Below are positions 1 through 64,000 of a DNA stretch of 64,000 nt, in pieces. Source of the DNA: Cupriavidus sp. D39 (GTDB lineage: Bacteria > Pseudomonadota > Gammaproteobacteria > Burkholderiales > Burkholderiaceae). The stretch is taken from assembly GCF_026627925.1 (NCBI RefSeq), contig NZ_JAPNLE010000005.1:40191-104190 (forward strand). Direction: 5' to 3'. Positions within the stretch are counted from its first letter, which is position 1, and each line of letters opens with the position of its first letter. Under the pieces are notes generated by a model that was not told the DNA's origin, did no database searches, and worked only from the letters and a program-made list of their open reading frames with translations. Both the position numbers and the translations under genes were made by a program.

Positions 1-2
1 GG

Positions 3-314
3 GAGGAGTATGAGCGCATCGGCCTCAACGACCAGCAGATCGAGCTCATTGCCCAAGGCGTGAAGAAGCAGGATTACTTCTACATGTCCCCGTTGGGGCG
101 GCGCCGGTTCCGCCTTGGGCTTGGCCCGGTGACTCTGGCCTTCGTGGGCGTCAGCGGCACCGAGGATATTGATCACGCGCGGCGCATCCTTGCCTCGGGT
201 ACGCGGAACTTCGGCGCTGAGTGGCTGCGCCACTGCTCCACGGCAAAGGTAGAGTGGGGCGATGGTCTTGCGGAATGGGCTTCGCTGCTGGAGAACCGTC
301 AAGCTGCGGCTTAA
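3..314 (+). CDS. trbE: TrbE/VirB4 secretion ATPase, C-terminal fragment
   Basis: The frame is open from the left edge, so this is only the last ~103 residues. The segment SPLGRRRFRLGLGPVTLAFV, followed by a GVSG turn and a WL motif, matches the C-terminal end of VirB4-family ATPases of conjugative type IV secretion systems, which power pilus assembly and substrate transfer at the inner membrane. The Walker motifs lie outside the window. The position just upstream of trbJ-trbL-trbF-trbG-trbI fits trbE in a Tn4371/Ti-like trb operon. The GTG at 60 is internal and is not the true start. Confidence 0.85.
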   Translation, partial: EEYERIGLNDQQIELIAQGVKKQDYFYMSPLGRRRFRLGLGPVTLAFVGVSGTEDIDHARRILASGTRNFGAEWLRHCSTAKVEWGDGLAEWASLLENRQAAA

Positions 315-319
315 GATTC

Positions 320-335
320 TGATATTGTAATATCA
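320..335. promoter_or_regulatory. AT-rich palindrome TGATATTGTAATATCA
   Basis: Seven-base inverted arms (TGATATT / AATATCA) surround a GT centre. It lies between trbE and the next small gene. A close relative, AATATTGCAATATC, lies at 8071-8084 before the partition operon, and an AT-rich dyad lies at 17711-17738 before virD4. It is probably an operator; the cognate regulator is not known. The ribbon-helix-helix protein at 8099 is a candidate. Confidence 0.45.
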
Positions 336-374
336 CTATTAAGTGATATAATTAAAGCAACTAGGGAGGTTGAT

Positions 375-560
375 ATGACGACGTTGTTTCTCCTCGTTTT
401 GGTTGTGGCGGGTCCGCTTGTCGGCGTGGCTGCTGGGCTCTTTGGCGGGCTGGTCGGCTTTACCGGCGGACTCGCCTTCCGGGCTGCTCGTGCTGCTGCT
501 CGCGCCGTTGTGCGCGCGGCACGCGAACGGCGCCATCAAATAGCGCTTAGGCAGCATTAG
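375..560 (+). CDS. small membrane protein between trbE and trbJ
   Basis: A 61-residue protein with a good ribosome site (GGGAGG, 7 bases before ATG). Residues 1-40 are a hydrophobic Gly/Ala/Val-rich stretch that probably spans the inner membrane once or twice. The tail is short and very basic (RAARAAARAVVRAARERRH), as expected for a cytoplasmic end. It lies in the transfer operon, so a structural or entry-exclusion role is conceivable, but I do not recognise a family. Confidence 0.55.
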   Translation: MTTLFLLVLVVAGPLVGVAAGLFGGLVGFTGGLAFRAARAAARAVVRAARERRHQIALRQH

Positions 561-593
561 GCTGCGCCGACTCATCCCTCAAGGTAAAAGAGC

Positions 594-1211
594 ATGAAGA
601 GCATTTCGCATGTTTTCGGCCTGGCCGTGATGGTCATGACGAGCATCGCGGCGTCTGCCACATTCGCCGCCACCCCTTTCGTACCTGGTCCTTCAACCAT
701 TACGGTTGCGAACCAGACTCTAGGGTGCGCCGGACGCACGCCCGTCGTAACGCTCAACCTCTTGGTGAACCCAGAAGACGCGGGGAGGCCAGGGCTCATA
801 TATGTCGGGGTTCATGACCCCCAGCAAATGCAGGCCGCGCTGCTGAACCAAGATTCGGCTTGGGAGGCATTCACGGGCGCCGCCCTGATCCCTCACATTG
901 TTCGTCGCGATGGGCTTTCGTCGGTCCGGCTGAACATTCCCCTGTCGAGCTCACCGAGCTATCAGGGCTGGAGTCTTTACGTCGGCTATGGCGCCTTGAC
1001 GCTCGCTAGCGAGGCAATGGTCCAGAAAGCGGTGGTGGCTGTCGCTGGCGTGAAAGCACGGTATCCGGATCGCCCGGTCCCTGCGGTTGATGAGGACCAT
1101 TTCAAACGGTCCCTGATCCAGGAGGATATGCGCAAGAACACCAAATACCGGTTTGTGCGCGCATTCACGCCTGAGCTCATGTCGATATGTGAACCCCTAG
1201 GAGGAAACTGA
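594..1211 (+). CDS. exported protein of unknown function in the trb operon
   Basis: A 205-residue protein starting with a typical signal peptide (MKS..., hydrophobic core, cleavage after ATFA near residue 25). The mature part has two cysteines (near residues 44 and 199) that could form a periplasmic disulfide. The N-terminal half looks beta-rich. The stop codon overlaps the start of trbJ by one base (TGATG), so the two are probably translationally coupled. No family recognised. Location suggests a periplasmic accessory of the secretion channel, possibly pilus-related. Confidence 0.7.
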   Translation: MKSISHVFGLAVMVMTSIAASATFAATPFVPGPSTITVANQTLGCAGRTPVVTLNLLVNPEDAGRPGLIYVGVHDPQQMQAALLNQDSAWEAFTGAALIPHIVRRDGLSSVRLNIPLSSSPSYQGWSLYVGYGALTLASEAMVQKAVVAVAGVKARYPDRPVPAVDEDHFKRSLIQEDMRKNTKYRFVRAFTPELMSICEPLGGN

Positions 1212-1954
1212 TGAAGAATCTGAAAATCATGTGTGCAGCAGGAGTTTTGCTGCTGTCGAGCGTCACGTCGAACGTCGCTCAGGCTGGGGCCGTTGTTGGC
1301 GCCACGGAGCCCACGCAGATTCTCAACAATCTGCAACTGGTCCTGGCCTATGCCGAACAGGCCCAGACGAGTGCCAACACGATGAACCAGTACGCGGCGA
1401 TGCTGAAGAACCTCGAGCGCATGACGCCGAGCAGCTTGCTCGATTCAGCAGCGCAGCAGCTTTTTGTCGACAAGAACATGTCGCAGGCGTTCAGCGATCT
1501 GCGAAACATCTATTCGAAGGGCCAGCAGACGGCCTACTCGCTCGCGTCGGTGAATCAGCAGTTTAAGAGCAACCACCCCGGATACGGCGGGGCCGTGGAC
1601 TTCTCCTCGGCCTACAGGAACTGGTCGGATTCATCGCTCTCGGCAGCAAAGAACGCGATCAAGTTGGTCACTGCCCACTCGGAGAATTTCGCCACCGAAG
1701 AGGGGATGATGAACGAACTGGCCTTTAAGTCGCAGACGGCTGCAGGTCAACTGCAAGCCGCACAGGCCGGCGCCGCGATCAGTCTGCAGATGGTGGGGCA
1801 GATGCAGAAACTCCGCCAGGTGGCACTCGCGCAGGTGCAGAGCCAGAACGAGTTCGCCGCGGCGGCGCAAAGCGAGAAGGACGCGCAACAGTTGGGCGTG
1901 GAGAAAGCGTTTGGCGGTGTTGCATCCAAGTCCGTGAAGGGCCAGGCCAACTAG
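1211..1954 (+). CDS. trbJ: TrbJ / VirB5-like conjugal transfer protein
   Basis: A 247-residue secreted protein: signal peptide to about residue 25 (cleavage after AQA), then GATEPTQILNNLQLVLAYAE, which is the characteristic opening of mature TrbJ. The rest is helical and coiled-coil, rich in Gln and Ala. TrbJ is the VirB5-like minor pilus component involved in mating-pair contact. It precedes a TrbK-like lipoprotein and trbL, the usual order. The last ~20 residues (EKAFGGVASKSV...) closely resemble the tail of the next gene product. Confidence 0.88.
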   Translation: MKNLKIMCAAGVLLLSSVTSNVAQAGAVVGATEPTQILNNLQLVLAYAEQAQTSANTMNQYAAMLKNLERMTPSSLLDSAAQQLFVDKNMSQAFSDLRNIYSKGQQTAYSLASVNQQFKSNHPGYGGAVDFSSAYRNWSDSSLSAAKNAIKLVTAHSENFATEEGMMNELAFKSQTAAGQLQAAQAGAAISLQMVGQMQKLRQVALAQVQSQNEFAAAAQSEKDAQQLGVEKAFGGVASKSVKGQAN

Positions 1955-1964
1955 GAAAACTCAT

Positions 1965-2150
1965 ATGCGAAACAAGTTCGTTGTGCCCCTCCTCATTGTT
2001 TTTGCGCTGTGCGCCGGCTGTAGTCAGAAAGACAGCCACCCGACGCGGAGCGCGGGCGCTGCGGACGCTTCCCGCTCGTCTGGCGACGTGGCCATTGACA
2101 AGGCGTTCGGAGGCATCAACAGCAACTCCGTGCGTAAATCCGATAACTGA
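1965..2150 (+). CDS. TrbK-like small lipoprotein, possible entry exclusion
   Basis: A 61-residue protein with a lipoprotein signal (hydrophobic core followed by CAGC lipobox, Cys at about 19). A small lipoprotein between trbJ and trbL is the position of TrbK, which blocks redundant entry of the same plasmid in IncP. Sequence identity to RP4 TrbK cannot be judged here. Its C-terminus (DKAFGGINSNSV...) mirrors the C-terminus of the TrbJ encoded just upstream, at the same distance from the stop. The shared tail may be a binding motif or a local duplication. Confidence 0.6.
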   Translation: MRNKFVVPLLIVFALCAGCSQKDSHPTRSAGAADASRSSGDVAIDKAFGGINSNSVRKSDN

Positions 2151-2167
2151 ACGTTAGGTGGCTCCCC

Positions 2168-4148
2168 ATGCAGTCAAGTTTCACGTCGACGGCCATCCGG
2201 CTGTTTCGTTATCTGGATGCGCTCCAGATAGCCTTTATTCGCGCTGTCTTGGAGCAGCCGAAGTGCAGGAAGGCTCTGCGGTTGGGCCTGCTGGTGGTGT
2301 TCCTGCTGTACATGGTTTCGCAGGTCACCGCGTCAGCCGACGATTCCTTGCTGCAGTTGGACAAGATCGATGACAAGTTCCGGGGGCTGCAAAATGGTTG
2401 GTATTCCATCGTCAAGGGCTTTGCGATGGGGCTATTCTGGAAGCTCGCCCTGGTCGATTTTTGTTGGTCTACAGTAATATATGTATTAGATAAAAACGAG
2501 ATGCCAGAGATCTTGCACGCCCTTGTGCGGAAGATCTTCAATCTCGGATTCTTCTTCTCGCTGCTAAAGCTGTCCGACGAGTGGATTCCGGCAATCATCA
2601 AATCGTTTATCACGATCGGTAAGGCTGCTTCAAACGTCGGCGACCTCACGCCTGATGGCATCGTGAACAAGGGCCTCGATCTCGCACTGGGGTCCTTCCA
2701 GATGATCAAGTCGCTGGGGGCCTTCGACAAGATGGTCGTCGTCTTTCCCGTTACTTTCATGGCCCTGCTGATCTTCTTGGCATTCCTCTGGGTAGCGGCG
2801 CAGCTCTTGGTGACTTTGATCGAAAGCTACATCGCGATCGGCTTGGGCGTGATCTTGCTGGGGTTCGGCGGGTCGCGATGGACCACGGACTTCGCAACGA
2901 AGTATCTGCAATTCGCCGTGGGTACGGGGATCAAGTTGATGGTCCTCTACGCAATTGTCGGGGGGGACAGAGCCTGTTCGGCAGCCTGATGATCGATGCG
3001 GATCAGCTCATCAAGAGCTGCATGGTGGTCCTGGGTGTCGCGGGGATCTATACCTACCTCGCCATCAACGTGCCGCAGTTGGCCACGGCGATGATGTCCG
3101 GTAGCCCGAACCTCACGGCAGGCTCGCTAGCAGGAACAGCCGCGACGGTGGCAGGTGCAGCGGTGGGTGCTGGCGCTTTGGCTGCGACGGCGGGCGCTGC
3201 CGGCGTCGCCGGGGCCGTGGGCGGGGCTGCAGGGGCTGGAGGGTTGGCGCAGGCCCTCGGCGCAGGCCTGAGTTCGGCTGCCGACCACGGCAAGACGGGC
3301 TTGGCGGCTGCCGGTCACGCGGCTAAGGAGGTAGCTTCCCACGGATTGGGCCTGGCCACCGGTGCCGCTAGCGGCGCAGCGGGCTCCGCGAAGACCGCTT
3401 TTGCCGATAAGGTCGGTCAGTCCGCCGGCGGAAAGATTGCATCGAGTATCGAGGCGACGCGCGGCGGCAGTGTCCAGGGAGTGCCCGCGCCGGCCAATGC
3501 TGGTGGCGGGGCTGGGGCGGCGCCCGCCGGTGGCAATGCCGGCGGACATGGCCAGGCCCCGGGCGCTGAGCCGGCGCAGGACAGCGGCGCGCAAGCTGGC
3601 TCGAGCGGCGCTAGCGAGGGCGGCGATGCGGCTGCGGCAACGGCTGCATCGAGCCCAGCACCTGCCGCGGTGAGTCCTGCCGCGCAGAGTGCCAGCACTA
3701 GTGGGCCGGCAGGGAAGGCGGCTACGGCTCAGCCCGCTGCTGCCGGCCCCTCGGGCGCCGCTGCGGGGCCGTCAGGAGCCCCGGCTGCGGCCAGCGCGGT
3801 TGCGCCTGCAGCCAGCGCCGGCGGCCCCGCTGCTGCAGCGTCGAGCAGCGCCCCAACGGCTCCGTCGGCTCCTGCAGCCAACTCGCAAGCTGCCCCGACG
3901 CCACAACCTGCACAGGTAGCTGATAGTGCGGCTGCACCTGCGTCCGTTGGCGATGCTTCCAGCGTTGCGCTCTCCGCCGGTACCACGCCGACCGGGGATG
4001 CCGCCTCGGCTGCAGGCAATTCCGGTGGTCAGCAGGGAGAGCGCAAGCCCTCCGCTGGCGAGAGGATTCGCAACTGGAAGGCTATGTGCCGCAGGACGGC
4101 GCTGGCAGTGCCGCGATCAACATCAACATCGGCCACGCGCGCGACTGA
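2168..4148 (+). CDS. trbL: TrbL / VirB6-like channel protein (two apparent frame breaks)
   Basis: The N-terminal part has several membrane helices and the TrbL-like segment around GLGVILLGFGGSRWTTDFA. The frame breaks at a run of seven G (2960-2966). Reading eight G gives the continuous VGGGQSLFGSLMID. The protein then becomes an extremely Ala/Gly/Pro/Ser-rich tail (about residues 330-630). A second lost base near 4066-4071 restores the C-terminal end QLEGYVPQDGAGSA...GHARD, stopping at 4148, just before trbF. Without this correction the frame runs 42 bases into trbF. TrbL forms the inner-membrane part of the transfer channel. The long low-complexity tail is unusual in degree. About 660 residues when corrected. 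Confidence 0.82.
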
Positions 4149-4166
4149 TAAATATAGTGAGGATTC

Positions 4167-4931
4167 ATGCTCTGGCGTAAGAAGGCAGATCAGGGTGCCG
4201 CCGCAGTAGCGGACATCGACAATGTCGGAGCTGGCGCGGATAAGGCGCCGGCGAAAGCTAAGAAGAAGGGCCGCGATGCGGTGAATCCGTTCGTGGAGCA
4301 CCAGCGGCACCAGGACGATCGTTATATGAACCTGGCAAAGGCGAAGGCAAACTGGCAAGTCGCTTTCTGCATGCAGACGGCGCTGCTATCCATCTCGATA
4401 GCCTTCAACGGCTACGCACTGCTCAAGCCCAAATTTCAGCCCTACGTGGTTGTTCAAGACCAGATTGGGCACGTTGTGGCGGTGGGGCCGGTCGATCAGA
4501 GCAATCCCATCGACTCGCGCCGCATCATTCGTGGACAGACGATCGAATGGGTGGAGAATGCACGCGCCGTCATTGGCGATCTGAAGGCAGCGAAGAAGAA
4601 CTTTGACTGGGTATATGCGCGCGTGGCCGCCGGTTCGCCGGCCAAGAAGAAGCTTGATGAATTCTATCGGCAACGAGAGCCATACAAGACCGCAGCCACC
4701 TCAAGCGCCGTTGCAGTCGTCACTCTGGCTCTCCCCATCGGAGGCAACACGTGGGATCTGGAGTGGACTGAGGAATGGCGCAATCTCCAGGGAGAGGTTC
4801 TCAGGAAGGAACGCTGGAAGGTGAAGCTGACGTACGCCATCGTCGCGCAAGACTCGGAAGAGAACATTCGCCGGAATCCTGCCGGCTACATGGTCACTGA
4901 CTTCTCCTGGTCGAAGCAAAGTGGGATTTGA
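4167..4931 (+). CDS. trbF: TrbF / VirB8-like inner-membrane protein
   Basis: A 254-residue bitopic protein: basic cytoplasmic N-terminus (~75 residues, with VNPFVEHQRHQDDRYMNLAK typical of TrbF), one membrane helix at about 70-90, and a periplasmic NTF2-like VirB8 domain ending in the segment around GYMVTDFSWSKQ. It is an assembly factor that nucleates the secretion channel. The start ATG has a GAGGA ribosome site eight bases upstream. It is followed closely by trbG. Confidence 0.88.
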   Translation: MLWRKKADQGAAAVADIDNVGAGADKAPAKAKKKGRDAVNPFVEHQRHQDDRYMNLAKAKANWQVAFCMQTALLSISIAFNGYALLKPKFQPYVVVQDQIGHVVAVGPVDQSNPIDSRRIIRGQTIEWVENARAVIGDLKAAKKNFDWVYARVAAGSPAKKKLDEFYRQREPYKTAATSSAVAVVTLALPIGGNTWDLEWTEEWRNLQGEVLRKERWKVKLTYAIVAQDSEENIRRNPAGYMVTDFSWSKQSGI

Positions 4932-4938
4932 GGCAAAC

Positions 4939-5826
4939 ATGATCGTGAAAAAGCAGATTCTCGTAGCGCTGGCTGTCGCTTTGTTGTCGTCGGTGGCCGG
5001 CGCCGGCACCAGCAAGAAATTTCTGACGTTGGAAGACGCTGCACTGGCGCAAGCTAAGAAATGGCAGCAGACGGGGGTTGCAAAGCCCATCATGTCGGAC
5101 GATGGGAAAGTGCTCTATCCATTCGGCCAGTACATGCCGACGATCACGTGTGCGCCCATGCGTGCGTGCGACGTCGAGCTCGAGCCGGGTGAGAATGTGA
5201 GCGGCAAGCCAATGCTCGGCGACTCCGCCAGGTGGCTACTCTCCAAGGCCCAATCTGGATCAGGTGAGAAGCGCGTGACTCATATCGTTGTGAAGCCGAC
5301 GGACACAGGTTTGGAAACGAACATGATCGTCACTACCGATCGGCGCACGTACCACATGCGTCTTTACTCAAGCGCAAACGACCGGGATTATATGAACCGG
5401 GCGGGCTTCTACTATCCGCAGGACATCGTTGACGAGTGGAACGATGCTGAGCAAACCGCGCAGAAGCGAGCCAGGGAAGAAGGCACCCGCGTCGTCGCGG
5501 ATCTTCCCCCTACGTCAGTCGAAAAGCTCGATTTCGGCTACAGCGTCGACGGTGACAAAACGCTCTTCAATCCTACGCGAGTCTTCAACGATGGGACGCG
5601 GACCTATATTCAAATGCCCGAGCAAATGAAGTCGGCGGAGGCGCCGGTGCTTCTGCTGCTCGATCGCGAGGACAAGCCGCAGATTGTCAACTACCGTGTC
5701 AAGGACGCCTATTACATCGTGGACAAGCTGTTCGACCGCGCCATGCTGGTCGTCGGTGTCGACTCGAACCAGAGCAAAGTGACGATCACATGGAACAAGG
5801 CCCCGAAACGCGGCCTGTTCTGGTAA
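4939..5826 (+). CDS. trbG: TrbG / VirB9-like outer-membrane complex protein
   Basis: A signal peptide starts at this ATG (MIVKKQILVALAVALLSSVAGAG). An in-frame GTG lies six codons earlier, but the signal peptide and spacing favour 4939. The body carries the VirB9 signature: FGQ near the mature N-terminus, the TITCAPMRACDVELEPGE block, and LPPTSVEKLDFGYSVDG before the beta-sandwich domain. Together with TrbI (VirB10) it forms the channel core spanning the periplasm. The stop lies 10 bases before trbI. Confidence 0.9.
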   Translation: MIVKKQILVALAVALLSSVAGAGTSKKFLTLEDAALAQAKKWQQTGVAKPIMSDDGKVLYPFGQYMPTITCAPMRACDVELEPGENVSGKPMLGDSARWLLSKAQSGSGEKRVTHIVVKPTDTGLETNMIVTTDRRTYHMRLYSSANDRDYMNRAGFYYPQDIVDEWNDAEQTAQKRAREEGTRVVADLPPTSVEKLDFGYSVDGDKTLFNPTRVFNDGTRTYIQMPEQMKSAEAPVLLLLDREDKPQIVNYRVKDAYYIVDKLFDRAMLVVGVDSNQSKVTITWNKAPKRGLFW

Positions 5827-5836
5827 GGGCGCACCC

Positions 5837-7237
5837 ATGGCAAAAGCAGAAGCCACTAGCGATCCGTTCGCATCGCCGGACTCCGTTCCTCTGAAGGGAA
5901 AGGTTACTGGCATCACCAAGTTGTCTCGCAAGGCAAAATTACTCATGTCGATGGCCGCCGTTGGCACGGTGGCGGGCATTGTCTTTTCCATCATGACCGT
6001 GGGGGATGACACTGCTCCGGTTGCCTCGAGTGACCCGAATGCGAGCGATCAAGCCAAGGCAAAAGGCATGGAACTCGCTCGGGCGGACGGCAACGCGGAC
6101 GAGATACCCGATGGGCAAGCGTCAGCCGTCGCGGACAAGCTGGGAGTGGATACATCGCTGGGCGGCGGCATCCAAGTGGGGCCCGCCGAAGTCGGCACCG
6201 CAAAAAGTGGCGATGCGGTGAAGCTCCCGGAGACGAACGGTGCACCTGGCAAGCAAGGGGAGGCTACGCCGATCGTGCCGGCCCCAGGGCAGGGCGCAGC
6301 GCCGGCTCAGCCGGCTGAAACAAGCGAACAGGCGGCGGCACGTCGGGCGCGAGACGAGCGGGACGAAAAGACCCGTCAGGCTCGGGCTGCATCCATTGAA
6401 AGCTCGGGCGCTGCCGAAGGTGTCACGGGCGGTGCAGGGGCGGCCAATGCTCAAATTGCCAATGCCGTTTCTCAAGCTGCCGCAGCGTTAGCGGGGCAAG
6501 GTAAGCCTGGTACAGGCCTTGCTGGACTAGGCTTGAACGGGCAACAAGAACAAGACGACGTGAACAAGCAGATCCGCAAGGAATCGTTCTTGCGGGATGC
6601 CAGCGCGAGCTCTGGAAGTACCTACCTGCAGGAAACGAAGCAGAAGCCGCTCGGCGTGTACGAAGTTAAGGCGGGCTGGAACATTCCTATGGTGCTGGAA
6701 TGCGGCATCAATTCGGACCTGCCGGGGCAGACTTGCGCGAGGGTGAGTGAGAATGTCTACGATACGGTGTCTGGTCGTCACCTTCTCATTCCGCAGGGGA
6801 CAAAGGCGATCGGCATGTATGACAGCCGGATTGCTGTTGGCCAAAGTCGTCTGCTGGTCGTCTGGAATCGGCTGATCTTTCCCGATGGGACAAGCTTCGT
6901 CATACAGGGCATGCCGGGTACTGACGGCGCGGGGAACGCAGGTTTCGACGGAGACGTGAATAACCACTACGCTCGAATTTTCTTGGGGGCCGGGATGATG
7001 AGTTTGGTGTCTGCAGGCGCCCAACTCTCGCAGCCGCAGCAGTCGTCAACGAATGGCACCGCTCCTTCGGCGCAGCAGACGATCGCCGCCGCTATGGGGC
7101 AGCAGCTGGCTCAGGTAAGCGGTGCCATGATCCAGCGGAACATGCAGATCCAGCCAACTATTACGCAGATGCCCGGATACCGCTTCAATGTCACGCTCAC
7201 TCGCGACATGTTGTTCCCAGCCCCTTACGGGCGTTGA
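5837..7237 (+). CDS. trbI: TrbI / VirB10-like channel protein
   Basis: A 466-residue protein with a short cytoplasmic N-terminus, one membrane helix (about 36-55), a long flexible Pro/Ala/Gln linker (about 60-250), and a C-terminal VirB10 beta-barrel domain (KAGWNIPMVLECGINSDLPG, then LIPQGTKAIGMYDSRIAVGQ). It senses ATP use and bridges both membranes. It is the last gene of the secretion operon, followed by a terminator at 7262. Confidence 0.92.
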   Translation: MAKAEATSDPFASPDSVPLKGKVTGITKLSRKAKLLMSMAAVGTVAGIVFSIMTVGDDTAPVASSDPNASDQAKAKGMELARADGNADEIPDGQASAVADKLGVDTSLGGGIQVGPAEVGTAKSGDAVKLPETNGAPGKQGEATPIVPAPGQGAAPAQPAETSEQAAARRARDERDEKTRQARAASIESSGAAEGVTGGAGAANAQIANAVSQAAAALAGQGKPGTGLAGLGLNGQQEQDDVNKQIRKESFLRDASASSGSTYLQETKQKPLGVYEVKAGWNIPMVLECGINSDLPGQTCARVSENVYDTVSGRHLLIPQGTKAIGMYDSRIAVGQSRLLVVWNRLIFPDGTSFVIQGMPGTDGAGNAGFDGDVNNHYARIFLGAGMMSLVSAGAQLSQPQQSSTNGTAPSAQQTIAAAMGQQLAQVSGAMIQRNMQIQPTITQMPGYRFNVTLTRDMLFPAPYGR

Positions 7238-7261
7238 GTGCCCTTTCCCAGGCGAATCTGG

Positions 7262-7291
7262 AGCCCCACGCGGTTGTAGTGGGGCTTTTTT
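7262..7291 (+). terminator. rho-independent terminator after trbI
   Basis: An eight-base stem (AGCCCCAC / GTGGGGCT) with a nine-base loop is followed by six T. It closes the trb operon. Confidence 0.9.
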
Positions 7292-7388
7292 ACGTCGGCT
7301 TTTTCGTGCCATTCTTTTAGTATCAGCTACAATCACAAAGAAAAAGTCATAGGGAATATCCACTGGGGGGTGGGGGCAATCATAAAAT

Positions 7389-7933
7389 ATGAAAGCTGAT
7401 AAAAATAGCCGCGCGCGGTCTGCTACGAAGACCGCAACACGACGTGACGTTTCAAGCGCTCGCACACCACGAAAGGCCATCTCAGCGCCGGCGCCTGCGA
7501 GCGTTCCTGAACCGGCAAATATCGTGCGGCCCAAGCGGCTTGGGCGTCCGCGAACGCGCCTCGAGGAGCCGAAGGTCGTGCCTACCCGATGTCCGGAGAA
7601 CATGTACACATACTTGAAGATGATCGCCCCCTTGAGTGGCGCTCGTTGACCGGAATGTTTCAAGACATGATGACCCGATTCCTGGCTACGGAACCATGGA
7701 AACACGGCCTCCTTTGGCGCAAGCCGCGCACGGCGCTGACGTTTCAGGATGGAGTCGCGGGCCGCACAGGTTGGGAGCAGGTGAACATTCAGCTTCCGCC
7801 GGACCTAGCTGAGCAAGTGGAGCATGCATCAAGGGGCGTGGGCGTATCGAAGGCCGCATTTTGCTACACGGCTATGTTCTGGTGGATTCAGTACATTTAT
7901 CCGCCAAAAGCCGTCAAGCGTCTGTCGCAGTAA
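7389..7933 (+). CDS. small DNA-binding-like protein (frame break at 7627-7631)
   Basis: Two open frames join if the C5 run at 7627-7631 is read as C6, giving ~181 residues through IAPLEWRSLTGMFQDMM. The N-terminus is very basic and disordered (KADKNSRARSATKTATRR), followed by RPKRLGRPRTRLEEPK, which resembles an AT-hook. The C-terminal part (VNIQLPPDLAEQVEHASRG, then VSKAAFCYTAMFWW) has the strand-helix-helix pattern of ribbon-helix-helix proteins. It lies between the trb terminator and the partition operon, so a regulatory or partition role is likely. No exact family recognised. Confidence 0.55.
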
Positions 7934-7968
7934 GTTCTGTTTTCCCGACTTTAGCGCCACGCGGCCTT

Positions 7969-7984
7969 TTTCCAACGTAAGAAA
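7969..7984. promoter_or_regulatory. operator copy TTTCCAACGTAAGAAA
   Basis: An imperfect copy of the window-wide palindrome (TTTCCAACGT half conserved, right half AAGAAA). It lies about 115 bases before the ribbon-helix-helix-parA-parB operon. Confidence 0.6.
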
Positions 7985-8070
7985 TTCGGGCCCGAGCCGG
8001 GCCCGTTTGACCGGCGTAGAGTGCAATAAAAATATCAAAAAAACCGTTGCGCCCAAGAGTCGGCTATCAT

Positions 8071-8084
8071 AATATTGCAATATC
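8071..8084. promoter_or_regulatory. AT-rich palindrome AATATTGCAATATC before the partition operon
   Basis: The core ATATTGCAATAT is a perfect 12-base palindrome ending 15 bases before the GTG start at 8099. It is placed where an autorepressor of a par operon would bind. Confidence 0.55.
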
Positions 8085-8098
8085 GCAGGAGCGTAAAT

Positions 8099-8287
8099 GT
8101 GACTGAAGAGAAGAAGCCCACGCTGGTTCGATTGCCCGTCGAGTTCCGCAAGGAACTATTGGACGAGAGTGCGGCGCAGACCCGTGAACGCGGGCAAACC
8201 GTGTCGATTCCCCAATTGGTTGTTGAACTGGCCAAAGAAGCTTGGGAGGCGCGGCGAGCCCGGAAACCAGGACAGGACAATGGCTAA
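8099..8287 (+). CDS. ribbon-helix-helix protein, probable par operon autoregulator
   Basis: GTG start with CAGGAG ribosome site; an upstream in-frame TTG at 8075 lies inside the palindrome and is unlikely. The 62-residue product has the ribbon-helix-helix pattern (PTLVRLPVEFRKELLDESA, then VSIPQLVVELAKEAWEARR). Its stop overlaps the parA start, so the two are co-translated. Small ribbon-helix-helix proteins beside parA often serve as operon repressors or centromere binders (ParG, omega, CopG types). Which role applies here is inference. Confidence 0.65.
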   Translation: MTEEKKPTLVRLPVEFRKELLDESAAQTRERGQTVSIPQLVVELAKEAWEARRARKPGQDNG

Positions 8288-9020
8288 ATTGATCACCGTC
8301 ATCAACAACAAGGGCGGAGTCGGGAAAACGACCATCGCATGCCATCTCGCTTTCGCCTCGGGGGAAGCAGGCAAGAGGACCCTGTTGTGTGACTTCGATA
8401 CGCAAGGGAACGCTGGTCAGTTTCTGACCAAAGACCTGCAGATCACGAAGCGTCGCGGCGGCTCGGAACAGCTTTTTGAGCAGGCGGAGCTACAATACAC
8501 CCCCGCTTGGGTGGACAACATTCAACTGTTGCATGGGCATGGATACCTGCAAGAGTTGGATTCGCGCGGTGACGAGCTCAGCGAACTGGCGATCCGGAAG
8601 CGTGGTGAGATCCGCAAGCTTCCGTTCGACTACGTGATTTTCGACACGCCGCCGGCGCTCGGTCCGCGGCAGACCGCTCCGTTGTTCTGGTCGGACCTGG
8701 CCGTCGTGATTGTTGAGCCTCAGCTTACCTCGTTGACTGGGATGGCCGATGTCTTCAAGAACATCCAGGACGCGCGGAAGCGCAATCCGAGCCTGCAGGT
8801 GCAGGTGGTAATCAACCGATACACCAAGGCGTCGTCGTCGCAAAAGAAGGTGCGTGCGGAGCTCGAGCAAAAGTTCGGCAAGATGATTGTGGGCGAGTTC
8901 ACGACGCGCGTCGCGGTGTCCGATGCGCTGGCCAACTACCAGCCGGTGTGGCGGTTCGCGAAGGACAAGAAATTGAACGCCGCCTGGAAAGATTTTTCCG
9001 GGCGTGTGTTGGGACTTTAA
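8280..9020 (+). CDS. parA: ParA-family partition ATPase
   Basis: ATG at 8280 gives a 246-residue protein with the deviant Walker A at residues 9-17 (NKGGVGKTT), the CDFDTQGN motif at about 38-45 and a Walker B-like VIFDTPPALG. It lacks the N-terminal DNA-binding extension, so it is the short ParA/IncC2/Soj-like type. The upstream small gene probably supplies regulation. parB follows after 12 bases. It moves plasmid copies on the nucleoid. Confidence 0.92.
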   Translation: MAKLITVINNKGGVGKTTIACHLAFASGEAGKRTLLCDFDTQGNAGQFLTKDLQITKRRGGSEQLFEQAELQYTPAWVDNIQLLHGHGYLQELDSRGDELSELAIRKRGEIRKLPFDYVIFDTPPALGPRQTAPLFWSDLAVVIVEPQLTSLTGMADVFKNIQDARKRNPSLQVQVVINRYTKASSSQKKVRAELEQKFGKMIVGEFTTRVAVSDALANYQPVWRFAKDKKLNAAWKDFSGRVLGL

Positions 9021-9032
9021 GGATAGGAAAAC

Positions 9033-10100
9033 ATGGGCACTCTCGACTTCCTCGACAGCTTGGAAGCACCTGCCGCAACGGCCATCAGTATCCCTCTTCG
9101 GGATGTGATGCCCGACCCGAAGCAGCCGCGCACGAGATACCGCGAAATCGATGGCAATGTGTCGGTGGAAGGTCGGGACCACATCAAGAACCTGGCCAAG
9201 AGCATTGCTGATCAAGGCCTTCTGCAGCCGATTACCGTGCGCGAGGTGGACGGCGGCTACATGATCGTCATGGGCGAATGCCGGTGGCGCGCGTTTGTGC
9301 TCAATCAGGAAGAGGGCGTTCCCGGACATGAGGCTATTCCGGCCTTTGTACGGAACGACATGTCGCCGGCAAAGTTGCGCCTGGCGCAGTTGGCCGAGAA
9401 CCTGAATCGCGATGACCTTACCGATCTGGAGGTCGCGCATTTCGTCAAGGAAACGCTGGAAGAGAACCCTGAGCTCAAGAAGTCCGAGCTCGGGGCGATC
9501 ATGCGGCAGAACAGTCAATACATCTCCCGTATCCTCGCTTTGTTGAATCCGAAGTGGTCCGACGTAGTCGATTCGGGGATGATCTCCTTCGCATCGCTGC
9601 TTGAACAATACCGCGCGCTGCCGGAGAACGTCCGGGCAGAAGTGAAGACGAAGGTTCAGGCCGAGGGGCGCAGCAAGATTACCTCAACCGATCTGAAGAA
9701 GGCTCGCGACGGGATGAAAACGCCGGGGCGGGTCTCGGTTGACCCCGAGTTGGCGCGCTCGGTCGATCAGATGCTCGAGGCCAATACGCCGAAGGGCGAA
9801 CACTATCATCCGCCCAAAACCCAATTCACTGATGTCGGCATAACGGCCCCGATCATTCCGAGCGGCGTCGAGAATGTGAACGCCAGTCTGATCGACAAGC
9901 GCACGCTGCGTATCACGGCGCGCCAACTGAAGATGCTCATTGAGAAGAGCGCCATCACTGGCAAGGAGAAGGGCTTGATGGTGGAGCTGATTCTGCCGGT
10001 CGAGGATTTGAAGCGGATGCACAAGAAGATCGGCGGAAAATTGCCTGAAACCGATTCGCTTCTGCAGGCCGCCTTCATGGATCAACTCAACTCGATCTGA
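9033..10100 (+). CDS. parB: ParB/KorB-family partition and regulatory protein
   Basis: 355 residues. The N-terminal domain contains the DPKQPRTRYRE box and the nucleotide-binding GECRWRA motif (about residues 78-84). A central helix-turn-helix region (SELGAIMRQNSQYISRILAL) follows, with a C-terminal ~60-residue domain of the KorB_C type (ITARQLKMLIEKSAITGKEK...). In IncP plasmids KorB both partitions and represses at many operators. This makes it one candidate for binding the palindromes repeated in this window. It forms an operon with parA. Confidence 0.9.
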   Translation: MGTLDFLDSLEAPAATAISIPLRDVMPDPKQPRTRYREIDGNVSVEGRDHIKNLAKSIADQGLLQPITVREVDGGYMIVMGECRWRAFVLNQEEGVPGHEAIPAFVRNDMSPAKLRLAQLAENLNRDDLTDLEVAHFVKETLEENPELKKSELGAIMRQNSQYISRILALLNPKWSDVVDSGMISFASLLEQYRALPENVRAEVKTKVQAEGRSKITSTDLKKARDGMKTPGRVSVDPELARSVDQMLEANTPKGEHYHPPKTQFTDVGITAPIIPSGVENVNASLIDKRTLRITARQLKMLIEKSAITGKEKGLMVELILPVEDLKRMHKKIGGKLPETDSLLQAAFMDQLNSI

Positions 10101-10177
10101 CGAAGCAAGGGGAGCGCATAGCTCCTCTCGTCCCGCCGTGTAGTGAATATATTATTGCACTAAAAGAGGCATTAGTT

Positions 10178-11656
10178 TTGCAAGTTCCGTTTGGCTACGA
10201 TGCTGCGCAACCTCACGAGCTACGCCCTATCCTGTGGGAAAGTCGCAGGCTGACCAATCCCCACATGATCTTGATGGGCGACACCGGTAGCGGGAAGACG
10301 CACCAGCTGCTGCATGTCTGCGATAGCTTGGTGCGCTCGAGTTCCGCGCATACCAAGATTCATGTGCTCGACCGTCATGGCGATATCGAAGTGCAGGGCG
10401 CATCGTCCGTATTCTTTAGCCAATCTGCTGATTTCGGCATCAATCCTCTAGTTCTGAACCCCGACCCCCACTACGGAGGGGTGAGAAAGCGTGTGCAAGC
10501 GTTCATTTCCGGCATCAATCGAACTAGCCAACGTCTTGGACATAGACAAGAGGCTGTTCTGCGGAACTTGCTCTTGGATCTGTATAGGTCCATGGGCTTT
10601 TCCCTGGATGACCCCCGGACCTGGCACGCGGCGAACGCTGCCGAGATCTATAGCGTCCCCGGCAAAGAAGATCGCCTCTATCTAGAGGTGCCATACGAAG
10701 AAATCGATCGGGCGAAGAAATGCGGCATCCGTTGGGACGGTGATGAGAAGGCGTGGTGGTGCCCCCATGGGGAGCACACGGGAGAGCGTCGGAGATGGCC
10801 TGTGAAAGTGGCTGGACAACGATATCCGACATTGCTTGACGCTATCCGGTTTTCAAATAACCGGCTCAAGGCCATGTTCTTGGGGTCAAGTCAGCAAGCT
10901 GTGCGCAGTCTGGAGGCCGTGCAACGGGTGGCCAAGAACCTGGCTGTCAAGCAACGGCGCGCGGCGCGCATGGCCGAGGTGATGGTGGGAGAGGAAGAAA
11001 TCAGTGCCGAGCTAGCGGATGCTCGCGCTAAGGCTATTGCAGCGTACACGGTTGCTGTCAATTCCATGGTTACAGGCAGGGAATTGGACGATCTGCTCAA
11101 GTACGACTCGATCGAGACGGTGAAGTCGGTAGTGGACCGCCTTGAAAACTTCTATGCGATGGGCGTTTTTCGGAGTGTCCCACCTCCACACGATCCCAAC
11201 GCCAAGGTTCACAGATATGTGATGACAGCGCTGCATGACGACGCGCAGAAGCTGCTCGTGGATACAAAGGCGGAAGACATCCTTTCGCGCGCCATGCAGC
11301 GCGGCAAACAAAACGAGGTGTTGGACGTTCTTGTGGTGGACGAGGCCAAGGTTTTCGTAAGTGACGAGAAAGACCACATTCTGAACCGAATCGCAAACGA
11401 AGGCCGGAAGTTTGGCGTAATGCTCCTTCTTGCCTCTCAAGGTCCGGGACATTTTACCGATGATCTTATGTCCGCAGCGGGGACAAAGGTCATGCTCGGC
11501 TTTGATCGTAATCAATGGCGCGATGCCAACCGCATGCTGGGTATGTCAACGAAGGCGCTCGAATGGATCCATCCGCGGCGCCGCTGCGTCATCACCATGA
11601 AAGGGGCCGGCGAGTTACAGAGCGGCACTCACTGGGTCAACTTCCAAGCTCCCTAG
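10178..11656 (+). CDS. VirB4/HerA-like P-loop ATPase with inserted DUF5710 domain
   Basis: TTG start with an AAAGAGG ribosome site. Residues 33-40 are a Walker A (GDTGSGKT) and about 384-393 a Walker B (VLVVDEAKVF), with later LLLASQGPG and LGFDRNQWRDAN segments, the layout of HerA/VirD4/VirB4-type motor ATPases. Between them, at about 167-200, sits a DUF5710 module (LYLEVPYEEIDRAKKCGIRW followed by EKAWWCP). The same module begins the primase at 16106. The function is not known. A DNA-pumping role during transfer or partition is plausible given its place after parB. Confidence 0.7.
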   Translation: MQVPFGYDAAQPHELRPILWESRRLTNPHMILMGDTGSGKTHQLLHVCDSLVRSSSAHTKIHVLDRHGDIEVQGASSVFFSQSADFGINPLVLNPDPHYGGVRKRVQAFISGINRTSQRLGHRQEAVLRNLLLDLYRSMGFSLDDPRTWHAANAAEIYSVPGKEDRLYLEVPYEEIDRAKKCGIRWDGDEKAWWCPHGEHTGERRRWPVKVAGQRYPTLLDAIRFSNNRLKAMFLGSSQQAVRSLEAVQRVAKNLAVKQRRAARMAEVMVGEEEISAELADARAKAIAAYTVAVNSMVTGRELDDLLKYDSIETVKSVVDRLENFYAMGVFRSVPPPHDPNAKVHRYVMTALHDDAQKLLVDTKAEDILSRAMQRGKQNEVLDVLVVDEAKVFVSDEKDHILNRIANEGRKFGVMLLLASQGPGHFTDDLMSAAGTKVMLGFDRNQWRDANRMLGMSTKALEWIHPRRRCVITMKGAGELQSGTHWVNFQAP

Positions 11657-11713
11657 CGTCAAATTGTGCGGCCAGCGGATGCTGGAGGGTGACGCACGTG
11701 ACCAGGGGGCAAT

Positions 11714-11729
11714 TTTCTGACGTTGGAAT
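11714..11729. promoter_or_regulatory. operator copy TTTCTGACGTTGGAAT
   Basis: Reverse-oriented asymmetric copy of the window-wide operator (complement ATTCCAACGTCAGAAA). It lies ~115 bases before the small gene and the TrfB-KfrB regulator gene. Confidence 0.6.
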
Positions 11730-11844
11730 TTAAGAGCGCAAGTTAATAGGTGTTAAGAGTTATGATCTTTACAAACTATTGAATGCGCGTATCATGTACC
11801 GAAAGGACAACACGGGTACGTACGTAAGGAAGGGGTTAAGAATA

Positions 11845-12132
11845 ATGAAGAACACAAACAATGTCGCGCTGATCAACCCGGAGTCGGAGCATTTTGTGCC
11901 GACCTTGACTGACGTGGTCTCGCCCGCGACGCTTGCTCAAGTGTTCGGGGACCATCCGGTCCCCTTCAAGACGAATGCGGACGGGTCTGTTCCTACCTCC
12001 GTCTATCTGCAACACCTGGAAGACACGTGGGCGCTGGCCATGCAGGAAGCGGAAACGGACGAGATCCACGCGGAACGCGCGCCTGCGCGTGACCTGCGTG
12101 AAGTTTCCATCGAAGCCCGTGCCATCCTGTAG
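11845..12132 (+). CDS. small protein of unknown function
   Basis: 95 residues from an ATG preceded by AAGGAAGGGG; an in-frame earlier ATG at 11779 has no good ribosome site. It is acidic and mostly helical in the C-terminal half, with no recognised motif. It is followed after 36 bases by the TrfB-like regulator gene, so the two may be co-transcribed from the promoter near 11750 that contains the operator at 11714. Confidence 0.5.
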   Translation: MKNTNNVALINPESEHFVPTLTDVVSPATLAQVFGDHPVPFKTNADGSVPTSVYLQHLEDTWALAMQEAETDEIHAERAPARDLREVSIEARAIL

Positions 12133-12168
12133 ACTTCGGGCGGTTTCCACCAGCTAGCATCGCGACAA

Positions 12169-12684
12169 ATGAACGAGCGGGAGTTCGACAACCTGGTCAA
12201 CACGACACGCCTGACGCCGAAGAGCCGCGAAGCGGCGCGTTTGGTGTATGTGGACGGGAAGTCACCGAGCGAGGCGGGAATAGCAGTGGGTCTTTCGCCA
12301 CAGCGGATTTCGCAGATCCTTGCTGCTGTCAAGAAGGCTGAATCCGAACGACCGTTGTCCGTTGCTCCCAACACGCCCGTTACTCCGGTTGACGCCGTAA
12401 GGGCTAGCTACGCCTTTGCTGTCAAAGCTGCGCGTGATCTGTTCGGAGATGAGGCAACAATCAGGACGCCTGGCCCCGACGAGAGACTTGTTGGGAGGGT
12501 GGAAGCCCGCACCGATTTCCATCTGGTGCAGCATCTGGGGCGAAACGCCGTAGCAATCCACGATCTCGCGAGCCTGGACAGAGTGCCTCCTCTGGCCAGG
12601 TCCGTTGCGATCCAGTATCGCGCAGGAGCGGCTCAGGTCATCGACCGCGACCAAGTGCAAACGCGAGAATCTAACGTTCGTTGA
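12169..12684 (+). CDS. TrfB/KorA-type regulator fused to a KfrB domain
   Basis: 171 residues. Residues 1-52 match the TrfB/KorA DNA-binding fold (LVNTTRLTPKSREAARLVYV then the helix-turn-helix SPSEAGIAVGLSPQRISQIL). KorA is the global repressor of IncP plasmids. Residues ~107-160 are a KfrB-type domain (LVGRVEARTDFHLVQHLGRN...VAIHDL...VAIQYRAG). The fusion is compact, with only a short linker. It is the best candidate for the protein that reads the TTTCCAACGTTGGAAA operators and may regulate itself through the site at 11714. The link to that operator is inference. Confidence 0.82.
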   Translation: MNEREFDNLVNTTRLTPKSREAARLVYVDGKSPSEAGIAVGLSPQRISQILAAVKKAESERPLSVAPNTPVTPVDAVRASYAFAVKAARDLFGDEATIRTPGPDERLVGRVEARTDFHLVQHLGRNAVAIHDLASLDRVPPLARSVAIQYRAGAAQVIDRDQVQTRESNVR

Positions 12685-12919
12685 TATGGTTCCTATCTGG
12701 CTATCAACGACGATCAGAAGTAATATATAAAAAGTATTAAAGAAACATGGCGAGGCTCGCCGATATGACGCCTCCTTTAGCGAGAGCAAGGGCGCGAAGC
12801 CTTGATTGCGAGGTAGTGCTATTCGCGCGGCGGGCCGCCTCCGCGCGCTAACCCTGCACGCCGAAATGCGCGCGTGCAGTTTCCATGAGATGCAGTGAGT
12901 CAAACCAGGACAGTGAACT
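12685..12919 (+). other. leader region of the ankyrin-KfrB gene
   Basis: No convincing gene. A 34-codon frame from 12747 (MARLADM...) has a weak ribosome site. An eight-base inverted repeat (CTGCACGC at 12854-12861 and GCGTGCAG at 12872-12879) could form a hairpin ~40 bases before the next start codon. The AT-rich stretch 12715-12745 is a likely promoter. Confidence 0.4.
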
Positions 12920-14904
12920 ATGTCGGCTAAATCGGATTTCTTGGATGCTCTTGCGGAAGGGGACTTCGTCTCCGCCCGTAAGCTGATGGCGCAGCACAAG
13001 CTGGGCCCGAACACCCGCGACTGGACTCGCTCGCGCATGTCGCCGCTCGCCTATGCGATTCGCCACGGCGACAACGAGTTCGCGGCGGAGCTCGTGGCAA
13101 TGGGTGCCAAGGTGGACGAAGTGAGCCAAGGGGACACCCCTTGATTCTCATGGCGAACGTGGAAGGAGCGGAGATCCTGGCGAAGGCCGGTGCCGACGTG
13201 AACGCCACGATGCGACGCGATGCGGTCAACGTGGGCGTGAACAAGGGTGCAACGGCGCTGATCAAGGCCGCGCATAACAACAATTCCGAGCTGGTGGCCA
13301 AGCTGGTCGACCTGGGCGCGGATGTTCGCGCGACCGATCGGCTCGGGCGCACAGCGCTGCACTATGCGGCACGCAATAACCCGCAGACTGCCGATCTCCT
13401 GATCAAGGCCGGCGCTGATTTCCTCGCACGAGACCGTTTCGGTAAGACGGCTCTGTTTGTTGACATCGCGCCGAGCAACACCACACCCTCGCTCGCCAAC
13501 GCATCCCCCGCCAACAGCATCAGCAATTTCGTGAAGGACGCTACTGCGCGGAAGGAGATCGAGGCGACGAACGAGGGCTTAATGGCGGTGCCGGAGAACG
13601 CACTGGACGCAGAAACTGCGAGACGGCTGGTTCACGATGACGTGACGATGTACAAGGGGGTGTCCGATCCGACTGAAAGGCACTGGGCCGCCCTGGCGAT
13701 GGCCGACAATGCGGACAGGCAGCAGACCTATCGAGAAGCGCTACTGCAGGAGGCCCCGGAGTTAGCAATGGACCTGGGCGCGGCCATGTCGCGCGAGGCG
13801 GCCCTGGTGAGCGAAAAGGAAGAAAGCAAGGCCATCGAAGTCGATTCGATGCTACACGATCAGGTGGCTGGTTTTGATCACGTCGCTGGTCAGCGCATTT
13901 CGATCCCGCACGGTGACTTTCTCTACCTGGAAGGCACCGATACCTTGGGCGATAATTCGCGGGCCGCCGTCGTTCCGCGTGCGATCGACAAGCCCGTGGT
14001 TCGCTTCAAGGACGAAGCCGAAGTCCAACAGTACCTTGCGGAGCAGGGCATCGCCGAGCGAGAGCGCCGGGCCATCGATGCCTTCTATTCCCTGAGCGCG
14101 CTAAAGGACCGCCGGGCGCATGAGCAAATCACCGCGCCACCCGAAAACGCGATCGTCGCAGTCGAGCGCTCGGTGAGCCAAGAGGCGATCCGGCTGGACG
14201 AATACATTTCGCTCATCGAGAACGGTACGGACAACGGCCTCGATCTGGATGCGCGCGACGATGTTGAAGGCCCGTCGACATTGCTGCGCGGTAGATTCGT
14301 GCGCGACGCCGCAGGCCAGTATCGACGCATCGGGGAAGAGCGTGTGGCACTCGTGGACGAGGGCGAGAAGATCCGCTTCGTTGACAAGCAGTTCGATACG
14401 TTCCAGGCCGCCACCGAACTCGCTAGCGCAAAGAAATGGCAAGCAATCCAAGTCACGGGGACGGAGCAGTTTCGTTCCGAAGCGTGGTTTGCGGCGCGCC
14501 TCGCCGGGCTGGACGTGATCGGTTACGAGCCGAACGAGAAGGACATGGCCCGCCTCGAGCAGGCTGTCTCGCGCGGCCTGGCACAAGCTGGCGACGAACC
14601 TGCCCCCGAAGTGCAGGCGTCGCGCACGGAAGCGGAGAATCTGGCCCTCAAGGAGGGTCGCGGCCTACAGGGCCCGCTGGAGAGCGGCAGCTATAAGGGC
14701 AAGATCGTCCACGAGACCGCTCACCATGTCGTCCAGGACATTGGGCGCAACGTGGCCGTTGTCCACGCCAAGGACGGCCTGGACCCGGAGAAGTTGAAGG
14801 ATGCGCGGGAAAGCAGCCGCTCCGTCCGCGTCGACTACAAGAAGGGCCGGCCCGCTATCGCTGCAGACCGGGAGGTATCGCGCGAGTCTGGATTGTCGCG
14901 TTAA
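12920..14904 (+). CDS. polyvalent protein: ankyrin repeats, LPD7 and KfrB domains (frame break at 13137-13140)
   Basis: Two frames join if C4 at 13137-13140 is read as C5, giving QGDTPLILMANVEGAE inside an ankyrin repeat. Total ~661 residues. About 1-175 are four or five ankyrin repeats (GRTALHYAARNN, GKTALFVDI). The middle is helical and of unknown role. About 455-545 match LPD7 (GRFVRDAAGQYRRIGEERVA then GWT-like KKWQAIQVTGTEQFRSEAWF...GLDVIGYEPNE). About 585-640 are KfrB (GSYKGKIVHETAHHVVQDIG...VVHAKD). LPD7 and KfrB are known from polyvalent proteins of phages and conjugative elements, thought to enter the recipient with DNA. Ankyrin repeats suggest protein binding. Confidence 0.75.
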
Positions 14905-14931
14905 TCTGCGGGCCTAGGCTCCGATAGGCAA

Positions 14932-14986
14932 AATGACCGCGGGGGACACCAAACGCACGGCAGAATTGTGTTTGGTCGGGGTCATT
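14932..14986. repeat. nested inverted repeats in the intergenic region
   Basis: Outer arms AATGACC (14932-14938) / GGTCATT (14980-14986) enclose inner arms ACCAAAC (14948-14954) / GTTTGGT (14970-14976), with a 15-base centre. This could be a cruciform, a structured RNA or a protein-binding site. It is not followed by T residues, so it is not a simple terminator. Confidence 0.5.
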
Positions 14987-14991
14987 CCTCC

Positions 14992-15037
14992 GCCGGCGGC
15001 AGTGCGCTACTGAGGTTGCGCAAGCCGCCGGCTTTTT
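14992..15037 (+). terminator. rho-independent terminator
   Basis: Nine-base arms GCCGGCGGC (14992-15000) and GCCGCCGGC (15024-15032) are followed by five T. An inner TGCGC/GCGCA pair lengthens the stem. It ends the ankyrin-KfrB transcript. Confidence 0.75.
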
Positions 15038-15059
15038 CCATCCAAGAGGGGTAATAGCA

Positions 15060-15191
15060 ATGTCGACTGCACCACGCGATCTGCTCGATCCGAAAGACTA
15101 TGAAGGTGGCATTGATGTCGATGACTCGGGCTTTACGGAGTCTGACCTAACCGATTCCCCCGAGCCTATCGTCACTGGAACGCAGGGATAG
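15060..15191 (+). CDS. very small acidic protein upstream of ardC-like gene
   Basis: 43 codons from ATG, with AGAGGGG nine bases upstream. The product is strongly acidic (DVDDSGFTESDLTDSPEP), with no hydrophobic stretch. It ends four bases before the ArdC-like start, so co-translation is likely. Small acidic proteins are sometimes DNA mimics, but nothing in the sequence proves this. Confidence 0.45.
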   Translation: MSTAPRDLLDPKDYEGGIDVDDSGFTESDLTDSPEPIVTGTQG

Positions 15192-15195
15192 GGCC

Positions 15196-16053
15196 ATGGC
15201 ACGGGACTACCGAGGCGATGTTGCCACGCGGCTGGCCGAGCTATTCGACGCAGGTGAAGTGCCATGGCACGGGCCCTATAGAACGATGGCCGGACTGCCC
15301 TTCAATCCCTCAACCGGAAAGCTCTTTCGGGGTGGCAACGCCGTCGCCCTGATGGCTTCGGGATACTCCGATCCGCGCTGGTGCACGTATCGGCAAGCTG
15401 CTGCGAATGGTTGGCACGTGCGCCAGGGCCAAACGTCGACTGTAGTCGAGTTCTGGAAGTATGCCGACGTTGTAGAGCGGCAGAACGAGAGTGGCGAGAT
15501 CGAGCGGGTGCGAGTGCCGCGCGAGCGCCCGACACCGCAATACGTGCATGTGTTCAACGTCGAGCAAATGGAGCGCGTGCCGCAGCTAGAGGTAGCGCGC
15601 GGACCGGAAGCAAAGCTTCGCGCGGAAGCAATCTTGACACGGGCGCACGTACCGATTTTCCACGACGGCGAACGGCAACCAATCTACGTCGAGGCACGTG
15701 ACGCGATCTATGCCAGACCGAAGGCCGCATTTGCCTCTGAGGACCACTACTATGCGGAGGCGTTGCGACTCGTCGGCGAGGCAGCGATGGCCCCCAACCG
15801 ATTGAACGTTACACAGAGCCTGCAGACTGTCGCGGAGCGCTCCTTCGCTACCGCTATGGCGGGCATGTTCGTGGCGGGTCGATTGGGCTTGGAAGCAAGC
15901 AACCTGCTGTCCCCCCTGTACTGCAGTCCTGGTCCGTATTGGTCAGCGCAGACAAGAACGCTATGTATCGCTGCGCACGTGAGGCGGAGCGCTTGGCTGA
16001 ATATGTGCTGGGACTCGAAGTGGAACGGGAGCGCGCTGCGGCTCCTGTGGTAG
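15196..16053 (+). CDS. ArdC-like antirestriction protein (frame break at 15911-15916)
   Basis: The N-terminal ~125 residues match the ArdC single-strand-binding domain: GEVPWHGPY, then NAVALMASGYSDPRWCTYRQ and VRQGQTSTVVEFWK...HVFNVEQ. ArdC proteins protect incoming plasmid DNA from host restriction. At C6 (15911-15916) the frame goes wrong. Reading C7 restores PPVLQSWSVLVSADKNAMYR and a helical end AEYVLGLEVERERAAAP typical of the family. The corrected frame has no stop before 16247, so another error near 16050 is possible, and I keep 16053 as a provisional end. The usual HExxH zinc site of the C-terminal domain is not visible, so peptidase activity is doubtful. Confidence 0.75.
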   Translation: MARDYRGDVATRLAELFDAGEVPWHGPYRTMAGLPFNPSTGKLFRGGNAVALMASGYSDPRWCTYRQAAANGWHVRQGQTSTVVEFWKYADVVERQNESGEIERVRVPRERPTPQYVHVFNVEQMERVPQLEVARGPEAKLRAEAILTRAHVPIFHDGERQPIYVEARDAIYARPKAAFASEDHYYAEALRLVGEAAMAPNRLNVTQSLQTVAERSFATAMAGMFVAGRLGLEASNLLSPLYCSPGPYWSAQTRTLCIAAHVRRSAWLNMCWDSKWNGSALRLLW

Positions 16054-16079
16054 TGCGGGTGGACGGTTCCGCCCGAGAA

Positions 16080-16095
16080 TTTCCAACGTCAGAAA
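16080..16095. promoter_or_regulatory. operator copy TTTCCAACGTCAGAAA
   Basis: Asymmetric form of the window-wide operator, ending 10 bases before the start of the primase gene. It would allow local repression inside a longer transcript. Confidence 0.65.
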
Positions 16096-16105
16096 AGGGG
16101 GAACT

Positions 16106-17710
16106 ATGGCAGGTCCGAACAGCAGCAAGAGACTGGTCCTCTACGTTCCCTTTGCCGAGATCCAGCAAGCAAAGGATGCCGGCGCTGTCTGGGATAAGAA
16201 GAAGCGCTACTGGCATGTCTCCGCCGCTGGCGATATCAAAGCGGTAGGGCGCTGGCTCGAGAAGCCCCGAGAGCTATCGGAGAACGACATTATCGGACAG
16301 TTCGCAGATGCACTGCGTGACGCGGGTCTGGTGCTGGACGGCGCACCGGTGATGGACGGGAAGTGGCACCGAACCCCAGTGGAGTCGGCAAAGAACGCAA
16401 AGATGAAACAGGGCGTCTATAAGGGAAACCTTGACGCAGATAGGCCGAACGGCTTTATCGAGAACAAACTGAATGGCTTCTCTACGCCCTGGTCCGCCCG
16501 TGGTGTAATCCTCACGCCAGAACAGCGGGCCGAATTTGACCAACAGGCGCGAGCTCGTAGCGAAAGCCAGCAGCGGGAGCAAGAGGCGGCTCAGACGCGC
16601 GCTGCCGCTTACGCGCAGAAGAAGTGGGGGTCGAGCCGCGAAGAGGGCCGGCATCCGTATCTTGACAGGAAGCAGGTGGGCGCCTTTGGCGTTCGTGTGG
16701 ACGGCGGTGAACTGGTGATCCCTCTCGTTGACGCCGAGAACCGCCTCTGCAACGTGCAGCGGATCTTCTCGGACCAGGAGCGAGGAAAACTCTTCCTCAA
16801 GGATGCGCGAAAGACCGGGTGCTTTCACATCCTCGGCGATATCGAGACATCGCCCACAGTGCTTTTCGCCGAAGGCTACGCAACCGGGGCCAGCCTCCAC
16901 ATGGCCACGTCGCTGCCTGTCGTGTTGACGTTCGACAGCGGCAACATCGACGCCGTGATGCGGGCCGTGAGCGCGCGCGTGGAAGGCAAGGAAAAGATTG
17001 TGTGCGGCGACGAAGATGACCTGCCGCCTTCGAGGATACTCCGCCGGATTAACGGCATGCTCACCACAGAACGTACCTTCGCGAAGCTGAAGCTCAACAG
17101 TATCGACCCCGATGAGTTGAAGCTTGATGGCATCCCGCGACCAGCGCGACACAACCCGGAATGCACGCTCAGCCTTCGGGTTGAGTCGGGACCGCACGAG
17201 ACGCCTCGGATAGTGGGCGAGATTCGCAATGCGTCGACCGATGGCGTGCTGCGCGTCATGCTGAACAACGTGGGCCGAGAGAAAGCGCTGGCGGCCGCAG
17301 CGGAGCATGGCGCTACTGCGATCTTTCCACGTTTCGCCAGCCACGATGGATTCCCGACCGACTTCAACGATCTGCACGTGCGGGAGGGGCTACAGGCGGT
17401 CTCCGTCCAGCTGAAAAAGGTGATTCAGCGCGGACATGAGACCGCCCGCGTCGGGCATGCGGAGGTCGAGCCGGCGCGCATGCAAGTCTTCGAGCCTCAA
17501 CTCGGGGCGCGCTATATTGGCCAGGTGATCGAGATCTCGGAGACCCATCTGACGCAGCAGATCGGCCGGGGCATTGCTGTAAGGCACAACCGTGCGACAG
17601 TCCTCGGCGAAGCGGCGGTCGGGTTGACGGTGGAGATCGCGTATGCCAACGGCAGGGCGCGACTCACGGATCGAGCGAAGCGGGCCGTGGATAAAGTCCT
17701 CGAGCGATAG
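16106..17710 (+). CDS. DUF5710-Toprim primase-like protein with KfrB domain
   Basis: 534 residues. Residues ~8-52 are a DUF5710 module (RLVLYVPFAEIQQAKDAGAV, WDKKKRYWHV). Residues ~130-340 resemble the TraC/phage Toprim primase region: HPYLDRKQ...FGVRVDGGELVIPL, then the Toprim core VLFAEGYATGASLHMATSLP followed by a DSGN motif. PTDFNDLH at ~417 is the typical plasmid-primase end motif. Residues ~467-525 are KfrB (ARYIGQVIEISETHLTQQIG...VEIAYANG). TraC-type primases enter the recipient during conjugation to prime the complementary strand. Start supported by AAAAGGGGG. Followed by virD4. Confidence 0.82.
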   Translation: MAGPNSSKRLVLYVPFAEIQQAKDAGAVWDKKKRYWHVSAAGDIKAVGRWLEKPRELSENDIIGQFADALRDAGLVLDGAPVMDGKWHRTPVESAKNAKMKQGVYKGNLDADRPNGFIENKLNGFSTPWSARGVILTPEQRAEFDQQARARSESQQREQEAAQTRAAAYAQKKWGSSREEGRHPYLDRKQVGAFGVRVDGGELVIPLVDAENRLCNVQRIFSDQERGKLFLKDARKTGCFHILGDIETSPTVLFAEGYATGASLHMATSLPVVLTFDSGNIDAVMRAVSARVEGKEKIVCGDEDDLPPSRILRRINGMLTTERTFAKLKLNSIDPDELKLDGIPRPARHNPECTLSLRVESGPHETPRIVGEIRNASTDGVLRVMLNNVGREKALAAAAEHGATAIFPRFASHDGFPTDFNDLHVREGLQAVSVQLKKVIQRGHETARVGHAEVEPARMQVFEPQLGARYIGQVIEISETHLTQQIGRGIAVRHNRATVLGEAAVGLTVEIAYANGRARLTDRAKRAVDKVLER

Positions 17711-17738
17711 TAAGATATCGTGATATAAAAATATCTTA
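17711..17738. promoter_or_regulatory. AT-rich inverted repeat before virD4
   Basis: Perfect eight-base arms TAAGATAT (17711-17718) / ATATCTTA (17731-17738) around a 12-base spacer containing GATATAAAA. It ends 10 bases before the virD4 start and starts at the stop of the primase gene. It is a likely operator or promoter region. Confidence 0.5.
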
Positions 17739-17748
17739 GAAAATTAAT

Positions 17749-20268
17749 ATGATCCAAAGCAGAAAGCGGAATGACTCGGTTCGTCTGAGTGTCTCGGTCT
17801 TCTTCGTGTTCGCTCTCTGCACGATAGCGACGTGCTGGGTGGCCACCCAATATCTCGCTGCAATGCTCCGCTATCAGCCAGGCCTCGGGGAACCGGTCTT
17901 GGCGTTCCGCTCGGGAGTCAAGATCTATCAGCCTTTCTCAGGGTGGATATGGAGCTGGACATGGATGAACGAAACCGGGCGGTTGCAAGACTACGTTATG
18001 CGCACAACCGGTATCCACGTTGTGGGCATGTTCATGAGTGTCGCGTTTGGCTTCTATCTCTGGTACCGCCGAAGCCTCACCAGGCAAATTACCGAAGGGC
18101 TGCATGGCACCGCCAAGTGGGCGTCGCTCGAGGACGTACAGGCGATGAGGTTTGTTTCGTATGAAATGAAGAAGGGTAGCTGGCCGTTCTACAAGCGCGT
18201 TTCGTACACCGCGAACGGGGTGTATCTCGGGGCCTTGGACACGCCTGACGGGAGAAAGGTACTGAGATACGATGAGTCGGCTCACGTCCTTGCTTACATG
18301 CCCTCGCGTAGCGGCAAAGGCGTTGGTCTGGTCGTCCCCACGCTGCTCTCGTATCCCCACAGTACGGCCACCAATGACCTGAAGCGGGAGAACTTCGAGT
18401 TGACCAGTGGGTTCCGCCATTCGGCGGGATCATTGGTTATTTGCTTTGACCCGACTGGCACGGACGGTCGAAGCATCGATGGCCGCACGCCATTCCGAGT
18501 CGGATGCTCATGGAATGTGTGCGAGGAGGTCCGCGAATATCCGCACGATGTGCAGGACGCGCAGAACATCGCAGCCATTATCGCGGATGCCAACGACGAA
18601 GGGATTGGCAGTGACCACTGGATCAGTACGTCGTGGGGCCTTATAGCCGGGCTGATTCTTCACTGCAAGTACGCGGAGCGGGACAAGTCGCTTACAGGCG
18701 CCTTCAACTATCTGACGGACCCGACGTTTGAGGACCCAGAGCAGATGCTGATGGGCATGTTGAACGCTGAACACGATCCCACAGGTCACTTCGGCTGGAA
18801 AGACTCCAGCGGGAGAAGCACGAAGGTACACCCAGTTGTGGCAGCCGTCGCGCGTGCCAATCTGAACCGCGAGGCGAAGGAGCGGGCAAGCGTGCTGTCG
18901 ACTGCCGAAACCAAATTGGCGCTCTACCAAGATCCTGTCATCGCGCGGAACATTCGGCGGTCGGACTTCCGGATTCGGGATTTGATGAACCACGAAAAGG
19001 CCGTCAGCCTCTACCTGGTGGTGCCACCGTCGGACAAGAAGCGGCTGCAGCCGCTGCTGCGCATGTTCTTCACGTACCTGATCCGGCAGCTGACGCAAAG
19101 CATGGACTTTGCCGATGGCGAGAGCCTCCGCTCGTTCCGGCATCGTCTCTTGCTGTTGATCGATGAGCTCCCTTCCCTGGGAAAGATGGACCAGTTGCAG
19201 GACGGTCTGGGCTACCTCGCCGGCTACGGCATCACAGCCTTCCTCTTCGCTCAGGACACGATCCAGTTGGTTGACGCCTACGGGGAGAACCAGACCATCA
19301 CTTCGGGTTGCCAAGTCCGAGTAGCGAGCGCCCCAAACACGCTAGCCACAGCGAAGGACATTTCGGCAATGACCGGCATCACGACGGTAAAAAAACAGAC
19401 TGTCAACTACTCGGGCAAGCGCACTGCCGCCATGCTGGACCAGATGAGCGTCTCAGAGGATGACGTCGAACGCCCCTTGCTAACTGACGATGAGGCGATG
19501 CGGCTTCCGCGCGACGAGCTCATTATCTTCAACACGGGTCACAACCCGATTCGGGCCAAGAAGCTGCGCTATTTCGAGATGAAAGAGTTCAAGCGCCGTG
19601 CAGAGATTGAGAGCCCTACGCGGGTAGAAATCGCGGTGCTGAAAGACGGGCGTGTGAAAGCGCAGTGGTTCATGGTCCAATGCGAGCCGCGGGAGCAGGG
19701 CGGCATTCTGATCTGTATCAACGCTTACGATAGCTTCCCTGCAGTACGGGTTACGGTCAAGCAGGAGAACATCGAGGAGGACACCGTCGTTGAGGCCGAA
19801 TATGTCTTGCGCCGGCGCGATGGTGCGGAGTTCTCCGATGAAATTACGATCGATGATTCGCACTTCCTCGCCACCCCGCGCGATGAGGCGTTCAAGCTAG
19901 ATCCCCGGGAATACTTCGAGGTTCATTTCTCTCCTCTTGACGAGGAGGAATGGAAGGGCGCTAAGATCTGCGGCTTTGGACGCCGCCTCTCCGACTATGA
20001 GCGAGAGGCTCGCCGGAAGGTGAAGCAGCACTACCACCAACTCGAGGAAGACACTGGCAAGGTCGCCGACATTCGACTCGAGCGCGCCGAGCAAGATAGT
20101 CGGTATAGCGGCAACGTCGTTCTTGCCACTGAACACTACCTGGTGCTGGAGCGCATGGGCGATCTCGGAGCCGTCTCGCTTCATCGGTTGGCGCGCCTTT
20201 CTCATGTGCCGAAAGTGGGGGAGCGGGTCGCAATTCGCTACACCGGCAAGAAAGGGTCCGTAGCGTGA
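17749..20268 (+). CDS. virD4: VirD4/TraG coupling protein with C-terminal KfrB domain
   Basis: 839 residues. Two N-terminal membrane helices (~13-37 and ~88-106), then the TraG/VirD4 motor: GTAKWAS, Walker A-like PSRSGKGVG at ~184-192, a FDPTG motif, and Walker B LLLIDELPSLG at ~467. The coupling protein selects DNA-protein substrates and feeds them to the Trb channel. Ordinary VirD4 proteins are shorter. This one adds a helical stretch and a KfrB-type domain at ~784-839 (SRYSGNVVLATEHYLVLERM, GERVAIRYTG). The KfrB copy here is divergent: the usual Q-[DE]-x-G is ERMGD. The stop overlaps the next gene's start. Confidence 0.9.
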   Translation: MIQSRKRNDSVRLSVSVFFVFALCTIATCWVATQYLAAMLRYQPGLGEPVLAFRSGVKIYQPFSGWIWSWTWMNETGRLQDYVMRTTGIHVVGMFMSVAFGFYLWYRRSLTRQITEGLHGTAKWASLEDVQAMRFVSYEMKKGSWPFYKRVSYTANGVYLGALDTPDGRKVLRYDESAHVLAYMPSRSGKGVGLVVPTLLSYPHSTATNDLKRENFELTSGFRHSAGSLVICFDPTGTDGRSIDGRTPFRVGCSWNVCEEVREYPHDVQDAQNIAAIIADANDEGIGSDHWISTSWGLIAGLILHCKYAERDKSLTGAFNYLTDPTFEDPEQMLMGMLNAEHDPTGHFGWKDSSGRSTKVHPVVAAVARANLNREAKERASVLSTAETKLALYQDPVIARNIRRSDFRIRDLMNHEKAVSLYLVVPPSDKKRLQPLLRMFFTYLIRQLTQSMDFADGESLRSFRHRLLLLIDELPSLGKMDQLQDGLGYLAGYGITAFLFAQDTIQLVDAYGENQTITSGCQVRVASAPNTLATAKDISAMTGITTVKKQTVNYSGKRTAAMLDQMSVSEDDVERPLLTDDEAMRLPRDELIIFNTGHNPIRAKKLRYFEMKEFKRRAEIESPTRVEIAVLKDGRVKAQWFMVQCEPREQGGILICINAYDSFPAVRVTVKQENIEEDTVVEAEYVLRRRDGAEFSDEITIDDSHFLATPRDEAFKLDPREYFEVHFSPLDEEEWKGAKICGFGRRLSDYEREARRKVKQHYHQLEEDTGKVADIRLERAEQDSRYSGNVVLATEHYLVLERMGDLGAVSLHRLARLSHVPKVGERVAIRYTGKKGSVA

Positions 20269-20879
20269 AGGGCTCAGCAACCGTGATGGTTCGAGCGCTT
20301 CCCTTGGTCGATAGCGTGTGGATGAGCGCCGGCGCGGCAGCGCACCTATATCGTCTTCTCGCGCGCTACAACTGGTGTCTGATCGAACCCGAGCGCTATA
20401 GGGCACGCTGGCAACTGTTCTGGCCAACACTGAGGTGGTGCGAACGCGCCATGCTACGGCTCTGCCTGGCGGCGCATGGCGGCAGGCGAGTGGGGCAGCG
20501 CTTGACGACGGCATCGCCGCAGGGATATCGCGACGTGCTCCTGGCGCACAGGCCCGTGCGCATTGCGGCCAATGTCGAAGAGGAGTTCTGGACGGTACTC
20601 GCGAGTTTCTACGCTGCTCTGACCACGGCTGACGAGGTGGCTCAGATGTGGGCGAAGCACTGCGCGGCATCCTTCGAGGTCCTCGCCTCGGACAGGCCGT
20701 ACACCCAATGGTTTGCCGACGGCCATGGGTTCGTTCCTTGGGCAGTCTTTGAGAACGCACGACGCTACTATGGCGGAATGGGGTGGAATGCGCCCGACGC
20801 GCAGCACGCCGCTGCAGACCTGTCGGCTGCCCTGCACAAACATCTTTATTTAAAGGAGCAAGAGCTATGCGCTTCCTAG
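20265..20879 (+). CDS. unknown protein between virD4 and virB1-like gene
   Basis: GTG start overlaps the virD4 stop (GTGA). 204 residues, rich in Trp, Ala and Arg, with mainly helical character and no clear signal peptide. The coding sequence overlaps the next start by 13 bases. The tight coupling on both sides implies a transfer-linked role. I recognise no family. Confidence 0.6.
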   Translation: MKGSATVMVRALPLVDSVWMSAGAAAHLYRLLARYNWCLIEPERYRARWQLFWPTLRWCERAMLRLCLAAHGGRRVGQRLTTASPQGYRDVLLAHRPVRIAANVEEEFWTVLASFYAALTTADEVAQMWAKHCAASFEVLASDRPYTQWFADGHGFVPWAVFENARRYYGGMGWNAPDAQHAAADLSAALHKHLYLKEQELCAS

Positions 20880-21493
20880 TAGGTGCGTTGACGCTGTTCA
20901 TCGCCACTCTGTGCCACGGCGAAGATCTGCAGAGTCTAATGGCGCGATGTGTACCCGAGGTCCATCCGACAACGATGGCGGCCATCGTGCGGGTGGAAAC
21001 GGGGGGCAATATGTTCGCGATCTCAGACGATGGCCCCGCCGGGTTGCCATGGAGTGAGCGAAAGAAACTAATCCGCAGTTTCAGACCTTCGACCCTAGAG
21101 GAAGCGGTGCAAATCTCGCGCGACCTGGCTGAGAAAGGGCACTGGTTCGGCATAGGCCTGACCCAGCTTAGCAATCGGCACCTGTCGAAGCTCGGTCTTA
21201 GCGTGGAACAGGCATTGGACCTCTGCACGAACCTCAAGAGCGGTGGCAAGGTCCTCCTGGAGTTCTTTGCAGCGGCGAAGAAGAAATACGCCAACGAGAA
21301 CGATGCATTGCAAGCGGCCATCAGCGCGTACAACACCGGTAACTTTGAATCCGGGTTCGCCAACGGCTATGTGCAGAAGGTGGTGAGTGCCGCCCGTCTC
21401 ACTGTCCCCGCGCTAAGGACGGGAGGCACCGTATCGGCTGTCCGGGTGCGAGCGGCTGGAGTGTCGGCCGGCGCGAGGGGGGATGACGGCTAG
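20867..21493 (+). CDS. virB1: VirB1-like lytic transglycosylase
   Basis: ATG at 20867 with AAAGGAGC upstream. 208 residues: signal peptide to ~18 (cleavage around CHG), then an SLT fold with the catalytic glutamate in AIVRVETGGN (~42-51), GIGLTQLSNRHL (~103-114) and the AISAYNTGNF motif (~150-160). It locally opens peptidoglycan for assembly of the secretion channel. Ends with a short low-complexity tail. Confidence 0.88.
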   Translation: MRFLVGALTLFIATLCHGEDLQSLMARCVPEVHPTTMAAIVRVETGGNMFAISDDGPAGLPWSERKKLIRSFRPSTLEEAVQISRDLAEKGHWFGIGLTQLSNRHLSKLGLSVEQALDLCTNLKSGGKVLLEFFAAAKKKYANENDALQAAISAYNTGNFESGFANGYVQKVVSAARLTVPALRTGGTVSAVRVRAAGVSAGARGDDG

Positions 21494-21555
21494 ACCCAGC
21501 ACGCTCCTCGAGGCGCGCTTTGCAAAGCTCGAGGCAGAGACGTTTTGATCCCGAA

Positions 21556-21571
21556 TTTCCAACGTCAGAAA
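21556..21571. promoter_or_regulatory. operator copy TTTCCAACGTCAGAAA
   Basis: Identical to the copy at 16080. It lies upstream of the likely promoter and leader of the methylase-helicase gene. Confidence 0.65.
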
Positions 21572-21629
21572 AACAGGATTTAAAAGTAATTTGAAAAAGT
21601 GTAGTATATTTATGTCACATTTAAATGAA

Positions 21630-21730
21630 GGAAGCGGCTTTGGAAGTGCGGGAACACCCCAAAGCCACTCGGTAACGCAGGTGCGAGCTGCGTCCCTTGC
21701 CGTGGCTTCCTGCCCCTTTCAGGGCAGCCG
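21630..21730 (+). ncRNA. structured 5' leader with mutually exclusive hairpins
   Basis: GGCTTTGG (21636-21643) pairs with CCAAAGCC (21659-21666). The overlapping AAGCCAC (21662-21668) can instead pair with GTGGCTT (21702-21708). A third stem, CTGCCC...GGGCAG, follows at ~21710-21727. Competing stems just before the start codon of a very large gene are the usual layout of an attenuator, riboswitch or protein-bound leader. I cannot assign it to a known family. Confidence 0.45.
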
Positions 21731-21769
21731 AAGCCTAGCAAAGAATTCTGTACGATGGAAGGCTCGCAC

Positions 21770-24700
21770 ATGGCACGACGCAAACAACAACAGCAGCAGC
21801 AGCTGAATCAGCTAGCATTTGATTTTGGTTTTGACGAAACGGTAGAGGCAATTGAGCGCATCGATGCAGACGCGCGTGCCGATGAACTGGACCTTTTTTC
21901 TGGAGAGAATCATGTTGGTGGGCAAAACACAACCGCTGGAGATGGCGCAACGGGTGCTGCAAGCCAGCACACTGCAGTTGATCGCCAAGAGCCCGTACAC
22001 GATCTACGGCTGGAAGATCGTGGATCGCTGGGCGGTGAACGATCCGCAGAAGTTGTCGGCGCTGGAAGCGCAGGGCGAGATCCTGCTCCTGAGCAGGTTG
22101 CTCGAACAGCAGACGACCGAAATGGACGTCCTGACGACGCAGGCGGCGTTGGAGCGCCTGGCAGCGGGCGAGACGGAGTTCGAGATTCTGGCCAGCGCGC
22201 AGGTCCAGACCGAACTGTAAAGCCGACCGACTATGTCATCACGGACGCGGACGCTCTCGGCGAGGGTGGTGCCAAGGCCAAGTACCGCGATAACGTCGCA
22301 GCACTGCGTATTCTTTCCGCGCTGGAGAGCGAGGAGCGAGCCGCGACTGCGGAGGAGCAAGGGGCCCTTGTTCGGTACGTAGGATGGGGTGGACTACCGC
22401 AAGCGTTTGATCCGGCGAATTCGGATTGGGCGCGCGAATTCAACGAGCTCAGGGAACTTCTCTCGGGTCCCGATTATGATGCTGCGCGTCGATCCACTCA
22501 GGATGCGCACTACACCGCTCAACCGGTTGTCGAGGCGATCTACGCCGGCCTTGATCGCCTCGGCTTCCCCGGTGGCAAAATGCTTGAACCTGCCCTTGGC
22601 TCTGGCAACTTCGTCGGCCTCATGCCCCGCGAAATGCGGGAGAAATCCAAGCTGACGGGGATCGAACTCGATCCGACTACCGCCGCGATTGCCAAGCACC
22701 TCTATCCCTCTGCAACTGTCATTAATAAAGGCTTCCAAGAAGTCAGCATACCGCACGACTACTTCGATGCAGCCGTGGGTAATCCGCCCTTTGGCAATCA
22801 GAAGCTCTACGATCGCGAGCACAAAGAACTTGGCGAGTTCTCCATTCACAACTACTTCGTTGCGAAGGCGCTAGACAAGGTGCGGCCAGGCGGCGTTGTC
22901 GCCGTGGTGGTGAGCAACTATTTCCTCGATGCCAATCTCTCGACCGCGCGTGAGCACGTCTCCAAGACAGCGAACCTGGTCGGCGCTATCCGGTTGCCCA
23001 ACACCGCCTTCAAGCAGAACGCGCTAACGGAGGTGACGACGGACATCGTGTTCCTGCAAAAGCGGACCGCAGAGCAGGAGGCCGATCTCTCATGGGTGAA
23101 CGTCGGTACATTACCCGATGCAGAAACGGGCGTGCCCATTACCGTCAATCAGTATTACCTCGATCGGCCCAACATGATGCTTGGGGAGATGGCACTGAAA
23201 GGGACGATGTACAGGGGCAATACTGCCGCTCTTATCGCTCCTGACGGCCAGGATCTGCCCGCCGCGCTGGCCGCCGCAATCGAGTCGCTGCCATCAGGCA
23301 TCTATCGGCAGCTGGAGAAGACGAGATTCGAGGTGGTTCCTGCAGGCCGCGATGAAGAGAAGGTAGTGATCCCAGCGCACACGAAGGTTGGCGCGTACTT
23401 CGTGACGCCCGGCGGGGCAATTGCACGTCGTCTTCCCGATCTCTTGGACGAACAGCGCCACGAGCTCGTGGAACCGAAGAACGAGCGCGCCGGTGAACGG
23501 ATTAAGGGGATGGTTGATGCGCGCCTGTCGCTCCGGGCGCTGATGGCCGCCGAGCGGACTGACGCCACGGACGATGAACTGCAAGCCCTCCGCCGTGACC
23601 TCAATCGGGTCTACGATCGCTTCGTGAAGCAGCACGGTTTCGTCAGCAGCCAGGTCAACAAGCAGGCAATGGGTGACGATCCCGAGTACCCCTGTTGCAT
23701 GCCCTTGAAAAAGACTTTGATCGAGGCGTCTCGAAGGAAACCGCGCGCAAGAATGGCATAGAGGCGCGCGAGCCTAGCGCCACTAAAGCGGCGATCTTCA
23801 CGAAGCGGGTGATGGCACCCACGCGCGAGATCACGAGCGTGGCCACCGCCAAAGACGCTCTGGTCGTTTCGATGAACGAGCGTGGCCGCGTCGACCTGGA
23901 CCTGATGGTCCGGCTGGTGGGGAAGACTGAGGAAGCCCTGGTCACAGAACTGCGCGGGCTGATCTACCACAACCCGTTCCGAGATCGGTGGGAGACTGCT
24001 GACCAGTACCTGACTGGCAACGTCAAGGCAAAACTTACGGCTGCGAAGCTCGCCGCGGGGCAGGACGCGCGGTACGCAGCGAATGTCGACGCTCTTGAAG
24101 CCGTACAGCCGAAGGACATTGAGCCGGTCGACATCTCTATCCAGCTAGGTTCGACCTGGGTCCCGGAGCAGTACGTGAGCGAGTTCATCTCTCATGTCTT
24201 GGGAGGCGTGAGCCGCCAAATTAGCTACCAGGAGGCCATAGGGAAATGGTTGGTGAAGATCTCGCCGGCGGATCGCACGACCAACAACGTCCAGTGGGGC
24301 ACGGCAGAGGCGGGGGCCAATACGCTGATCGAGCGGATTCTTGAGAATCGCCCCATCGAGGTAAAGGATCTGATTGGTCGCGACGAGCGCGGTCCGATCT
24401 ACCGCACCAACGAAGAGAAGACGGCTGCTGCGAACCAGAAGGCTGAGGAGCTGCGACAGGCGTTTCTTGACTGGGTGTGGACCGACAAGGATAGAAGAGA
24501 CGCCCTGGCGAGGCTCTACAACGACCGGTTTAATACCGACGTGGCCCCGCGCTATTCCGGGGATCATCTGACACTGCCTGGTGCATCCGTAGACATCACG
24601 CTTCGTCCGCATCAGAAGGATGCTATCTGGCGCGGCGTGCAGGACGGAAGGGCCTTTTCGACCACGTGGTCGGCGCCGGCAAGACGATGGTGATCATTGG

Positions 24701-27700
24701 CGTAGCGATGGAGAGCCGCCGCATGGGCTTGGCTAACAAGCCCATGATCAACGTTCCGAACCACCTGGTTTTGCAATGGAAGGATGCGTTCTACGAACTG
24801 TATCCAAATGCGAATGTACTGGTGGCTGAAAAGTCGGACTTCAAGAAGGAGAATCGGGAGACGCTGTTCGCCCGTATTGCCACAGGGGATTGGGATGCCG
24901 TCATTGTTGGACATTCGAGCTTCAAGAAAATCGGCATGCCGGAGGAAACGCTCTCAGCCATCCTCTCGGAGCAGATTGACGACTTGACGGACGCGATCGC
25001 AGAAATCAAGCGCAAGAACGGCGATCGCATGACCATCAAGCAGATGGAGAAAGCCCGTGAGCGCATGACGCAGAAGATGGAGAAAATGGCGGATCGCGGC
25101 GGCAAAGACAAGGCCGTCACATTCGATGATCTCGGTGTCGATATGTTGCTCACCGACGAGTTCGATCTGTACAAGAACCTCTTCATCAATACGACGATGC
25201 AATCAGTCGCAGGCCTGGGTAATCTCACGGGTAGCGACATGGCTTTCGACCTGTTCGTGAAAGGCAGATACCTCGAGCAGCGCTACAACGGCCGTGGGAT
25301 GTATGGAGCGACAGGCACGCCGCTCTCCAACTCGATTGCCGAGATGTACACGCTGCAGCGCTACTTCCAGTATGAGGACATGAAGGATCGCGGCATCGTG
25401 CATTTCGACGCCTGGGCTTCGACCTTTGGCCAAGTGGTAGCCGGATGGGAATTGGACGCCACTGGCGTGAACTACAAGCTCAACTCGCGGTTCTCGAAAT
25501 TCCAGAACGTGCCCGAGCTCGTCAACATGTACCGATCATTTGCTGACGTCATTTTGCGAGATGACCTCGAGGAGCAGGCTCGGGCGCAAGGGAAACGGTT
25601 CCCTGTACCTCGTGTGGCCGGCGGGAAGTCCAAGAACATCGTGGTGGAGCGCTCGCCGCAGCAGGCGAAGTACATGGGCATTCAAGAGCGTCGCTATGAT
25701 TCAAACGGCCAGCCGTATCTGCGCGCAGACGGAAGCCCTGTGATGGGTTGGAACGAGGGATCGATCATCCATCGCATGGAGAACATGCCGAAAGACCCCC
25801 GAAAAGACAACCCGTTGAAGGTGACGAATGACGCGCGGAAGGCCGGTCTGGACTTCCGGCTGATCGATCCTAGCGTGCCTGATTTCGCGGGAAGCAAGGT
25901 CAATGCCGCTGTCGCAGAAATGATGCGGATCTACAAGAAGTGGGACGAACGGAAGGGTACGCAGGTCGTCTTCTGCGATCTGTCCACGCCCAAGCTCGGG
26001 AAGGGCGGGATGGCGCAAGCGGAGGCTTCACCAGTAAGGGACGATGACGCGGAGGAGATCGAGGACGAGGGTGCCACCATCTCGATGGATGACCTCCTCG
26101 CGACAGGCTCCTCGTTCAGTGTCTATGACGATATCCGTGCGAAGCTGATCGCGCGTGGCGTGCCGGCGGCGGAAATCCGGTATGTCCATGAGGCCAACAG
26201 CGACCTGCAGAAGGCGAAGCTATTTGACCAAGTGAATCGCGGGGAAGTGCGCTTCCTGCTCGGATCGACCGCAAAGATGGGGGCTGGGACCAATGTGCAG
26301 AAGAAGCTTGTCGCCGAACACAACCTGGACGCCCCCTGGCGACCGCGCGACCTCGAACAGAGGGAAGGCCGGATCATTCGCCAAGGTAACGAGTTCTATC
26401 AGGAAGATCCAGATGGTTTTGAAGTCGAGTTGATTCGCTATGCGACAAAGCAGACCTACGACTCGCGGATGTGGCAAACGATCGAATATAAGGCCGCCGG
26501 CATCGAACAGTTCCGCAAGGGTGGTGGTAGCCAGCGAGTGATCGAGGATATCGCGAGCGAGGCAGCAAACGCCGCGGAGATGAAGGCTGCGGCGACGGGC
26601 AACCCGCTGATCTTTATGCAGGTGCAGCTGTCGTCCGAGTTGCGGAAGCTTGAGGCCGTGCATGCGAACTACAAGCGCAACATGCACAGCATGGAAGGGC
26701 GTCTGCAATGGCTCGAGCGCGCAGAGGTACGTGCGTCGGATCGTATCGAAAAGCTGCAGGCCGAGATTGCTCTGCGTGACGGAAACACGACGGAAGAGTT
26801 CGCGTTTCAGATCGGGCAGCGTCGGTTCGGCAAGGACGACAAGGATGCATTGCTTTCCCATATCGGCGTGGCGATGGAATCGGCGTTGAAATCTGCGAAG
26901 ACATTTGCTTACGAAAAAGAGGCTCCTCAGCGGGTGGGGCTCTATCGAGGCTTCACCGTCGAGGCGGTTGCCGCAAAGGGAGCTCTCCAGTTTGTCATTC
27001 ATAGCCCTGTCTACGAGCGCCGACCGCCGAACCTTGCCTATGGGAAGAATGACAACTTCAGCGTCGACGGCTTCTTTAGGCGATTGGACAACGTTCTTGA
27101 CACGTTTGAGTCGTCGGTTGCGGACGCACAGTCTGATCTAGACAGGGAGGTGCGCGAGCGCACGAAGGTCAAGTCGGAGATCGGGCGGCCGTTCGCGGAC
27201 GAGGGCCGCTTGCTCGCGCTGCGCAAGGACGTGGCAGACGTTATGACAGAACTCAAGAAAATGCAGGCGGACTCTGAGTACGTGTCGAAGTGGACGCCTG
27301 CCAGTTGGGCAGCGGAGCGCGCCGGCGCCGATGCTCTGGCAGCCGAGACCGACAAGCAGCAAAGAGAGATCCAGGGCACGGTGACGCGCGTTGATGAAGC
27401 TGCCCGCCGCTTCCTGCAGGCGACCAAGGAACCAGCATCTACCCAACGCATCTTCGACAGTGCATTCGACTCACTGATGGAAATGGGCGACGGTCGCGAG
27501 GTGCAGACCATGCTGGTTGAGCGCATCAAGGAGGACAGGGCGCTCGCAGAGGCCGTGTCTTCGTATCCGGGCAAGTGGTATGCGACGCAAGAAATGCTAG
27601 ATGCCGCTGAATCTGTCACGCAGTACCAGCAGCAGGCCAAGGACCACGCGCGTCAGCTTGGATTCGACACAGCCCTCCCGAACCGTGGCGAAGGCCAGTA

Positions 27701-27899
27701 CATGGGGCCGTTTGTCGGTGAGACCGATCGCTATTTCCTGCAGGACGTGGGGCAACGGCGCGCAGTGATCCACGCGCGCGATGAGTTGCTGAACAAGGCT
27801 TTCAAACTCGGCGACAACGTGAGGGTGACGTATCGATTCGGCTCTGCCATGGCATCGCTACGCGATAGGCCGCAGGACGGAAAGGCGATTGAGCACTAA
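21770..27899 (+). CDS. giant adenine methylase-SNF2/DEAD helicase-KfrB protein (two frame breaks)
   Basis: Start ATG at 21770 with GGAAGG seven bases upstream. Two single-base losses (C4 at 23689-23692, T4 at 24655-24658) split it. Restoring them gives PEYPLLHALEKDFD and GRAFFDHVVGAGKTMV in one protein of ~2,040 residues. Domains: disordered N-terminus, an N6-adenine methylase (LEPALGSGNFVG motif I, GNPPFG motif IV), then a superfamily 2 helicase with GAGKT Walker A, DEFDLYKN motif II and LEQREGRIIRQGNEF motif VI, coiled coils, and a KfrB domain at the end (QYMGPFVGETDRYFLQDVGQ). Such methylase-helicase proteins are found in many conjugative elements, probably to modify or protect entering DNA. 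Confidence 0.85.
21912..22220 (+). CDS. overlapping gene nested in another frame of the methylase-helicase gene
   Basis: 102 codons from ATG, with GGAGAG just upstream, lying wholly inside the 5' part of the methylase-helicase frame. Third codon positions are mostly G or C here, whereas in the longer frame the same bases give a low-complexity Gly/Asp/Ala/Arg-rich linker with poor codon bias. The product is compact and helical (MLVGKTQPLEMAQRVLQAST..., IYGWKIVDRWAV...LSRLLEQQTTEMDVL). It looks like a real soluble protein. The longer frame has no ATG between 21770 and the conserved methylase region, so both frames seem to be used. Function unknown. Confidence 0.55.
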   Translation: MLVGKTQPLEMAQRVLQASTLQLIAKSPYTIYGWKIVDRWAVNDPQKLSALEAQGEILLLSRLLEQQTTEMDVLTTQAALERLAAGETEFEILASAQVQTEL

Positions 27900-27914
27900 A
27901 CGGAGGAGTGCACT

Positions 27915-29610
27915 ATGGACGGGTATTTCATCAAGAAGATCGGCGCGAACAAGGGGCGTCCCCGCGTTTGGCTGGAGGGGCTGCAGGCCGCAATCGCGGG
28001 CTTTGGCCCTGGCCAGCGCTACGACATCGAGGTGCGCGGCAGAACACTGGTGCTGCAGGCCAATCCCGACGGCACGCGTGTCGTTTCAGCCAAGACGATC
28101 GGCGAACGGATCAACCCTGTTATCGATTTGAACTCGCAGGCCCTTTTAGCCTGCTTCGATGGCATGGCCGCCGTTCGTGTGGTGGCCAAGCAGGGAGAGA
28201 ATGGCAGGGGGAGATCTACATTCTTCCATTGGCTTCGGAGCTCAAGAAGCAGGAGCGGCTTCAGCGATTGCGAGCAAAGCTGGAGGCCGGTGAACCGATC
28301 ACGATGGGCAGCCTCAGCCATGGGGGCGGAGTGATGAGCCACGCGCTGCATGCCGGCCTGCAGCGTTCTGGCGTCCCGGCGCAACTGGCGTTTGCCAACG
28401 AGATCCGCGAGGACCTTATGCAGCAAGCGTCGACGAATAACGATGCGTGGTCAAGCAAGACTGTCCCGTTGGTTGCGCCTATGCAGGAGCTAGCGTTTGA
28501 CGAGCGTGCAATGTCACACATCCCGAAGGTGGATGTGCTCGAGGCGGGGATACCGTGTAGCGGGGCCAGCCGCGCCGGAAAGGCAAAACGCGGACTGAAG
28601 CATGAGGCGGAGCACCCGGAGGTTGGACACCTGGTGGTGGGCGCTCTTGTCATCATCGCGAAAGTGAATCCGGCCATTGTCGTGGTTGAGAATGTCCCGG
28701 GAATGGAGAACACAGAGACCGCGTCCATTCTTCGCAATCAACTCCGCGATATGGGATACGACATTCACGAGCGGATGCTGAACGGCAAGGAGTGGGGCGC
28801 TTTGGAGCACCGCAATCGCTGGTGCATGGTGGCCGTGACGGAGGGCATTGAGATCGATCTCGAGGAGCTCCTTCCCCCTGACAGGCCCCCGCGAAGGTTG
28901 GGCGAAGTCCTCGAGGACATTCCGTCGGAGGACCCTCGGTTCAGGGAATACGGCTACTTGAAGGACAAGCTCGTTCGTGATCAGGCAGAGGGCAAAAATT
29001 TCGCCTTTAGCGTGGTCACGCCGGATAGCGACCACACCGGGACCATTAACAAGACGTACTCGAAAGCTCAATCCACGGGCACCTATGTCGCTTCACCGAC
29101 GGACCCCTCAAAGATGAGATTGCTCACCGCCGGCGAGCACGCATCGCTGAAAGGGGTGCCGCCCGCACTCATTGAGGGCCTTTCGAACACCATAGCGCAC
29201 GAAATGTTGGGGCAGGCGGTTCTGTACGAGCCCTTTCAGGATCTAGGCCAGCACATGGGTAACTCGATGCAGCGTCTGGTGGGCCGAGGCGGGATACCGC
29301 TGGAAGATCGCAAATTCCAGGAGGTGGCCGACGAGCTCAAACTTCCCCTGAGGTGGTCATCTTGGCTTCCGAAGTGGTGGAAGTGCTTTCCCGGTCGGAT
29401 TCTGAGAAGGGGCGCTACAAGGGCCAGGTTGTGGCCATACAGGGCAATCTCGTCATACAGGACGTGGGCCGTGGTTGCGGTGTTGTGCATGACGCCTCTG
29501 CCTTCGCTCGGCCTCCGAAGCTGGGAGCTACGGTACGCATCTCGTATGAGCGCGGACGTGGGCGTGCGGAGGAGCCCAACAAACAGCAAATGTCGCTCGG
29601 CCTGGTGTAA
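27915..29610 (+). CDS. C5 cytosine methylase with C-terminal KfrB domain (two frame breaks)
   Basis: The frame is broken at G5 (28207-28211) and C4 (29345-29348). One extra base at each gives NGRGEIYILPLASELKK and KLPPEVVILASEVVEV. The ~565-residue product has an unknown N-terminal domain (~1-130), then cytosine methylase motifs: AGIPCSGAS (motif IV, catalytic Cys), VVVENVPGM (ENV, motif VI) and LEHRNRWCMV (motif VIII). KfrB follows at ~487-545 (GRYKGQVVAIQGNLVIQDVG, RISYERG). It probably masks restriction sites on the transferred element. Ends just before a terminator. Confidence 0.82.
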
Positions 29611-29628
29611 GGACATTCTTCCGGTTCA

Positions 29629-29661
29629 AAAGGCACGCCATTGGGTCGTGCCTTTACTTTT
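29629..29661 (+). terminator. rho-independent terminator after the cytosine methylase gene
   Basis: Nine-base arms AAAGGCACG / CGTGCCTTT with a nine-base loop, then ACTTTTTT. Confidence 0.85.
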
Positions 29662-29862
29662 TTCGCCGGCGGCCGATATCCATAGGTAGCTCGATGTACC
29701 GTCTTTGTAACAAAAGGCTCGCACCTGTCGAGCATTTTCTATATACCGTCCATTTCAAAAAATGGATGGCAACTAGGGGTTGCCACCGGCGTGGGCACTG
29801 CCATTGGGAAAACGGTGGTGCCGTCCTCGGGATGGGGGAGCCGCGTAGAGAAAAGGATTCAG

Positions 29863-31947
29863 GTGAGTAGGTCAGTAGCAGGGATGTTGTTAAGAACGAG
29901 CGCGGACGCTCACCAAAGAAGCGAAGCGGCAACAGTCCCGCAGCAGATTAGGCACAACGTAAGCCACTATCGACCAGAGATAGATGGGCTTCGTGCTCTG
30001 GCGGTTCTCGCGGTGATTCTCTGCCATGCCCAGATCGCAGGGTTCGCAGGTGGATACATTGGCGTCGACGTGTTCTTCGTCATTTCAGGGTTCGTTGTGA
30101 CGGGCGCGATTGCTCGGGAGCAGCACGCCGGCGCATTCTCTCTCGCGACTTTCTATGCCCGCCGGCTCCGCCGGTTGGCGCCGGCTTTGTACTGCATGCT
30201 CGGCGCGACAGTAGCGTTCGCGTTGGCATTCCTGTTTCCGGAGGACGCCTACGATGTCCTGAAGAACAGCCTCTTTGTCGGCATCTTCTATTCCAACATT
30301 TTCCTGGGAAAGCAGACCGGGTACTTCGATCCAACCGCGGATAAGCAAGCACTCTTGCACACCTGGTCGCTGTCGGTAGAAGAGCAGTTCTATCTTGCTT
30401 TCCCGTTGCTTCTCGTGGCGTTGCGACGAGCCAGTGGGCGGGCGCGCTTCGGCGTTTTGGCGTGTCTCCTTGCGGCTTCACTCGCATACTCCCAACACGC
30501 CGTTGGTCTCGCCGATTCGCGTGCCTACTATATGTTGCATACGCGCGCGTTCGAGTTCCTGATCGGTGTTTTGTTGGCGTTCGGCGGTCGGCAATACTTG
30601 GCACGTGTTTCCGCCACAATCGCGGACGCGCTGCTCTTGTGCGGGCTGGCGGTCATCGTATGGTGCGTCGTCGGATTTGAGGCCAATACACCGATGCCAG
30701 GGGTCTACGCATTGATCCCTTGCCTTGGCGCGGCCCTGGTCATCGCAGTTGGTGAGCGTGCCAGTAGGGTTGGGAACCTGCTGACGAATCGTGCAGCAGT
30801 CTATGCCGGGAAGCTCTCATACACGCTCTACCTTTGGCATTGGCCGATTCTGTTCGCACTGCGCAGATTCCATTTAACGTCCGACGCCTGGACGCTCGCC
30901 GGTATCCTCTTGTGCACCGGGCTGGCCATGGCTACTCACCATTGGATTGAGGAGCCTATACGCCGGCGGAACTGGACGAACCGAAAGACTACTCTGGTGC
31001 TGTTTGTAGCGCCTGTATGCGCGCTTGGGTGCCTGCTGCTGATCGCGAAAGCGACGGACAATTTCGTGGCGTTCTACCCGAAGGACCTTCGCGCCAGCTA
31101 CGAGCAAACGGGGCACTCAGTGTTTCAAGGCAAGCGCGCTGACGCCTGCTGGAACAAAGTCGAGTTGACTGACCAGTCAACATGCCGGCTCGGACTGGCT
31201 GCTGCTTCCCCCACGGCGATCTACTGGGGAGATTCGCATGCGTACCATCTCGTCCCTTTCATCGACCAGCTAGGCAAGGAGTTCGGGCTCTCAATTCATG
31301 ACGTCGCGCTCTCCATGTGCCCGCCGATCGGCCGAGGTCCCGCTCGAGCCGGCAATCCGGCCTTCCAGGCACATCGAGAGGAGTGCCTGCGGCACAACGA
31401 AGCAGTCTTCAGTTACGTGCTTGCCCATCCGGAGATCGACCAGGTCATCATGGCGGCCGTCTGGCAAGGCTATGTGGGTGTCCAAGGTGCTACCGCACCC
31501 AATACCCATGGGTTCCTGCCAGGCGATACGTACTTCCAGGACACGGTTGCCAAGTTGCTTGCCGCTGGGAAGCGCGTGGTTCTGCTGGACGATGTGCCGA
31601 TCGTGCCGGCTGAGCTCGAGAACTGCATCTCGAATCGGCTATATGGGGTAGGGGCGGATGGCGATTGCACCTATGCGGAAACGCGCGCGCGCGAGGACCA
31701 CAAGGTAGCCGAGAGGCTGCTGGCCGACCTGAAGCAGCAGTTTCCGAGCATCTCAATCGTCCACACCTACGACGTTCCTTGTGACGGCGGCAGGTGCCAG
31801 TCGCAGTTGTTCGGTGTCGCCCTATACCGTCACAACGATACCGGCCACCTCGGGCAGGGTGGAAGCGAGATCTACTATCGCGCATACAGGGCGAAGCACC
31901 CCGGAGAGTTGGAAGGCATTTTTGGCGAGCGTGGCACGACGAAATAA
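29863..31947 (+). CDS. OafA/YrhL-type acyltransferase with SGNH domain
   Basis: GTG start with AAAGGA six bases upstream; an ATG at 29884 is the alternative. The N-terminal half is acyltransferase family 3: HYRPEIDGLRALAVLAVILC, then GGYIGVDVFFVISGFV, FYARRLRRLAPA, HTWSLSVEEQFYLAFPLL, and ten or so membrane helices. The C-terminal ~250 residues are a periplasmic SGNH-like esterase domain (IYWGDSHAYHL). These proteins O-acetylate surface polysaccharides. As plasmid cargo it could change a phage receptor or antigen. Flanked by the methylase terminator on one side and the minus-strand defence region on the other. Confidence 0.88.
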   Translation: MSRSVAGMLLRTSADAHQRSEAATVPQQIRHNVSHYRPEIDGLRALAVLAVILCHAQIAGFAGGYIGVDVFFVISGFVVTGAIAREQHAGAFSLATFYARRLRRLAPALYCMLGATVAFALAFLFPEDAYDVLKNSLFVGIFYSNIFLGKQTGYFDPTADKQALLHTWSLSVEEQFYLAFPLLLVALRRASGRARFGVLACLLAASLAYSQHAVGLADSRAYYMLHTRAFEFLIGVLLAFGGRQYLARVSATIADALLLCGLAVIVWCVVGFEANTPMPGVYALIPCLGAALVIAVGERASRVGNLLTNRAAVYAGKLSYTLYLWHWPILFALRRFHLTSDAWTLAGILLCTGLAMATHHWIEEPIRRRNWTNRKTTLVLFVAPVCALGCLLLIAKATDNFVAFYPKDLRASYEQTGHSVFQGKRADACWNKVELTDQSTCRLGLAAASPTAIYWGDSHAYHLVPFIDQLGKEFGLSIHDVALSMCPPIGRGPARAGNPAFQAHREECLRHNEAVFSYVLAHPEIDQVIMAAVWQGYVGVQGATAPNTHGFLPGDTYFQDTVAKLLAAGKRVVLLDDVPIVPAELENCISNRLYGVGADGDCTYAETRAREDHKVAERLLADLKQQFPSISIVHTYDVPCDGGRCQSQLFGVALYRHNDTGHLGQGGSEIYYRAYRAKHPGELEGIFGERGTTK

Positions 31948-32080
31948 TTTCATCAACTCGCCGGCGCCGATCAGCTGGCCAGCGGTCCTGCAGCTGCTCG
32001 CGCCACCTGGTTCCGATTCCTTGAATCCCTTGCGCTGTCTTAGGTTTCAAGGAGAACGAAGGCTGTGACGTACCTTCAAA

Positions 32081-32467
32081 CATTTTGACGGATGCCGGCA
32101 GCGAGTCGCATTCACTCGCCCTCATAGGCAGCGCGCCATATGGCCTCTGCCAGTCCGCGCCAGCCCATGCTTTCAGCCGCCCTTTGCACGGGGGAGAGCG
32201 GAATACCTTCTCGAAGATGGCGGGCTCTGGCAACGCTCGTGGGCGTTCGAGCAGAGTGCGCAATTCGTGCCGCGCCTCTTCAACAGCGTCACCTGCCACC
32301 CTGCCGGCAGCATTTTCCCAGCCACTGAATCCGCCAGAGCCTTCGGCGAGTTCGTCCAGGGCGTTCAGTAGACGCTCGGCGGCTTGACCAACGGTAGGAA
32401 AGGGGAGAGGCTCGGCGCCGTCCCGGGTGGGAATCTGGCAGCCGGCGGAGCGTTTGCTGTTGCCCAT
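32081..32467 (-). CDS. possible SOS-controlled gene, probably truncated or frame-broken
   Basis: An ATG at 32467 begins a frame (MGNSKRSAGCQIPTRDGAEP, then LPFPTVGQAAERLLNALDEL) that reads like coding sequence for ~130 residues and then degrades. It stays open to 31490 but overlaps the acyltransferase gene there, so the real end is unclear and I stop where coding character fades. A near-perfect LexA site lies 18 bases upstream. No family recognised. Confidence 0.35.
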
Positions 32468-32484
32468 GGCCCACTTTTTCGATG

Positions 32485-32502
32485 ACTGTATAAATATACA
32501 GT
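32485..32502. promoter_or_regulatory. LexA-type SOS box ACTGTATAAATATACAGT
   Basis: It fits the CTGT-N8-ACAG LexA consensus with AT-only spacer and extends to eight-base perfect arms. It is located immediately upstream of the minus-strand frame starting at 32467. Confidence 0.7.
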
Positions 32503-32566
32503 ATCGGTGAATGGCGCCGACGGCGCTACCTAGATCTCGCGCGCTTCGTGCGGGGGAACGGAATTG

Positions 32567-32616
32567 GTGAGACCGGGAGGGACTTTGTGAGACTGTAGTT
32601 ACCGAAATAGTGAGAC
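32567..32616. repeat. three direct GTGAGAC repeats
   Basis: GTGAGAC occurs at 32567, 32587 and 32610, 20 and 23 bases apart, in a non-coding stretch at the downstream edge of the defence operon. Short spaced repeats like this are found at ends of some insertion sequences (for example IS21-like), but no transposase is seen. Confidence 0.35.
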
Positions 32617-32685
32617 TACTCGGACGCACGCCAGCTCGCACACTTGGCTGCCCATGTTTCTCCTCTTTCTGGCTCGTTCTTGCTG

Positions 32686-33558
32686 TTAGTTCGTGAACAG
32701 GTCCCTCACGCGAGTGAATGGCGAGCCCGTCTCCGCGGCCCGCCTCACTTTGCGATCAAGGACGTGACTGAGGGAAATCTCCCGGTGCATCGTGTCGTGC
32801 AGGTCAAGGCCATCCATGCAGATCACCCGCTTGCCTCGGCCGAAGGCTGCGAGCCCATCCTCGGAGAAGCCGCTGTTGCTGACAAATAAGCCGCGCGTCC
32901 AAGCAGCCTTCTGTTCGAGCTTGCCGTGGAATGTGTGCAGATCGGCGACACCGGTTTGGCCGCCCTGCCACTTGGCTTCGAGCAGGTATGTTTCATTCGA
33001 GAGCTGAAAGCTGCCGTCGATCTGTTCGCCCCGCAGGCGAAACGGCTCGCGGGCTTCCAACCCGTAGACGTTGAAAATGTCGCGGAGCAGCTTTTCAAAG
33101 GCATAGCCACGCGCTTGAGGAGCGAGCTGGTGGAGCGCGAGCAGCTCGGCCTTGAGCTGGATGAGCCGTGGACGATCAAATGCCGGCGCGGGCGTCTGGC
33201 CGGCCGGTTTGGCCGCCTCGGGCTTGCCCTCCAACCGATTGATCAGCGCCAGCAGCCGCCCTTCGGCGTTCTCCACCGTCTCCTCCTGTTGATCCCGCGC
33301 GCGCACGGCCTCGCGGTATTCCCATAGGGCCTTGAGCGCGCGGACGACGGTGGGGATATCGACCGTCTGCAGGAAGCACCGAAGCCGCTTGCCCTTCGAC
33401 CTGCCATTCACCGCATACGCGGGATCGTCGATGTCGCAGTTGAGCTCCTCGGCGAAAAACTGGGAGAAGGTCCGGTCGGAGAAATTGAGGACATACCCGC
33501 CGCCCATGGCGAGCAGGTCGTCAAGAAAAAGCATGTCTATGGAACGAATGCTTGGCAT
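32686..33558 (-). CDS. Mrr-like restriction endonuclease
   Basis: 290 residues from ATG at 33558. Residues ~1-110 are an N-terminal domain (FLDDLLAMGGGYVLNFSDRT...DPAYAVNGRSKGKRLRCFL) that recurs in defence proteins. Residues ~165-290 are a PD-(D/E)xK nuclease of the Mrr/restriction endonuclease-like type: YAFEKLLRDIFNVYGL, then the active site EQIDGSF...TYLLEAKWQ (Asp, Glu and Lys of the motif) and GLFVSNSGFSEDGL. Last gene of the minus-strand operon, 49 bases after the helicase stop. Likely the nucleolytic effector. Confidence 0.82.
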   Translation of the reverse strand: MPSIRSIDMLFLDDLLAMGGGYVLNFSDRTFSQFFAEELNCDIDDPAYAVNGRSKGKRLRCFLQTVDIPTVVRALKALWEYREAVRARDQQEETVENAEGRLLALINRLEGKPEAAKPAGQTPAPAFDRPRLIQLKAELLALHQLAPQARGYAFEKLLRDIFNVYGLEAREPFRLRGEQIDGSFQLSNETYLLEAKWQGGQTGVADLHTFHGKLEQKAAWTRGLFVSNSGFSEDGLAAFGRGKRVICMDGLDLHDTMHREISLSHVLDRKVRRAAETGSPFTRVRDLFTN

Positions 33559-33607
33559 ACCCTGACTCCACCACTCTTTCTTGTTCGTTTTGCCGTGCGA
33601 TTCCCTG

Positions 33608-36387
33608 CTAGACGACCTCAATCCATCCGACCAAATCTGTCTCATACGCTTGGCCTGGCTTGACCAGTCCCCTGTGAACCAAATCCCGATGCAGCATGGG
33701 CTCGATGACCGCAACGAGCCTCTCGGATGCCTGCCCTCGGTCTAATGCCGGCACGGATGGCTCCGCGTCGAACAACTGATCCGCGAACTTCTCCATGGGC
33801 GGCGACCTCTTTCCTCCTCATCCACCGCGAGCGGAATGACGAGCGACCGCTGGCGGTGCTTGTCGTCGGTGGCGACCACATGCCAAAGCGACAGGATGCC
33901 TTGGCGGCCATCCACGCCCCTCACCGAAAGACCAAGGCTCTCGGCCGCCGTGGACCGTAGGACATCGAGGTAGCCGGCGATCAACGGGTGATCTAGGCCA
34001 AGCAAGGACAGGCGCTCGTCGGCCAAAGCACAATCGCGGTCCGACACGAAACTGGCCTCGACCGTGGCACCATCGGTGCCGAGGACTTGCCACGCGCCGG
34101 GACCGGCAGGAGCGAATTTCTTGCCATCCGACTCCACGGCCGCCTTGACGAAGCTTTCCAACGCCCCCATCCCCGCCGACGTGTCCGACAGCGGCTTGTA
34201 GTCGTCGATGTTGAAGCCGCCGAGGTCCTGGAACAATTCGAAGACCACCGCCTGCGCCTGGCTCGCGTTGGTCATCGCGGCCTCCAATTCGACTCGCGTG
34301 CGTTTGAGCTCGGGGTCTCCCAACGCCTCGGCGTAGAGCTTCTCGTAGCTCAGCCGCTCGGAGAGCTGTCCCAGAATTTGGGAGCGCAGGTCTTCGGCGA
34401 CCTCGCCGCGCTCGTCGACTTTGCCCAACGTCTTAGCGATCTCCGTGAGCTTCTCGTCGAGCAGCAGGAAAATCTTGCCTTCGATCGTGTCGGACAGCAC
34501 CAGGTTGTAGATCTGGGCCGTGTGCTTTTGGCCATAGCGATGGATGCGTCCGATCCGCTGCTCCATGTCCATCGGATTCCACGGCAGATCGAAGTTGAAC
34601 AGCACGCGGGCATGCTGCATGTTGAGCCCTTCGCGCCCCGCCGCTGTGCAGATCATGACGCGCGGGCCATCAGCCTGCTTGAACCGCTTTTCGGCGGCCG
34701 ACTTGCTGCCATGGTCGCCGCCTTTGAGGACCACCACACCCTGCCCTGGATACTCGCGCTCAATCATCTGGCCCAGCATCTCGACGCTGCCCAGGTAAGT
34801 CGCGAAGATCACCACGCGCTCGCCCGCATCTTGGCGCCACAGCGCGCCCAACGCCATCAGCAGCTTTTGGACTTTGGTCTCGGTCTCCTCAGGGAACCTG
34901 CGCAGCAAATCCTTGATGCGCAGGCGCTCCTCCGGCAAAGCGAGAGCGACCGACGCCACGGCTGAATCCTCGGCGGCGGCCAACGCTACCTCATCGGAGA
35001 CGCTGGAAGCCATGTCCATAGCCTCCTCGTCGAGTTTCTTCAATATCCTGCGCTGGATGTCGCCAAGAGCACGGTCAACCTCGATGTCGGCCAAACGATC
35101 GTCCCCAAGCCTCAGCTCCGAGCGGATCAAGTCTTTGGCCTCGCGCAAGGATTCGTCGCGCCGGTCGATGTCACGGTTCTCGTCATGCATCAATGATTCG
35201 TGGACCGTCAATGCTATGAGACGCCGGCGCAGCGTGCGCGCGACCGCAGCAAAGCTGGATGCAGCGATCTTCTGGAAGATCGTCATCACGAAGCCCAGAG
35301 CCATGCCCTTGTTGCCCTGCCTCTTGGCAAGGGCAAAGCCGTCTTGCAAGTATTCGTTGAGGCCAGCGTAGAACAGCCGCTCGCGCTCGTTCATCAAGAA
35401 CGACTCGGTGTGAACCCAGCGCCTGGCGAACAAAGCGGTTCCATCAGGCTTGCAGGCGTCAGCCTTGGTTCGGCGCACCACAACCGAGTTGAGCCGGTGG
35501 CGCTCGCGCACCATCTCCTCAGGGGAATTGAACAGGGTCGAATCCAGAAGCTGGATCAGCATCCAGAAGCGGAAGTGATCGCCCTGGTGCGGGGTTGCCG
35601 ATAGCAGAAGCAAATCCCGGCTGTGATCCCGAAGGGACTCGGCTAGCTTGTAGTTCTCGGTCTTCTTGACCTTGCCGCCCGACTTGAATGCAGTCAGATG
35701 GTGGCCCTCGTCGAACACCACCAAATCCCATTTCGGCGCCTCTTCAAGCTTCTTCACCCGCGCCTTGCGCTTCAAGGTGTCGATGCTGGCGATGAGGCGG
35801 TCATGCTTGGCGAAGGCGTTGGACTTTCTGTCCGTCACGTCGCCCTCAGAGCCGAATACTTCGAAATTGAGATTGAACACCTCATTGAGCTCGCGGTGCC
35901 AGTTGTTGACCAGACCGGCCGGAACCACCATCAACGCCCGTTTCAGCTCGCCACGGCTGGCGAGCTCACGCAGGATCAGCGCGGTCTCGATGGTCTTGCC
36001 CAAGCCCACCTCGTCGGCCACTAGGAAGCGGCGCGGCGCCGTGATCGTCACGCGATGAGTCAGAACGACTTGGTGAGGAAGCAAATCGATCTTGGCCGAA
36101 GTCAGGGACGCGGCGCTCTCCATCAACGGCAAGACGTGGGCTTGCCACGCAAGCCAGGCCTTGCGCGCCCGGTCGCGGCCTTGGCCGACGCTGGCGACGA
36201 CGCGCTGCGCCTTGCCAAACGCGGGCAGGAGCGAATCGACCGCGACCTGGCGCTCGCCGCCTTGGAAGAACACGCGCGCATAGCCATCGGAGGCTGCCGA
36301 TACAACGACCCCCTCGCCAAATTGGACGTGTCTTACGCGCTGGCCAGGTTGGATGATCTGCGCCGAAACGCCCACCAATGTCGACAT
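33608..36387 (-). CDS. SNF2-family helicase of the defence operon (frame break near 33797)
   Basis: Starts at ATG 36387, overlapping the stop of the upstream small gene (TGATG). ~926 residues: a short N-terminal beta domain (QPGQRVRHVQFGEGVVV), then SNF2 helicase motifs: LVADEVGLGKTIE (Walker A), VVFDEGHHL (DEAH-like), LLSATPHQGD, and C-terminal TAAGREGLNMQ, EQRIGRIHRYGQ. The frame ends with a nonsense tail near 33742. Adding one base in the GGG at 33797-33799 (plus strand) continues into a 62-residue end (EKFADQLFDAEPSVPALDRG...DLVGWIEVV) that stops at 33608. Similar helicases are in DISARM and BREX-related systems. Confidence 0.85.
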
Positions 36388-36910
36388 CAGGAAATCCGCT
36401 GGAGGTAGTAGCCAGCGAAGCGGGCGGCACCGTCGACCTTCGTCCGAATCTCTTGGCTGTTGGGCTCGGAGCCGTTCCAAAGGCAGCGGCCGATCGGAAT
36501 TTCGCGCTTGCCATGGGCCGCGCTGCATTTCCAGTAGGCCGCTTGCTCCGCCTGGCGATATTCAAAGCGCCGAGCATCGGCGAACCAGAAAATCAAAGCC
36601 GCCTCGCTGCCTCCAAAGGCCACCTCCCGCTGAAACGAGGAGATCATTGGATAGATATGGGCTTCAAGCCATGCGACGGCGGCGTCTGGGTCGAGCGGAT
36701 CAAGGCTGCCTTCGAGGCCGGCGACCACCAGCGCGCGGTCCTTCACCAATAGGGCATCCACCCCTTCCAACCCGAGGCGCCAAGCATGCAGAACTGCCGC
36801 AGGCTGACGGCCTCCTCGGGCTTGCAAAACGACGCAAGTCTAGGCACATCCCACAGGATGCTGTGGCCTTGGCGCTTCCATGTGTCGATTTCCATCGGCG
36901 CGTTCTTCAT
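36387..36910 (-). CDS. small unknown protein of the defence operon (frame break near 36780)
   Basis: ATG at 36910 overlaps the methylase stop (ATGA). The first 45 residues (EIDTWKRQGHSILWDVPRLA...) and the rest (GLEGVDALLVKDRALVVAGL..., ALIFWFADARRFEYRQ) are in different frames. One extra base in CC at 36780-36781 joins them into ~174 residues. The stop overlaps the helicase start. Conserved-looking position between methylase and helicase suggests an obligate accessory, perhaps a DUF3780-type protein, but I cannot confirm the family. Confidence 0.6.
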
Positions 36911-39900
36911 GCCATCTCCCCAAACATGTCAAATTGCTCGTGGGCAGCCCTAACCTTCGCCTTGTTCTCGCTGAGCCATTTGGCGTAGAGCTGCTTGGCA
37001 ATGCGAGCGGCGGCCTGAATCTCGCTTGACCCGCCACGGTGCGACATCCAATCGAGCAAGTCAGGCACAGCCGGGTGCGGATCGAAGTTCGGGTTGTTAA
37101 GCGTTTCATCGACCCGCATACCGCTATCTTTGAAGCACGCGCCGACCAGGAACAACGTCTGATCCAAATCGCGTGACATGCCTTTGCGATGTTTGCCACG
37201 CCAGCCTTTGGCGAATTCGAGCGGGTCACACAGGTGGTAGATCTTCTTCTCCTCCGCGCACCAGCCGTAGGCCTCGAACATCGATGGCGCCGTGCCCGTT
37301 CCGCGCAAATACTTGACCATGTCGTTGCGATCCACCGCCACGGCCTTGTCGTAGATGCGCAAAAACTGCCGCGTGTGGACCTCTGCGGACACGGGAGGCG
37401 CAACGCCCGCGTCATCGCGTTCGTCATCCAGCAGTTGATGGATTCCTGCCAGAGCCTCAAGTAGCGTGAACTCACGCCCCTTCTCGACATACACGTGGCC
37501 GTAGTGGCGCGAGTAGTATTCAAGAGCCTTGCCGCGACGGATCACCTCCAAATCGGCTCGCGGCAGGCCGCTGGCTTGATGCTGTTCCAACAGCCCTTTG
37601 AGATCGCGCACGTCGTCGGCAATCTTTCGGCGAAGCTTCGCCCAGCTGATCGGCGTCGGGTCGTCGACCCGCTTGCGACAGACATGGATGATGTCGTATT
37701 CGATCGTCTTCGAGCCGAACTCGCCATCGCCCTTGGTCTCGTCGCTCCGAATCGGATATGTGGCCTCCAAATAGAAACCTGCATCAAACAAGCTCTTGAG
37801 CACACCCACCCACGGCTCATCTTCGCTGTGATGGAACGTGAAGGCTAAAATGCCGCCTGGCTTCAATATCCTGTGGGACTCTCTCCAGCACGCGGTCAAC
37901 AATCGCTCGTAAAAAGCATCTGGATCGTCTGGGTGTCTAGCTTTGTTGGATACCGCCTCCAAGGTCTTCGGCGTGTATTCACCCGCAAAGACTTCTGGAT
38001 ATTTATCCTTCAACGCTAGACGCAGCCACACATAGAAGAAGTCGGAAAGTTCGGAGTAGTGCAACAGGCCACCGAACGGCGGATCGGTGATCACCAGATC
38101 GTGCGACTCGCTTTCGATGAAATTGAGGTCAGTCGAGGAGCCGCAGTGTATGACTGCGTTTGGGAGGACCACGTCGCCTGGATAGACCTTCTCGCTCTTG
38201 CCCGACAATGCCTTCGCCAGCACTCGATCCTTGGTTTCAATTTCCGCGTTCGCCAGAGTGTCCCAGGGGGCTTTGCACCAATCGACGCCTTCTAGAATCC
38301 CATCGACACAAGAAGCCCAGTTTCCGCGTCCTAGTCGTGGAAACACACAGTTCTCGATGACTGTGGATTTTGGATGGTAATTGTTGTTGGAGAAATGCGG
38401 CTCAGGGGTGTCCCGCTGCGCATTCCAGAAGCAAAACATGTTCTGATTACGCAGATACTGTTGGAATCCTCCAAGCACGCTTTCACGCGCCTCCCACGTC
38501 GCCTTCCCAGAGGTCAGCAAGGACTTCAAAAGCGAAGCGTGGACCAGTAGTTGACGCGAATTGAACATGGTCCACCAATGCGTGAATCCATGATTTGGAA
38601 CTCCGCCTTGTAGATGGTGGGTCATGAAGCCATACGGCAGCTCGCTTGTTGGCCAATACCCCGCAAGATCAGCGTCTCTGCGAGCGAACCACTCTTCGTT
38701 GGCTTTGTCGAATTCCTCCACCTTTGGAAGCTCGAAGTATCTGCCGTTGTATGGGCGGCCGGCGGCGGCGCATTCTGGGCAATAGCACTGCTGCGCATAA
38801 GCGGACACAGGCCCGGTCTTGCCTGTCGCCTTGATACTATCAAGGACATCGTTCTCCCGGCCGCATGTCGCCTCCTGGCATGTGAAGGTCGATTTTTTGG
38901 AATGGTTCCAGCCGAAGGTTCGAATGAAACGCCTGTGTCTGGGCATGTCACGACATCCGGCAAAGCCCCGCGAACTTCTAGGAGCTTGAGCGTTGATGCA
39001 CGGACGGCGTTCCATCTGCGCGTAGATTCCACATCGTCAGTCACGCTACCGCCATAAGGGCGTCCCTCCGCATCTTTTCCGGGAGCGCCCTTTAACCAGT
39101 CGGGATGAACCAAAAGCGTGAGCGCGATCTTCTCATTCTTGCCCTTGCCCAGGTTGATCGAATCGCCGCTGATTTTGGCTTTAAGGTCCTGATGCTCCTT
39201 CCCGCAATGTGGGCATTCAAAACGGCCCTCCGCGTCCATTGCCGAATACGGCTTTTCGCTTGGCGCCACAAACAAAGGCGCACCGGGGGCCATGCGAGCC
39301 TCATCACGCTCAATGCGGAACGTTTGGCCGCATGAACATTCAAAGCCGCTCCAAGTCTTAACGGATATCTCTTTGACCGACACCACGGCGGACGACATGA
39401 TTGGCGTCCGATGGCCACAATCATTGGCTTCACATGGCCCGTGCTTCGACCAGAAGGTGTAGATCACCTCAGGGCCTTCATACCTATACTGCTTCTTCTG
39501 GTCCCTCGTCAGCGTCAGCGGACTGAACTCATCGCCCATCACCTTCCCAGTAGACTTTTCAATCCACTTCGACTTATGTCCACGGGGACATGTCGTAGCG
39601 TAGTAAGGCATGATTTCAGATTTCACATCGTCTTCGATGGCCGCCAGCAGGTCTTCAAGCTCCTTTCTTTTGACTTGCGCGAGCTCGTTCTTTACGACCA
39701 GCCAAGCCACCGGATTGAGATCGTTCCCAACCATCTGCATGCCAAGCCGCGCTCCCTCGACTATCGTCGTGCCGCCGCCCATGAAGATCTCGGCAACCTT
39801 CACGTCTTTGAATGAGCCTCGCTTTTGGTGGTTTGCGTAGTAGGAATCCCAAACCGTTTTGGCGGCATGTTGCTCATCATCGGGAGCCTTGGTGGCTGCC

Positions 39901-40160
39901 GCGATCAACATGGAGCGAAATACGCTGGACCTGCGCCGTGCCCACCATTTCGACATTTGATAGATTGGTTTGCCCGCGTTGCCTTCCAAGGTTGCGACCT
40001 GGTTAATGGGCAAAATTGGGAAATCAACTTCCAGACAAGTCTTCGGTCGGTTAGGGTCAGAGAAATCGACCGTTTTGAGCGAAACAGCCTTCCCTGCGCC
40101 GACCAATGCGGCGATTTGCTCGCCTTGAAGCTCCGCCTTACTCTTTTTTGTAGTAACCAT
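36907..40160 (-). CDS. DUF1156 / COG1743-type adenine methylase with zinc ribbons (frame break at 38893-38898)
   Basis: Start ATG at 40160, eight bases after the PglZ stop. The run of six T at 38893-38898 must be seven to give GTIPKKSTFTCQEATCGREN in one frame, ~1,085 residues. N-terminal DUF1156 region (LEVDFPILPINQVATLEGNA, IYQMSKWWARRRSSVFRSML), methylase motif I-like IFMGGGTTIVEGARLGM, several CxxC zinc knuckles (CPHCG, CPECA, CSCG), and the catalytic NPPY-type motif as VITDPPFGGLLHYSEL. Very large DNA adenine methylases of this type accompany DUF499 ATPases and helicases in predicted defence islands, where they mark self DNA. Confidence 0.85.
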
Positions 40161-40168
40161 ATGTTCTT

Positions 40169-41164
40169 TCAGAGCGCCCGCGAGAGCTCGATGAATGGCA
40201 CGGCGACTTCCAGCAATGAGATGCCACCGTGAGATAAATTCTTGCGCCCACCTTGGACGCTCCATGCCCTGCGACCAAGCGCAAAGCGGTAGTCGCCACG
40301 GGCAGTCGTCAATGGGAGGTCGACCGGAGGGAGCCAATGGGAAGCGGCCTTGTCGGCGCTTGATGCAAAACGCTCGGCCCCAAAAGTCTTCTGGAAGTAT
40401 TCCTTCTGCTCTTGATCAAGGACATCGCTGAATTGGCCGGAAGCCGCGTATCCATGGTCCGCAGTGATGATGAGGCGGCGGCCGGTGGCTAGACGCTCGA
40501 CGAAGGCCCAAAAATCATCGCCGGTCAGGACAATCTTCGCATCCTCCGCAAGCTGGCGCAACCCAGGCCCTGGGCCGGAAAGATCATGCATAAGGCTGTC
40601 GGGCCAGTCATGCCACACAAACAAATCAGGATGGTTAGGCAACGTGTTAGCGCATTCGAGCCACGGCTGGGCAAACAGAGCCGTGGCCGCGCCCGCCAGC
40701 TTCAACGAGCCGACTTGGCCTGACGTCAACACGGAGCGCTGCGACATGCCGAGCTCTTTTGCAAAACTGGTGGTGTCACTGGGGAGCGCCGATCCGGTAG
40801 CCCGTCCACCATGGACTTTGAAGCCGCGTTTTGGAGCCTCCTGCAAAATCCAAGGCGCCTCGCGCAACGACAACGCATCCAGAACTAGGACAGCCTTCGA
40901 GCCAAGGGACGCGGACCAGAAATCCTGCAAGGCCTTGGAGGTCTTTGGCGCGCAAGCCTCAAAGTGAGACCACAGATCCCAGGCAGCGCTCGACAGCACC
41001 AAGTCGAGGCCTTCGATGTCCTTGTCTCGGCGCACCATTTCGGAGGCGACATCGCCGCTGACGGGCTGCGACATACGTTCCCAAACATCGGAAAAGACGT
41101 CGGTCCACACGACGCTTGGCGCCTGGACAAGCAGAGATTGCAACGATTGGGCGGTCATAGCCAT
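40169..41164 (-). CDS. pglZ: PglZ-domain protein
   Basis: 331 residues. The PglZ alkaline-phosphatase-like core is visible: KAVLVLDALSLREAP (metal-binding Asp), DLFVWHDWPDSLMHDL, and RRLIITADHGYAASG (DHG metal site), with a C-terminal GGISLLEVAVPFIEL. PglZ is the hallmark of BREX and Pgl defence. This is shorter than BREX type 1 PglZ (~800 residues) and is close to a stand-alone domain. ATG overlaps the DUF499 stop (TGATG), so they are translated together. Confidence 0.85.
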   Translation of the reverse strand: MAMTAQSLQSLLVQAPSVVWTDVFSDVWERMSQPVSGDVASEMVRRDKDIEGLDLVLSSAAWDLWSHFEACAPKTSKALQDFWSASLGSKAVLVLDALSLREAPWILQEAPKRGFKVHGGRATGSALPSDTTSFAKELGMSQRSVLTSGQVGSLKLAGAATALFAQPWLECANTLPNHPDLFVWHDWPDSLMHDLSGPGPGLRQLAEDAKIVLTGDDFWAFVERLATGRRLIITADHGYAASGQFSDVLDQEQKEYFQKTFGAERFASSADKAASHWLPPVDLPLTTARGDYRFALGRRAWSVQGGRKNLSHGGISLLEVAVPFIELSRAL

Positions 41165-43890
41165 CAGGATTCCTCCTTGTCCGCATCGAGCCCATACGAG
41201 AGGCCATCGGGCAGATTGCGGATCAACTGCTGCAACTGTGCACCGGTGAGCTTCTCGACTTTAATCGAGACGTTGCGCACCATCGTCGCCGGTCCCACAT
41301 GCCAAGTGTCCACGACCCGGCTGAGCAGATTGAGTCCCGAAGTAGGAGCGCTTTCAAGTTTGGTGGTGATCGGCGCGTGAGTTCCGGCCCCACCGCCTGC
41401 TGGCGGCGGATCGCCGAACGGATTTTGGGGCGGCGCGTCGCCCGGAGCAGGTGCGCCCGGAGCGCCTGGGACTGGCGCGATGCCAGGCAAACCGCCAATG
41501 CCTCCCACAGGCAGAACGATGGGCGTCTGGCCAGAGCTCGACGGCGCCGAGCCAGGCTTGGAGAGCGTGGTGTCTTCGAGCTGTTTGCCGGTGACGTTGA
41601 AGTCGCGCTTCATGCGCCGAAGAGCGACATCGCCAGGCTCACCGGGAACCACCTGCAGGCTATTGAGCCCACGGGCATGGATAGTGATCTGGCCAGCGGC
41701 GCAAGCGGCCAACACCGAGTCTTTCGCCTCGGCCTCACCTAACCAAGGAATGCAGTCGAGACCACCGCCCCGCGGCTCGCGAAGCTCAACCAACAGCTTG
41801 GCCATCGACATGTTCTTCTCGGCGAAGCTGACCACCAGCTCATCGAAATCCTCATCGACGAACAAGTTCTGCTTGATCTTCTCTTGGATGGCCGCCGGTA
41901 TCTTGTCGCCCTTGGTTCCGTGAGGCTCGACGCTGAACACGCACTTGGACGAGTCTTCATGGTTCCAGACCGACAGGATGGCGAAACGATCGAACCGCTC
42001 GGCGATGCGCGTCTTCAACGCGCCAAGAAACTCGGTGGACAGCGCCTTGTAGGCAGGCTCGTCCTTAGCCCATCCCTTGGCGAGGCTCGCGGCCCTGGCC
42101 GCCAAGATCAGCTCTTTATCCTGGTAGATGGCCGATGCGCCGTCGTTGCCCTTCTTGGGCAACAGAAAACGCACCGTGTTGCGATTAGAGCCTAAGAATT
42201 TTTTGAGCCACGCGCCCAGCGTCGCATTGAGCTCGGCCGGATACGCCGGCAGGACAATCAACGGGATCTTGTTGTCCCACACGTTCGGGCGCAGCGCCTC
42301 TTCTACCTCATCCCACGGCGAGTTGTTCCATTCGCGCTTGAGCACAATAGTCCGATACATCCCGCTGATCTGCGCGTCGCCGCCGATAGCGTGGCGAATC
42401 TCGCTCGCCAGGAAATCGACGTCCTCGCCGTTTTGGAACAGCTTGTCGTTTCTGGCGTGAGCCATCAGCCGAGTGCGGGCGTTCTCCTCGAGCTTGAACA
42501 CAAGGCGCGAGCCGGTCTTGTGGATGTTGTAGCTGTTGCTCTCGATCGAGGCGAGCTCGGCTTGGAAAGCGTTGTCGTCGAGCCTCGCGCCACGCGTGAC
42601 ATCGATTTGCAGCGTCTCGGGATCGGCGCCGACGCGCTGATTGTCCAGCGATAAGGAGCGCAGCCACAGCGACGTGAGAATCTCGCGTAAGTGCGGAACG
42701 CCGGTCAGATCGCCGCCCAAGGCCTCCTGGACTGCCGTAAGGTTACGCAGCGCGCGGTCGCGAAGCTGCTTGTGATGGTCGATGCCGACGTTGTCGATCA
42801 GAGCCGCCGCGCTGCCACGGTCATCGCCAGACAGCTCGAAGTCGGCCGGCGTGATCACCGGAATCGTGTCGCCCGCTGTCTTGAACAGTTCGACCAAGAT
42901 CCGGACCAAATCACGCGTGCCTTGTGCCTTGATGGCGAAAATGACCTCGTCGTCCAGTAGTTGAAGCAGCTCTGGCGAGAACGGCCAGGCCTCGACGAAG
43001 CGCGCCCGATGCTTGTCGACTTCGCTCGCGGGGCGCTGACCCAGCCGGATGAACTCGGACAGATGAGGCTCGATCAGCGGGACAATCTGGGCCTCGGAGA
43101 TGTTGATGCGGTTCTCGAAAATCCGATACAGCAACAAACGACGACGGTCGTGCTGGGCCTGCTCGCCCTTGAAATCGACGCGCACGGGATTGACGCGAAA
43201 GAGCTGCTGGGCAGCGTTAGAGCTGCCTTCGCGGACTGACACCACGAGCGTCAAGAGCTCGGGGTTGTTCTCCGCGATCTCCGACAAGAGCTGGATGAAA
43301 TTGAAGGCCCATACTTGGCGGGGCTCCTGGGCGTCGCTGAGGCCGTCGAACCAGGTTTGGAACTCGTCGAGCAGCAACGCGCAGGGCTTGCTTTTGAACA
43401 TCGCCACCAGGATGTCCTTGCCTGGAACCTCGGTCTTTTGACCTGCCCAGACGCCGCGGGCATATTCGCCGTTGGGATGGCGCGCGAACAGCAAATCCCA
43501 TAGGTAGGCGAAGCGCCGATCGTGCAGTGGCTCGGCGATGACATGGCGCGCGCTGTGAAGTCCAAGCTGTGCGAGCTCAGGACGGCCCAGCTTATCGGAC
43601 CAGTCTTTGAGCCAAGCCTCGCCCGCCTCGGGGTCGCGCAGCAAATGACAGAGAGCTGCCATCAGGTGGGACTTGCCCTGTCCCTTGTCGCCGATAAGGA
43701 CCACCGCTCGGTTCGATCCGGGAGCCGCCGCCTTGATTGTCTTGATCAGGTCGACCGATGGATAGGTGATGCGCAAGAAATCCTGGGCGGCCATATCCAA
43801 CGCGCCAGTCTTCGCGTCGTTGGTGAAGTCGATGGTCGTCCCCCGGAGCCTGGCTCCTTTGAACTCGTCGCGCAGTTGCAATCCAAGCAT
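41164..43890 (-). CDS. DUF499 AAA-type ATPase (BrxC/PglY-like)
   Basis: ATG at 43890 with GAAGGGAAC upstream. 908 residues. Walker A VVLIGDKGQGKSHLMAAL at ~67-84; ALLLDEFQTWFDGL (Walker B) at ~172; sensor-like LLTLVVSVREGSSN; helical middle; a Pro/Gly-rich linker (~770-830, GGIGGLPGIAPVPGAPGAPA); and a small C-terminal domain (LLSRVVDTWHVGP). This matches COG1483/DUF499 ATPases, the family of BrxC/PglY. It is the first effector gene after the WYL regulator. Confidence 0.85.
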   Translation of the reverse strand: MLGLQLRDEFKGARLRGTTIDFTNDAKTGALDMAAQDFLRITYPSVDLIKTIKAAAPGSNRAVVLIGDKGQGKSHLMAALCHLLRDPEAGEAWLKDWSDKLGRPELAQLGLHSARHVIAEPLHDRRFAYLWDLLFARHPNGEYARGVWAGQKTEVPGKDILVAMFKSKPCALLLDEFQTWFDGLSDAQEPRQVWAFNFIQLLSEIAENNPELLTLVVSVREGSSNAAQQLFRVNPVRVDFKGEQAQHDRRRLLLYRIFENRINISEAQIVPLIEPHLSEFIRLGQRPASEVDKHRARFVEAWPFSPELLQLLDDEVIFAIKAQGTRDLVRILVELFKTAGDTIPVITPADFELSGDDRGSAAALIDNVGIDHHKQLRDRALRNLTAVQEALGGDLTGVPHLREILTSLWLRSLSLDNQRVGADPETLQIDVTRGARLDDNAFQAELASIESNSYNIHKTGSRLVFKLEENARTRLMAHARNDKLFQNGEDVDFLASEIRHAIGGDAQISGMYRTIVLKREWNNSPWDEVEEALRPNVWDNKIPLIVLPAYPAELNATLGAWLKKFLGSNRNTVRFLLPKKGNDGASAIYQDKELILAARAASLAKGWAKDEPAYKALSTEFLGALKTRIAERFDRFAILSVWNHEDSSKCVFSVEPHGTKGDKIPAAIQEKIKQNLFVDEDFDELVVSFAEKNMSMAKLLVELREPRGGGLDCIPWLGEAEAKDSVLAACAAGQITIHARGLNSLQVVPGEPGDVALRRMKRDFNVTGKQLEDTTLSKPGSAPSSSGQTPIVLPVGGIGGLPGIAPVPGAPGAPAPGDAPPQNPFGDPPPAGGGAGTHAPITTKLESAPTSGLNLLSRVVDTWHVGPATMVRNVSIKVEKLTGAQLQQLIRNLPDGLSYGLDADKEES

Positions 43891-43931
43891 ATTGTTCCCT
43901 TCTGTGTTCTTCGTATGTTTATGTTCTGTGT

Positions 43932-44795
43932 TCAATACTCGGCCGCAGCCCCAGGCGCCAATGCGGCGCTCTCGACCCCATAAAGGGTGGGAGTATTCCG
44001 AAGCCAAAGGTGATGCGACGCCGGATCGAGGCTGTGGTCTGGCGTCGCGTCGATCGACCAGCGCCGCAAGACGTAGCCTGCCAACGCTGCCCTCGTCTTC
44101 ATTCGCAGCACGCCATCGCTCATGGCATAGTCCGCCTCCACCGCCTTGGGCCACTTCACGCCGGGATGCGGGACCAATTCCATGTCCACGATCCGCGCCC
44201 ATTGCTCATCCGCCCCGAGGAGCTCGCGCTCCTCCGCCTCGCCATCGAGCTCTTGGGCTTTGGCGATCCGAGTCAGAACGAAATCGCCAAACCGCTGCCG
44301 CTCCCGGTCGAATGCCCGAACGTGCCAACGCAGGCCGTTGTCGGCCAAGGCGACCGGCACAATTTCACGACGCTTCTGCCCTGACGACATCGACAGGTAG
44401 CTGATTCTGACCGGGCGCTTGGCGCACATGGACCGGGTGATGACGCCCAGGACCGCCATGTCTGGCCGCACCAATTGGCCAGGCCCCTCGCATGGCGTGG
44501 CCGGCTTGAGGCCAAGCTCCAATCCGTCGCCGAACCCCTGCAACAGCCATGCGAGCACTCGCTCGCAATGGAACTCGAAGATCGGGGCAAACGACGCCGT
44601 GGGCCGATAGCGCCTGCCAGCCGGGTCGTAATCCAGGTTTCCCGGCGCCATCTCGCGGTAGATGCCCAAGTCGCGCGAGGCCGCCGCGGGCTTGATTCCA
44701 AACCGGGTCTCGATGTCGCCGCGACTGAGCTCACCTGTGAAAAACGCGCGCAGCTCTAGGAAGGCCAACCTCTCCCGTTGCGTTTGCGACAACAT
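43932..44795 (-). CDS. WYL-domain transcription regulator of the defence operon
   Basis: ATG at 44795 with AGGGAAG upstream (an in-frame TTG lies six codons earlier). 287 residues: N-terminal winged helix (RLAFLELRAFFTGELSRGDI, then ETRFGIKPAAASRDLGIYRE), a middle WYL domain (RPVRISYLSMSSGQKRREIV, GLRWHVRAFDRERQRFGDFV) and a C-terminal WCX-like domain. BrxR/CapW-type regulators with this build repress BREX, CBASS and related islands and sit first in the operon, as here. Confidence 0.85.
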   Translation of the reverse strand: MLSQTQRERLAFLELRAFFTGELSRGDIETRFGIKPAAASRDLGIYREMAPGNLDYDPAGRRYRPTASFAPIFEFHCERVLAWLLQGFGDGLELGLKPATPCEGPGQLVRPDMAVLGVITRSMCAKRPVRISYLSMSSGQKRREIVPVALADNGLRWHVRAFDRERQRFGDFVLTRIAKAQELDGEAEERELLGADEQWARIVDMELVPHPGVKWPKAVEADYAMSDGVLRMKTRAALAGYVLRRWSIDATPDHSLDPASHHLWLRNTPTLYGVESAALAPGAAAEY

Positions 44796-45349
44796 TTCTT
44801 CCCTAACTTTCAATGCATGCCCCCAGACTCGTGGCCCTCGCGCGCGCTAGAAACGAACGCGCCAAAAAAACGCAAAGAATACCATGCGAATCATTTTGAT
44901 AGGGTATGCTATGCACTATTAACAATAACGTGTAGCTCAAAAATGAGCTCTACGACGCCAAGGGCCGCCTTCTCGGGCGCGTGGACCACCGCCGAGCTGC
45001 AGCCCGACGTTGTTTGTCCCGCAGCGCTTTACCGTGGGCATCGTCGTCTAAACGCTTGGCGACCACCTGCATTTCAAGCTGTCGACGATTTCAAGAAGTT
45101 CGAGTGACCTCTACTCGTGCAGGGAAACCGAATTCGCTAGCCGAGTCCTTACGAATCAATGGGCTGCCAACGTATAGCTTTGTCGGCAACGCCAACGCAG
45201 GGCAAGTTTCCCAGCGCAAATTCGTTAGACTGAGCCACCTGACTGTTTCCAGGCGCGAGAGGCGCCGCTTCGGCCCAGTTTCGACCATTCGACGCCTTGA
45301 GGTAAATTGTCCACAGTCACGGAGAAGGGCTCTGAATGTATGGATATGT
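44796..45349. other. intergenic region upstream of the defence operon
   Basis: No convincing gene. The first 120 bases are AT-rich and should hold the WYL operon promoter. A small dyad AGCTCA-AAAA-TGAGCT lies at ~44936-44951. A 54-codon frame from 44944 (MSSTTPRAAFSGAWTTAELQ...) lacks a ribosome site and looks like a remnant. The rest, to the attC-like element, has no visible feature apart from a GTTAGAC at 45223. Confidence 0.4.
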
Positions 45350-45407
45350 GCTTAACCCGCCGTTATAGTGGGCTGCCTTCGGCATCCATGGAGCCCATTC
45401 GTTAGGA
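45350..45407 (+). repeat. attC-like element upstream of the HEPN-like gene
   Basis: Begins GCTTAAC (fits RYYYAAC) and ends GTTAGGA (fits GTTRRRY except the last base). Between them TGGGCT (45369-45374) pairs with AGCCCA (45392-45397), with the loop segment GCCTTCGGCATCCA. This is the architecture of integron cassette recombination sites. It ends nine bases before the next gene. Confidence 0.4.
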
Positions 45408-45415
45408 GTCGCAAA

Positions 45416-45927
45416 ATGCACCTGCCAGAACCAGATGCTCACGCAATTGCATCCTTCCGCAAGTTCCATTCGTTTCTACCTCGCGGGAGTGACGTCTCGC
45501 TATTGATCCTGAAGCTACACCTGCTCGTGGAAGAACAGGTTCGCTCTTTCGTGGATGAACGCCTTGCGAACAAGGATGCGTTGGCGGCAGCAAGACTCGA
45601 ATGCCATCAGGCGATTTGCCTCGCTGAAGCGCTCTCTAAGGAGGACATTCATCCAAACGTTTGGGAGGCAGCACGCAGGCTAAACGGCCTGCGCAACACA
45701 TCGCACACAATCTTGAACTCAAAGGCGTTCTCGATCGTATGAACCACATCTCGTCGCTTATCGGGGTGCCAAGCGACTTGCTCAAGATCGATGGAAAGAC
45801 GCCGGAGGAGGCTGCGATTGACAACCTCAGTTTTAGTGTAAGCATGCTGTACAACGAGATCTCGCTGTTTGTGAAGCGCAAGCCAGCCGCCACGCTTACC
45901 ATCGTCCAAGGTAACGGCGGCGGCTAA
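45416..45927 (+). CDS. HEPN-like protein in a possible gene cassette (frame break near 45698)
   Basis: ATG at 45416 follows TTAGGAG. Two frames join with one extra base near 45698, giving ~171 residues and the segment LNGLRN-x-IAHNLELKG, where R-N-x-I-A-H fits the HEPN R-x4-6-H catalytic signature. Helical throughout (VSLLILKLHLLVEEQVRSFV). HEPN proteins are often RNases in toxin-antitoxin or abortive infection systems. The stop is directly followed by a long inverted repeat. Flanks suggest it arrived as an integron cassette. Confidence 0.5.
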
Positions 45928-45965
45928 TGAGTTCAGTGGACCGCCTTCGGCGTCCACTGAACTCA
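45928..45965. repeat. 14-base inverted repeat after the HEPN-like gene
   Basis: TGAGTTCAGTGGAC (45928-45941) / GTCCACTGAACTCA (45952-45965), with loop CGCCTTCGGC. The loop repeats the GCCTTCGGC-TCCA motif of the attC-like element upstream, so it may be the 3' cassette site with lost outer ends. No T-tract follows. Confidence 0.55.
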
Positions 45966-46012
45966 TTTCGGGTCCAGCAAGAGTTGCACCTAGTCCAGCT
46001 AATTCCGGTTCC

Positions 46013-46645
46013 CTACACTTCGCGCCGAAAGCGTCCCGGCGGCGTCGCGCCAGGCCGCTTTATCTTGAACCAATCTGAATGGCCGTCGCCGCCCACGTAG
46101 GGACTGCCGACACGCTTGGCCACCACGCCCTCCATTTGAAGCGCCAGGACGGCTTGGTAGAGCCATTCGCCATCGTCCACGTCTTCAACGTACAGCAGGC
46201 CCTCCTTGATCGGCTGGAGCAGCTTGCGGAGTCTCAACTTGCGAGCCTCGAAGGGTAGGCCGCGAAGGTCTTTGCCACGAAGGGCCAATAAATCAAAAAC
46301 GCAATAAACCGCCAGCGGATCACCCGCAGACAAGCCGCGCCGTTTGGCGCGAGCATGTAGCTTGGCAAAGTCAGACCGCCCCACTTCATCCAGGACGGCG
46401 ATTTCGCCGTCTAGTACGGTGGCTGGCGGTAGTCTCGCCAAAATTGGAAGCACCTCGGGAAACCATCTGGTGCAGTCGGTGCCGTGGCGCGTCTTCAGCG
46501 CCGGCACAGTGGTTGAGGCCAGCATCCGGTACCCATCGAACTTCAATTCATAGCGCCAATCGCCACGGCTCGGCAAGGTCAGCGCCTTGCGCGCGAGCAT
46601 GGGAGTGACCTCGGCCAGCTGCAGCACCCCTTCACGCGAAGCCAT
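46013..46645 (-). CDS. ATP-dependent DNA ligase, catalytic domain only
   Basis: 210 residues from ATG 46645. Nucleotidyltransferase motifs: motif I YELKFDGYRML (adenylated Lys), motif III-like LDGEIAVLDE, YCVFDLLALRGKDL, motif IV MEGVVAKRVGSPYVGG and motif V WFKIKRPG. There is no OB-fold after motif V, so it is a minimal LigD-like ligase domain. Downstream of a DUF2188 gene on the same strand. Could repair or seal element DNA; the absence of Ku or polymerase domains argues against a full end-joining system. Confidence 0.85.
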   Translation of the reverse strand: MASREGVLQLAEVTPMLARKALTLPSRGDWRYELKFDGYRMLASTTVPALKTRHGTDCTRWFPEVLPILARLPPATVLDGEIAVLDEVGRSDFAKLHARAKRRGLSAGDPLAVYCVFDLLALRGKDLRGLPFEARKLRLRKLLQPIKEGLLYVEDVDDGEWLYQAVLALQMEGVVAKRVGSPYVGGDGHSDWFKIKRPGATPPGRFRREV

Positions 46646-46649
46646 GGCG

Positions 46650-46865
46650 TTAGCCCGGCACGTTGCGCGGGTCGTTCCCATAGCTGTTGCGCATGCGGAA
46701 CTGACCGTCGCGTCCGTGCACCAGCAACTCGACCTTTTCGCGCCTGGCCAATTCGGTGCCCGCAGCGACCGCCTCGGACTGCTCTGAGTGGTGCGAGCTC
46801 GCGCACGCGAGTTTTACGTCCCAGCCGTCGCCGTGCGGCACGACATGAACATTTGCGGTGGTCAT
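46650..46865 (-). CDS. DUF2188 small protein
   Basis: 71 residues from ATG 46865 with an excellent ribosome site (CAGGAGGT). The pattern VHVVPHGDGWDVKLACASSH...SEAVAAGTELARREKVELLV then HGRDGQFRMRNSYGNDP is characteristic of the DUF2188 family. Function unknown. Ends four bases before the ligase start, so the two form one operon. Confidence 0.8.
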   Translation of the reverse strand: MTTANVHVVPHGDGWDVKLACASSHHSEQSEAVAAGTELARREKVELLVHGRDGQFRMRNSYGNDPRNVPG

Positions 46866-47000
46866 GACTCTACCTCCTGTGGTTTTCCAGTGTTGGCCGA
46901 GTAGGGTCCAGCGCCATCGGAGTGCATCCGACACGAGTACGTGCCGCATCGATACTTTTTTTATAGTATTGTTTCGCATGTGATAAATGGATAGACAACT

Positions 47001-47255
47001 ATGCTGCCTCATACCGTTCTCAATCTTAGCCTCCACCCGTCAGACCACGAGCATTTGCTCGAGGCGGCCAACGCCGCAGGCTACTCTTTGGATGAATATG
47101 CGCGCTTAGTGCTGCATAGGGCCAGTACCGCGACTCTCGAACTTGTCCAGCAACCCCGAAAGGAGACGAATCGTTCCCCCGATGAGCAGGCAGCCGTTGA
47201 GCCGTCTGTGCGAAATCTGCACGACCTGCTATCCTTGGTGCACAAGTACACTTAA
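47001..47255 (+). CDS. small ribbon-helix-helix-like protein
   Basis: 84 residues. N-terminal half (NLSLHPSDHEHLLEAANAAG, YSLDEYARLVLHRA) has the strand-helix-helix pattern of DUF1778/CopG-type DNA-binding antitoxins. The C-terminal half is unstructured. It reads divergently from the DUF2188-ligase operon and is followed nine bases later by a second small regulator. No partner toxin is adjacent. Confidence 0.5.
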   Translation: MLPHTVLNLSLHPSDHEHLLEAANAAGYSLDEYARLVLHRASTATLELVQQPRKETNRSPDEQAAVEPSVRNLHDLLSLVHKYT

Positions 47256-47264
47256 TTTGAATCT

Positions 47265-47498
47265 ATGGCGGCACAGAAAGACAACGGCGAACTCCTGCGT
47301 GAACTGATTGCGCAGGCCCAACTTACGCAGGAAGAGGCACTGACGCTTGTCAACGAAGGGCAGGCTTTTCCGATAGCCCTGTCCACCTGGAAGTCATATC
47401 TCGCGGCGCAAAATAGCCGCCGCCGGCGCAATTGTCCTGAGGTGGTAATTAGGCACGCTGAGCGGGTTCTGAGTGCCTCTGGCGCCACAACAGAATAA
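47265..47498 (+). CDS. small helix-turn-helix protein
   Basis: 77 residues. ELLRELIAQAQLTQEEALTL and GQAFPIALSTWKSYLAAQNS suggest a helix-turn-helix domain with a basic patch (SRRRRN). In its genomic setting it is a candidate repressor for the GTGCAC-type promoters in the next 13 kb (inference only). Precedes a perfect copy of the TTTCCAACGTTGGAAA operator. Confidence 0.5.
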   Translation: MAAQKDNGELLRELIAQAQLTQEEALTLVNEGQAFPIALSTWKSYLAAQNSRRRRNCPEVVIRHAERVLSASGATTE

Positions 47499-47513
47499 GT
47501 GCCTGTTTGGCCA

Positions 47514-47529
47514 TTTCCAACGTTGGAAA
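47514..47529. promoter_or_regulatory. perfect operator TTTCCAACGTTGGAAA
   Basis: A 16-base perfect palindrome (18 with flanking A/T), ~105 bases before the nucleotidyltransferase toxin pair. Confidence 0.7.
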
Positions 47530-47634
47530 TAGGGCTATCGCAGAACTCTGTCCGCGGCCCTCGCTCCAACAGGTACCTGGCTTCGATTAGACAAACTAGG
47601 TCGGCTTTGCCATACTCTGAATAGAGTGAAAATC

Positions 47635-47835
47635 ATGGTCACGTTAGCTCAATACCCTCAACTGCGAATGCTGGTCTGGAATCGTCCCGGTACAACCCGC
47701 GTGGATGATCGGGAAGCGTTCGCCCTCTATGAGGCTAATTGGCGACATGTGGATCAACAGCACATGACCCGTCCTGAGCGCGACCTTGTTCGCCGGCTGA
47801 CCAATCAATTCGGAAACGGGGTCCTTCTTGTTTAA
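47635..47835 (+). CDS. probable antitoxin partner of the nucleotidyltransferase
   Basis: 66 residues from ATG (a GTG three codons earlier is possible). Contains LVWNRPGTTRVDDREAFALY, then ANWRHVDQQHMTRPERDLVR and GVLLV at the end. Its stop overlaps the TTG start of the next gene by eight bases. A short gene of this type directly before AbiEii-like nucleotidyltransferases is a recurring arrangement, so it is probably the cognate neutraliser. This is inferred from context, not from a recognised domain. Confidence 0.55.
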   Translation: MVTLAQYPQLRMLVWNRPGTTRVDDREAFALYEANWRHVDQQHMTRPERDLVRRLTNQFGNGVLLV

Positions 47836-48853
47836 TCGAGAACATCACCAGCGGATCGCTAAACTTCTGTCCCAACTCGACGGTTCATTTTTGCGAGAAT
47901 GCGATACTTATTTTGGTGGCGGAACGGCTATTGTTCTTTCTCCGGGGGCCGATGAGTATCGCGAATCGGTCGACGTAGACTTTATGGTCGGTTCCTCCGA
48001 GGGCTATCGGAAGCTTCGAGAAGCCATCCGCGAAAACGAAGGGCTCCAAGGCGTTGCCGCGCAGGGTCAAAGAATTGAATTGCTACGCGATGTGCGGACC
48101 GACCAATATGGCGTCCGGACGTTTGCATCGATCGATGGCGTTCCTCTCAAGATCGAATTCGTTCATGAGGCGCGTATCAAGGTTGTTGGGGCGCCAAGCC
48201 CCCTGATGGGCGTGCCGGTCCTCTCGCGGGAAGACATGTATGCGGAGAAATTGCTCGCCAACGACGACCGCCAAGGCGACATCCAAAGCATGTATCGGGA
48301 CATCATCGACCTAGGCATGATGGTGGAGAAGTGGGGAAGTATCCCCACTGCAGCCGTCGAGAAGGCGATGGGCGCCTATGGGCAAGCCATCATTTCCTCA
48401 TTCGCGAAGGCCACGGAGAAGCTCTCTAGCGATCGGCCATTGATGCTGGAGTGCCTCTCCAAGATGAAGATGGCGGATGACCTCGCGGATCGCATCCCGG
48501 CGTTGCTTCAGGCCGAGCTCCTGCGCCTCCAACCGGAGCGTGAGCGGATTGCTCCACCGCCGCCGGCGGACGAGCTCATTGCCGCGTCACCCGACCTTCA
48601 GCAGTTTCTGGCCACCACGAGCCGGAGTGTCCAGCAGGGCAATTACGAATCCGGCCAATATGCGGGTCGCATCCTGTGGGGCAATGACAAGTGCTGCGTC
48701 CAGGATCTCGGACGCAACACCGTCGTTATCCACCCCACAGAGCATTGGCATGCTTCCCCGCCAGTTGGCACCTATGTCAAGGTGAAATACCAACACACCA
48801 TTGCCGATTGGAAGGCAGTCGACCGGGACTCGGACCGCTCCCACACTCGCTAG
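47828..48853 (+). CDS. AbiEii-like nucleotidyltransferase toxin with C-terminal KfrB domain
   Basis: TTG start, translationally coupled to the upstream gene. 341 residues. Residues ~28-50 contain the polymerase-beta-like nucleotidyltransferase motif (YFGGGTAIVLSPGADEYRES then VDVDFMVG, with GG and D-x-D). VPVLSREDMYAEKLLANDDR resembles the second AbiEii motif. Residues ~275-325 are KfrB (GQYAGRILWGNDKCCVQDLG, RNTVVIHPTE, YVKVKYQHT). AbiEii toxins transfer nucleotides to tRNA or other targets. Fusion of one to KfrB is unusual and ties it to the element's transfer proteins. Confidence 0.82.
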   Translation: MFNREHHQRIAKLLSQLDGSFLRECDTYFGGGTAIVLSPGADEYRESVDVDFMVGSSEGYRKLREAIRENEGLQGVAAQGQRIELLRDVRTDQYGVRTFASIDGVPLKIEFVHEARIKVVGAPSPLMGVPVLSREDMYAEKLLANDDRQGDIQSMYRDIIDLGMMVEKWGSIPTAAVEKAMGAYGQAIISSFAKATEKLSSDRPLMLECLSKMKMADDLADRIPALLQAELLRLQPERERIAPPPPADELIAASPDLQQFLATTSRSVQQGNYESGQYAGRILWGNDKCCVQDLGRNTVVIHPTEHWHASPPVGTYVKVKYQHTIADWKAVDRDSDRSHTR

Positions 48854-48854
48854 G

Positions 48855-48870
48855 TTTCCAACGTCAGAAA
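48855..48870. promoter_or_regulatory. operator copy TTTCCAACGTCAGAAA
   Basis: Identical to copies at 16080 and 21556. It lies between the toxin stop and the promoter at 48886. Confidence 0.65.
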
Positions 48871-48885
48871 GCCGCCCGCTAGGAA

Positions 48886-48915
48886 TTGACAGAAGTGCAC
48901 AAGTGCACCTAACAT
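48886..48915 (+). promoter_or_regulatory. promoter with GTGCAC-AA-GTGCAC operator
   Basis: A consensus TTGACA at 48886 and TAACAT at 48910 (18-base gap) enclose the dyad GTGCACAAGTGCAC (48895-48908). A bound repressor would block RNA polymerase. It would drive the small-gene array starting at 48977. Confidence 0.6.
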
Positions 48916-48976
48916 TGCTATTGCGCGGAAATGCGCGCGAGGAGGCACAGGCCTCCCGCTGTCAATACCACCTAGG

Positions 48977-49174
48977 ATGCAAATGACCAAAGAAGAACAG
49001 GCCGCCTACGATGCGCTCCTGAAAGGGTTGCAGCAGAAGCTCCTGAGCGTATCGAGGGCTCTGGACGACACCCCCTACGAAAGCCCCAAATACGATGAGC
49101 TCACCGCGAGTTTGACCAGAATCACCGAAAGCCTCGCAAAGCTCGATGACGTGGGCAATACCCTTCGAGGCTAA
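48977..49174 (+). CDS. small coiled-coil protein, first gene of the array
   Basis: 65 residues, almost entirely helical (EEQAAYDALLKGLQQKLLSV, ELTASLTRITESLAKLDDVG), likely a short coiled coil. An ATG two codons later is equally possible. Function unknown. The next ~170 bases (49175-49346) contain no convincing gene. Confidence 0.5.
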   Translation: MQMTKEEQAAYDALLKGLQQKLLSVSRALDDTPYESPKYDELTASLTRITESLAKLDDVGNTLRG

Positions 49175-49346
49175 CTGCACTGCGGATCGCGCGATGGATA
49201 CGACCAGATGCAAACGGCCGTATTCGCGGGACAGGAAATGATCGCGGTCGCCCCCGACCATCGTTGCTGAGGACCTGACATATCCCAACGGCCACCCCCG
49301 TGCAATTGGAGCTTGGCCTATGAGGCACGGGGCTTCCTGACTATTG

Positions 49347-49658
49347 ATGGCGCGAAGGAAAGTGCCTCGGAGTTTGCGAGTCGCGTTCTGGCGCGAAAGG
49401 CCCACGCTGCGGCAGTTGCTCGAGCCAGCGCAACGGCAGCGGAACATCTTGGCCGCCGGGCACCCGAGCGGCTGGATCACGCCGCAGGCCACGGGACCGG
49501 GCTTCGTCCAATCGCGCCGGCCCGCCGGCGTGTCGATGGTGCCGACGGCTCCGCTGTGCGCCGTGGCCGCTGCGGTCGCGCAGTTGCAGACAGAACACCG
49601 AAACCCGCTCTCGGCGGGTGTTTTTTGTCCGCTTGTCCATGCCGACAACTGGCATTGA
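49347..49658 (+). CDS. uncertain small protein running through a terminator
   Basis: 103 codons with good codon bias up to about residue 85 (MARRKVPRSLRVAFWRERPT, then GHPSGWITPQATGPGFVQSR). The last ~20 codons overlap the terminator at 49603 and the recombination-like repeat at 49636, so the true stop may have been lost by a base error or by recombination into the array. Function unknown. Confidence 0.4.
   Translation: MARRKVPRSLRVAFWRERPTLRQLLEPAQRQRNILAAGHPSGWITPQATGPGFVQSRRPAGVSMVPTAPLCAVAAAVAQLQTEHRNPLSAGVFCPLVHADNWH
49603..49626 (+). terminator. terminator at the start of repeat module A
   Basis: ACCCGC / GCGGGT stem with TCTCG loop, followed by GTTTTTT. It is followed directly by the CCATGCCGACAA repeat. 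Confidence 0.75.
49636..49654 (+). repeat. half-site copy A of the lox/dif-like repeat
   Basis: TCCATGCCGACAA followed by CTGGCA. It matches the left arm and spacer of the complete inverted repeat at 53402-53433 with one arm change. The right side is replaced by the TGAAGGAAAACGCCC element. Confidence 0.55.
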
Positions 49659-49719
49659 AGGAAAACGCCCATCGTGGGTAGCGAGAGAGCATGCCCTCAG
49701 TGGCAAAGGAGAAAGGCCG

Positions 49720-50022
49720 ATGGACGGATTCCAGAAAGAGGTGCGCATGTACCCGCGCACGCCTGACGAAGTGGCCCGCGAAACCGAGGCAGCGCGGGCT
49801 CGCGAGAGCGGCCTCCTGTATGCCGGTGCGGAGGGACTGGATACGCTCAAGGCCCACATGCGCACGCTGTACCGTGAGCGCAAGGAAGGCACGGGAGAGG
49901 GTTATGGGCACGAGTTCTTTCGGGGCATGTTGCACGGCTTGGCCCTGGCCGATGCCATGGACGCGCAGGTGAGCGTGGGTATCCACGATTTCATTAAGGT
50001 TTGGGGCTACATCACAGACTGA
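49720..50022 (+). CDS. small protein of the array
   Basis: ATG with GGAGAAAGG upstream. 100 residues, charged and helical (TPDEVARETEAARARESGLL, FFRGMLHGLALADAMDAQVS). No family recognised. First gene after repeat module A. Confidence 0.6.
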   Translation: MDGFQKEVRMYPRTPDEVARETEAARARESGLLYAGAEGLDTLKAHMRTLYRERKEGTGEGYGHEFFRGMLHGLALADAMDAQVSVGIHDFIKVWGYITD

Positions 50023-50072
50023 CCAGTTGAAGGAAAACGCCCCATCAGGGGCATCCGACCATAGGAAATGGT

Positions 50073-50375
50073 ATGGAAAATTCAGTTTCAGTGCTGCGTC
50101 AGGCTCTTCTATTCGCTGCGCTCGTTACGGTCGGGCTCCCGCTGATCGTGATGGGGCTTGTACGAATTTGGGAAGGGCCAAAGCTGGTCAAGCGCCACGC
50201 CATGATCGCCGGGCAATTGCGCCAGGTTGAACTGCGCAAGCGTGATTTGGACCGCGCCATGGTGGGCCGCCCTGTGCGGGTTCGCCTTTACGACGAATAC
50301 GGCGAGCCTATATGGGCCGAAGGCCTGGGCTGGCACGTGAGGCGACTGCAAAAAGGCTCGCTAGGTATGGTCTGA
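50073..50375 (+). CDS. small membrane protein of the array
   Basis: 100 residues with one membrane helix at ~10-30 (ALLFAALVTVGLPLIVMGLV), followed by a basic helix and a small beta-like domain (VRVRLYDEYGEPIWAEGLG). Predicted bitopic, with the C-terminus cytoplasmic by the positive-inside rule. Function unknown. ATG follows AGGAAATGGT. Confidence 0.6.
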   Translation: MENSVSVLRQALLFAALVTVGLPLIVMGLVRIWEGPKLVKRHAMIAGQLRQVELRKRDLDRAMVGRPVRVRLYDEYGEPIWAEGLGWHVRRLQKGSLGMV

Positions 50376-50415
50376 AACCTCAAACGAAAACGCCCCCAGC
50401 GGCAAGGGAGAACGC

Positions 50416-50613
50416 ATGACCGATTTGCAACGCGAAGTGCGCCGCGACATGCGCACGCGGGCCGAAATCGACGCCGAGCGCGCCGACGAGGCCAGACGCG
50501 AGCCGCGCTATTCCTACGCTGCCCTGACAACCGTGGTCGAGGCGTCGATTGGGCTCTGGAAGAAAGATGCCGACAGAGAGAGGGATTTCACCGCGAAAGG
50601 GCCGTTCCAGTAG
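50416..50613 (+). CDS. small charged protein of the array
   Basis: 65 residues, very rich in Arg, Glu and Asp (LQREVRRDMRTRAEIDAERA), helical. ATG preceded by AAGGGAGAACGC. The next 146 bases hold no clear gene; a 31-codon frame from a GTG near 50637 is possible. Confidence 0.55.
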   Translation: MTDLQREVRRDMRTRAEIDAERADEARREPRYSYAALTTVVEASIGLWKKDADRERDFTAKGPFQ

Positions 50614-50759
50614 TTCGCCCATGGCGCTGTTGAGTGTGGGGCCGGCTGACGTACAGCGACCACGCACCCGGGGACGCGGCGCGGCTTCAAGCACTGGTCG
50701 ACGCGATCAGGCCGTCCGAAGAAGAGTGAAGCACCACGACCGGACCAAGGAGGGACACG

Positions 50760-50990
50760 ATGGACCGCAGTTGGGACAAGACCGACTGGAAAGCCCGGGC
50801 GGAGCAGTTAGCCGAGCTGCTGGAGAGCTTCCGCGAGGATGCGCGGCGCTACCGGCACCTGATGTCGCTGGCGCAACCGCAGGATGATGGTTGGCGGATA
50901 GACCTGCCCGGCGACATGCCGTTCGACAAGGCCATCGACACCGATATGCAGACTCGCGCCGTCATCGCTGAGGCGCGGCGCAAGGCGTAG
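50760..50990 (+). CDS. small protein of the array
   Basis: 76 residues from ATG with AAGGAGGGA ribosome site. N-terminal coiled helix (WKARAEQLAELLESFREDAR), then DGWRIDLPGD and a helical end. The mix resembles phage-type accessory proteins, but no function can be given. Confidence 0.6.
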   Translation: MDRSWDKTDWKARAEQLAELLESFREDARRYRHLMSLAQPQDDGWRIDLPGDMPFDKAIDTDMQTRAVIAEARRKA

Positions 50991-51032
50991 GGACAGGCAG
51001 TACTGAATCGGGAGGACGGAGTGACGGTCCGG

Positions 51033-51052
51033 TTTTTCCAACGTTGGAAAAA
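51033..51052. promoter_or_regulatory. longest operator copy, perfect 20-base palindrome
   Basis: The TTTCCAACGTTGGAAA core is extended by TT and AA on either side (51033-51052). It lies between two small genes and before an AT-rich stretch (51100-51120) that probably contains a promoter for the downstream half of the array. Confidence 0.7.
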
Positions 51053-51144
51053 GTGCCGGACCACCAACGGTGCGTAAGTCTGCGGCAGCGTTGCATTAGT
51101 GGTATTTTAATATCATAATTTGACGGTGGAAGAAAAGAGCAGCC

Positions 51145-51330
51145 ATGACACCATCGCAACCGAACTTATTTCCCTCCTCTGAGCGGGACGGCTCCCGTTT
51201 CTGGGAGTGCGACGGGGACCTCTTTAGTTTGGGATTCACCGCAACTGGCCCAAGTGGACAACTCGCTAGCGGTTCGGTCTGTAAGGGCATCCTGAAAGCC
51301 GGAACCATTCGATTGACGGCAGCAAAGTGA
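51145..51330 (+). CDS. small protein of the array
   Basis: 61 residues; contains WECDGDLFSLGFTATGPSGQ. No signal peptide, membrane helix or known motif. Supported mainly by position between operator and repeat element and by an acceptable ribosome site (GGAAGAAAAGAG). Could be spurious. Confidence 0.4.
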   Translation: MTPSQPNLFPSSERDGSRFWECDGDLFSLGFTATGPSGQLASGSVCKGILKAGTIRLTAAK

Positions 51331-51412
51331 CTGAAGGAAAACGCCCCCTGTTTGTGGGGTGCAGAGACGCTGGCGGTAGCCGATAAGAGATACAGCGAAT
51401 TGTGGAGAAATC

Positions 51413-51628
51413 ATGACCCTCAAAGAATTCTGGAAGTGCTTCTATGACTCCGGCGCAGGCTTGGCCGCCCTGATTGGGCTGCTGCCATTGTTCGTTGCGC
51501 TCAACAATGTACGACGAGCCACCGAACCAGCCTGGTTAGGCGTAGGCGTTGCGCAAGTTGTGGCCAGCGTTGCCATAGTTGTGTATGGCTGCTACGTTTT
51601 GGTCCGCGGCGAACGGGACGGTTCTTAA
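51413..51628 (+). CDS. small two-helix membrane protein of the array
   Basis: 71 residues with two membrane helices (GLAALIGLLPLFVALNNV and VAQVVASVAIVVYGCYVLV), a hairpin-like inner-membrane protein. ATG preceded by GTGGAGAAATC. Followed at once by a copy of the GGAAAACGCCCC element. Confidence 0.6.
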   Translation: MTLKEFWKCFYDSGAGLAALIGLLPLFVALNNVRRATEPAWLGVGVAQVVASVAIVVYGCYVLVRGERDGS

Positions 51629-51656
51629 GGAAAACGCCCCCAAGGTTTGGAAAAAC

Positions 51657-51953
51657 ATGTCTACATTGAAACGTCATCCGGTACGCAAGCTCACCCTCCG
51701 TCTCGCGGCCCTCTGGCTGTCCGCTATCATCGGCTGGTGGGGCCTGCTGCAGTTGTGGGCTAGCCAATGCGAAGGTGCGGAGCATCTTCCGGCATCAATG
51801 GGGCTAGCTGCTGTGAGCGGCTGTGGCCTCACGGCATTTGGGCTGGTGATACTGCTGCTGGCCATTCTAGCGGGCGCCGGCGTGGCAGCCAGAATGATTA
51901 GTCATCACAGGCTCTATCGCGACTGGACCCGCCGCCAGTGGGGTCATGATTGA
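51657..51953 (+). CDS. small two-helix membrane protein of the array
   Basis: 98 residues. Two strong membrane segments (LAALWLSAIIGWWGLLQLW and ALTAFGLVILLLAILAGAGV-like), with basic ends. Its stop lies inside the next repeat element. Together with the gene at 51413 it may form a small membrane complex; no function known. Confidence 0.6.
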   Translation: MSTLKRHPVRKLTLRLAALWLSAIIGWWGLLQLWASQCEGAEHLPASMGLAAVSGCGLTAFGLVILLLAILAGAGVAARMISHHRLYRDWTRRQWGHD

Positions 51954-52054
51954 GAAAACGCCCCTATCAAAGAGCAGAGTAGATATCATGGAGACGGTGC
52001 CATTTAGATGGCGTCCCCAATACCGGTACGTGGCCGGGGCATCCTTCATACAGC

Positions 52055-52264
52055 ATGAGTTCCAATCTATACATCATTTCGAAAGCCGAGCACACCCGCC
52101 TTCAGACCGCCCTGGAAGCACTCGCAACGGCCGTCAGCGGCAATGTGAGCAAAGGCTGGAAGCCGGTCGGTAGTTTGTCCGTGACCGCCGTCCCGGTTAG
52201 TCCTGGACAAGAATATTACGTGGTCTGTCAGCCCATGCTGCGCGGCGACGATTTAGCGCAGTGA
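52055..52264 (+). CDS. DUF1737-like small protein
   Basis: 69 residues. The pattern LYIISKAEHTRLQTALEALA, then VSKGWKPVGSLSVTA and YYVVCQPML resembles DUF1737/DUF4177-like small beta-alpha-beta proteins (helix, then GW-x-P-x-G turn and strand). Directly followed by a terminator and repeat module B. Confidence 0.6.
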   Translation: MSSNLYIISKAEHTRLQTALEALATAVSGNVSKGWKPVGSLSVTAVPVSPGQEYYVVCQPMLRGDDLAQ

Positions 52265-52265
52265 C

Positions 52266-52287
52266 GCCGCCTCCGGGCGGCTTTTTT
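52266..52287 (+). terminator. terminator of repeat module B
   Basis: GCCGCC-TCCG-GGCGGC followed by six T. Confidence 0.85.
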
Positions 52288-52297
52288 GTCATTCGCC

Positions 52298-52316
52298 TCC
52301 ATGCCGATAACTGGCA
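52298..52316 (+). repeat. half-site copy B of the lox/dif-like repeat
   Basis: TCCATGCCGATAA followed by CTGGCA; the left arm is identical to the complete site at 53402. It is followed by ATGAAGGAAAACGCCCC. Confidence 0.6.
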
Positions 52317-52416
52317 ATGAAGGAAAACGCCCCAACCAGGGCAGCAAGAGAAAACGCCTCCAGCTGAGGAGCAGAGGATAACGCCCACTTCGGGCCGGCA
52401 ACCGTAGAGGAACATC

Positions 52417-52644
52417 ATGCACCTGCAGCTTGTAATCAGCCCATCGCACTTTGTTGACCGCTACGGTCGCCGGGTTCTGACTGATGGCGGTCAGCCAGGC
52501 ATGGACGGCAAAGAGGATGTCGGCTCTACCACGGAGCAATATCGCAATCTCGTGGCGGCCGCCGTCTACGCCAATTGCGAGCATCTGGACAATGCGCAGC
52601 TGGACGAGATCATCGCCTGGGTGCAGCTGTACAAGAGCAAGTGA
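52417..52644 (+). CDS. small protein of the array
   Basis: 75 residues (HLQLVISPSHFVDRYGRRVL, then NLVAAAVYANCEHLDNAQLD). Mixed strand-helix; no motif. ATG preceded by AGAGGAACATC. Three tandem variants of the AAAACGCC element lie just upstream. Confidence 0.55.
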   Translation: MHLQLVISPSHFVDRYGRRVLTDGGQPGMDGKEDVGSTTEQYRNLVAAAVYANCEHLDNAQLDEIIAWVQLYKSK

Positions 52645-52697
52645 CGTCGCCGGCGATAGACGCCACGGAAAACGCCCCAGGGGCCACAGGAGAACCG

Positions 52698-53000
52698 ATG
52701 ACGACCTATCGTTACGAGATCGACTCGCGTCCGACCGAACTGGGCGGCGGCTGGCGGCTCCGGCTGTTTGAGGATGGCCAGGAAGCCGGTGGTGGCGTGT
52801 TTCCCGCCGACCGGGAAGCCGAGCCGCAACGTGGCATGGCGTGGTTCAATGCGCTGACTGAGGCGGAGCGCGCCCGCTGGCTGGCCACGGCCAAGAGCGC
52901 GCGGCCGGTGGATGCCTGGGGCGCGTACTTGAGCCAAGAGGCATTCCAGGAAGCCCAAGAGGAGGGCGAGAACTGGGTAGCATCCCGCGCGGACGCATAG
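52698..53000 (+). CDS. small protein of the array
   Basis: 100 residues with AGGAGAACCG ribosome site. Contains YRYEIDSRPTELGGGWRLRL, FEDGQEAGGGVFP, then AWFNALTEAERARWLATAKS, a pattern met in small plasmid and ICE proteins of unknown function. Acidic, probably soluble. Confidence 0.65.
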   Translation: MTTYRYEIDSRPTELGGGWRLRLFEDGQEAGGGVFPADREAEPQRGMAWFNALTEAERARWLATAKSARPVDAWGAYLSQEAFQEAQEEGENWVASRADA

Positions 53001-53028
53001 AAGCAAAACGCCCCATTGGGAGATGAGT

Positions 53029-53352
53029 ATGGCGGAACTAGAAGGTATACCACTCGGCCTCGTGTATTGGGACTCCAGGATCCCCAGACGCATTGTTGGC
53101 ATTACACTCGATGTCGCTGGGAAAATCATAGTGGCGTCGGCAAACGGAGGCGCAGGCGCCCAGCAAAGTCAGGAGGCTGCTGCAATGCTGTCGATGGTGG
53201 CCGCAGCAATTGAACGGAAAGTGCCTATACGTCTGACAGGAAGCCTCAACCCGTACTCACCGCCAGACACGAACTACCCAAATGGGTATTTTATGATTTC
53301 CGGAATCGAGGTTTTTGGGTACAAGTGGGGCAATGAGTACCTGAGCAAATAG
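53029..53352 (+). CDS. small protein of the array
   Basis: 107 residues. The second ATG (53029) has GGGAG at correct spacing; an ATG two codons earlier is too close. Contains VGITLDVAGKIIVASANGGA, then PIRLTGSLNPYSPPD. No known family. Last gene before terminator C. Confidence 0.55.
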   Translation: MAELEGIPLGLVYWDSRIPRRIVGITLDVAGKIIVASANGGAGAQQSQEAAAMLSMVAAAIERKVPIRLTGSLNPYSPPDTNYPNGYFMISGIEVFGYKWGNEYLSK

Positions 53353-53369
53353 CGTTCATCCACCATGAT

Positions 53370-53390
53370 GCCGCCCCCGGGCGGCTTTTT
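53370..53390 (+). terminator. terminator of repeat module C
   Basis: GCCGCCC-CC-GGGCGGC followed by five T. Confidence 0.85.
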
Positions 53391-53401
53391 CGTCACCGGT
53401 G

Positions 53402-53433
53402 TCCATGCCGATAACTGCTATTATCGGCATGGA
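53402..53433. repeat. complete lox/dif-like inverted repeat, 13-6-13
   Basis: TCCATGCCGATAA (53402-53414), spacer CTGCTA (53415-53420), TTATCGGCATGGA (53421-53433): perfect 13-base arms around six bases. ATAA-N6-TTAT at the centre is the layout of XerC/XerD dif sites. Left-arm copies with a CTGGCA spacer lie at 49636 and 52298, each just after a terminator. Candidate core site for a tyrosine recombinase, possibly the one encoded at 56180. Confidence 0.5.
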
Positions 53434-53506
53434 GTTTCACGGGGCAAAAGGGGTCGGTTCCAATTTGCGCTTGGCCGAATTGCCGTGGAATCAAGGAGTT
53501 AGCGTC

Positions 53507-54214
53507 ATGGGGAGAGGCAACATGAATTGCTGGATCTGCGGCAGTCCCGCGACCTCGGCGGAACACTTGCTGAAGGCGTCCGATCTGCGCGCCTGCTTTG
53601 GGGCCGTCTCCCAGGACAAGCCGCTTTATCTTCACACCGATGCGGCGCGCAATGTCCGCAAGCGCACCGTGAAGGACCCGGCCTTCAAGTCGGACGCGCT
53701 GCTGTGCGCCCCCTGCAACAACGCCCTGAGCCAGCCCTATGACCGCGCGTGGGAGCGACTGTCCGCCGCACTGCGGGCGCATCCGAGCCTATTCCCCGGA
53801 CGACTGATTAATCTTGGCAAGGTCTTCCAGGGGCCGGCCAAGGACGCCATGCGGCATGTGCACCTGTATTTCGTCAAGGTGCTCGGTTGCAGGATTGTCG
53901 AGCACGGCATCCCGATCGACATTGGCCCGTTCGCCCAGGCCTTGCGCGCGGGCACAGCCCATCCGCATGTGCATCTGGCGATCGGCCCCGCGCCGGCGAT
54001 GCCTTACCGAAAGCGCATCGCGGGATGGTCGGAGATCCAGGGCGATGAGGAAGCGGGGCGTTGCGTCTTCGCCGCCAGCTTCTATCACGTGGGGGATGTG
54101 GCGGTGAACATCCTCTATGCGGAGCCAGGGCAACGACGCTTCGGCTTGTCGCAGGCGTGGCATCCGGATTCGACCGGGCGGCTGTTGCGCTTGGCTAACT
54201 TTGATCGGGCGTAG
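53507..54214 (+). CDS. HNH-like zinc-binding protein
   Basis: Start ATG with AAGGAG seven bases upstream (later ATG at 53522 possible). 235 residues. N-terminal CWICG...SAEHLLKASDLRACFG, then LLCAPCNNALSQPYD: two Cys-x2-Cys pairs with an H and an N, the usual ribbon of HNH-type nucleases (CxxC...EH...CxxCN). C-terminal ~130 residues have no known motif. Might be a nuclease or only a zinc-binding protein. Confidence 0.65.
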   Translation: MGRGNMNCWICGSPATSAEHLLKASDLRACFGAVSQDKPLYLHTDAARNVRKRTVKDPAFKSDALLCAPCNNALSQPYDRAWERLSAALRAHPSLFPGRLINLGKVFQGPAKDAMRHVHLYFVKVLGCRIVEHGIPIDIGPFAQALRAGTAHPHVHLAIGPAPAMPYRKRIAGWSEIQGDEEAGRCVFAASFYHVGDVAVNILYAEPGQRRFGLSQAWHPDSTGRLLRLANFDRA

Positions 54215-54279
54215 GGCTAGCCTGCACTTGGTGCGCCTGCAGGCGCGTGGGCGCCAACTTTTCTAAGAGGGACGAAACG

Positions 54280-54696
54280 ATGAAACACCGAGATATGCCG
54301 CGCGGAGATTCCGACCTGGTGGAGTGCCGCGTGTGCCGAATGAACTTTGTCACGAGCGTCCCCGAAGACGTGCGCGCGCACCGCGCTGAGCACAACGAGC
54401 TTGCCAAGGGCGGGCTCCCCAAGGTGGTCCGCGAAATGCTTAAGGGGTTCGGCTGGGCGGTGGCACACAACGACGGTGGCCTGCAGCGCCTGCGCGACTA
54501 CGAGCCGGAGGATGGCAAGCTATCAGTGGCCTACGGATGGTGGTCGCGCGCCGTTTTGGCAGGCGTGGCAATAACTGAGTTTGACGACTATATGGCGGCG
54601 CATCTTCGGCTGATCGATTCCATCGTGGATAACACCGACGCCCCTGGTACGCCGCAGCGTAGAGCCGTTGAACGCTGGGAAGGTTACGCTGGCTGA
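54280..54696 (+). CDS. small protein with C2H2-like zinc finger
   Basis: 138 residues from ATG with AGAGGGACG upstream. CRVCRMNFVTSVPEDVRAHR followed by AEH gives C-x2-C-x14-H-x3-H near residues 14-36, a zinc finger. The rest is helical and acidic. Stop overlaps the next gene's ATG. Unknown function; may bind DNA or the adjacent protease. Confidence 0.6.
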   Translation: MKHRDMPRGDSDLVECRVCRMNFVTSVPEDVRAHRAEHNELAKGGLPKVVREMLKGFGWAVAHNDGGLQRLRDYEPEDGKLSVAYGWWSRAVLAGVAITEFDDYMAAHLRLIDSIVDNTDAPGTPQRRAVERWEGYAG

Positions 54697-55244
54697 TGAT
54701 GGAAGCCCTCTTCAGCGTCGACGCGTTGTGGTTCACCGCCTTCAGTTTCTACGACGCGACGCGAGCACAGTGGTCCGTGGTGGCGGGATGGCTGCTCCTC
54801 AACCTGGTCATGCACGAACTCGGGCACGCCGGCGCAAGCCTTGCCTTTGGGCGCCCCGTTGAGGCGGTCCGTCTCGGCGCGCGACCGGTCCTATTGCGCA
54901 TCCGTTCTCGACGCGTTGGTGAATGGCGCATCGGGCTGCCTCTGCCCAATGGCGCGACCTACTATGACGATGCGGTGACGCTGGCACGTTGGCGCGCGTG
55001 GCTGTGCACGGCGGCCGGACCCGGCGCGAATCTGGCGCTGGCCGCTGGTGCGATGTTCGCGCATGCGTTTTCCCCGAGCATCCTCACATTCGCCTGCTTC
55101 TGGATCGCCTTTAGCGCGGCAATCGAGGGGCTGGTGCCGCTCCACGGCAATGCCGACGGCACGAAGCTTTGGCGTGGCGCGCTGCGCGGTGTGGGCTTAG
55201 CCTGCGGCTGGCTGATGTTCCGATTTAGGACTACCAAGCTATGA
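54696..55244 (+). CDS. M50-type membrane metalloprotease (site-2 protease-like)
   Basis: 182 residues. Zinc-binding HELGH at 40-44 inside a membrane helix (GWLLLNLVMHELGHAGASL), then a second hydrophobic region (CTAAGPGANLALAAGAMFAH) and a third motif VPLHGNADGTKLW, where the Asp is the usual third zinc ligand. Site-2 proteases cut membrane-anchored regulators. A minimal one on a mobile element next to a zinc-finger protein could be a signalling pair. Confidence 0.75.
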   Translation: MMEALFSVDALWFTAFSFYDATRAQWSVVAGWLLLNLVMHELGHAGASLAFGRPVEAVRLGARPVLLRIRSRRVGEWRIGLPLPNGATYYDDAVTLARWRAWLCTAAGPGANLALAAGAMFAHAFSPSILTFACFWIAFSAAIEGLVPLHGNADGTKLWRGALRGVGLACGWLMFRFRTTKL

Positions 55245-55483
55245 CACGAAAATTCGCCCCCGTTGAAGCACTCGCCGCCGGCGAGTACACCGCGCGGACC
55301 AAGGACACGGATATGTTGCGCGTGGCGATGAACGGGCATCAGCCTGTCCATCCGGAGGCCCGCTGCATCAGTGACGGAAAGTGGTGCACCTTTTACCGCG
55401 ACGGGGCGGAAGTATGGAGCTGCAACGCCTTGTATGCTGCCGCGCATTTCCTCACCGAACCGATTGTGGAGAGCCAATCATGA
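55241..55483 (+). CDS. small protein
   Basis: 80 residues overlapping both neighbours by four bases. LRVAMNGHQPVHPEARCISD then KWCTFYRDGAEVWSCNALYA. Three cysteines; no recognised family. Part of a tight operon with the protease and the next gene. Confidence 0.55.
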   Translation: MTRKFAPVEALAAGEYTARTKDTDMLRVAMNGHQPVHPEARCISDGKWCTFYRDGAEVWSCNALYAAAHFLTEPIVESQS

Positions 55484-56193
55484 CAGATCCTCGCCCCGCG
55501 CGACATGCCATCACCAATCATGTGCCGGTGCATCTGGTGCAAGCGTTCCACCAGGCGGTGGACGAGTTCTTCGCGCAGGCGCGCAGCAGCAATACCGCTG
55601 GCCAGCGTGCCGCCGAGGTGCGCGCGCAGGATCACGATCGGGGCCTCGATTCCCTGGTCCATTTGCTGGAGTTGACCGAGTCCGACACGGATCAGGCCAG
55701 CATTGTTGCGGGCTTCCTCGCTGGCCTCTACAACGGGCGGGACTTCCCGTTCGATTTGACGGACCTTCGCCGGCTAGACGAAGACCTCTTCGAGCATTGC
55801 CTTGCCGTGCTTCGGCTCGACAACAGCGCGAAGGCGGAAGTGCACAACTACTTCCCCGACGGCCAAGCCCGATTCCAGCGGATGATTGCGGACTGGAATC
55901 TCAACAATCTGCCACCGCCCGAACCCGCGCCGGTTGAGGGGGCGCGGTACCAAGTCAAGTACGAAACACACGGCAATGCTCCTGGCTACCGTGACGTCAC
56001 CTTGTACGTGTCCTTCACGGACGATCCCGATCGGCAGCGCCCGGTTGCGCTTTGCTTCTCCGCGCAGGACGGCGAGGAGATTGGGCGGGCCATCGTCGGC
56101 ATTCATCGCCGAGCATGGCGCGACACCGAAGGGCCGATCGACAAGCGCGAAGGCGAGAAGCGCCCCTTGTGGATTGACCGTGATACCTACTGA
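55480..56193 (+). CDS. DUF7673-like protein of unknown function
   Basis: 237 residues, ATG overlapping the previous stop (ATGA). Helical first half (LVQAFHQAVDEFFAQARSSN; IVAGFLAGLYNGRDFPFDLT) similar to small proteins near plasmid integrases, then an unrelated beta-like part (YQVKYETHG...DVTLYVSFTDD). Overlaps the integrase GTG start by 14 bases. The family name is a tentative recollection. Confidence 0.5.
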   Translation: MTDPRPARHAITNHVPVHLVQAFHQAVDEFFAQARSSNTAGQRAAEVRAQDHDRGLDSLVHLLELTESDTDQASIVAGFLAGLYNGRDFPFDLTDLRRLDEDLFEHCLAVLRLDNSAKAEVHNYFPDGQARFQRMIADWNLNNLPPPEPAPVEGARYQVKYETHGNAPGYRDVTLYVSFTDDPDRQRPVALCFSAQDGEEIGRAIVGIHRRAWRDTEGPIDKREGEKRPLWIDRDTY

Positions 56194-57973
56194 AGCACCG
56201 GAAGCTACTGCGCCCACACGAGCGCAGTACGCCGCCCTGCGGGCCTGGCTGCAGGGCATGCCGGTCGAATTCATCGCGGGCCGCTGGCTGGCTACCGATC
56301 CGGACGACGTGCTCGAGCCGCGCGCAGCGCTCGCTCTGCTGCATACCCTCCGGGACGCCCTGGTACAACGCGCACGTCAGCATGGCAGGGACGACCTCGC
56401 GGAGGCTGCAAGTCTGCCTGGGCGCTCAGGAAAGGGCATGGACCGCGCTATTGAGGCTGTCCGAGAGCTTGAGAACCTCTCGACGCCTGCACCGCGGCCC
56501 GAGCATGGGGTCGGCCTGTGGCTCGCCGCCCCATTGGCTCGCCGCCTGCAGGCGGCCAGCATCCGTACCCTCGGGGAACTCACTGCACTGTGCAATCAGC
56601 GTGGAAGCGCCTGGTGGCGGCGCGTGCCGCGAGTGGGGCCATTGGCAGCCGCGCGCATAGTAAGAGTGCTGGAGCGGTACAGTGCAAGTTTAGGGCCGCT
56701 TAGCGCCCATGTCACAGGCGTACCGCCGGCGGGGCCATTGGCACCTGCTCAATTGCGCGTGGATGGTGGTACCGCACTTCCCCTCGAGGCGATGCGATTG
56801 CCACGCGAACTCGACGGGTCCAAAGGCGTGAATCGCGCGCCTCTCGAGCGCTGCATGATTGGCGCCCGTGATGATTACCAGGCAATCCAGACCTGGCTTT
56901 CCCTTTGGCCTACGGAATCGCAAACCTATCGCGCCTATCGCAAAGAGGCAGAGAGATTCCTTGGCTGGGTCATCCTTGAACGGGGGAAAGCCTTCGCCGA
57001 CGCGCTCACGGATGACTGCATTGCCTACCGCGCCTTCTTGGCCGATCCGCAGCCCGCAGCACGCTGGTGCGGGCCCCGCGCGGCACGAGAGATCCAGGTG
57101 GCCGGCACATCGATGCATAACCCGGCGTGGCGTCCTTTTCTGGGGCCGTTGGCGCCTCGCAGCCGAGCCTTCAGCGAAACGGTGCTCAATTCACTCTGCG
57201 CGTGGCTCGTGGACCGGCGCTATCTCGCCGCAAATCCTTGGGCCGGCGTGCCACTACAGCGCGTGGCCAAGCCTTCTATGCACGTTGAGAAGGCCATCGC
57301 CATGCCTGTCTGGGAGGTGATGAGCTCATGGTTAGATGCCGAGGCCTTCGCCAGCGCGCGCGGTCGCCTACTGCGTGCTGCCGTACTTCTTCTTCGTGAG
57401 ACGGGCATGCGCTGCGACGAAGCTGCAGGAGCAGTGCGGATGAACCTCGTCCCGTTAGCTAACACGTCCCAAGGCGGAAAGCTGCAAGCGGTTTGGGGAG
57501 AACTAAACATCGTGGGCAAGGGCGGTCGTGAGCGCTTCGTGCCAATCAGTCAGCGACTCCGCGGTGCCTTAGAAGAGCACTGGGCAGACCTAGCGAACGC
57601 GGATAGCCCGCTATCCGATGATCACTTGATTGCGCCGCTAGTCGTGCCTAATACCCCACGAGCTCGAGCCAAAGCTACCGAGGGTCGGCAGGGCTATAGT
57701 GCACGAGGCCTGCGCCAGCTGATCGAGGAAACGTCAGACCGGTTTCTATCACACATCACCAGCGAAAGCCCGGAGTTGCTCGCGGAAATGACGCGGATTT
57801 ATCCGCATGCATTCAGGCATGCCTTCGGCGCACACGGCCTCGCCGCCGGCATGGGCATCAATGTCGTGCAGGGGTATCTAGGACATGCCTCCATCGCAAC
57901 CACGACGCTGTACAGCACGGCGGACCGCGATCGTAGGCTTCACGACGTAGAGAAATTCTACCGGACCAAGTAG
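56180..57973 (+). CDS. large tyrosine recombinase with DUF3701-like N-terminus
   Basis: GTG start overlapping the previous gene. 597 residues. N-terminal ~220 residues (YAALRAWLQGMPVEFIAGRW; a helix-hairpin-helix-like WWRRVPRVGPLAAARIV) match the DUF3701 region seen in a class of plasmid and ICE integrases. Then a core-binding domain (~230-370) and the catalytic domain: Arg in LLRETGMRCDEAAG (~403), HAFRHAFGAHGL (H-x2-R-H, ~543), GYLGHASIATTTLYS with the nucleophile Tyr ~577. Candidate enzyme for the 13-6-13 repeat at 53402 and its half-copies. Confidence 0.88.
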   Translation: MIPTEAPEATAPTRAQYAALRAWLQGMPVEFIAGRWLATDPDDVLEPRAALALLHTLRDALVQRARQHGRDDLAEAASLPGRSGKGMDRAIEAVRELENLSTPAPRPEHGVGLWLAAPLARRLQAASIRTLGELTALCNQRGSAWWRRVPRVGPLAAARIVRVLERYSASLGPLSAHVTGVPPAGPLAPAQLRVDGGTALPLEAMRLPRELDGSKGVNRAPLERCMIGARDDYQAIQTWLSLWPTESQTYRAYRKEAERFLGWVILERGKAFADALTDDCIAYRAFLADPQPAARWCGPRAAREIQVAGTSMHNPAWRPFLGPLAPRSRAFSETVLNSLCAWLVDRRYLAANPWAGVPLQRVAKPSMHVEKAIAMPVWEVMSSWLDAEAFASARGRLLRAAVLLLRETGMRCDEAAGAVRMNLVPLANTSQGGKLQAVWGELNIVGKGGRERFVPISQRLRGALEEHWADLANADSPLSDDHLIAPLVVPNTPRARAKATEGRQGYSARGLRQLIEETSDRFLSHITSESPELLAEMTRIYPHAFRHAFGAHGLAAGMGINVVQGYLGHASIATTTLYSTADRDRRLHDVEKFYRTK

Positions 57974-58007
57974 GAGCAGCGACCGCCGGCTGCGCGTCCC
58001 GCACTCA

Positions 58008-58024
58008 ATTTCAACGTTGGAAAT
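58008..58024. promoter_or_regulatory. operator copy ATTTCAACGTTGGAAAT
   Basis: Same as the perfect palindrome but with CC reduced to C in the left arm, which might itself be a base-call loss. Lies after the integrase stop and upstream of a TTGACA at 58089. Confidence 0.55.
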
Positions 58025-58128
58025 GCTGTTTCGATGACAATAGCCATGCTGAAACAGAGCGCTTCGCGCAGTGTGGAAACAAAAACCTTTGACAGTAAAT
58101 CGTTGTGACACCAGAAGGAGAGTGAGTC

Positions 58129-58924
58129 ATGATCCCAAACGGGGCTTTCGAGCAAGAGGGTTTCGCTGGCGACGGCGGTGCTAGCCTTCGACTTGGCCAA
58201 CGTGAAAGGTACGAAGAGCTGTTTGCATTCGCCGACGAATGTTCGCGTCTCACGATGAAAGTGGCAGCCCTCTTGCCGGACGCGACGACGAAGCGGCAAT
58301 TGGTCGTCAGCCTATTTTTTGCTCGGTGCACGTCGCATTACCAAGCCGCTATGAACCTCGCGGAAGGCGGCATGACCGTTGAGTCCCTCGTACTTTCACG
58401 AGGGCTTGTCGAGACCTTTTTCGTCCTGGCCGCAATAGCCGAAGATGCCGTGACGCCAGGGGAGTTAGTCGGCCACGACAACGCGTCGCGCGTAAAGCAC
58501 GCGAATGCACTGCTCAAGCTCAAGCAAGTATCCGAACGTTGCGCCGCTCAAAGAAACACTAACGGAGTTCGTTACTCAGAACGCTGGGCTCTCAGCGATT
58601 GACATGCGCGAGTTCGCGAGGAGGGGAGAGGCGCTTGCAGTCTATGACGGGCTTTATCGTCATCTGTCCCACCATGCTGCTCATCCCTCGCTTTCAGCAG
58701 TGGATGTCTACATCACCGACGGTGAAAGTGGCCGCCCTACGGCAAGATATCAGCCCATTCTAGGCTACACACCCCGAGCAGTATTGAGCGCGTGTGCCGG
58801 CATTCTCCTAGCGTGCTATGCATGCGACCGGACCGGCGTGCGAACGCCTGATACGAATGCCGCTGGCGCACGACTGTGGACTGCCTACGAGCAGTTGTAC
58901 GCCCAATTCCAGCCGTGGGAATAG
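58129..58924 (+). CDS. DUF5677-like helical protein (frame break near 58545)
   Basis: ATG with AAGGAGAGTG. The first frame (RYEELFAFADECSRLTMKVA; AMNLAEGGMTVESLVLSRGL; VETFFVLAAIAED) and the second (LKETLTEFVTQNAG, YDGLYRHLSHHAAHPSLSAV) form one ~265-residue protein, as DUF5677 proteins have both halves. Unlike other breaks here, the shift needs one base removed or two added, around 58545-58552. DUF5677 is a HEPN-like helical family of unknown role often near defence genes. Confidence 0.6.
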
Positions 58925-59044
58925 CTTGCCATGCGGTGCGAACAGTAGAGGGAATTCGAGAAGGCGCGCCTACCGCAGCCGCACAACCGCCTAGGTAGGC
59001 CAACCGTATTCCTATTGTCATGACTCTACTACGGTCAAATGTTG

Positions 59045-59074
59045 TTGACTACGTGCACTTGTGCACCATAAAAT
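59045..59074 (+). promoter_or_regulatory. promoter with GTGCAC-TT-GTGCAC operator
   Basis: TTGACT at 59045 and TAAAAT at 59069 (18-base gap) enclose GTGCACTTGTGCAC (59053-59066). Drives the membrane-protein pair starting at 59112. Confidence 0.65.
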
Positions 59075-59111
59075 TATTTCACGCTCGCATGGGTTGCAAC
59101 ACGCTTCGCAG

Positions 59112-59570
59112 ATGGGCGCAACACATGGCTTAGCTAGGTCATGGGCCGAAGCCGCCAAGACCATCGGCTTCGCGGCCATCACTTCCGCCTCGGTGATTCT
59201 GCTCGTTGGTGGACTCTGGGATCATTGGGAGTGGATAATGCGCGCACTGACATTCAGCTATTGGACGAACGTAGGCCTCGCATTTCTCCTCATAGCCGCA
59301 GCCGCCCTAGTGTTATGCGTTGTGGAGAATCGAAGCGAGCTTAGCACCGAGCACCAGGTCTATCGTGCGCATCGCCTGCACCTGGTTGTCGCAGTCATCG
59401 CGAGTGCGGCGGCTCTGCTGGTTGCGCGCGCCACCTCACCAGAATCCATGACTGCTATTCGCGTCCTGGCGGGCGCTGCGATGTGGCTGGGTGCCGTTAT
59501 GGTCTTCTTTATGTCGATCTGCGCGATGCGAAGTTCGTTTCTCGCAGACGCGTCCACCTCCAGCGATTAA
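59112..59570 (+). CDS. membrane protein of unknown function
   Basis: 152 residues from ATG 59112; a GTG at 59061 lies within the promoter operator and is unlikely. Four membrane helices (ITSASVILLVGGLW; VGLAFLLIAAAALVLCVV; LVVAVIASAAALLV; VLAGAAMWLGAVMVFFMSI). No known family. Followed after five bases by another membrane-anchored protein. Confidence 0.6.
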   Translation: MGATHGLARSWAEAAKTIGFAAITSASVILLVGGLWDHWEWIMRALTFSYWTNVGLAFLLIAAAALVLCVVENRSELSTEHQVYRAHRLHLVVAVIASAAALLVARATSPESMTAIRVLAGAAMWLGAVMVFFMSICAMRSSFLADASTSSD

Positions 59571-59575
59571 GCACA

Positions 59576-59995
59576 ATGCAATTTCAATCCCTCGCGTCGA
59601 TTCTACTGACGAGTCCGCTCTTCGCCGCGGCTATCGCGGCCATCATCGTGTTTGCGGGCTATCGCTTTGTCAGATGGCGTCAGGAAGTGGCCTTTTGGGC
59701 TTGCGCAGCTCTGTTCGCCGAGCAGCAGTTCCGCTCGGCCAGCGACCAAGAGATTGACGCATTCTTGGCATCGGCAGCGCGAATGGGGAAGAGGGACTTC
59801 GCCATGGAACGCCTCTCTGCGGTCCGAAGCCAGCATGCAGGCATACTTACTGTGGGGCACCTCTGGTGGACCTGGTGGCAAGTGCGCGGCCTGGTAGCGG
59901 CTAACAGGCCGGCTCCCGCTTGCGCACCGGAGGCCGGTCTAGACCAAAGCAGCTTAGAGAATATTCCCTTGGCAGTCCTTATGAAGAAGTGGTGA
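59576..59995 (+). CDS. membrane-anchored protein of unknown function
   Basis: 139 residues; one N-terminal membrane helix (LLTSPLFAAAIAAIIVFAGY), then a helical basic cytoplasmic domain with several Trp (HLWWTWWQVRGL). Same transcript as the preceding gene. No function recognised. Confidence 0.6.
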   Translation: MQFQSLASILLTSPLFAAAIAAIIVFAGYRFVRWRQEVAFWACAALFAEQQFRSASDQEIDAFLASAARMGKRDFAMERLSAVRSQHAGILTVGHLWWTWWQVRGLVAANRPAPACAPEAGLDQSSLENIPLAVLMKKW

Positions 59996-60228
59996 GGAGC
60001 ATGTCCCAGCACAGCCTAGCGAATAGCTCGCTTTGGGCGATAGGGACAGCCTGCGCGAACTATTCCGCAATCAGGTAGCGCTGGCGATTCTTGCCGCTGA
60101 TCCACGCCGGCGCATACCCCCTCCAATCAAGCTTCGCTCCAAGCTTCCGATAAAACGAAGAAGAGCTCTCCTGCGCTATGCTACGCAATTGGAAGCTCGA
60201 CCAGTCATCACACGGAGATAGCGAAAGA

Positions 60229-60555
60229 ATGAAGCGACTACTTGGAAGCGCCCTGATCATCCTCGGCGTCCTTGCCGGATGCGGCAACAACAGCGGAAGT
60301 GAATACCTGGGCAAGTGGGTCAATTTAAAGAGTGAAAAGCGCTTCCTTGAAATTGAGCGCAACGGCGATAGCTTTATGGTCCGCAACACGGGCCCGAGTT
60401 TCATAGACGGAAAGCCGGAGACCAAGAATATTCCGGCTACCTACGCAAACGGTGTTTTGAAAGTGTCTATGGGAATGGGCGATATCACGCTTGCCATTGA
60501 CAAGGCATCGGGCAACCTTACCGATGGCAGTGTGGAATACAAGAAGACAAACTAG
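60229..60555 (+). CDS. small lipoprotein
   Basis: 108 residues with a lipoprotein signal (LIILGVLAGC, Cys at ~18). Mature part looks like a small beta-barrel or lipocalin-like fold (GKWVNLKSEKRFLEIERNGD, MVRNTGPS, YANGVLKVSMGMG). Similar to the DUF3019/YnaJ-like class only in build; no firm family. Ribosome site CGGAG is 12 bases upstream. The 230 bases upstream of it show no gene. Confidence 0.65.
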   Translation: MKRLLGSALIILGVLAGCGNNSGSEYLGKWVNLKSEKRFLEIERNGDSFMVRNTGPSFIDGKPETKNIPATYANGVLKVSMGMGDITLAIDKASGNLTDGSVEYKKTN

Positions 60556-60645
60556 TCCGTTTGATTGCGGCGCCGACCGCGCATTCGCCGGCGGCGCCAG
60601 TTGCATGCGTTTCTCCAAGCCCTTGCGACCAGTCCCAGATCATCC

Positions 60646-60675
60646 TTGACATGGTGCACATGTGCACCATATGAT
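60646..60675 (+). promoter_or_regulatory. promoter with GTGCAC-AT-GTGCAC operator
   Basis: TTGACA (60646) and TATGAT (60670), both close to consensus, 18 bases apart, enclose the dyad, which extends to a perfect 20-base palindrome at 60651-60670. The strongest of three such promoters. Confidence 0.7.
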
Positions 60676-60699
60676 GATCACACGTTCAGCGCTAAGAGC

Positions 60700-60715
60700 T
60701 TTCCAACGTTGGAAA
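60700..60715. promoter_or_regulatory. perfect operator TTTCCAACGTTGGAAA
   Basis: 25 bases downstream of the TATGAT at 60670, so within the transcribed leader of the lipoprotein gene at 60803. Dual control with the GTGCAC operator is likely. Confidence 0.7.
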
Positions 60716-60802
60716 TAGGGAAGGGAAGGCGAGGACTGTCGCTCTGCGGGTTTTCGTGAGAGCATATCTACTTTATTTAAATCATACAAAAGGAAGCCAC
60801 TT

Positions 60803-61876
60803 ATGAAAGCAACCCGTTCGATGCTGCCCGCCTTTCTGGCAACGCTCGTGCTCGCCGCGTGCGGCGGTGGAGGTGGCGATGGCAATTCCGCGCCGCCGGA
60901 GCAAGCTTTGCCGCCTCCGCCGACGGCTCCCGTGACTGTGGGCGAGACAACGCTTGCAGCGGGTCTCCTGACGGCCAGCGGATTTGGCAACATCGTGAAC
61001 GGCGTGGAGCAAAAGGGCATCTCCAAGACAGCTGCGACCAAGGCATCGAGCAACGTTTTCGACATCCGCGCCGCCGTCGCCGTCGCCGTCGGCCCCAGCG
61101 CCAACAGCACGCCCACGAGCGCTTTCGACACGATCGACACGGCTGCATACTGGGCACTCGCATCCTCGGGCTGGACCAACGCCACCACCAGCTACCAAGC
61201 GACCTTCTCGTCCGACGAGGTGGCAACGGTCTCGTTCGGCAGCATCTCCAGTGCTCCTTTCACCTGGTCGGTGAAGCTCAACCTCAAGGATGTGGGCGGC
61301 GGCCAGGTGACGGACTATCTCGTCAATGCCGCGGGCGCACCGCTGACCGCCTCCATGGTGGCCGCAGCGCTTCCCGCCGGCGTAAAGGCAGCGTATCCCT
61401 CGTTCGCGCCCTCGACGGCGACAGTCATCGCGTCGATGTTCGGCGAGCTCGACCCGCTGCTGGTATCCGAAGCGGACCTGCTCACGCGCAGCTTCTGCGA
61501 AGACAGTGCTGATGCCAGCGCACGCGTGCAATACCAGCTTGCCGCGTCGGGCGTGCTGAAGGTCTTTGACGCCAAGGCCGCCGGGTGCGGTGCCGGCGCC
61601 ACGGCGCTGCCCGACGGCAAATGGGAAACCCAGACGCTGTACGGCAAGACGGTCTATCTGCTGTCGTTCCCGACCGTAGCGCACTACGAATCCTTCAACG
61701 CCTACGTTCCCGCCAGCGCCTTTGCGGCGGGTGCGCGCAAGGCCATCGTTGCCGGCAGCGGTTCGGAGCGCTGGAAGTCGGGCTTCTTCATCCCGAAGGA
61801 CGTGGCCATCCAGTCGAAGCGCGCGTTCCTGAGCGTCGGCGCTCTGGACGCAATCCGCACTGCCGTGTCCCTGTAA
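60803..61876 (+). CDS. secreted lipoprotein of unknown function
   Basis: 357 residues. Signal ending LVLAAC, then a Gly/Pro-rich linker (GGGGGDGNS; PPPPTAPV). The mature protein is Ala/Ser-rich with alternating strands (SYQATFSSDEVATVSFGSIS) and two or three cysteines (FCEDSADAS, AAGCGAG). No family recognised. Good GC bias. Ends before a strong terminator. AAAGGAAGC ribosome site upstream. Confidence 0.7.
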   Translation: MKATRSMLPAFLATLVLAACGGGGGDGNSAPPEQALPPPPTAPVTVGETTLAAGLLTASGFGNIVNGVEQKGISKTAATKASSNVFDIRAAVAVAVGPSANSTPTSAFDTIDTAAYWALASSGWTNATTSYQATFSSDEVATVSFGSISSAPFTWSVKLNLKDVGGGQVTDYLVNAAGAPLTASMVAAALPAGVKAAYPSFAPSTATVIASMFGELDPLLVSEADLLTRSFCEDSADASARVQYQLAASGVLKVFDAKAAGCGAGATALPDGKWETQTLYGKTVYLLSFPTVAHYESFNAYVPASAFAAGARKAIVAGSGSERWKSGFFIPKDVAIQSKRAFLSVGALDAIRTAVSL

Positions 61877-61924
61877 CGCACCTCTCCGGCGCTGGGCCTG
61901 ACCCGCCCTGGCGTCTTTGTCCCG

Positions 61925-61949
61925 CCCGGCCTAATGGCCGGGTTTTTTT
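61925..61949 (+). terminator. rho-independent terminator
   Basis: CCCGGCC-TAAT-GGCCGGG followed by seven T. Confidence 0.92.
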
Positions 61950-62020
61950 ATAGATGGATAAAACCAAGTCCATTACTTAGGATGGCTGCCGTCGGCGCCG
62001 CTAACCTCTACGGAGAAAAA

Positions 62021-62687
62021 GTGAAGAAAGATTTTCGTTGGCTCACCACAATTCAGTGGACGTTCCTGACCACCACGATTGGGCTTATGTGCATTGCTGC
62101 TCAGTTTCATCGTAGTGTTGACTATTCCTGGGTCCAGGCGCTGCGCGCCGCCGAGGCGGCAGCACTCGGAAGCGCTGACGCGCCTCCCTTGTTGGAGCAC
62201 TTTGTTTCAGGATTTGCCTACACCCTGATTGCATTTTGCGGCGTCCAGCTACTGGGACTTGTGTTCCGGGAAGCTGGCAAACTCGTGGACAACTGGTCGA
62301 AGGGGCTTCGAGCGTCCGCCATCCTCGTGCTCGTCATGACGGTGTACTTCATTGTCGAACCCAAAACCGCTTCTCGCCAGTGCACTACCTGGTCGCAATA
62401 TTGGTTGGAGGCTGGCTGGGGCTATTCATCCGGGCTCCGCGCCGGACAATGGAACAAGCGATGCGAAGGCCGTTGCACTCAGTGTTCTATGTTGCTGCGA
62501 CCATCTGGATGCTGCTCAATCTCTCATGGGAAGTGCGGCAGTTGCTTACGGCCACAACGAGCCTGTCCCAGTCTTGCCTGCAGTTGCTCTGCAGCTTGCT
62601 TGGCCTGGGGGCGGGCTCCTTGTCTTGCGTGTCGTCTGCTTCAAGTCGGTCGACGTGGCGCATAGCGCCGGCGCCGCGCGCGCCTGA
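62021..62687 (+). CDS. membrane protein of unknown function (one or two frame breaks)
   Basis: GTG with GGAG at good spacing (ATG at 61982 is the alternative). First frame: WTFLTTTIGLMCIAAQF and FVSGFAYTLIAFCGVQLLG. The A4 at 62363-62366 read as A5 gives VEPKNRFSPVHYLVAILVGG, continuing through membrane helices. A further one-base loss near 62545 would lead to a hydrophobic end (VALQLAWPGG-like) stopping at 62687, before the terminator. Otherwise the frame runs into the terminator at 62724. About 225 residues, four or five helices. Confidence 0.45.
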
Positions 62688-62713
62688 GTCTCCCCGACGT
62701 ACCTCAAACAAGA

Positions 62714-62741
62714 GGGCCGACTGATCGTCGGCCCTTTTTTT
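62714..62741 (+). terminator. rho-independent terminator
   Basis: GGGCCGAC-TGATC-GTCGGCCC followed by seven T. It lies between this plus-strand gene and the convergent relaxase gene. Confidence 0.88.
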
Positions 62742-62743
62742 GC

Positions 62744-64000
62744 CTAACGACCGCGCCCTTGCGTCGGCTTACTCGAAATGCCGGCCTTGCCGTCTCGGTA
62801 GGTCACAGTAACGGTGCCCCCGGTCTCAGGTACGGTACGGAAGGCGGTCTTGTCGTGAATGACGTATTCATGACGACCGACCTCCTGCGCGATGTGCGTC
62901 GCCGTCTGAAACACCACCTTGCCTTTATAGCGCCCAGCTTGCGAGCTCACGTGTGCAATCTTCGCGTTGCTGTCCAGTGCACGCACTTCGTCCTCAATGG
63001 CCACTATCGGACGTTCGCCGTGCTTGCCAACAGCGTGCACCTTTCTTACTGCTGAGAGCTCATCTCGATAGCTTCGCTGCAGAGCTTGCAGCTCGAGGTT
63101 TGCTATCCGGATATTCAGTTGCGTAGCCAAGCGTACCGCCCGCCGTTTGAACTCGGCATCACCGCCGGTGAGGCGCACGCCCCTGGCCATTTGGTGTCCG
63201 CGTACTGCAAAGACATGAGCAATGCGTCGTCCGACACGTCCCTCCGACCATAGGTGACTCGTGAGCCCTCATCGTCAAATGCTTTGCCGCCATCGTTGAA
63301 GCTGTATAGCACCCGTCCGTTGTTGGAGACCTTCCAAATGAGGTTCTGGATCGTCCGTGCATGGGGGTCAGTCCGGTGTGGCTCGGCGGGACGAATGGCG
63401 TTCTCTTCCTGCTCGTCTTCCGGACGCCCTTCGGCAGGGGCATCGCCCACTATGCCCTTTCGCCGATCACGCCCCTCCTGGTACACCATGCCGCGCAGAG
63501 CACTGATGGCGGCCTCGTCACCCTGCTGCGCCAGATTCTCCACCCACGCCCGCCAACTAGGTAAGGCGGGGAGGAGGGCGCGCCTCTGCTCCCGCTCTCG
63601 TTTAATGGATTCCTTCAATTGGGCGCGCGTCCGCTCCGTTGTCATCTTCAGCAGCATGTAAGCCTGCTGCTTCTGTGGCTGGTTCAATGTTCGGCTTCCC
63701 TGAATCTCCTTCCGCCCGGCTTTGTAACGCGCTTCGAGCTCGACTAGCCGCCGCTTGTCCTCAGCGTACAGGGGGCAAGAGCCAGCGTGGCGCGAGCCCG
63801 CATTTCTTTCGCACGGACTTGCTCGGCGGCAAACCTGGCTCGAAGGTCGTCGCGAAGAGCCTTCCTCTCCAGGCGCCGCTGCAACCGCTTCTCAGGATCT
63901 CGCTTGTAGGTCCGCTCTGGCGCCGGCGTCCGCGCTTGGTCGCCGGCTGGTTCAAACTGGCCGAACCTCGCCTCGAGCTCCGCGCGCTTTAGGAACCGAA
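62744..64000 (-). CDS. relaxase C-terminal part with KfrB domain (two frame breaks, cut by the window edge)
   Basis: Reading in from 64000 on the minus strand: a highly charged helical region (RDPEKRLQRRLERKALRDDL), then with C5 to C6 (63771-63775) LYAEDKRRLVELEARYKAGR, then an LPD7-like region (LIWKVSNNGRVLYSFNDGGK) and with C4 to C5 (63180-63183) DTKWPGGVRLTGGDAEFKRR, followed by NIRIANLELQALQ. This order is known from TraI/MobA relaxases of conjugative elements, whose catalytic N-terminus lies outside. The end is KfrB (GRYKGKVVFQTATHIAQEVG, VTVTYRDG). About 415 residues are visible. It starts transfer by nicking oriT and travels with the DNA. Confidence 0.75.

Follow-up and report, generated by a model that had tools for sequence, protein, structure and literature searches.

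Why do a regulator, a primase, a coupling protein, methylases, a toxin and a relaxase encoded close together all end in the same small domain? The question is raised by a stretch of 64,000 nucleotides from Cupriavidus sp. D39 (C5:40191-104190), which is the window analyzed here. The sequence-only reading had assigned a common KfrB-type domain to eight proteins. A profile search of the whole 7.74 Mb genome with PF18790 (KfrB; curated threshold 25 bits) bore this out: eight matches exceeded the cut-off, at 35.3-59.6 bits, all lay in the window, and none of the eight proposed copies fell below the threshold. There was no ninth copy above the cut-off in the genome, the next best match, on another contig, reaching 12.4 bits. 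Among 14 control genomes, 4 had a match at E <= 10 and none had one above the cut-off; thus, chance is excluded as the source of the eight matches. C5 carries type IV secretion system (T4SS) genes and is probably a circular plasmid of Cupriavidus type. An Rfam scan of the window gave 0 matches.

Carriers of the domain and their relatives

Table 1. KfrB carriers, KfrB copies and C-terminal tails in the window
Feature	Positions	Strand	Match or remark
KorA/TrfB-like regulator, C-terminal KfrB	12169..12684	+	Pfam KORA 27.8 bits, KfrB 41.3 bits
KfrB copy 1 (regulator)	12490..12642	+	43.5 bits
Regulator tail	12643..12681	+	13 residues, Arg end
Ankyrin-LPD7-KfrB protein	13141..14904	+	LPD7 57.5 bits, Ank, KfrB 43.8 bits
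KfrB copy 2 (ankyrin-LPD7)	14689..14850	+	48.1 bits
Ankyrin-LPD7 tail	14863..14901	+	13 residues, Arg end
DUF5710/Toprim-like primase with KfrB	16106..17710	+	DUF5710 47.5 bits, KfrB 52.5 bits
KfrB copy 3 (primase)	17510..17668	+	57.1 bits
Primase tail	17669..17707	+	13 residues, Arg end
VirD4/TraG coupling protein, KfrB flush with C-terminus	17749..20268	+	T4SS-DNA_transf 279.5 bits, KfrB 39.8 bits
KfrB copy 4 (VirD4)	20101..20265	+	45.5 bits; tail length 0
Methylase-helicase polyvalent protein	21755..27899	+	N6_Mtase/Eco57I, Helicase_C (Pfam)
KfrB copy 5 (helicase end of methylase-helicase)	27696..27848	+	43.8 bits
Helicase tail	27852..27896	+	15 residues, His end (exception)
C-5 cytosine methylase ORF	27908..29689	+	DNA_methylase 89.1 bits
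KfrB copy 6 (cytosine methylase)	29413..29571	+	58.2 bits
Cytosine methylase tail	29569..29607	+	13 residues, QxxLxL-like end, not Arg
AbiEii-type nucleotidyltransferase toxin with KfrB	47828..48853	+	AbiEii 70.8 bits, KfrB 31.6 bits
KfrB copy 7 (AbiEii)	48656..48799	+	35.3 bits
AbiEii tail	48809..48850	+	14 residues, Arg end
TraI/MobP relaxase, residues 300-719	62747..63998	-	tblastn with pRK1-3 relaxase
KfrB copy 8 (relaxase), in ORF 62744-63190	62774..62932	-	59.6 bits
Relaxase tail	62747..62773	-	9 residues, Arg end

Some gene structures needed correction. The relaxase lies on the minus strand and is broken, with residues 300-719 in three pieces of different frames and residues 1-298 at the opposite end of the contig. 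KfrB after the C-5 methylase does not share the frame of the methylase ORF; in a relative (L093) the two form a single frame of 588 residues. The adenine methylase-helicase extends over three ORFs (21755-23761, 23695-24693 and 24666-27899), the same position in relatives holding a single protein of 1851-1941 aa (in L043, a single 1851-aa gene). The primase has only a sub-threshold Toprim_3 match (20.2 against a cut-off of 27.2 bits), and its label comes from the names of homologues of its relative. Polyvalent make-up on C5 is seen by Pfam in the ankyrin-LPD7-KfrB and regulator-KfrB proteins; for the methylase-helicase, it follows from the length and product name of the one gene in relatives.

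The density of copies had been considered unusual for one element. It is a trait of the lineage, as five named relatives have 5-13 copies each. In a tree of 68 columns, some from the tail, the copies cluster by carrier and not by plasmid (15 changes by class, against a shuffled mean of 51.2, and 56 by plasmid). By a hand tally, VirD4 is present on 26 of 41 KfrB contigs. The carrier profile was built from 82 in-frame domains, and the tree, orthologue-pair test and structure alignments also used in-frame sequences. This profile also matches a Methylovorus relaxase, which ends in Arg and has a Pfam match too, and a 332-residue frame of G034.

KfrB had also been called established in phages, and this claim found no support. 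In the main text of Iyer 2017 (PMC5512222), the founding paper on polyvalent proteins, 'kfr' occurs 0 times. Matches of a KfrB primase to phages by tblastn stop at residue 504, before KfrB, in the best 20 of 92 records; solo KfrB found none in phages; and PHROGs gave at best E 0.028 and 0.036. At the limited sensitivity of these searches, the phage link was rejected. The terms 'KfrB domain' and 'PF18790' were not found in the literature searched.

The tail and its arginine end

Seven of the eight carriers in the window have a short loose tail after KfrB, VirD4 being the exception. In the record parts covered for five named plasmids, 29 of 34 KfrB carriers other than VirD4 end in Arg, compared with 44 of 402 other genes; for all KfrB genes the count is 29 of 39, with 0 of 5 VirD4. 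The B. vietnamiensis regulator, whose KfrB is separated from it, was scored there as KfrB-negative; these counts omit CDS truncated at the ends of stretches, lines for resistance genes, one IS3 transposase and the initial 189-base CDS of L040. In a wider set without VirD4 and cytosine methylases, Arg is the last residue of 67 of 78 carriers and is replaced in 11, including the helicase copy of the window; 38 of the 78 end in [ILVFM]-x-R, compared with 8 of 403 other genes. These tail-end sets contain near-copies, so that Fisher values computed from them are too strong. All four cytosine methylases have another end. What is new here is this variable, mostly Arg-ended tail on KfrB carriers other than VirD4.

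Seven further proteins other than VirD4 stand outside the 78; when they are included by hand, 72 of 85 are Arg-ended. Such ends occur in the AbiEii of L041, the double-KfrB protein of L046, the regulator fragments of L044 and L101 and the helicase fragment of L089, and are absent from L100 and L113. The set likewise takes in neither the relaxase of Methylovorus, nor VirD4 from L040 and L105, nor the loci from KfrB-sparse genomes. Among database homologues, 22 of 24 end in Arg (18 regulator and 6 primase matches). Outside the dense lineages the Arg end is less constant, because only 18 of 30 loci of KfrB-sparse elements have it (23 of 35 rows, less five G034/G177 rows counted before). Three of the 12 loci lacking it are one identical IncP protein and one, L083, is a doubtful match; in L033, L034, L035 and L082 of this set, KfrB is not the last part of the protein.

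Conservation also singles out the last residue. Across 174 orthologue pairs, with pairs more than 85% identical left out, identity is 48% in the domain, 10-32% at tail positions -11 to -2 and 75% at the last residue. That the last residue is kept beyond a scrambled tail indicates selection on the tail end itself. Averaged over 38 KfrB genes, the last 12 residues have a net charge of +1.7, against +0.3.

Fold and comparison with known systems

The predicted model of KfrB has five strands in about 54 residues, with an OB-like best structural match and cold-shock, EF-P/IF5A and RPA domains as weaker neighbours. This predicted fold agrees with the sole solved relative found, a five-stranded OB barrel. 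The relative is the OB domain of the gonococcal zeta-1 toxin, a protein which has this KfrB-like domain and an Arg end and belongs to another toxin family. Published statements used here come from excerpts of PMC2848598, PMC5923241, PMC6509941, PMC7783346, PMC5675462, PMC11288057 and PMC8124265. In these, the zeta-1 toxin is encoded on a conjugative plasmid, and its C-terminal domain (PDB 6EPG/6EPH/6EPI) is described as an OB fold with no function given.

The closest parallel in organization is BID, which with a positively charged tail is a tested secretion signal on relaxases and toxins; carriers described in the excerpts include Bartonella Beps, rhizobial relaxases, VbhT and PezT/Zeta-BID toxins. 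In both systems, relaxases and toxins encoded by VirD4-bearing conjugative plasmids end in a small domain followed by a basic tail; the relaxase and AbiEii toxin of the window have T4SS genes on the same contig. However, BID is an elongated helical domain, a fold not shared by the modelled beta barrel of KfrB; the KfrB tail tends to finish with a single Arg; a regulator, a primase and methylases are further carriers of KfrB; VirD4 itself bears a copy in one lineage; and the transfer of KfrB carriers is putative.

The solo KfrB/TraO protein of IncP plasmids matches PF18790 as well (75.3 bits in pRK1-5) and, in two examples, has an Arg-ended tail. It differs in having no enzyme fused and in its annotation as a plasmid survival protein; one version, in three genomes, ends RGRSM. 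TraI-like_C (PF22287) shares a position with KfrB: in all three IncP-type relaxases scanned it follows LPD7, where the pRK1-3 relaxase, which PF22287 does not match, has KfrB. Five of six aligned TraI-like_C C-termini have an Arg-ended tail. Homology between the two domains was not detected, the hhalign probability being 2-3%.

A possible secretion signal and its alternatives

The sequence-only reading had suggested a common docking or co-transfer signal. The position of the tag on the relaxase, an obligatory T4SS substrate whose relatives have another domain and a similar tail there, and the T4SS genes on the contigs argue for such a signal; the Arg-ended half had been missed. With moderate confidence, we lean towards reading KfrB and its loose, basic, mostly Arg-ended tail as the two halves of a type IV secretion signal used by this plasmid lineage. 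Proteins needed on arrival in a new cell would receive the tag: the relaxase on the DNA, the primase, two methylases countering restriction, a KorA-type repressor that could dampen zygotic expression, the LPD7 protein and the AbiEii toxin. VirD4, the coupling ATPase, would be the docking site for the barrel and take hold of the end of the tail. Consistent with this proposal are the Arg-end counts, the kept last residue, VirD4 without Arg, the TraI-like_C slot, the GRSR end common to solo KfrB and relaxase in 2 of 4 elements, the T4SS contigs, zeta-1 and BID. The literature searched yielded no experiment on transfer of a KfrB protein.

The VirD4 copies themselves are the odd ones out. They lack the tail, 9 of 9 are without an Arg end, and a Gln invariant elsewhere (73 of 73) is present in only 3 of 9. 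A model of the VirD4 C-terminal region (242 residues, from only 3 sequences, pLDDT 78.9) places a beta-rich part, a helix and then KfrB in succession; its structure search returned nothing below E 0.001, with zeta-1 toxin chains as top rows. This altered, tail-less KfrB, found on VirD4 in most members of the lineage, may serve the receiving side. An earlier suggestion was that VirD4 possibly recognizes like by like. In such docking, KfrB would pair with KfrB, and the KfrB ring of a VirD4 hexamer would catch KfrB-bearing cargo. VirD4 does bear KfrB in 10 of the 12 distinct elements that have at least 4 copies on one contig, and among 80 VirD4 loci of named genomes the sole KfrB match is in the nearest relative (L105, 55% identity). 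Such pairing is nonetheless doubtful, given that VirD4 lacks KfrB in two KfrB-rich elements, Acidovorax pACP4.3 (10 copies above the cut-off) and G034:C39 (6 copies), that IncP-type pRK1-5, whose one KfrB is a solo protein, has a separate TraG of ordinary length, and that the Gln is lost from most VirD4 copies.

Other explanations give the barrel a role apart from export. It could be a nucleic-acid tether, holding carriers on the plasmid or on the departing single strand, with which they would travel or on which they would act. The OB fold with its cold-shock, EF-P/IF5A and RPA neighbours, the fact that most carriers are DNA enzymes and the place of IncP kfrB in a kfrA-kfrB-kfrC operon, as described in the excerpts, fit this idea, but it leaves unexplained both the conservation of the last residue beyond a scrambled tail and the presence of KfrB on VirD4 and toxins, and it is unlikely. 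Less likely still is a scaffold tying carriers to partition or KfrA-KfrC and gathering them at the plasmid or transfer pore with no export. KfrC of RA3 is reported to bind KorB (ParB), KfrA, VirD4 and VirB4, and kfrB adjoins kfrC in pRK1-5 and a Pseudomonas plasmid; however, no gene is labelled KfrC among the annotations of C5-type plasmid stretches examined, and the tail would have no role. That KfrB is a fusion-prone module shuffled among neighbouring genes with no shared function is very improbable: domains recombine freely in polyvalent elements according to excerpts of Iyer 2017 (PMC5512222), but the copies follow orthologues across plasmids and the tail end is under selection.

Returning to the secretion signal, a broader and more speculative version, possible rather than probable, is that KfrB with an Arg tail is a general export signal of P-type T4SS, zeta-1 included, shipping a starter kit of repressor, primase, methylases and toxin, and that the VirD4 of one lineage took a degenerate tail-less copy as a dock. 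Signals for T4SS are short and variable, and have been called 'notoriously difficult to predict' (Harms 2017, in excerpt; similarly the F conjutome paper). If the reading is true, candidate co-transferred proteins could be listed from sequence alone by domain and Arg-ended tail, a plasmid domain of unexplained role would become a testable export module, and the OB domain of the structurally solved zeta-1 toxin would be offered a role.

Several observations run against a secretion signal: the lower Arg frequency in sparse elements, the 11 exceptions, the cytosine methylase ends, and the listing of IncP solo KfrB, in the excerpts, as a partitioning/stability gene and not a substrate. Tail ends are also not significantly plasmid-specific, their likeness within one plasmid being 0.464 against 0.408 when shuffled, a value reached in 181 of 2000 shuffles.

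KfrB domains, their carriers and their ancestry

A PF18790 profile search of the whole genome detected eight KfrB domains over the cut-off, all eight of them inside the window (plus strand for seven, minus strand for the eighth), which confirms the eight copies proposed by the sequence-only reading. Six carriers were named by a Pfam scan of the window: the KorA/TrfB regulator, the ankyrin-LPD7 protein, the DUF5710/Toprim-like protein, VirD4, the helicase end of the methylase-helicase, and AbiEii. For the remaining two, the carriers are a C-5 methylase and a TraI/MobP relaxase, each encoded by a gene split over frames. The small ORF at the start of AbiEii (see table) is a candidate antitoxin of that protein; short genes are similarly placed in L086, L088, and L089.

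The same reading had considered such a density unusual for one element, but it proved to be a trait of the lineage. Full-length VirD4 relatives are found on plasmids of Cupriavidus basilensis, Paraburkholderia, Burkholderia, and Methylovorus, and the five records yield 5, 9, 9, 9, and 13 KfrB hits, every one above the cut-off; Acidovorax pACP4.3 yields 10. KfrB passed the cut-off in 23 of 200 genomes at family level, with several contigs of 4-13 matches, and was matched in 8 of 369 at class level and in 5 of 398 at phylum level (own genome included each time); the others at these last two levels have 1-3 matches each.

A tree of 82 KfrB copies, resting on 68 columns and leaving many forks open, requires 15 changes by carrier class (minimum 9; shuffled mean 51.2; 0/200 as low) versus 56 by plasmid. 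This difference indicates that the tags are ancient and have for the most part been passed down together with the carrier protein, with some swaps, such as the primase and helicase copies of the window, which fall outside their class. Several relatives (L043, L044, L045, L046, L094, and L098) encode, next after the regulator, a protein of ~350-480 aa that has two KfrB domains; none was seen in the window or in C. basilensis pRK1-3.

Features by coordinates
Feature	Position	Strand	Remark
ArdC-type antirestriction protein	15196-16053	+	no KfrB; metallopeptidase part slightly below Pfam cut-off
End of cytosine methylase after KfrB	29569-29607		QxxLxL-like stretch
Defence-like island	32686-44202	-	Mrr nuclease, SNF2 helicase, split HmaB-like methylase, PglZ-like fragment, large ATPase
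Small ORF (69 aa)	47626-47835	+	overlaps AbiEii start
DUF5710 protein of pACP4.3	L214:8298-11225		Arg tail, no KfrB

The tail after KfrB

Every carrier except VirD4 has a tail after KfrB, mostly of 9-20 residues; in VirD4 the domain stops 0-3 residues short of the C-terminus. Among 441 annotated genes of the five KfrB-dense plasmids, an Arg end was found in 29 of 39 KfrB genes versus 44 of 402 without KfrB, and, by carrier, in 0 of 5 VirD4 and 29 of 34 other KfrB genes. A wider set gave 0 of 9 VirD4, 0 of 4 cytosine methylases, and 67 of 78 other carriers (the window's helicase copy being among the 11 without). Near 80 VirD4 loci, Acidobacteriota and Gemmatimonadota included, 8 of 9 non-VirD4 KfrB proteins end in Arg. 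The proportion in KfrB-sparse genomes (18/30) is above the 11% background and clearly less constant. Mean identity over 174 orthologue pairs is 48% in the KfrB domain, 10-32% at tail positions -11 to -2, and 75% at the last residue; a single end residue within a scrambled tail would not be preserved by inheritance alone. The tail may also be separable from KfrB, because the pACP4.3 DUF5710 protein has it without the domain.

The four cytosine methylases seen (that of the window and those of L045, L093, and L214) have QMSLGLV, QMSLSL, QLALGL, and QLALGL as their ends after KfrB, and these resemble the sliding-clamp binding hexapeptide QLxLxL.

The relaxase is the one certain T4SS substrate. In pRK1-3 its order is Relaxase, TraI_middle, LPD7, KfrB, tail; in three IncP-type relaxases TraI-like_C takes the KfrB position. 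No homology between these two domains was detectable. The end module is therefore exchangeable, with the Arg end mostly kept: excluding L191, which is cut short, 6 of the remaining 7 of eight relaxases without KfrB end in Arg. Relaxase and solo KfrB both end in GRSR in L114 and L165; their ends differ in L112 and L157.

Possible roles of KfrB and its tail

The published precedent is BID with its positive tail: a terminal domain followed by a basic tail, carried by relaxases and toxins, with VirD4 as proposed reader. KfrB with its Arg tail fits this design, although the fold is another one. By this analogy KfrB and its tail would form an export signal, a role toward which we lean slightly for this lineage. 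Homotypic docking through KfrB seems unlikely: pACP4.3 and another KfrB-rich contig (G034:C39) encode VirD4 without KfrB, so that the domain on VirD4 is dispensable for a KfrB-rich plasmid. Where VirD4 does carry it, Gln is kept in 3/9 copies versus 73/73 others, and Gly three positions further in 2/9 versus 66/73, with the loop alignment uncertain in both comparisons.

A DNA tether is given the same low probability as docking, and a link to the partition scaffold is more doubtful still. KfrC of RA3 is reported to bind VirD4 and KorB, and kfrC adjoins kfrB in IncP operons; scaffold and export roles thus need not exclude each other.

The plasmid contig

The contig, C5, has 104,190 bases, a large part of them collinear with pRK1-3, to which its trb/T4SS and pil genes were matched; it also encodes ParA and ParB. 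The regulator of another genome of the same genus is identical to a protein assigned to Cupriavidus campinensis, which suggests Cupriavidus as the genus. Circularity of C5 was assumed from the relaxase, which spans both ends of the contig; an overlap of the ends was not observed. Nine of the 61 genes common to both match in at least two frames, in pieces 84-100% identical. One of the nine owes its split to an insertion of ~8 kb; the others may reflect sequencing error or decay. The SNF2 helicase of the defence-like island matches BrxHI with 333 bits.
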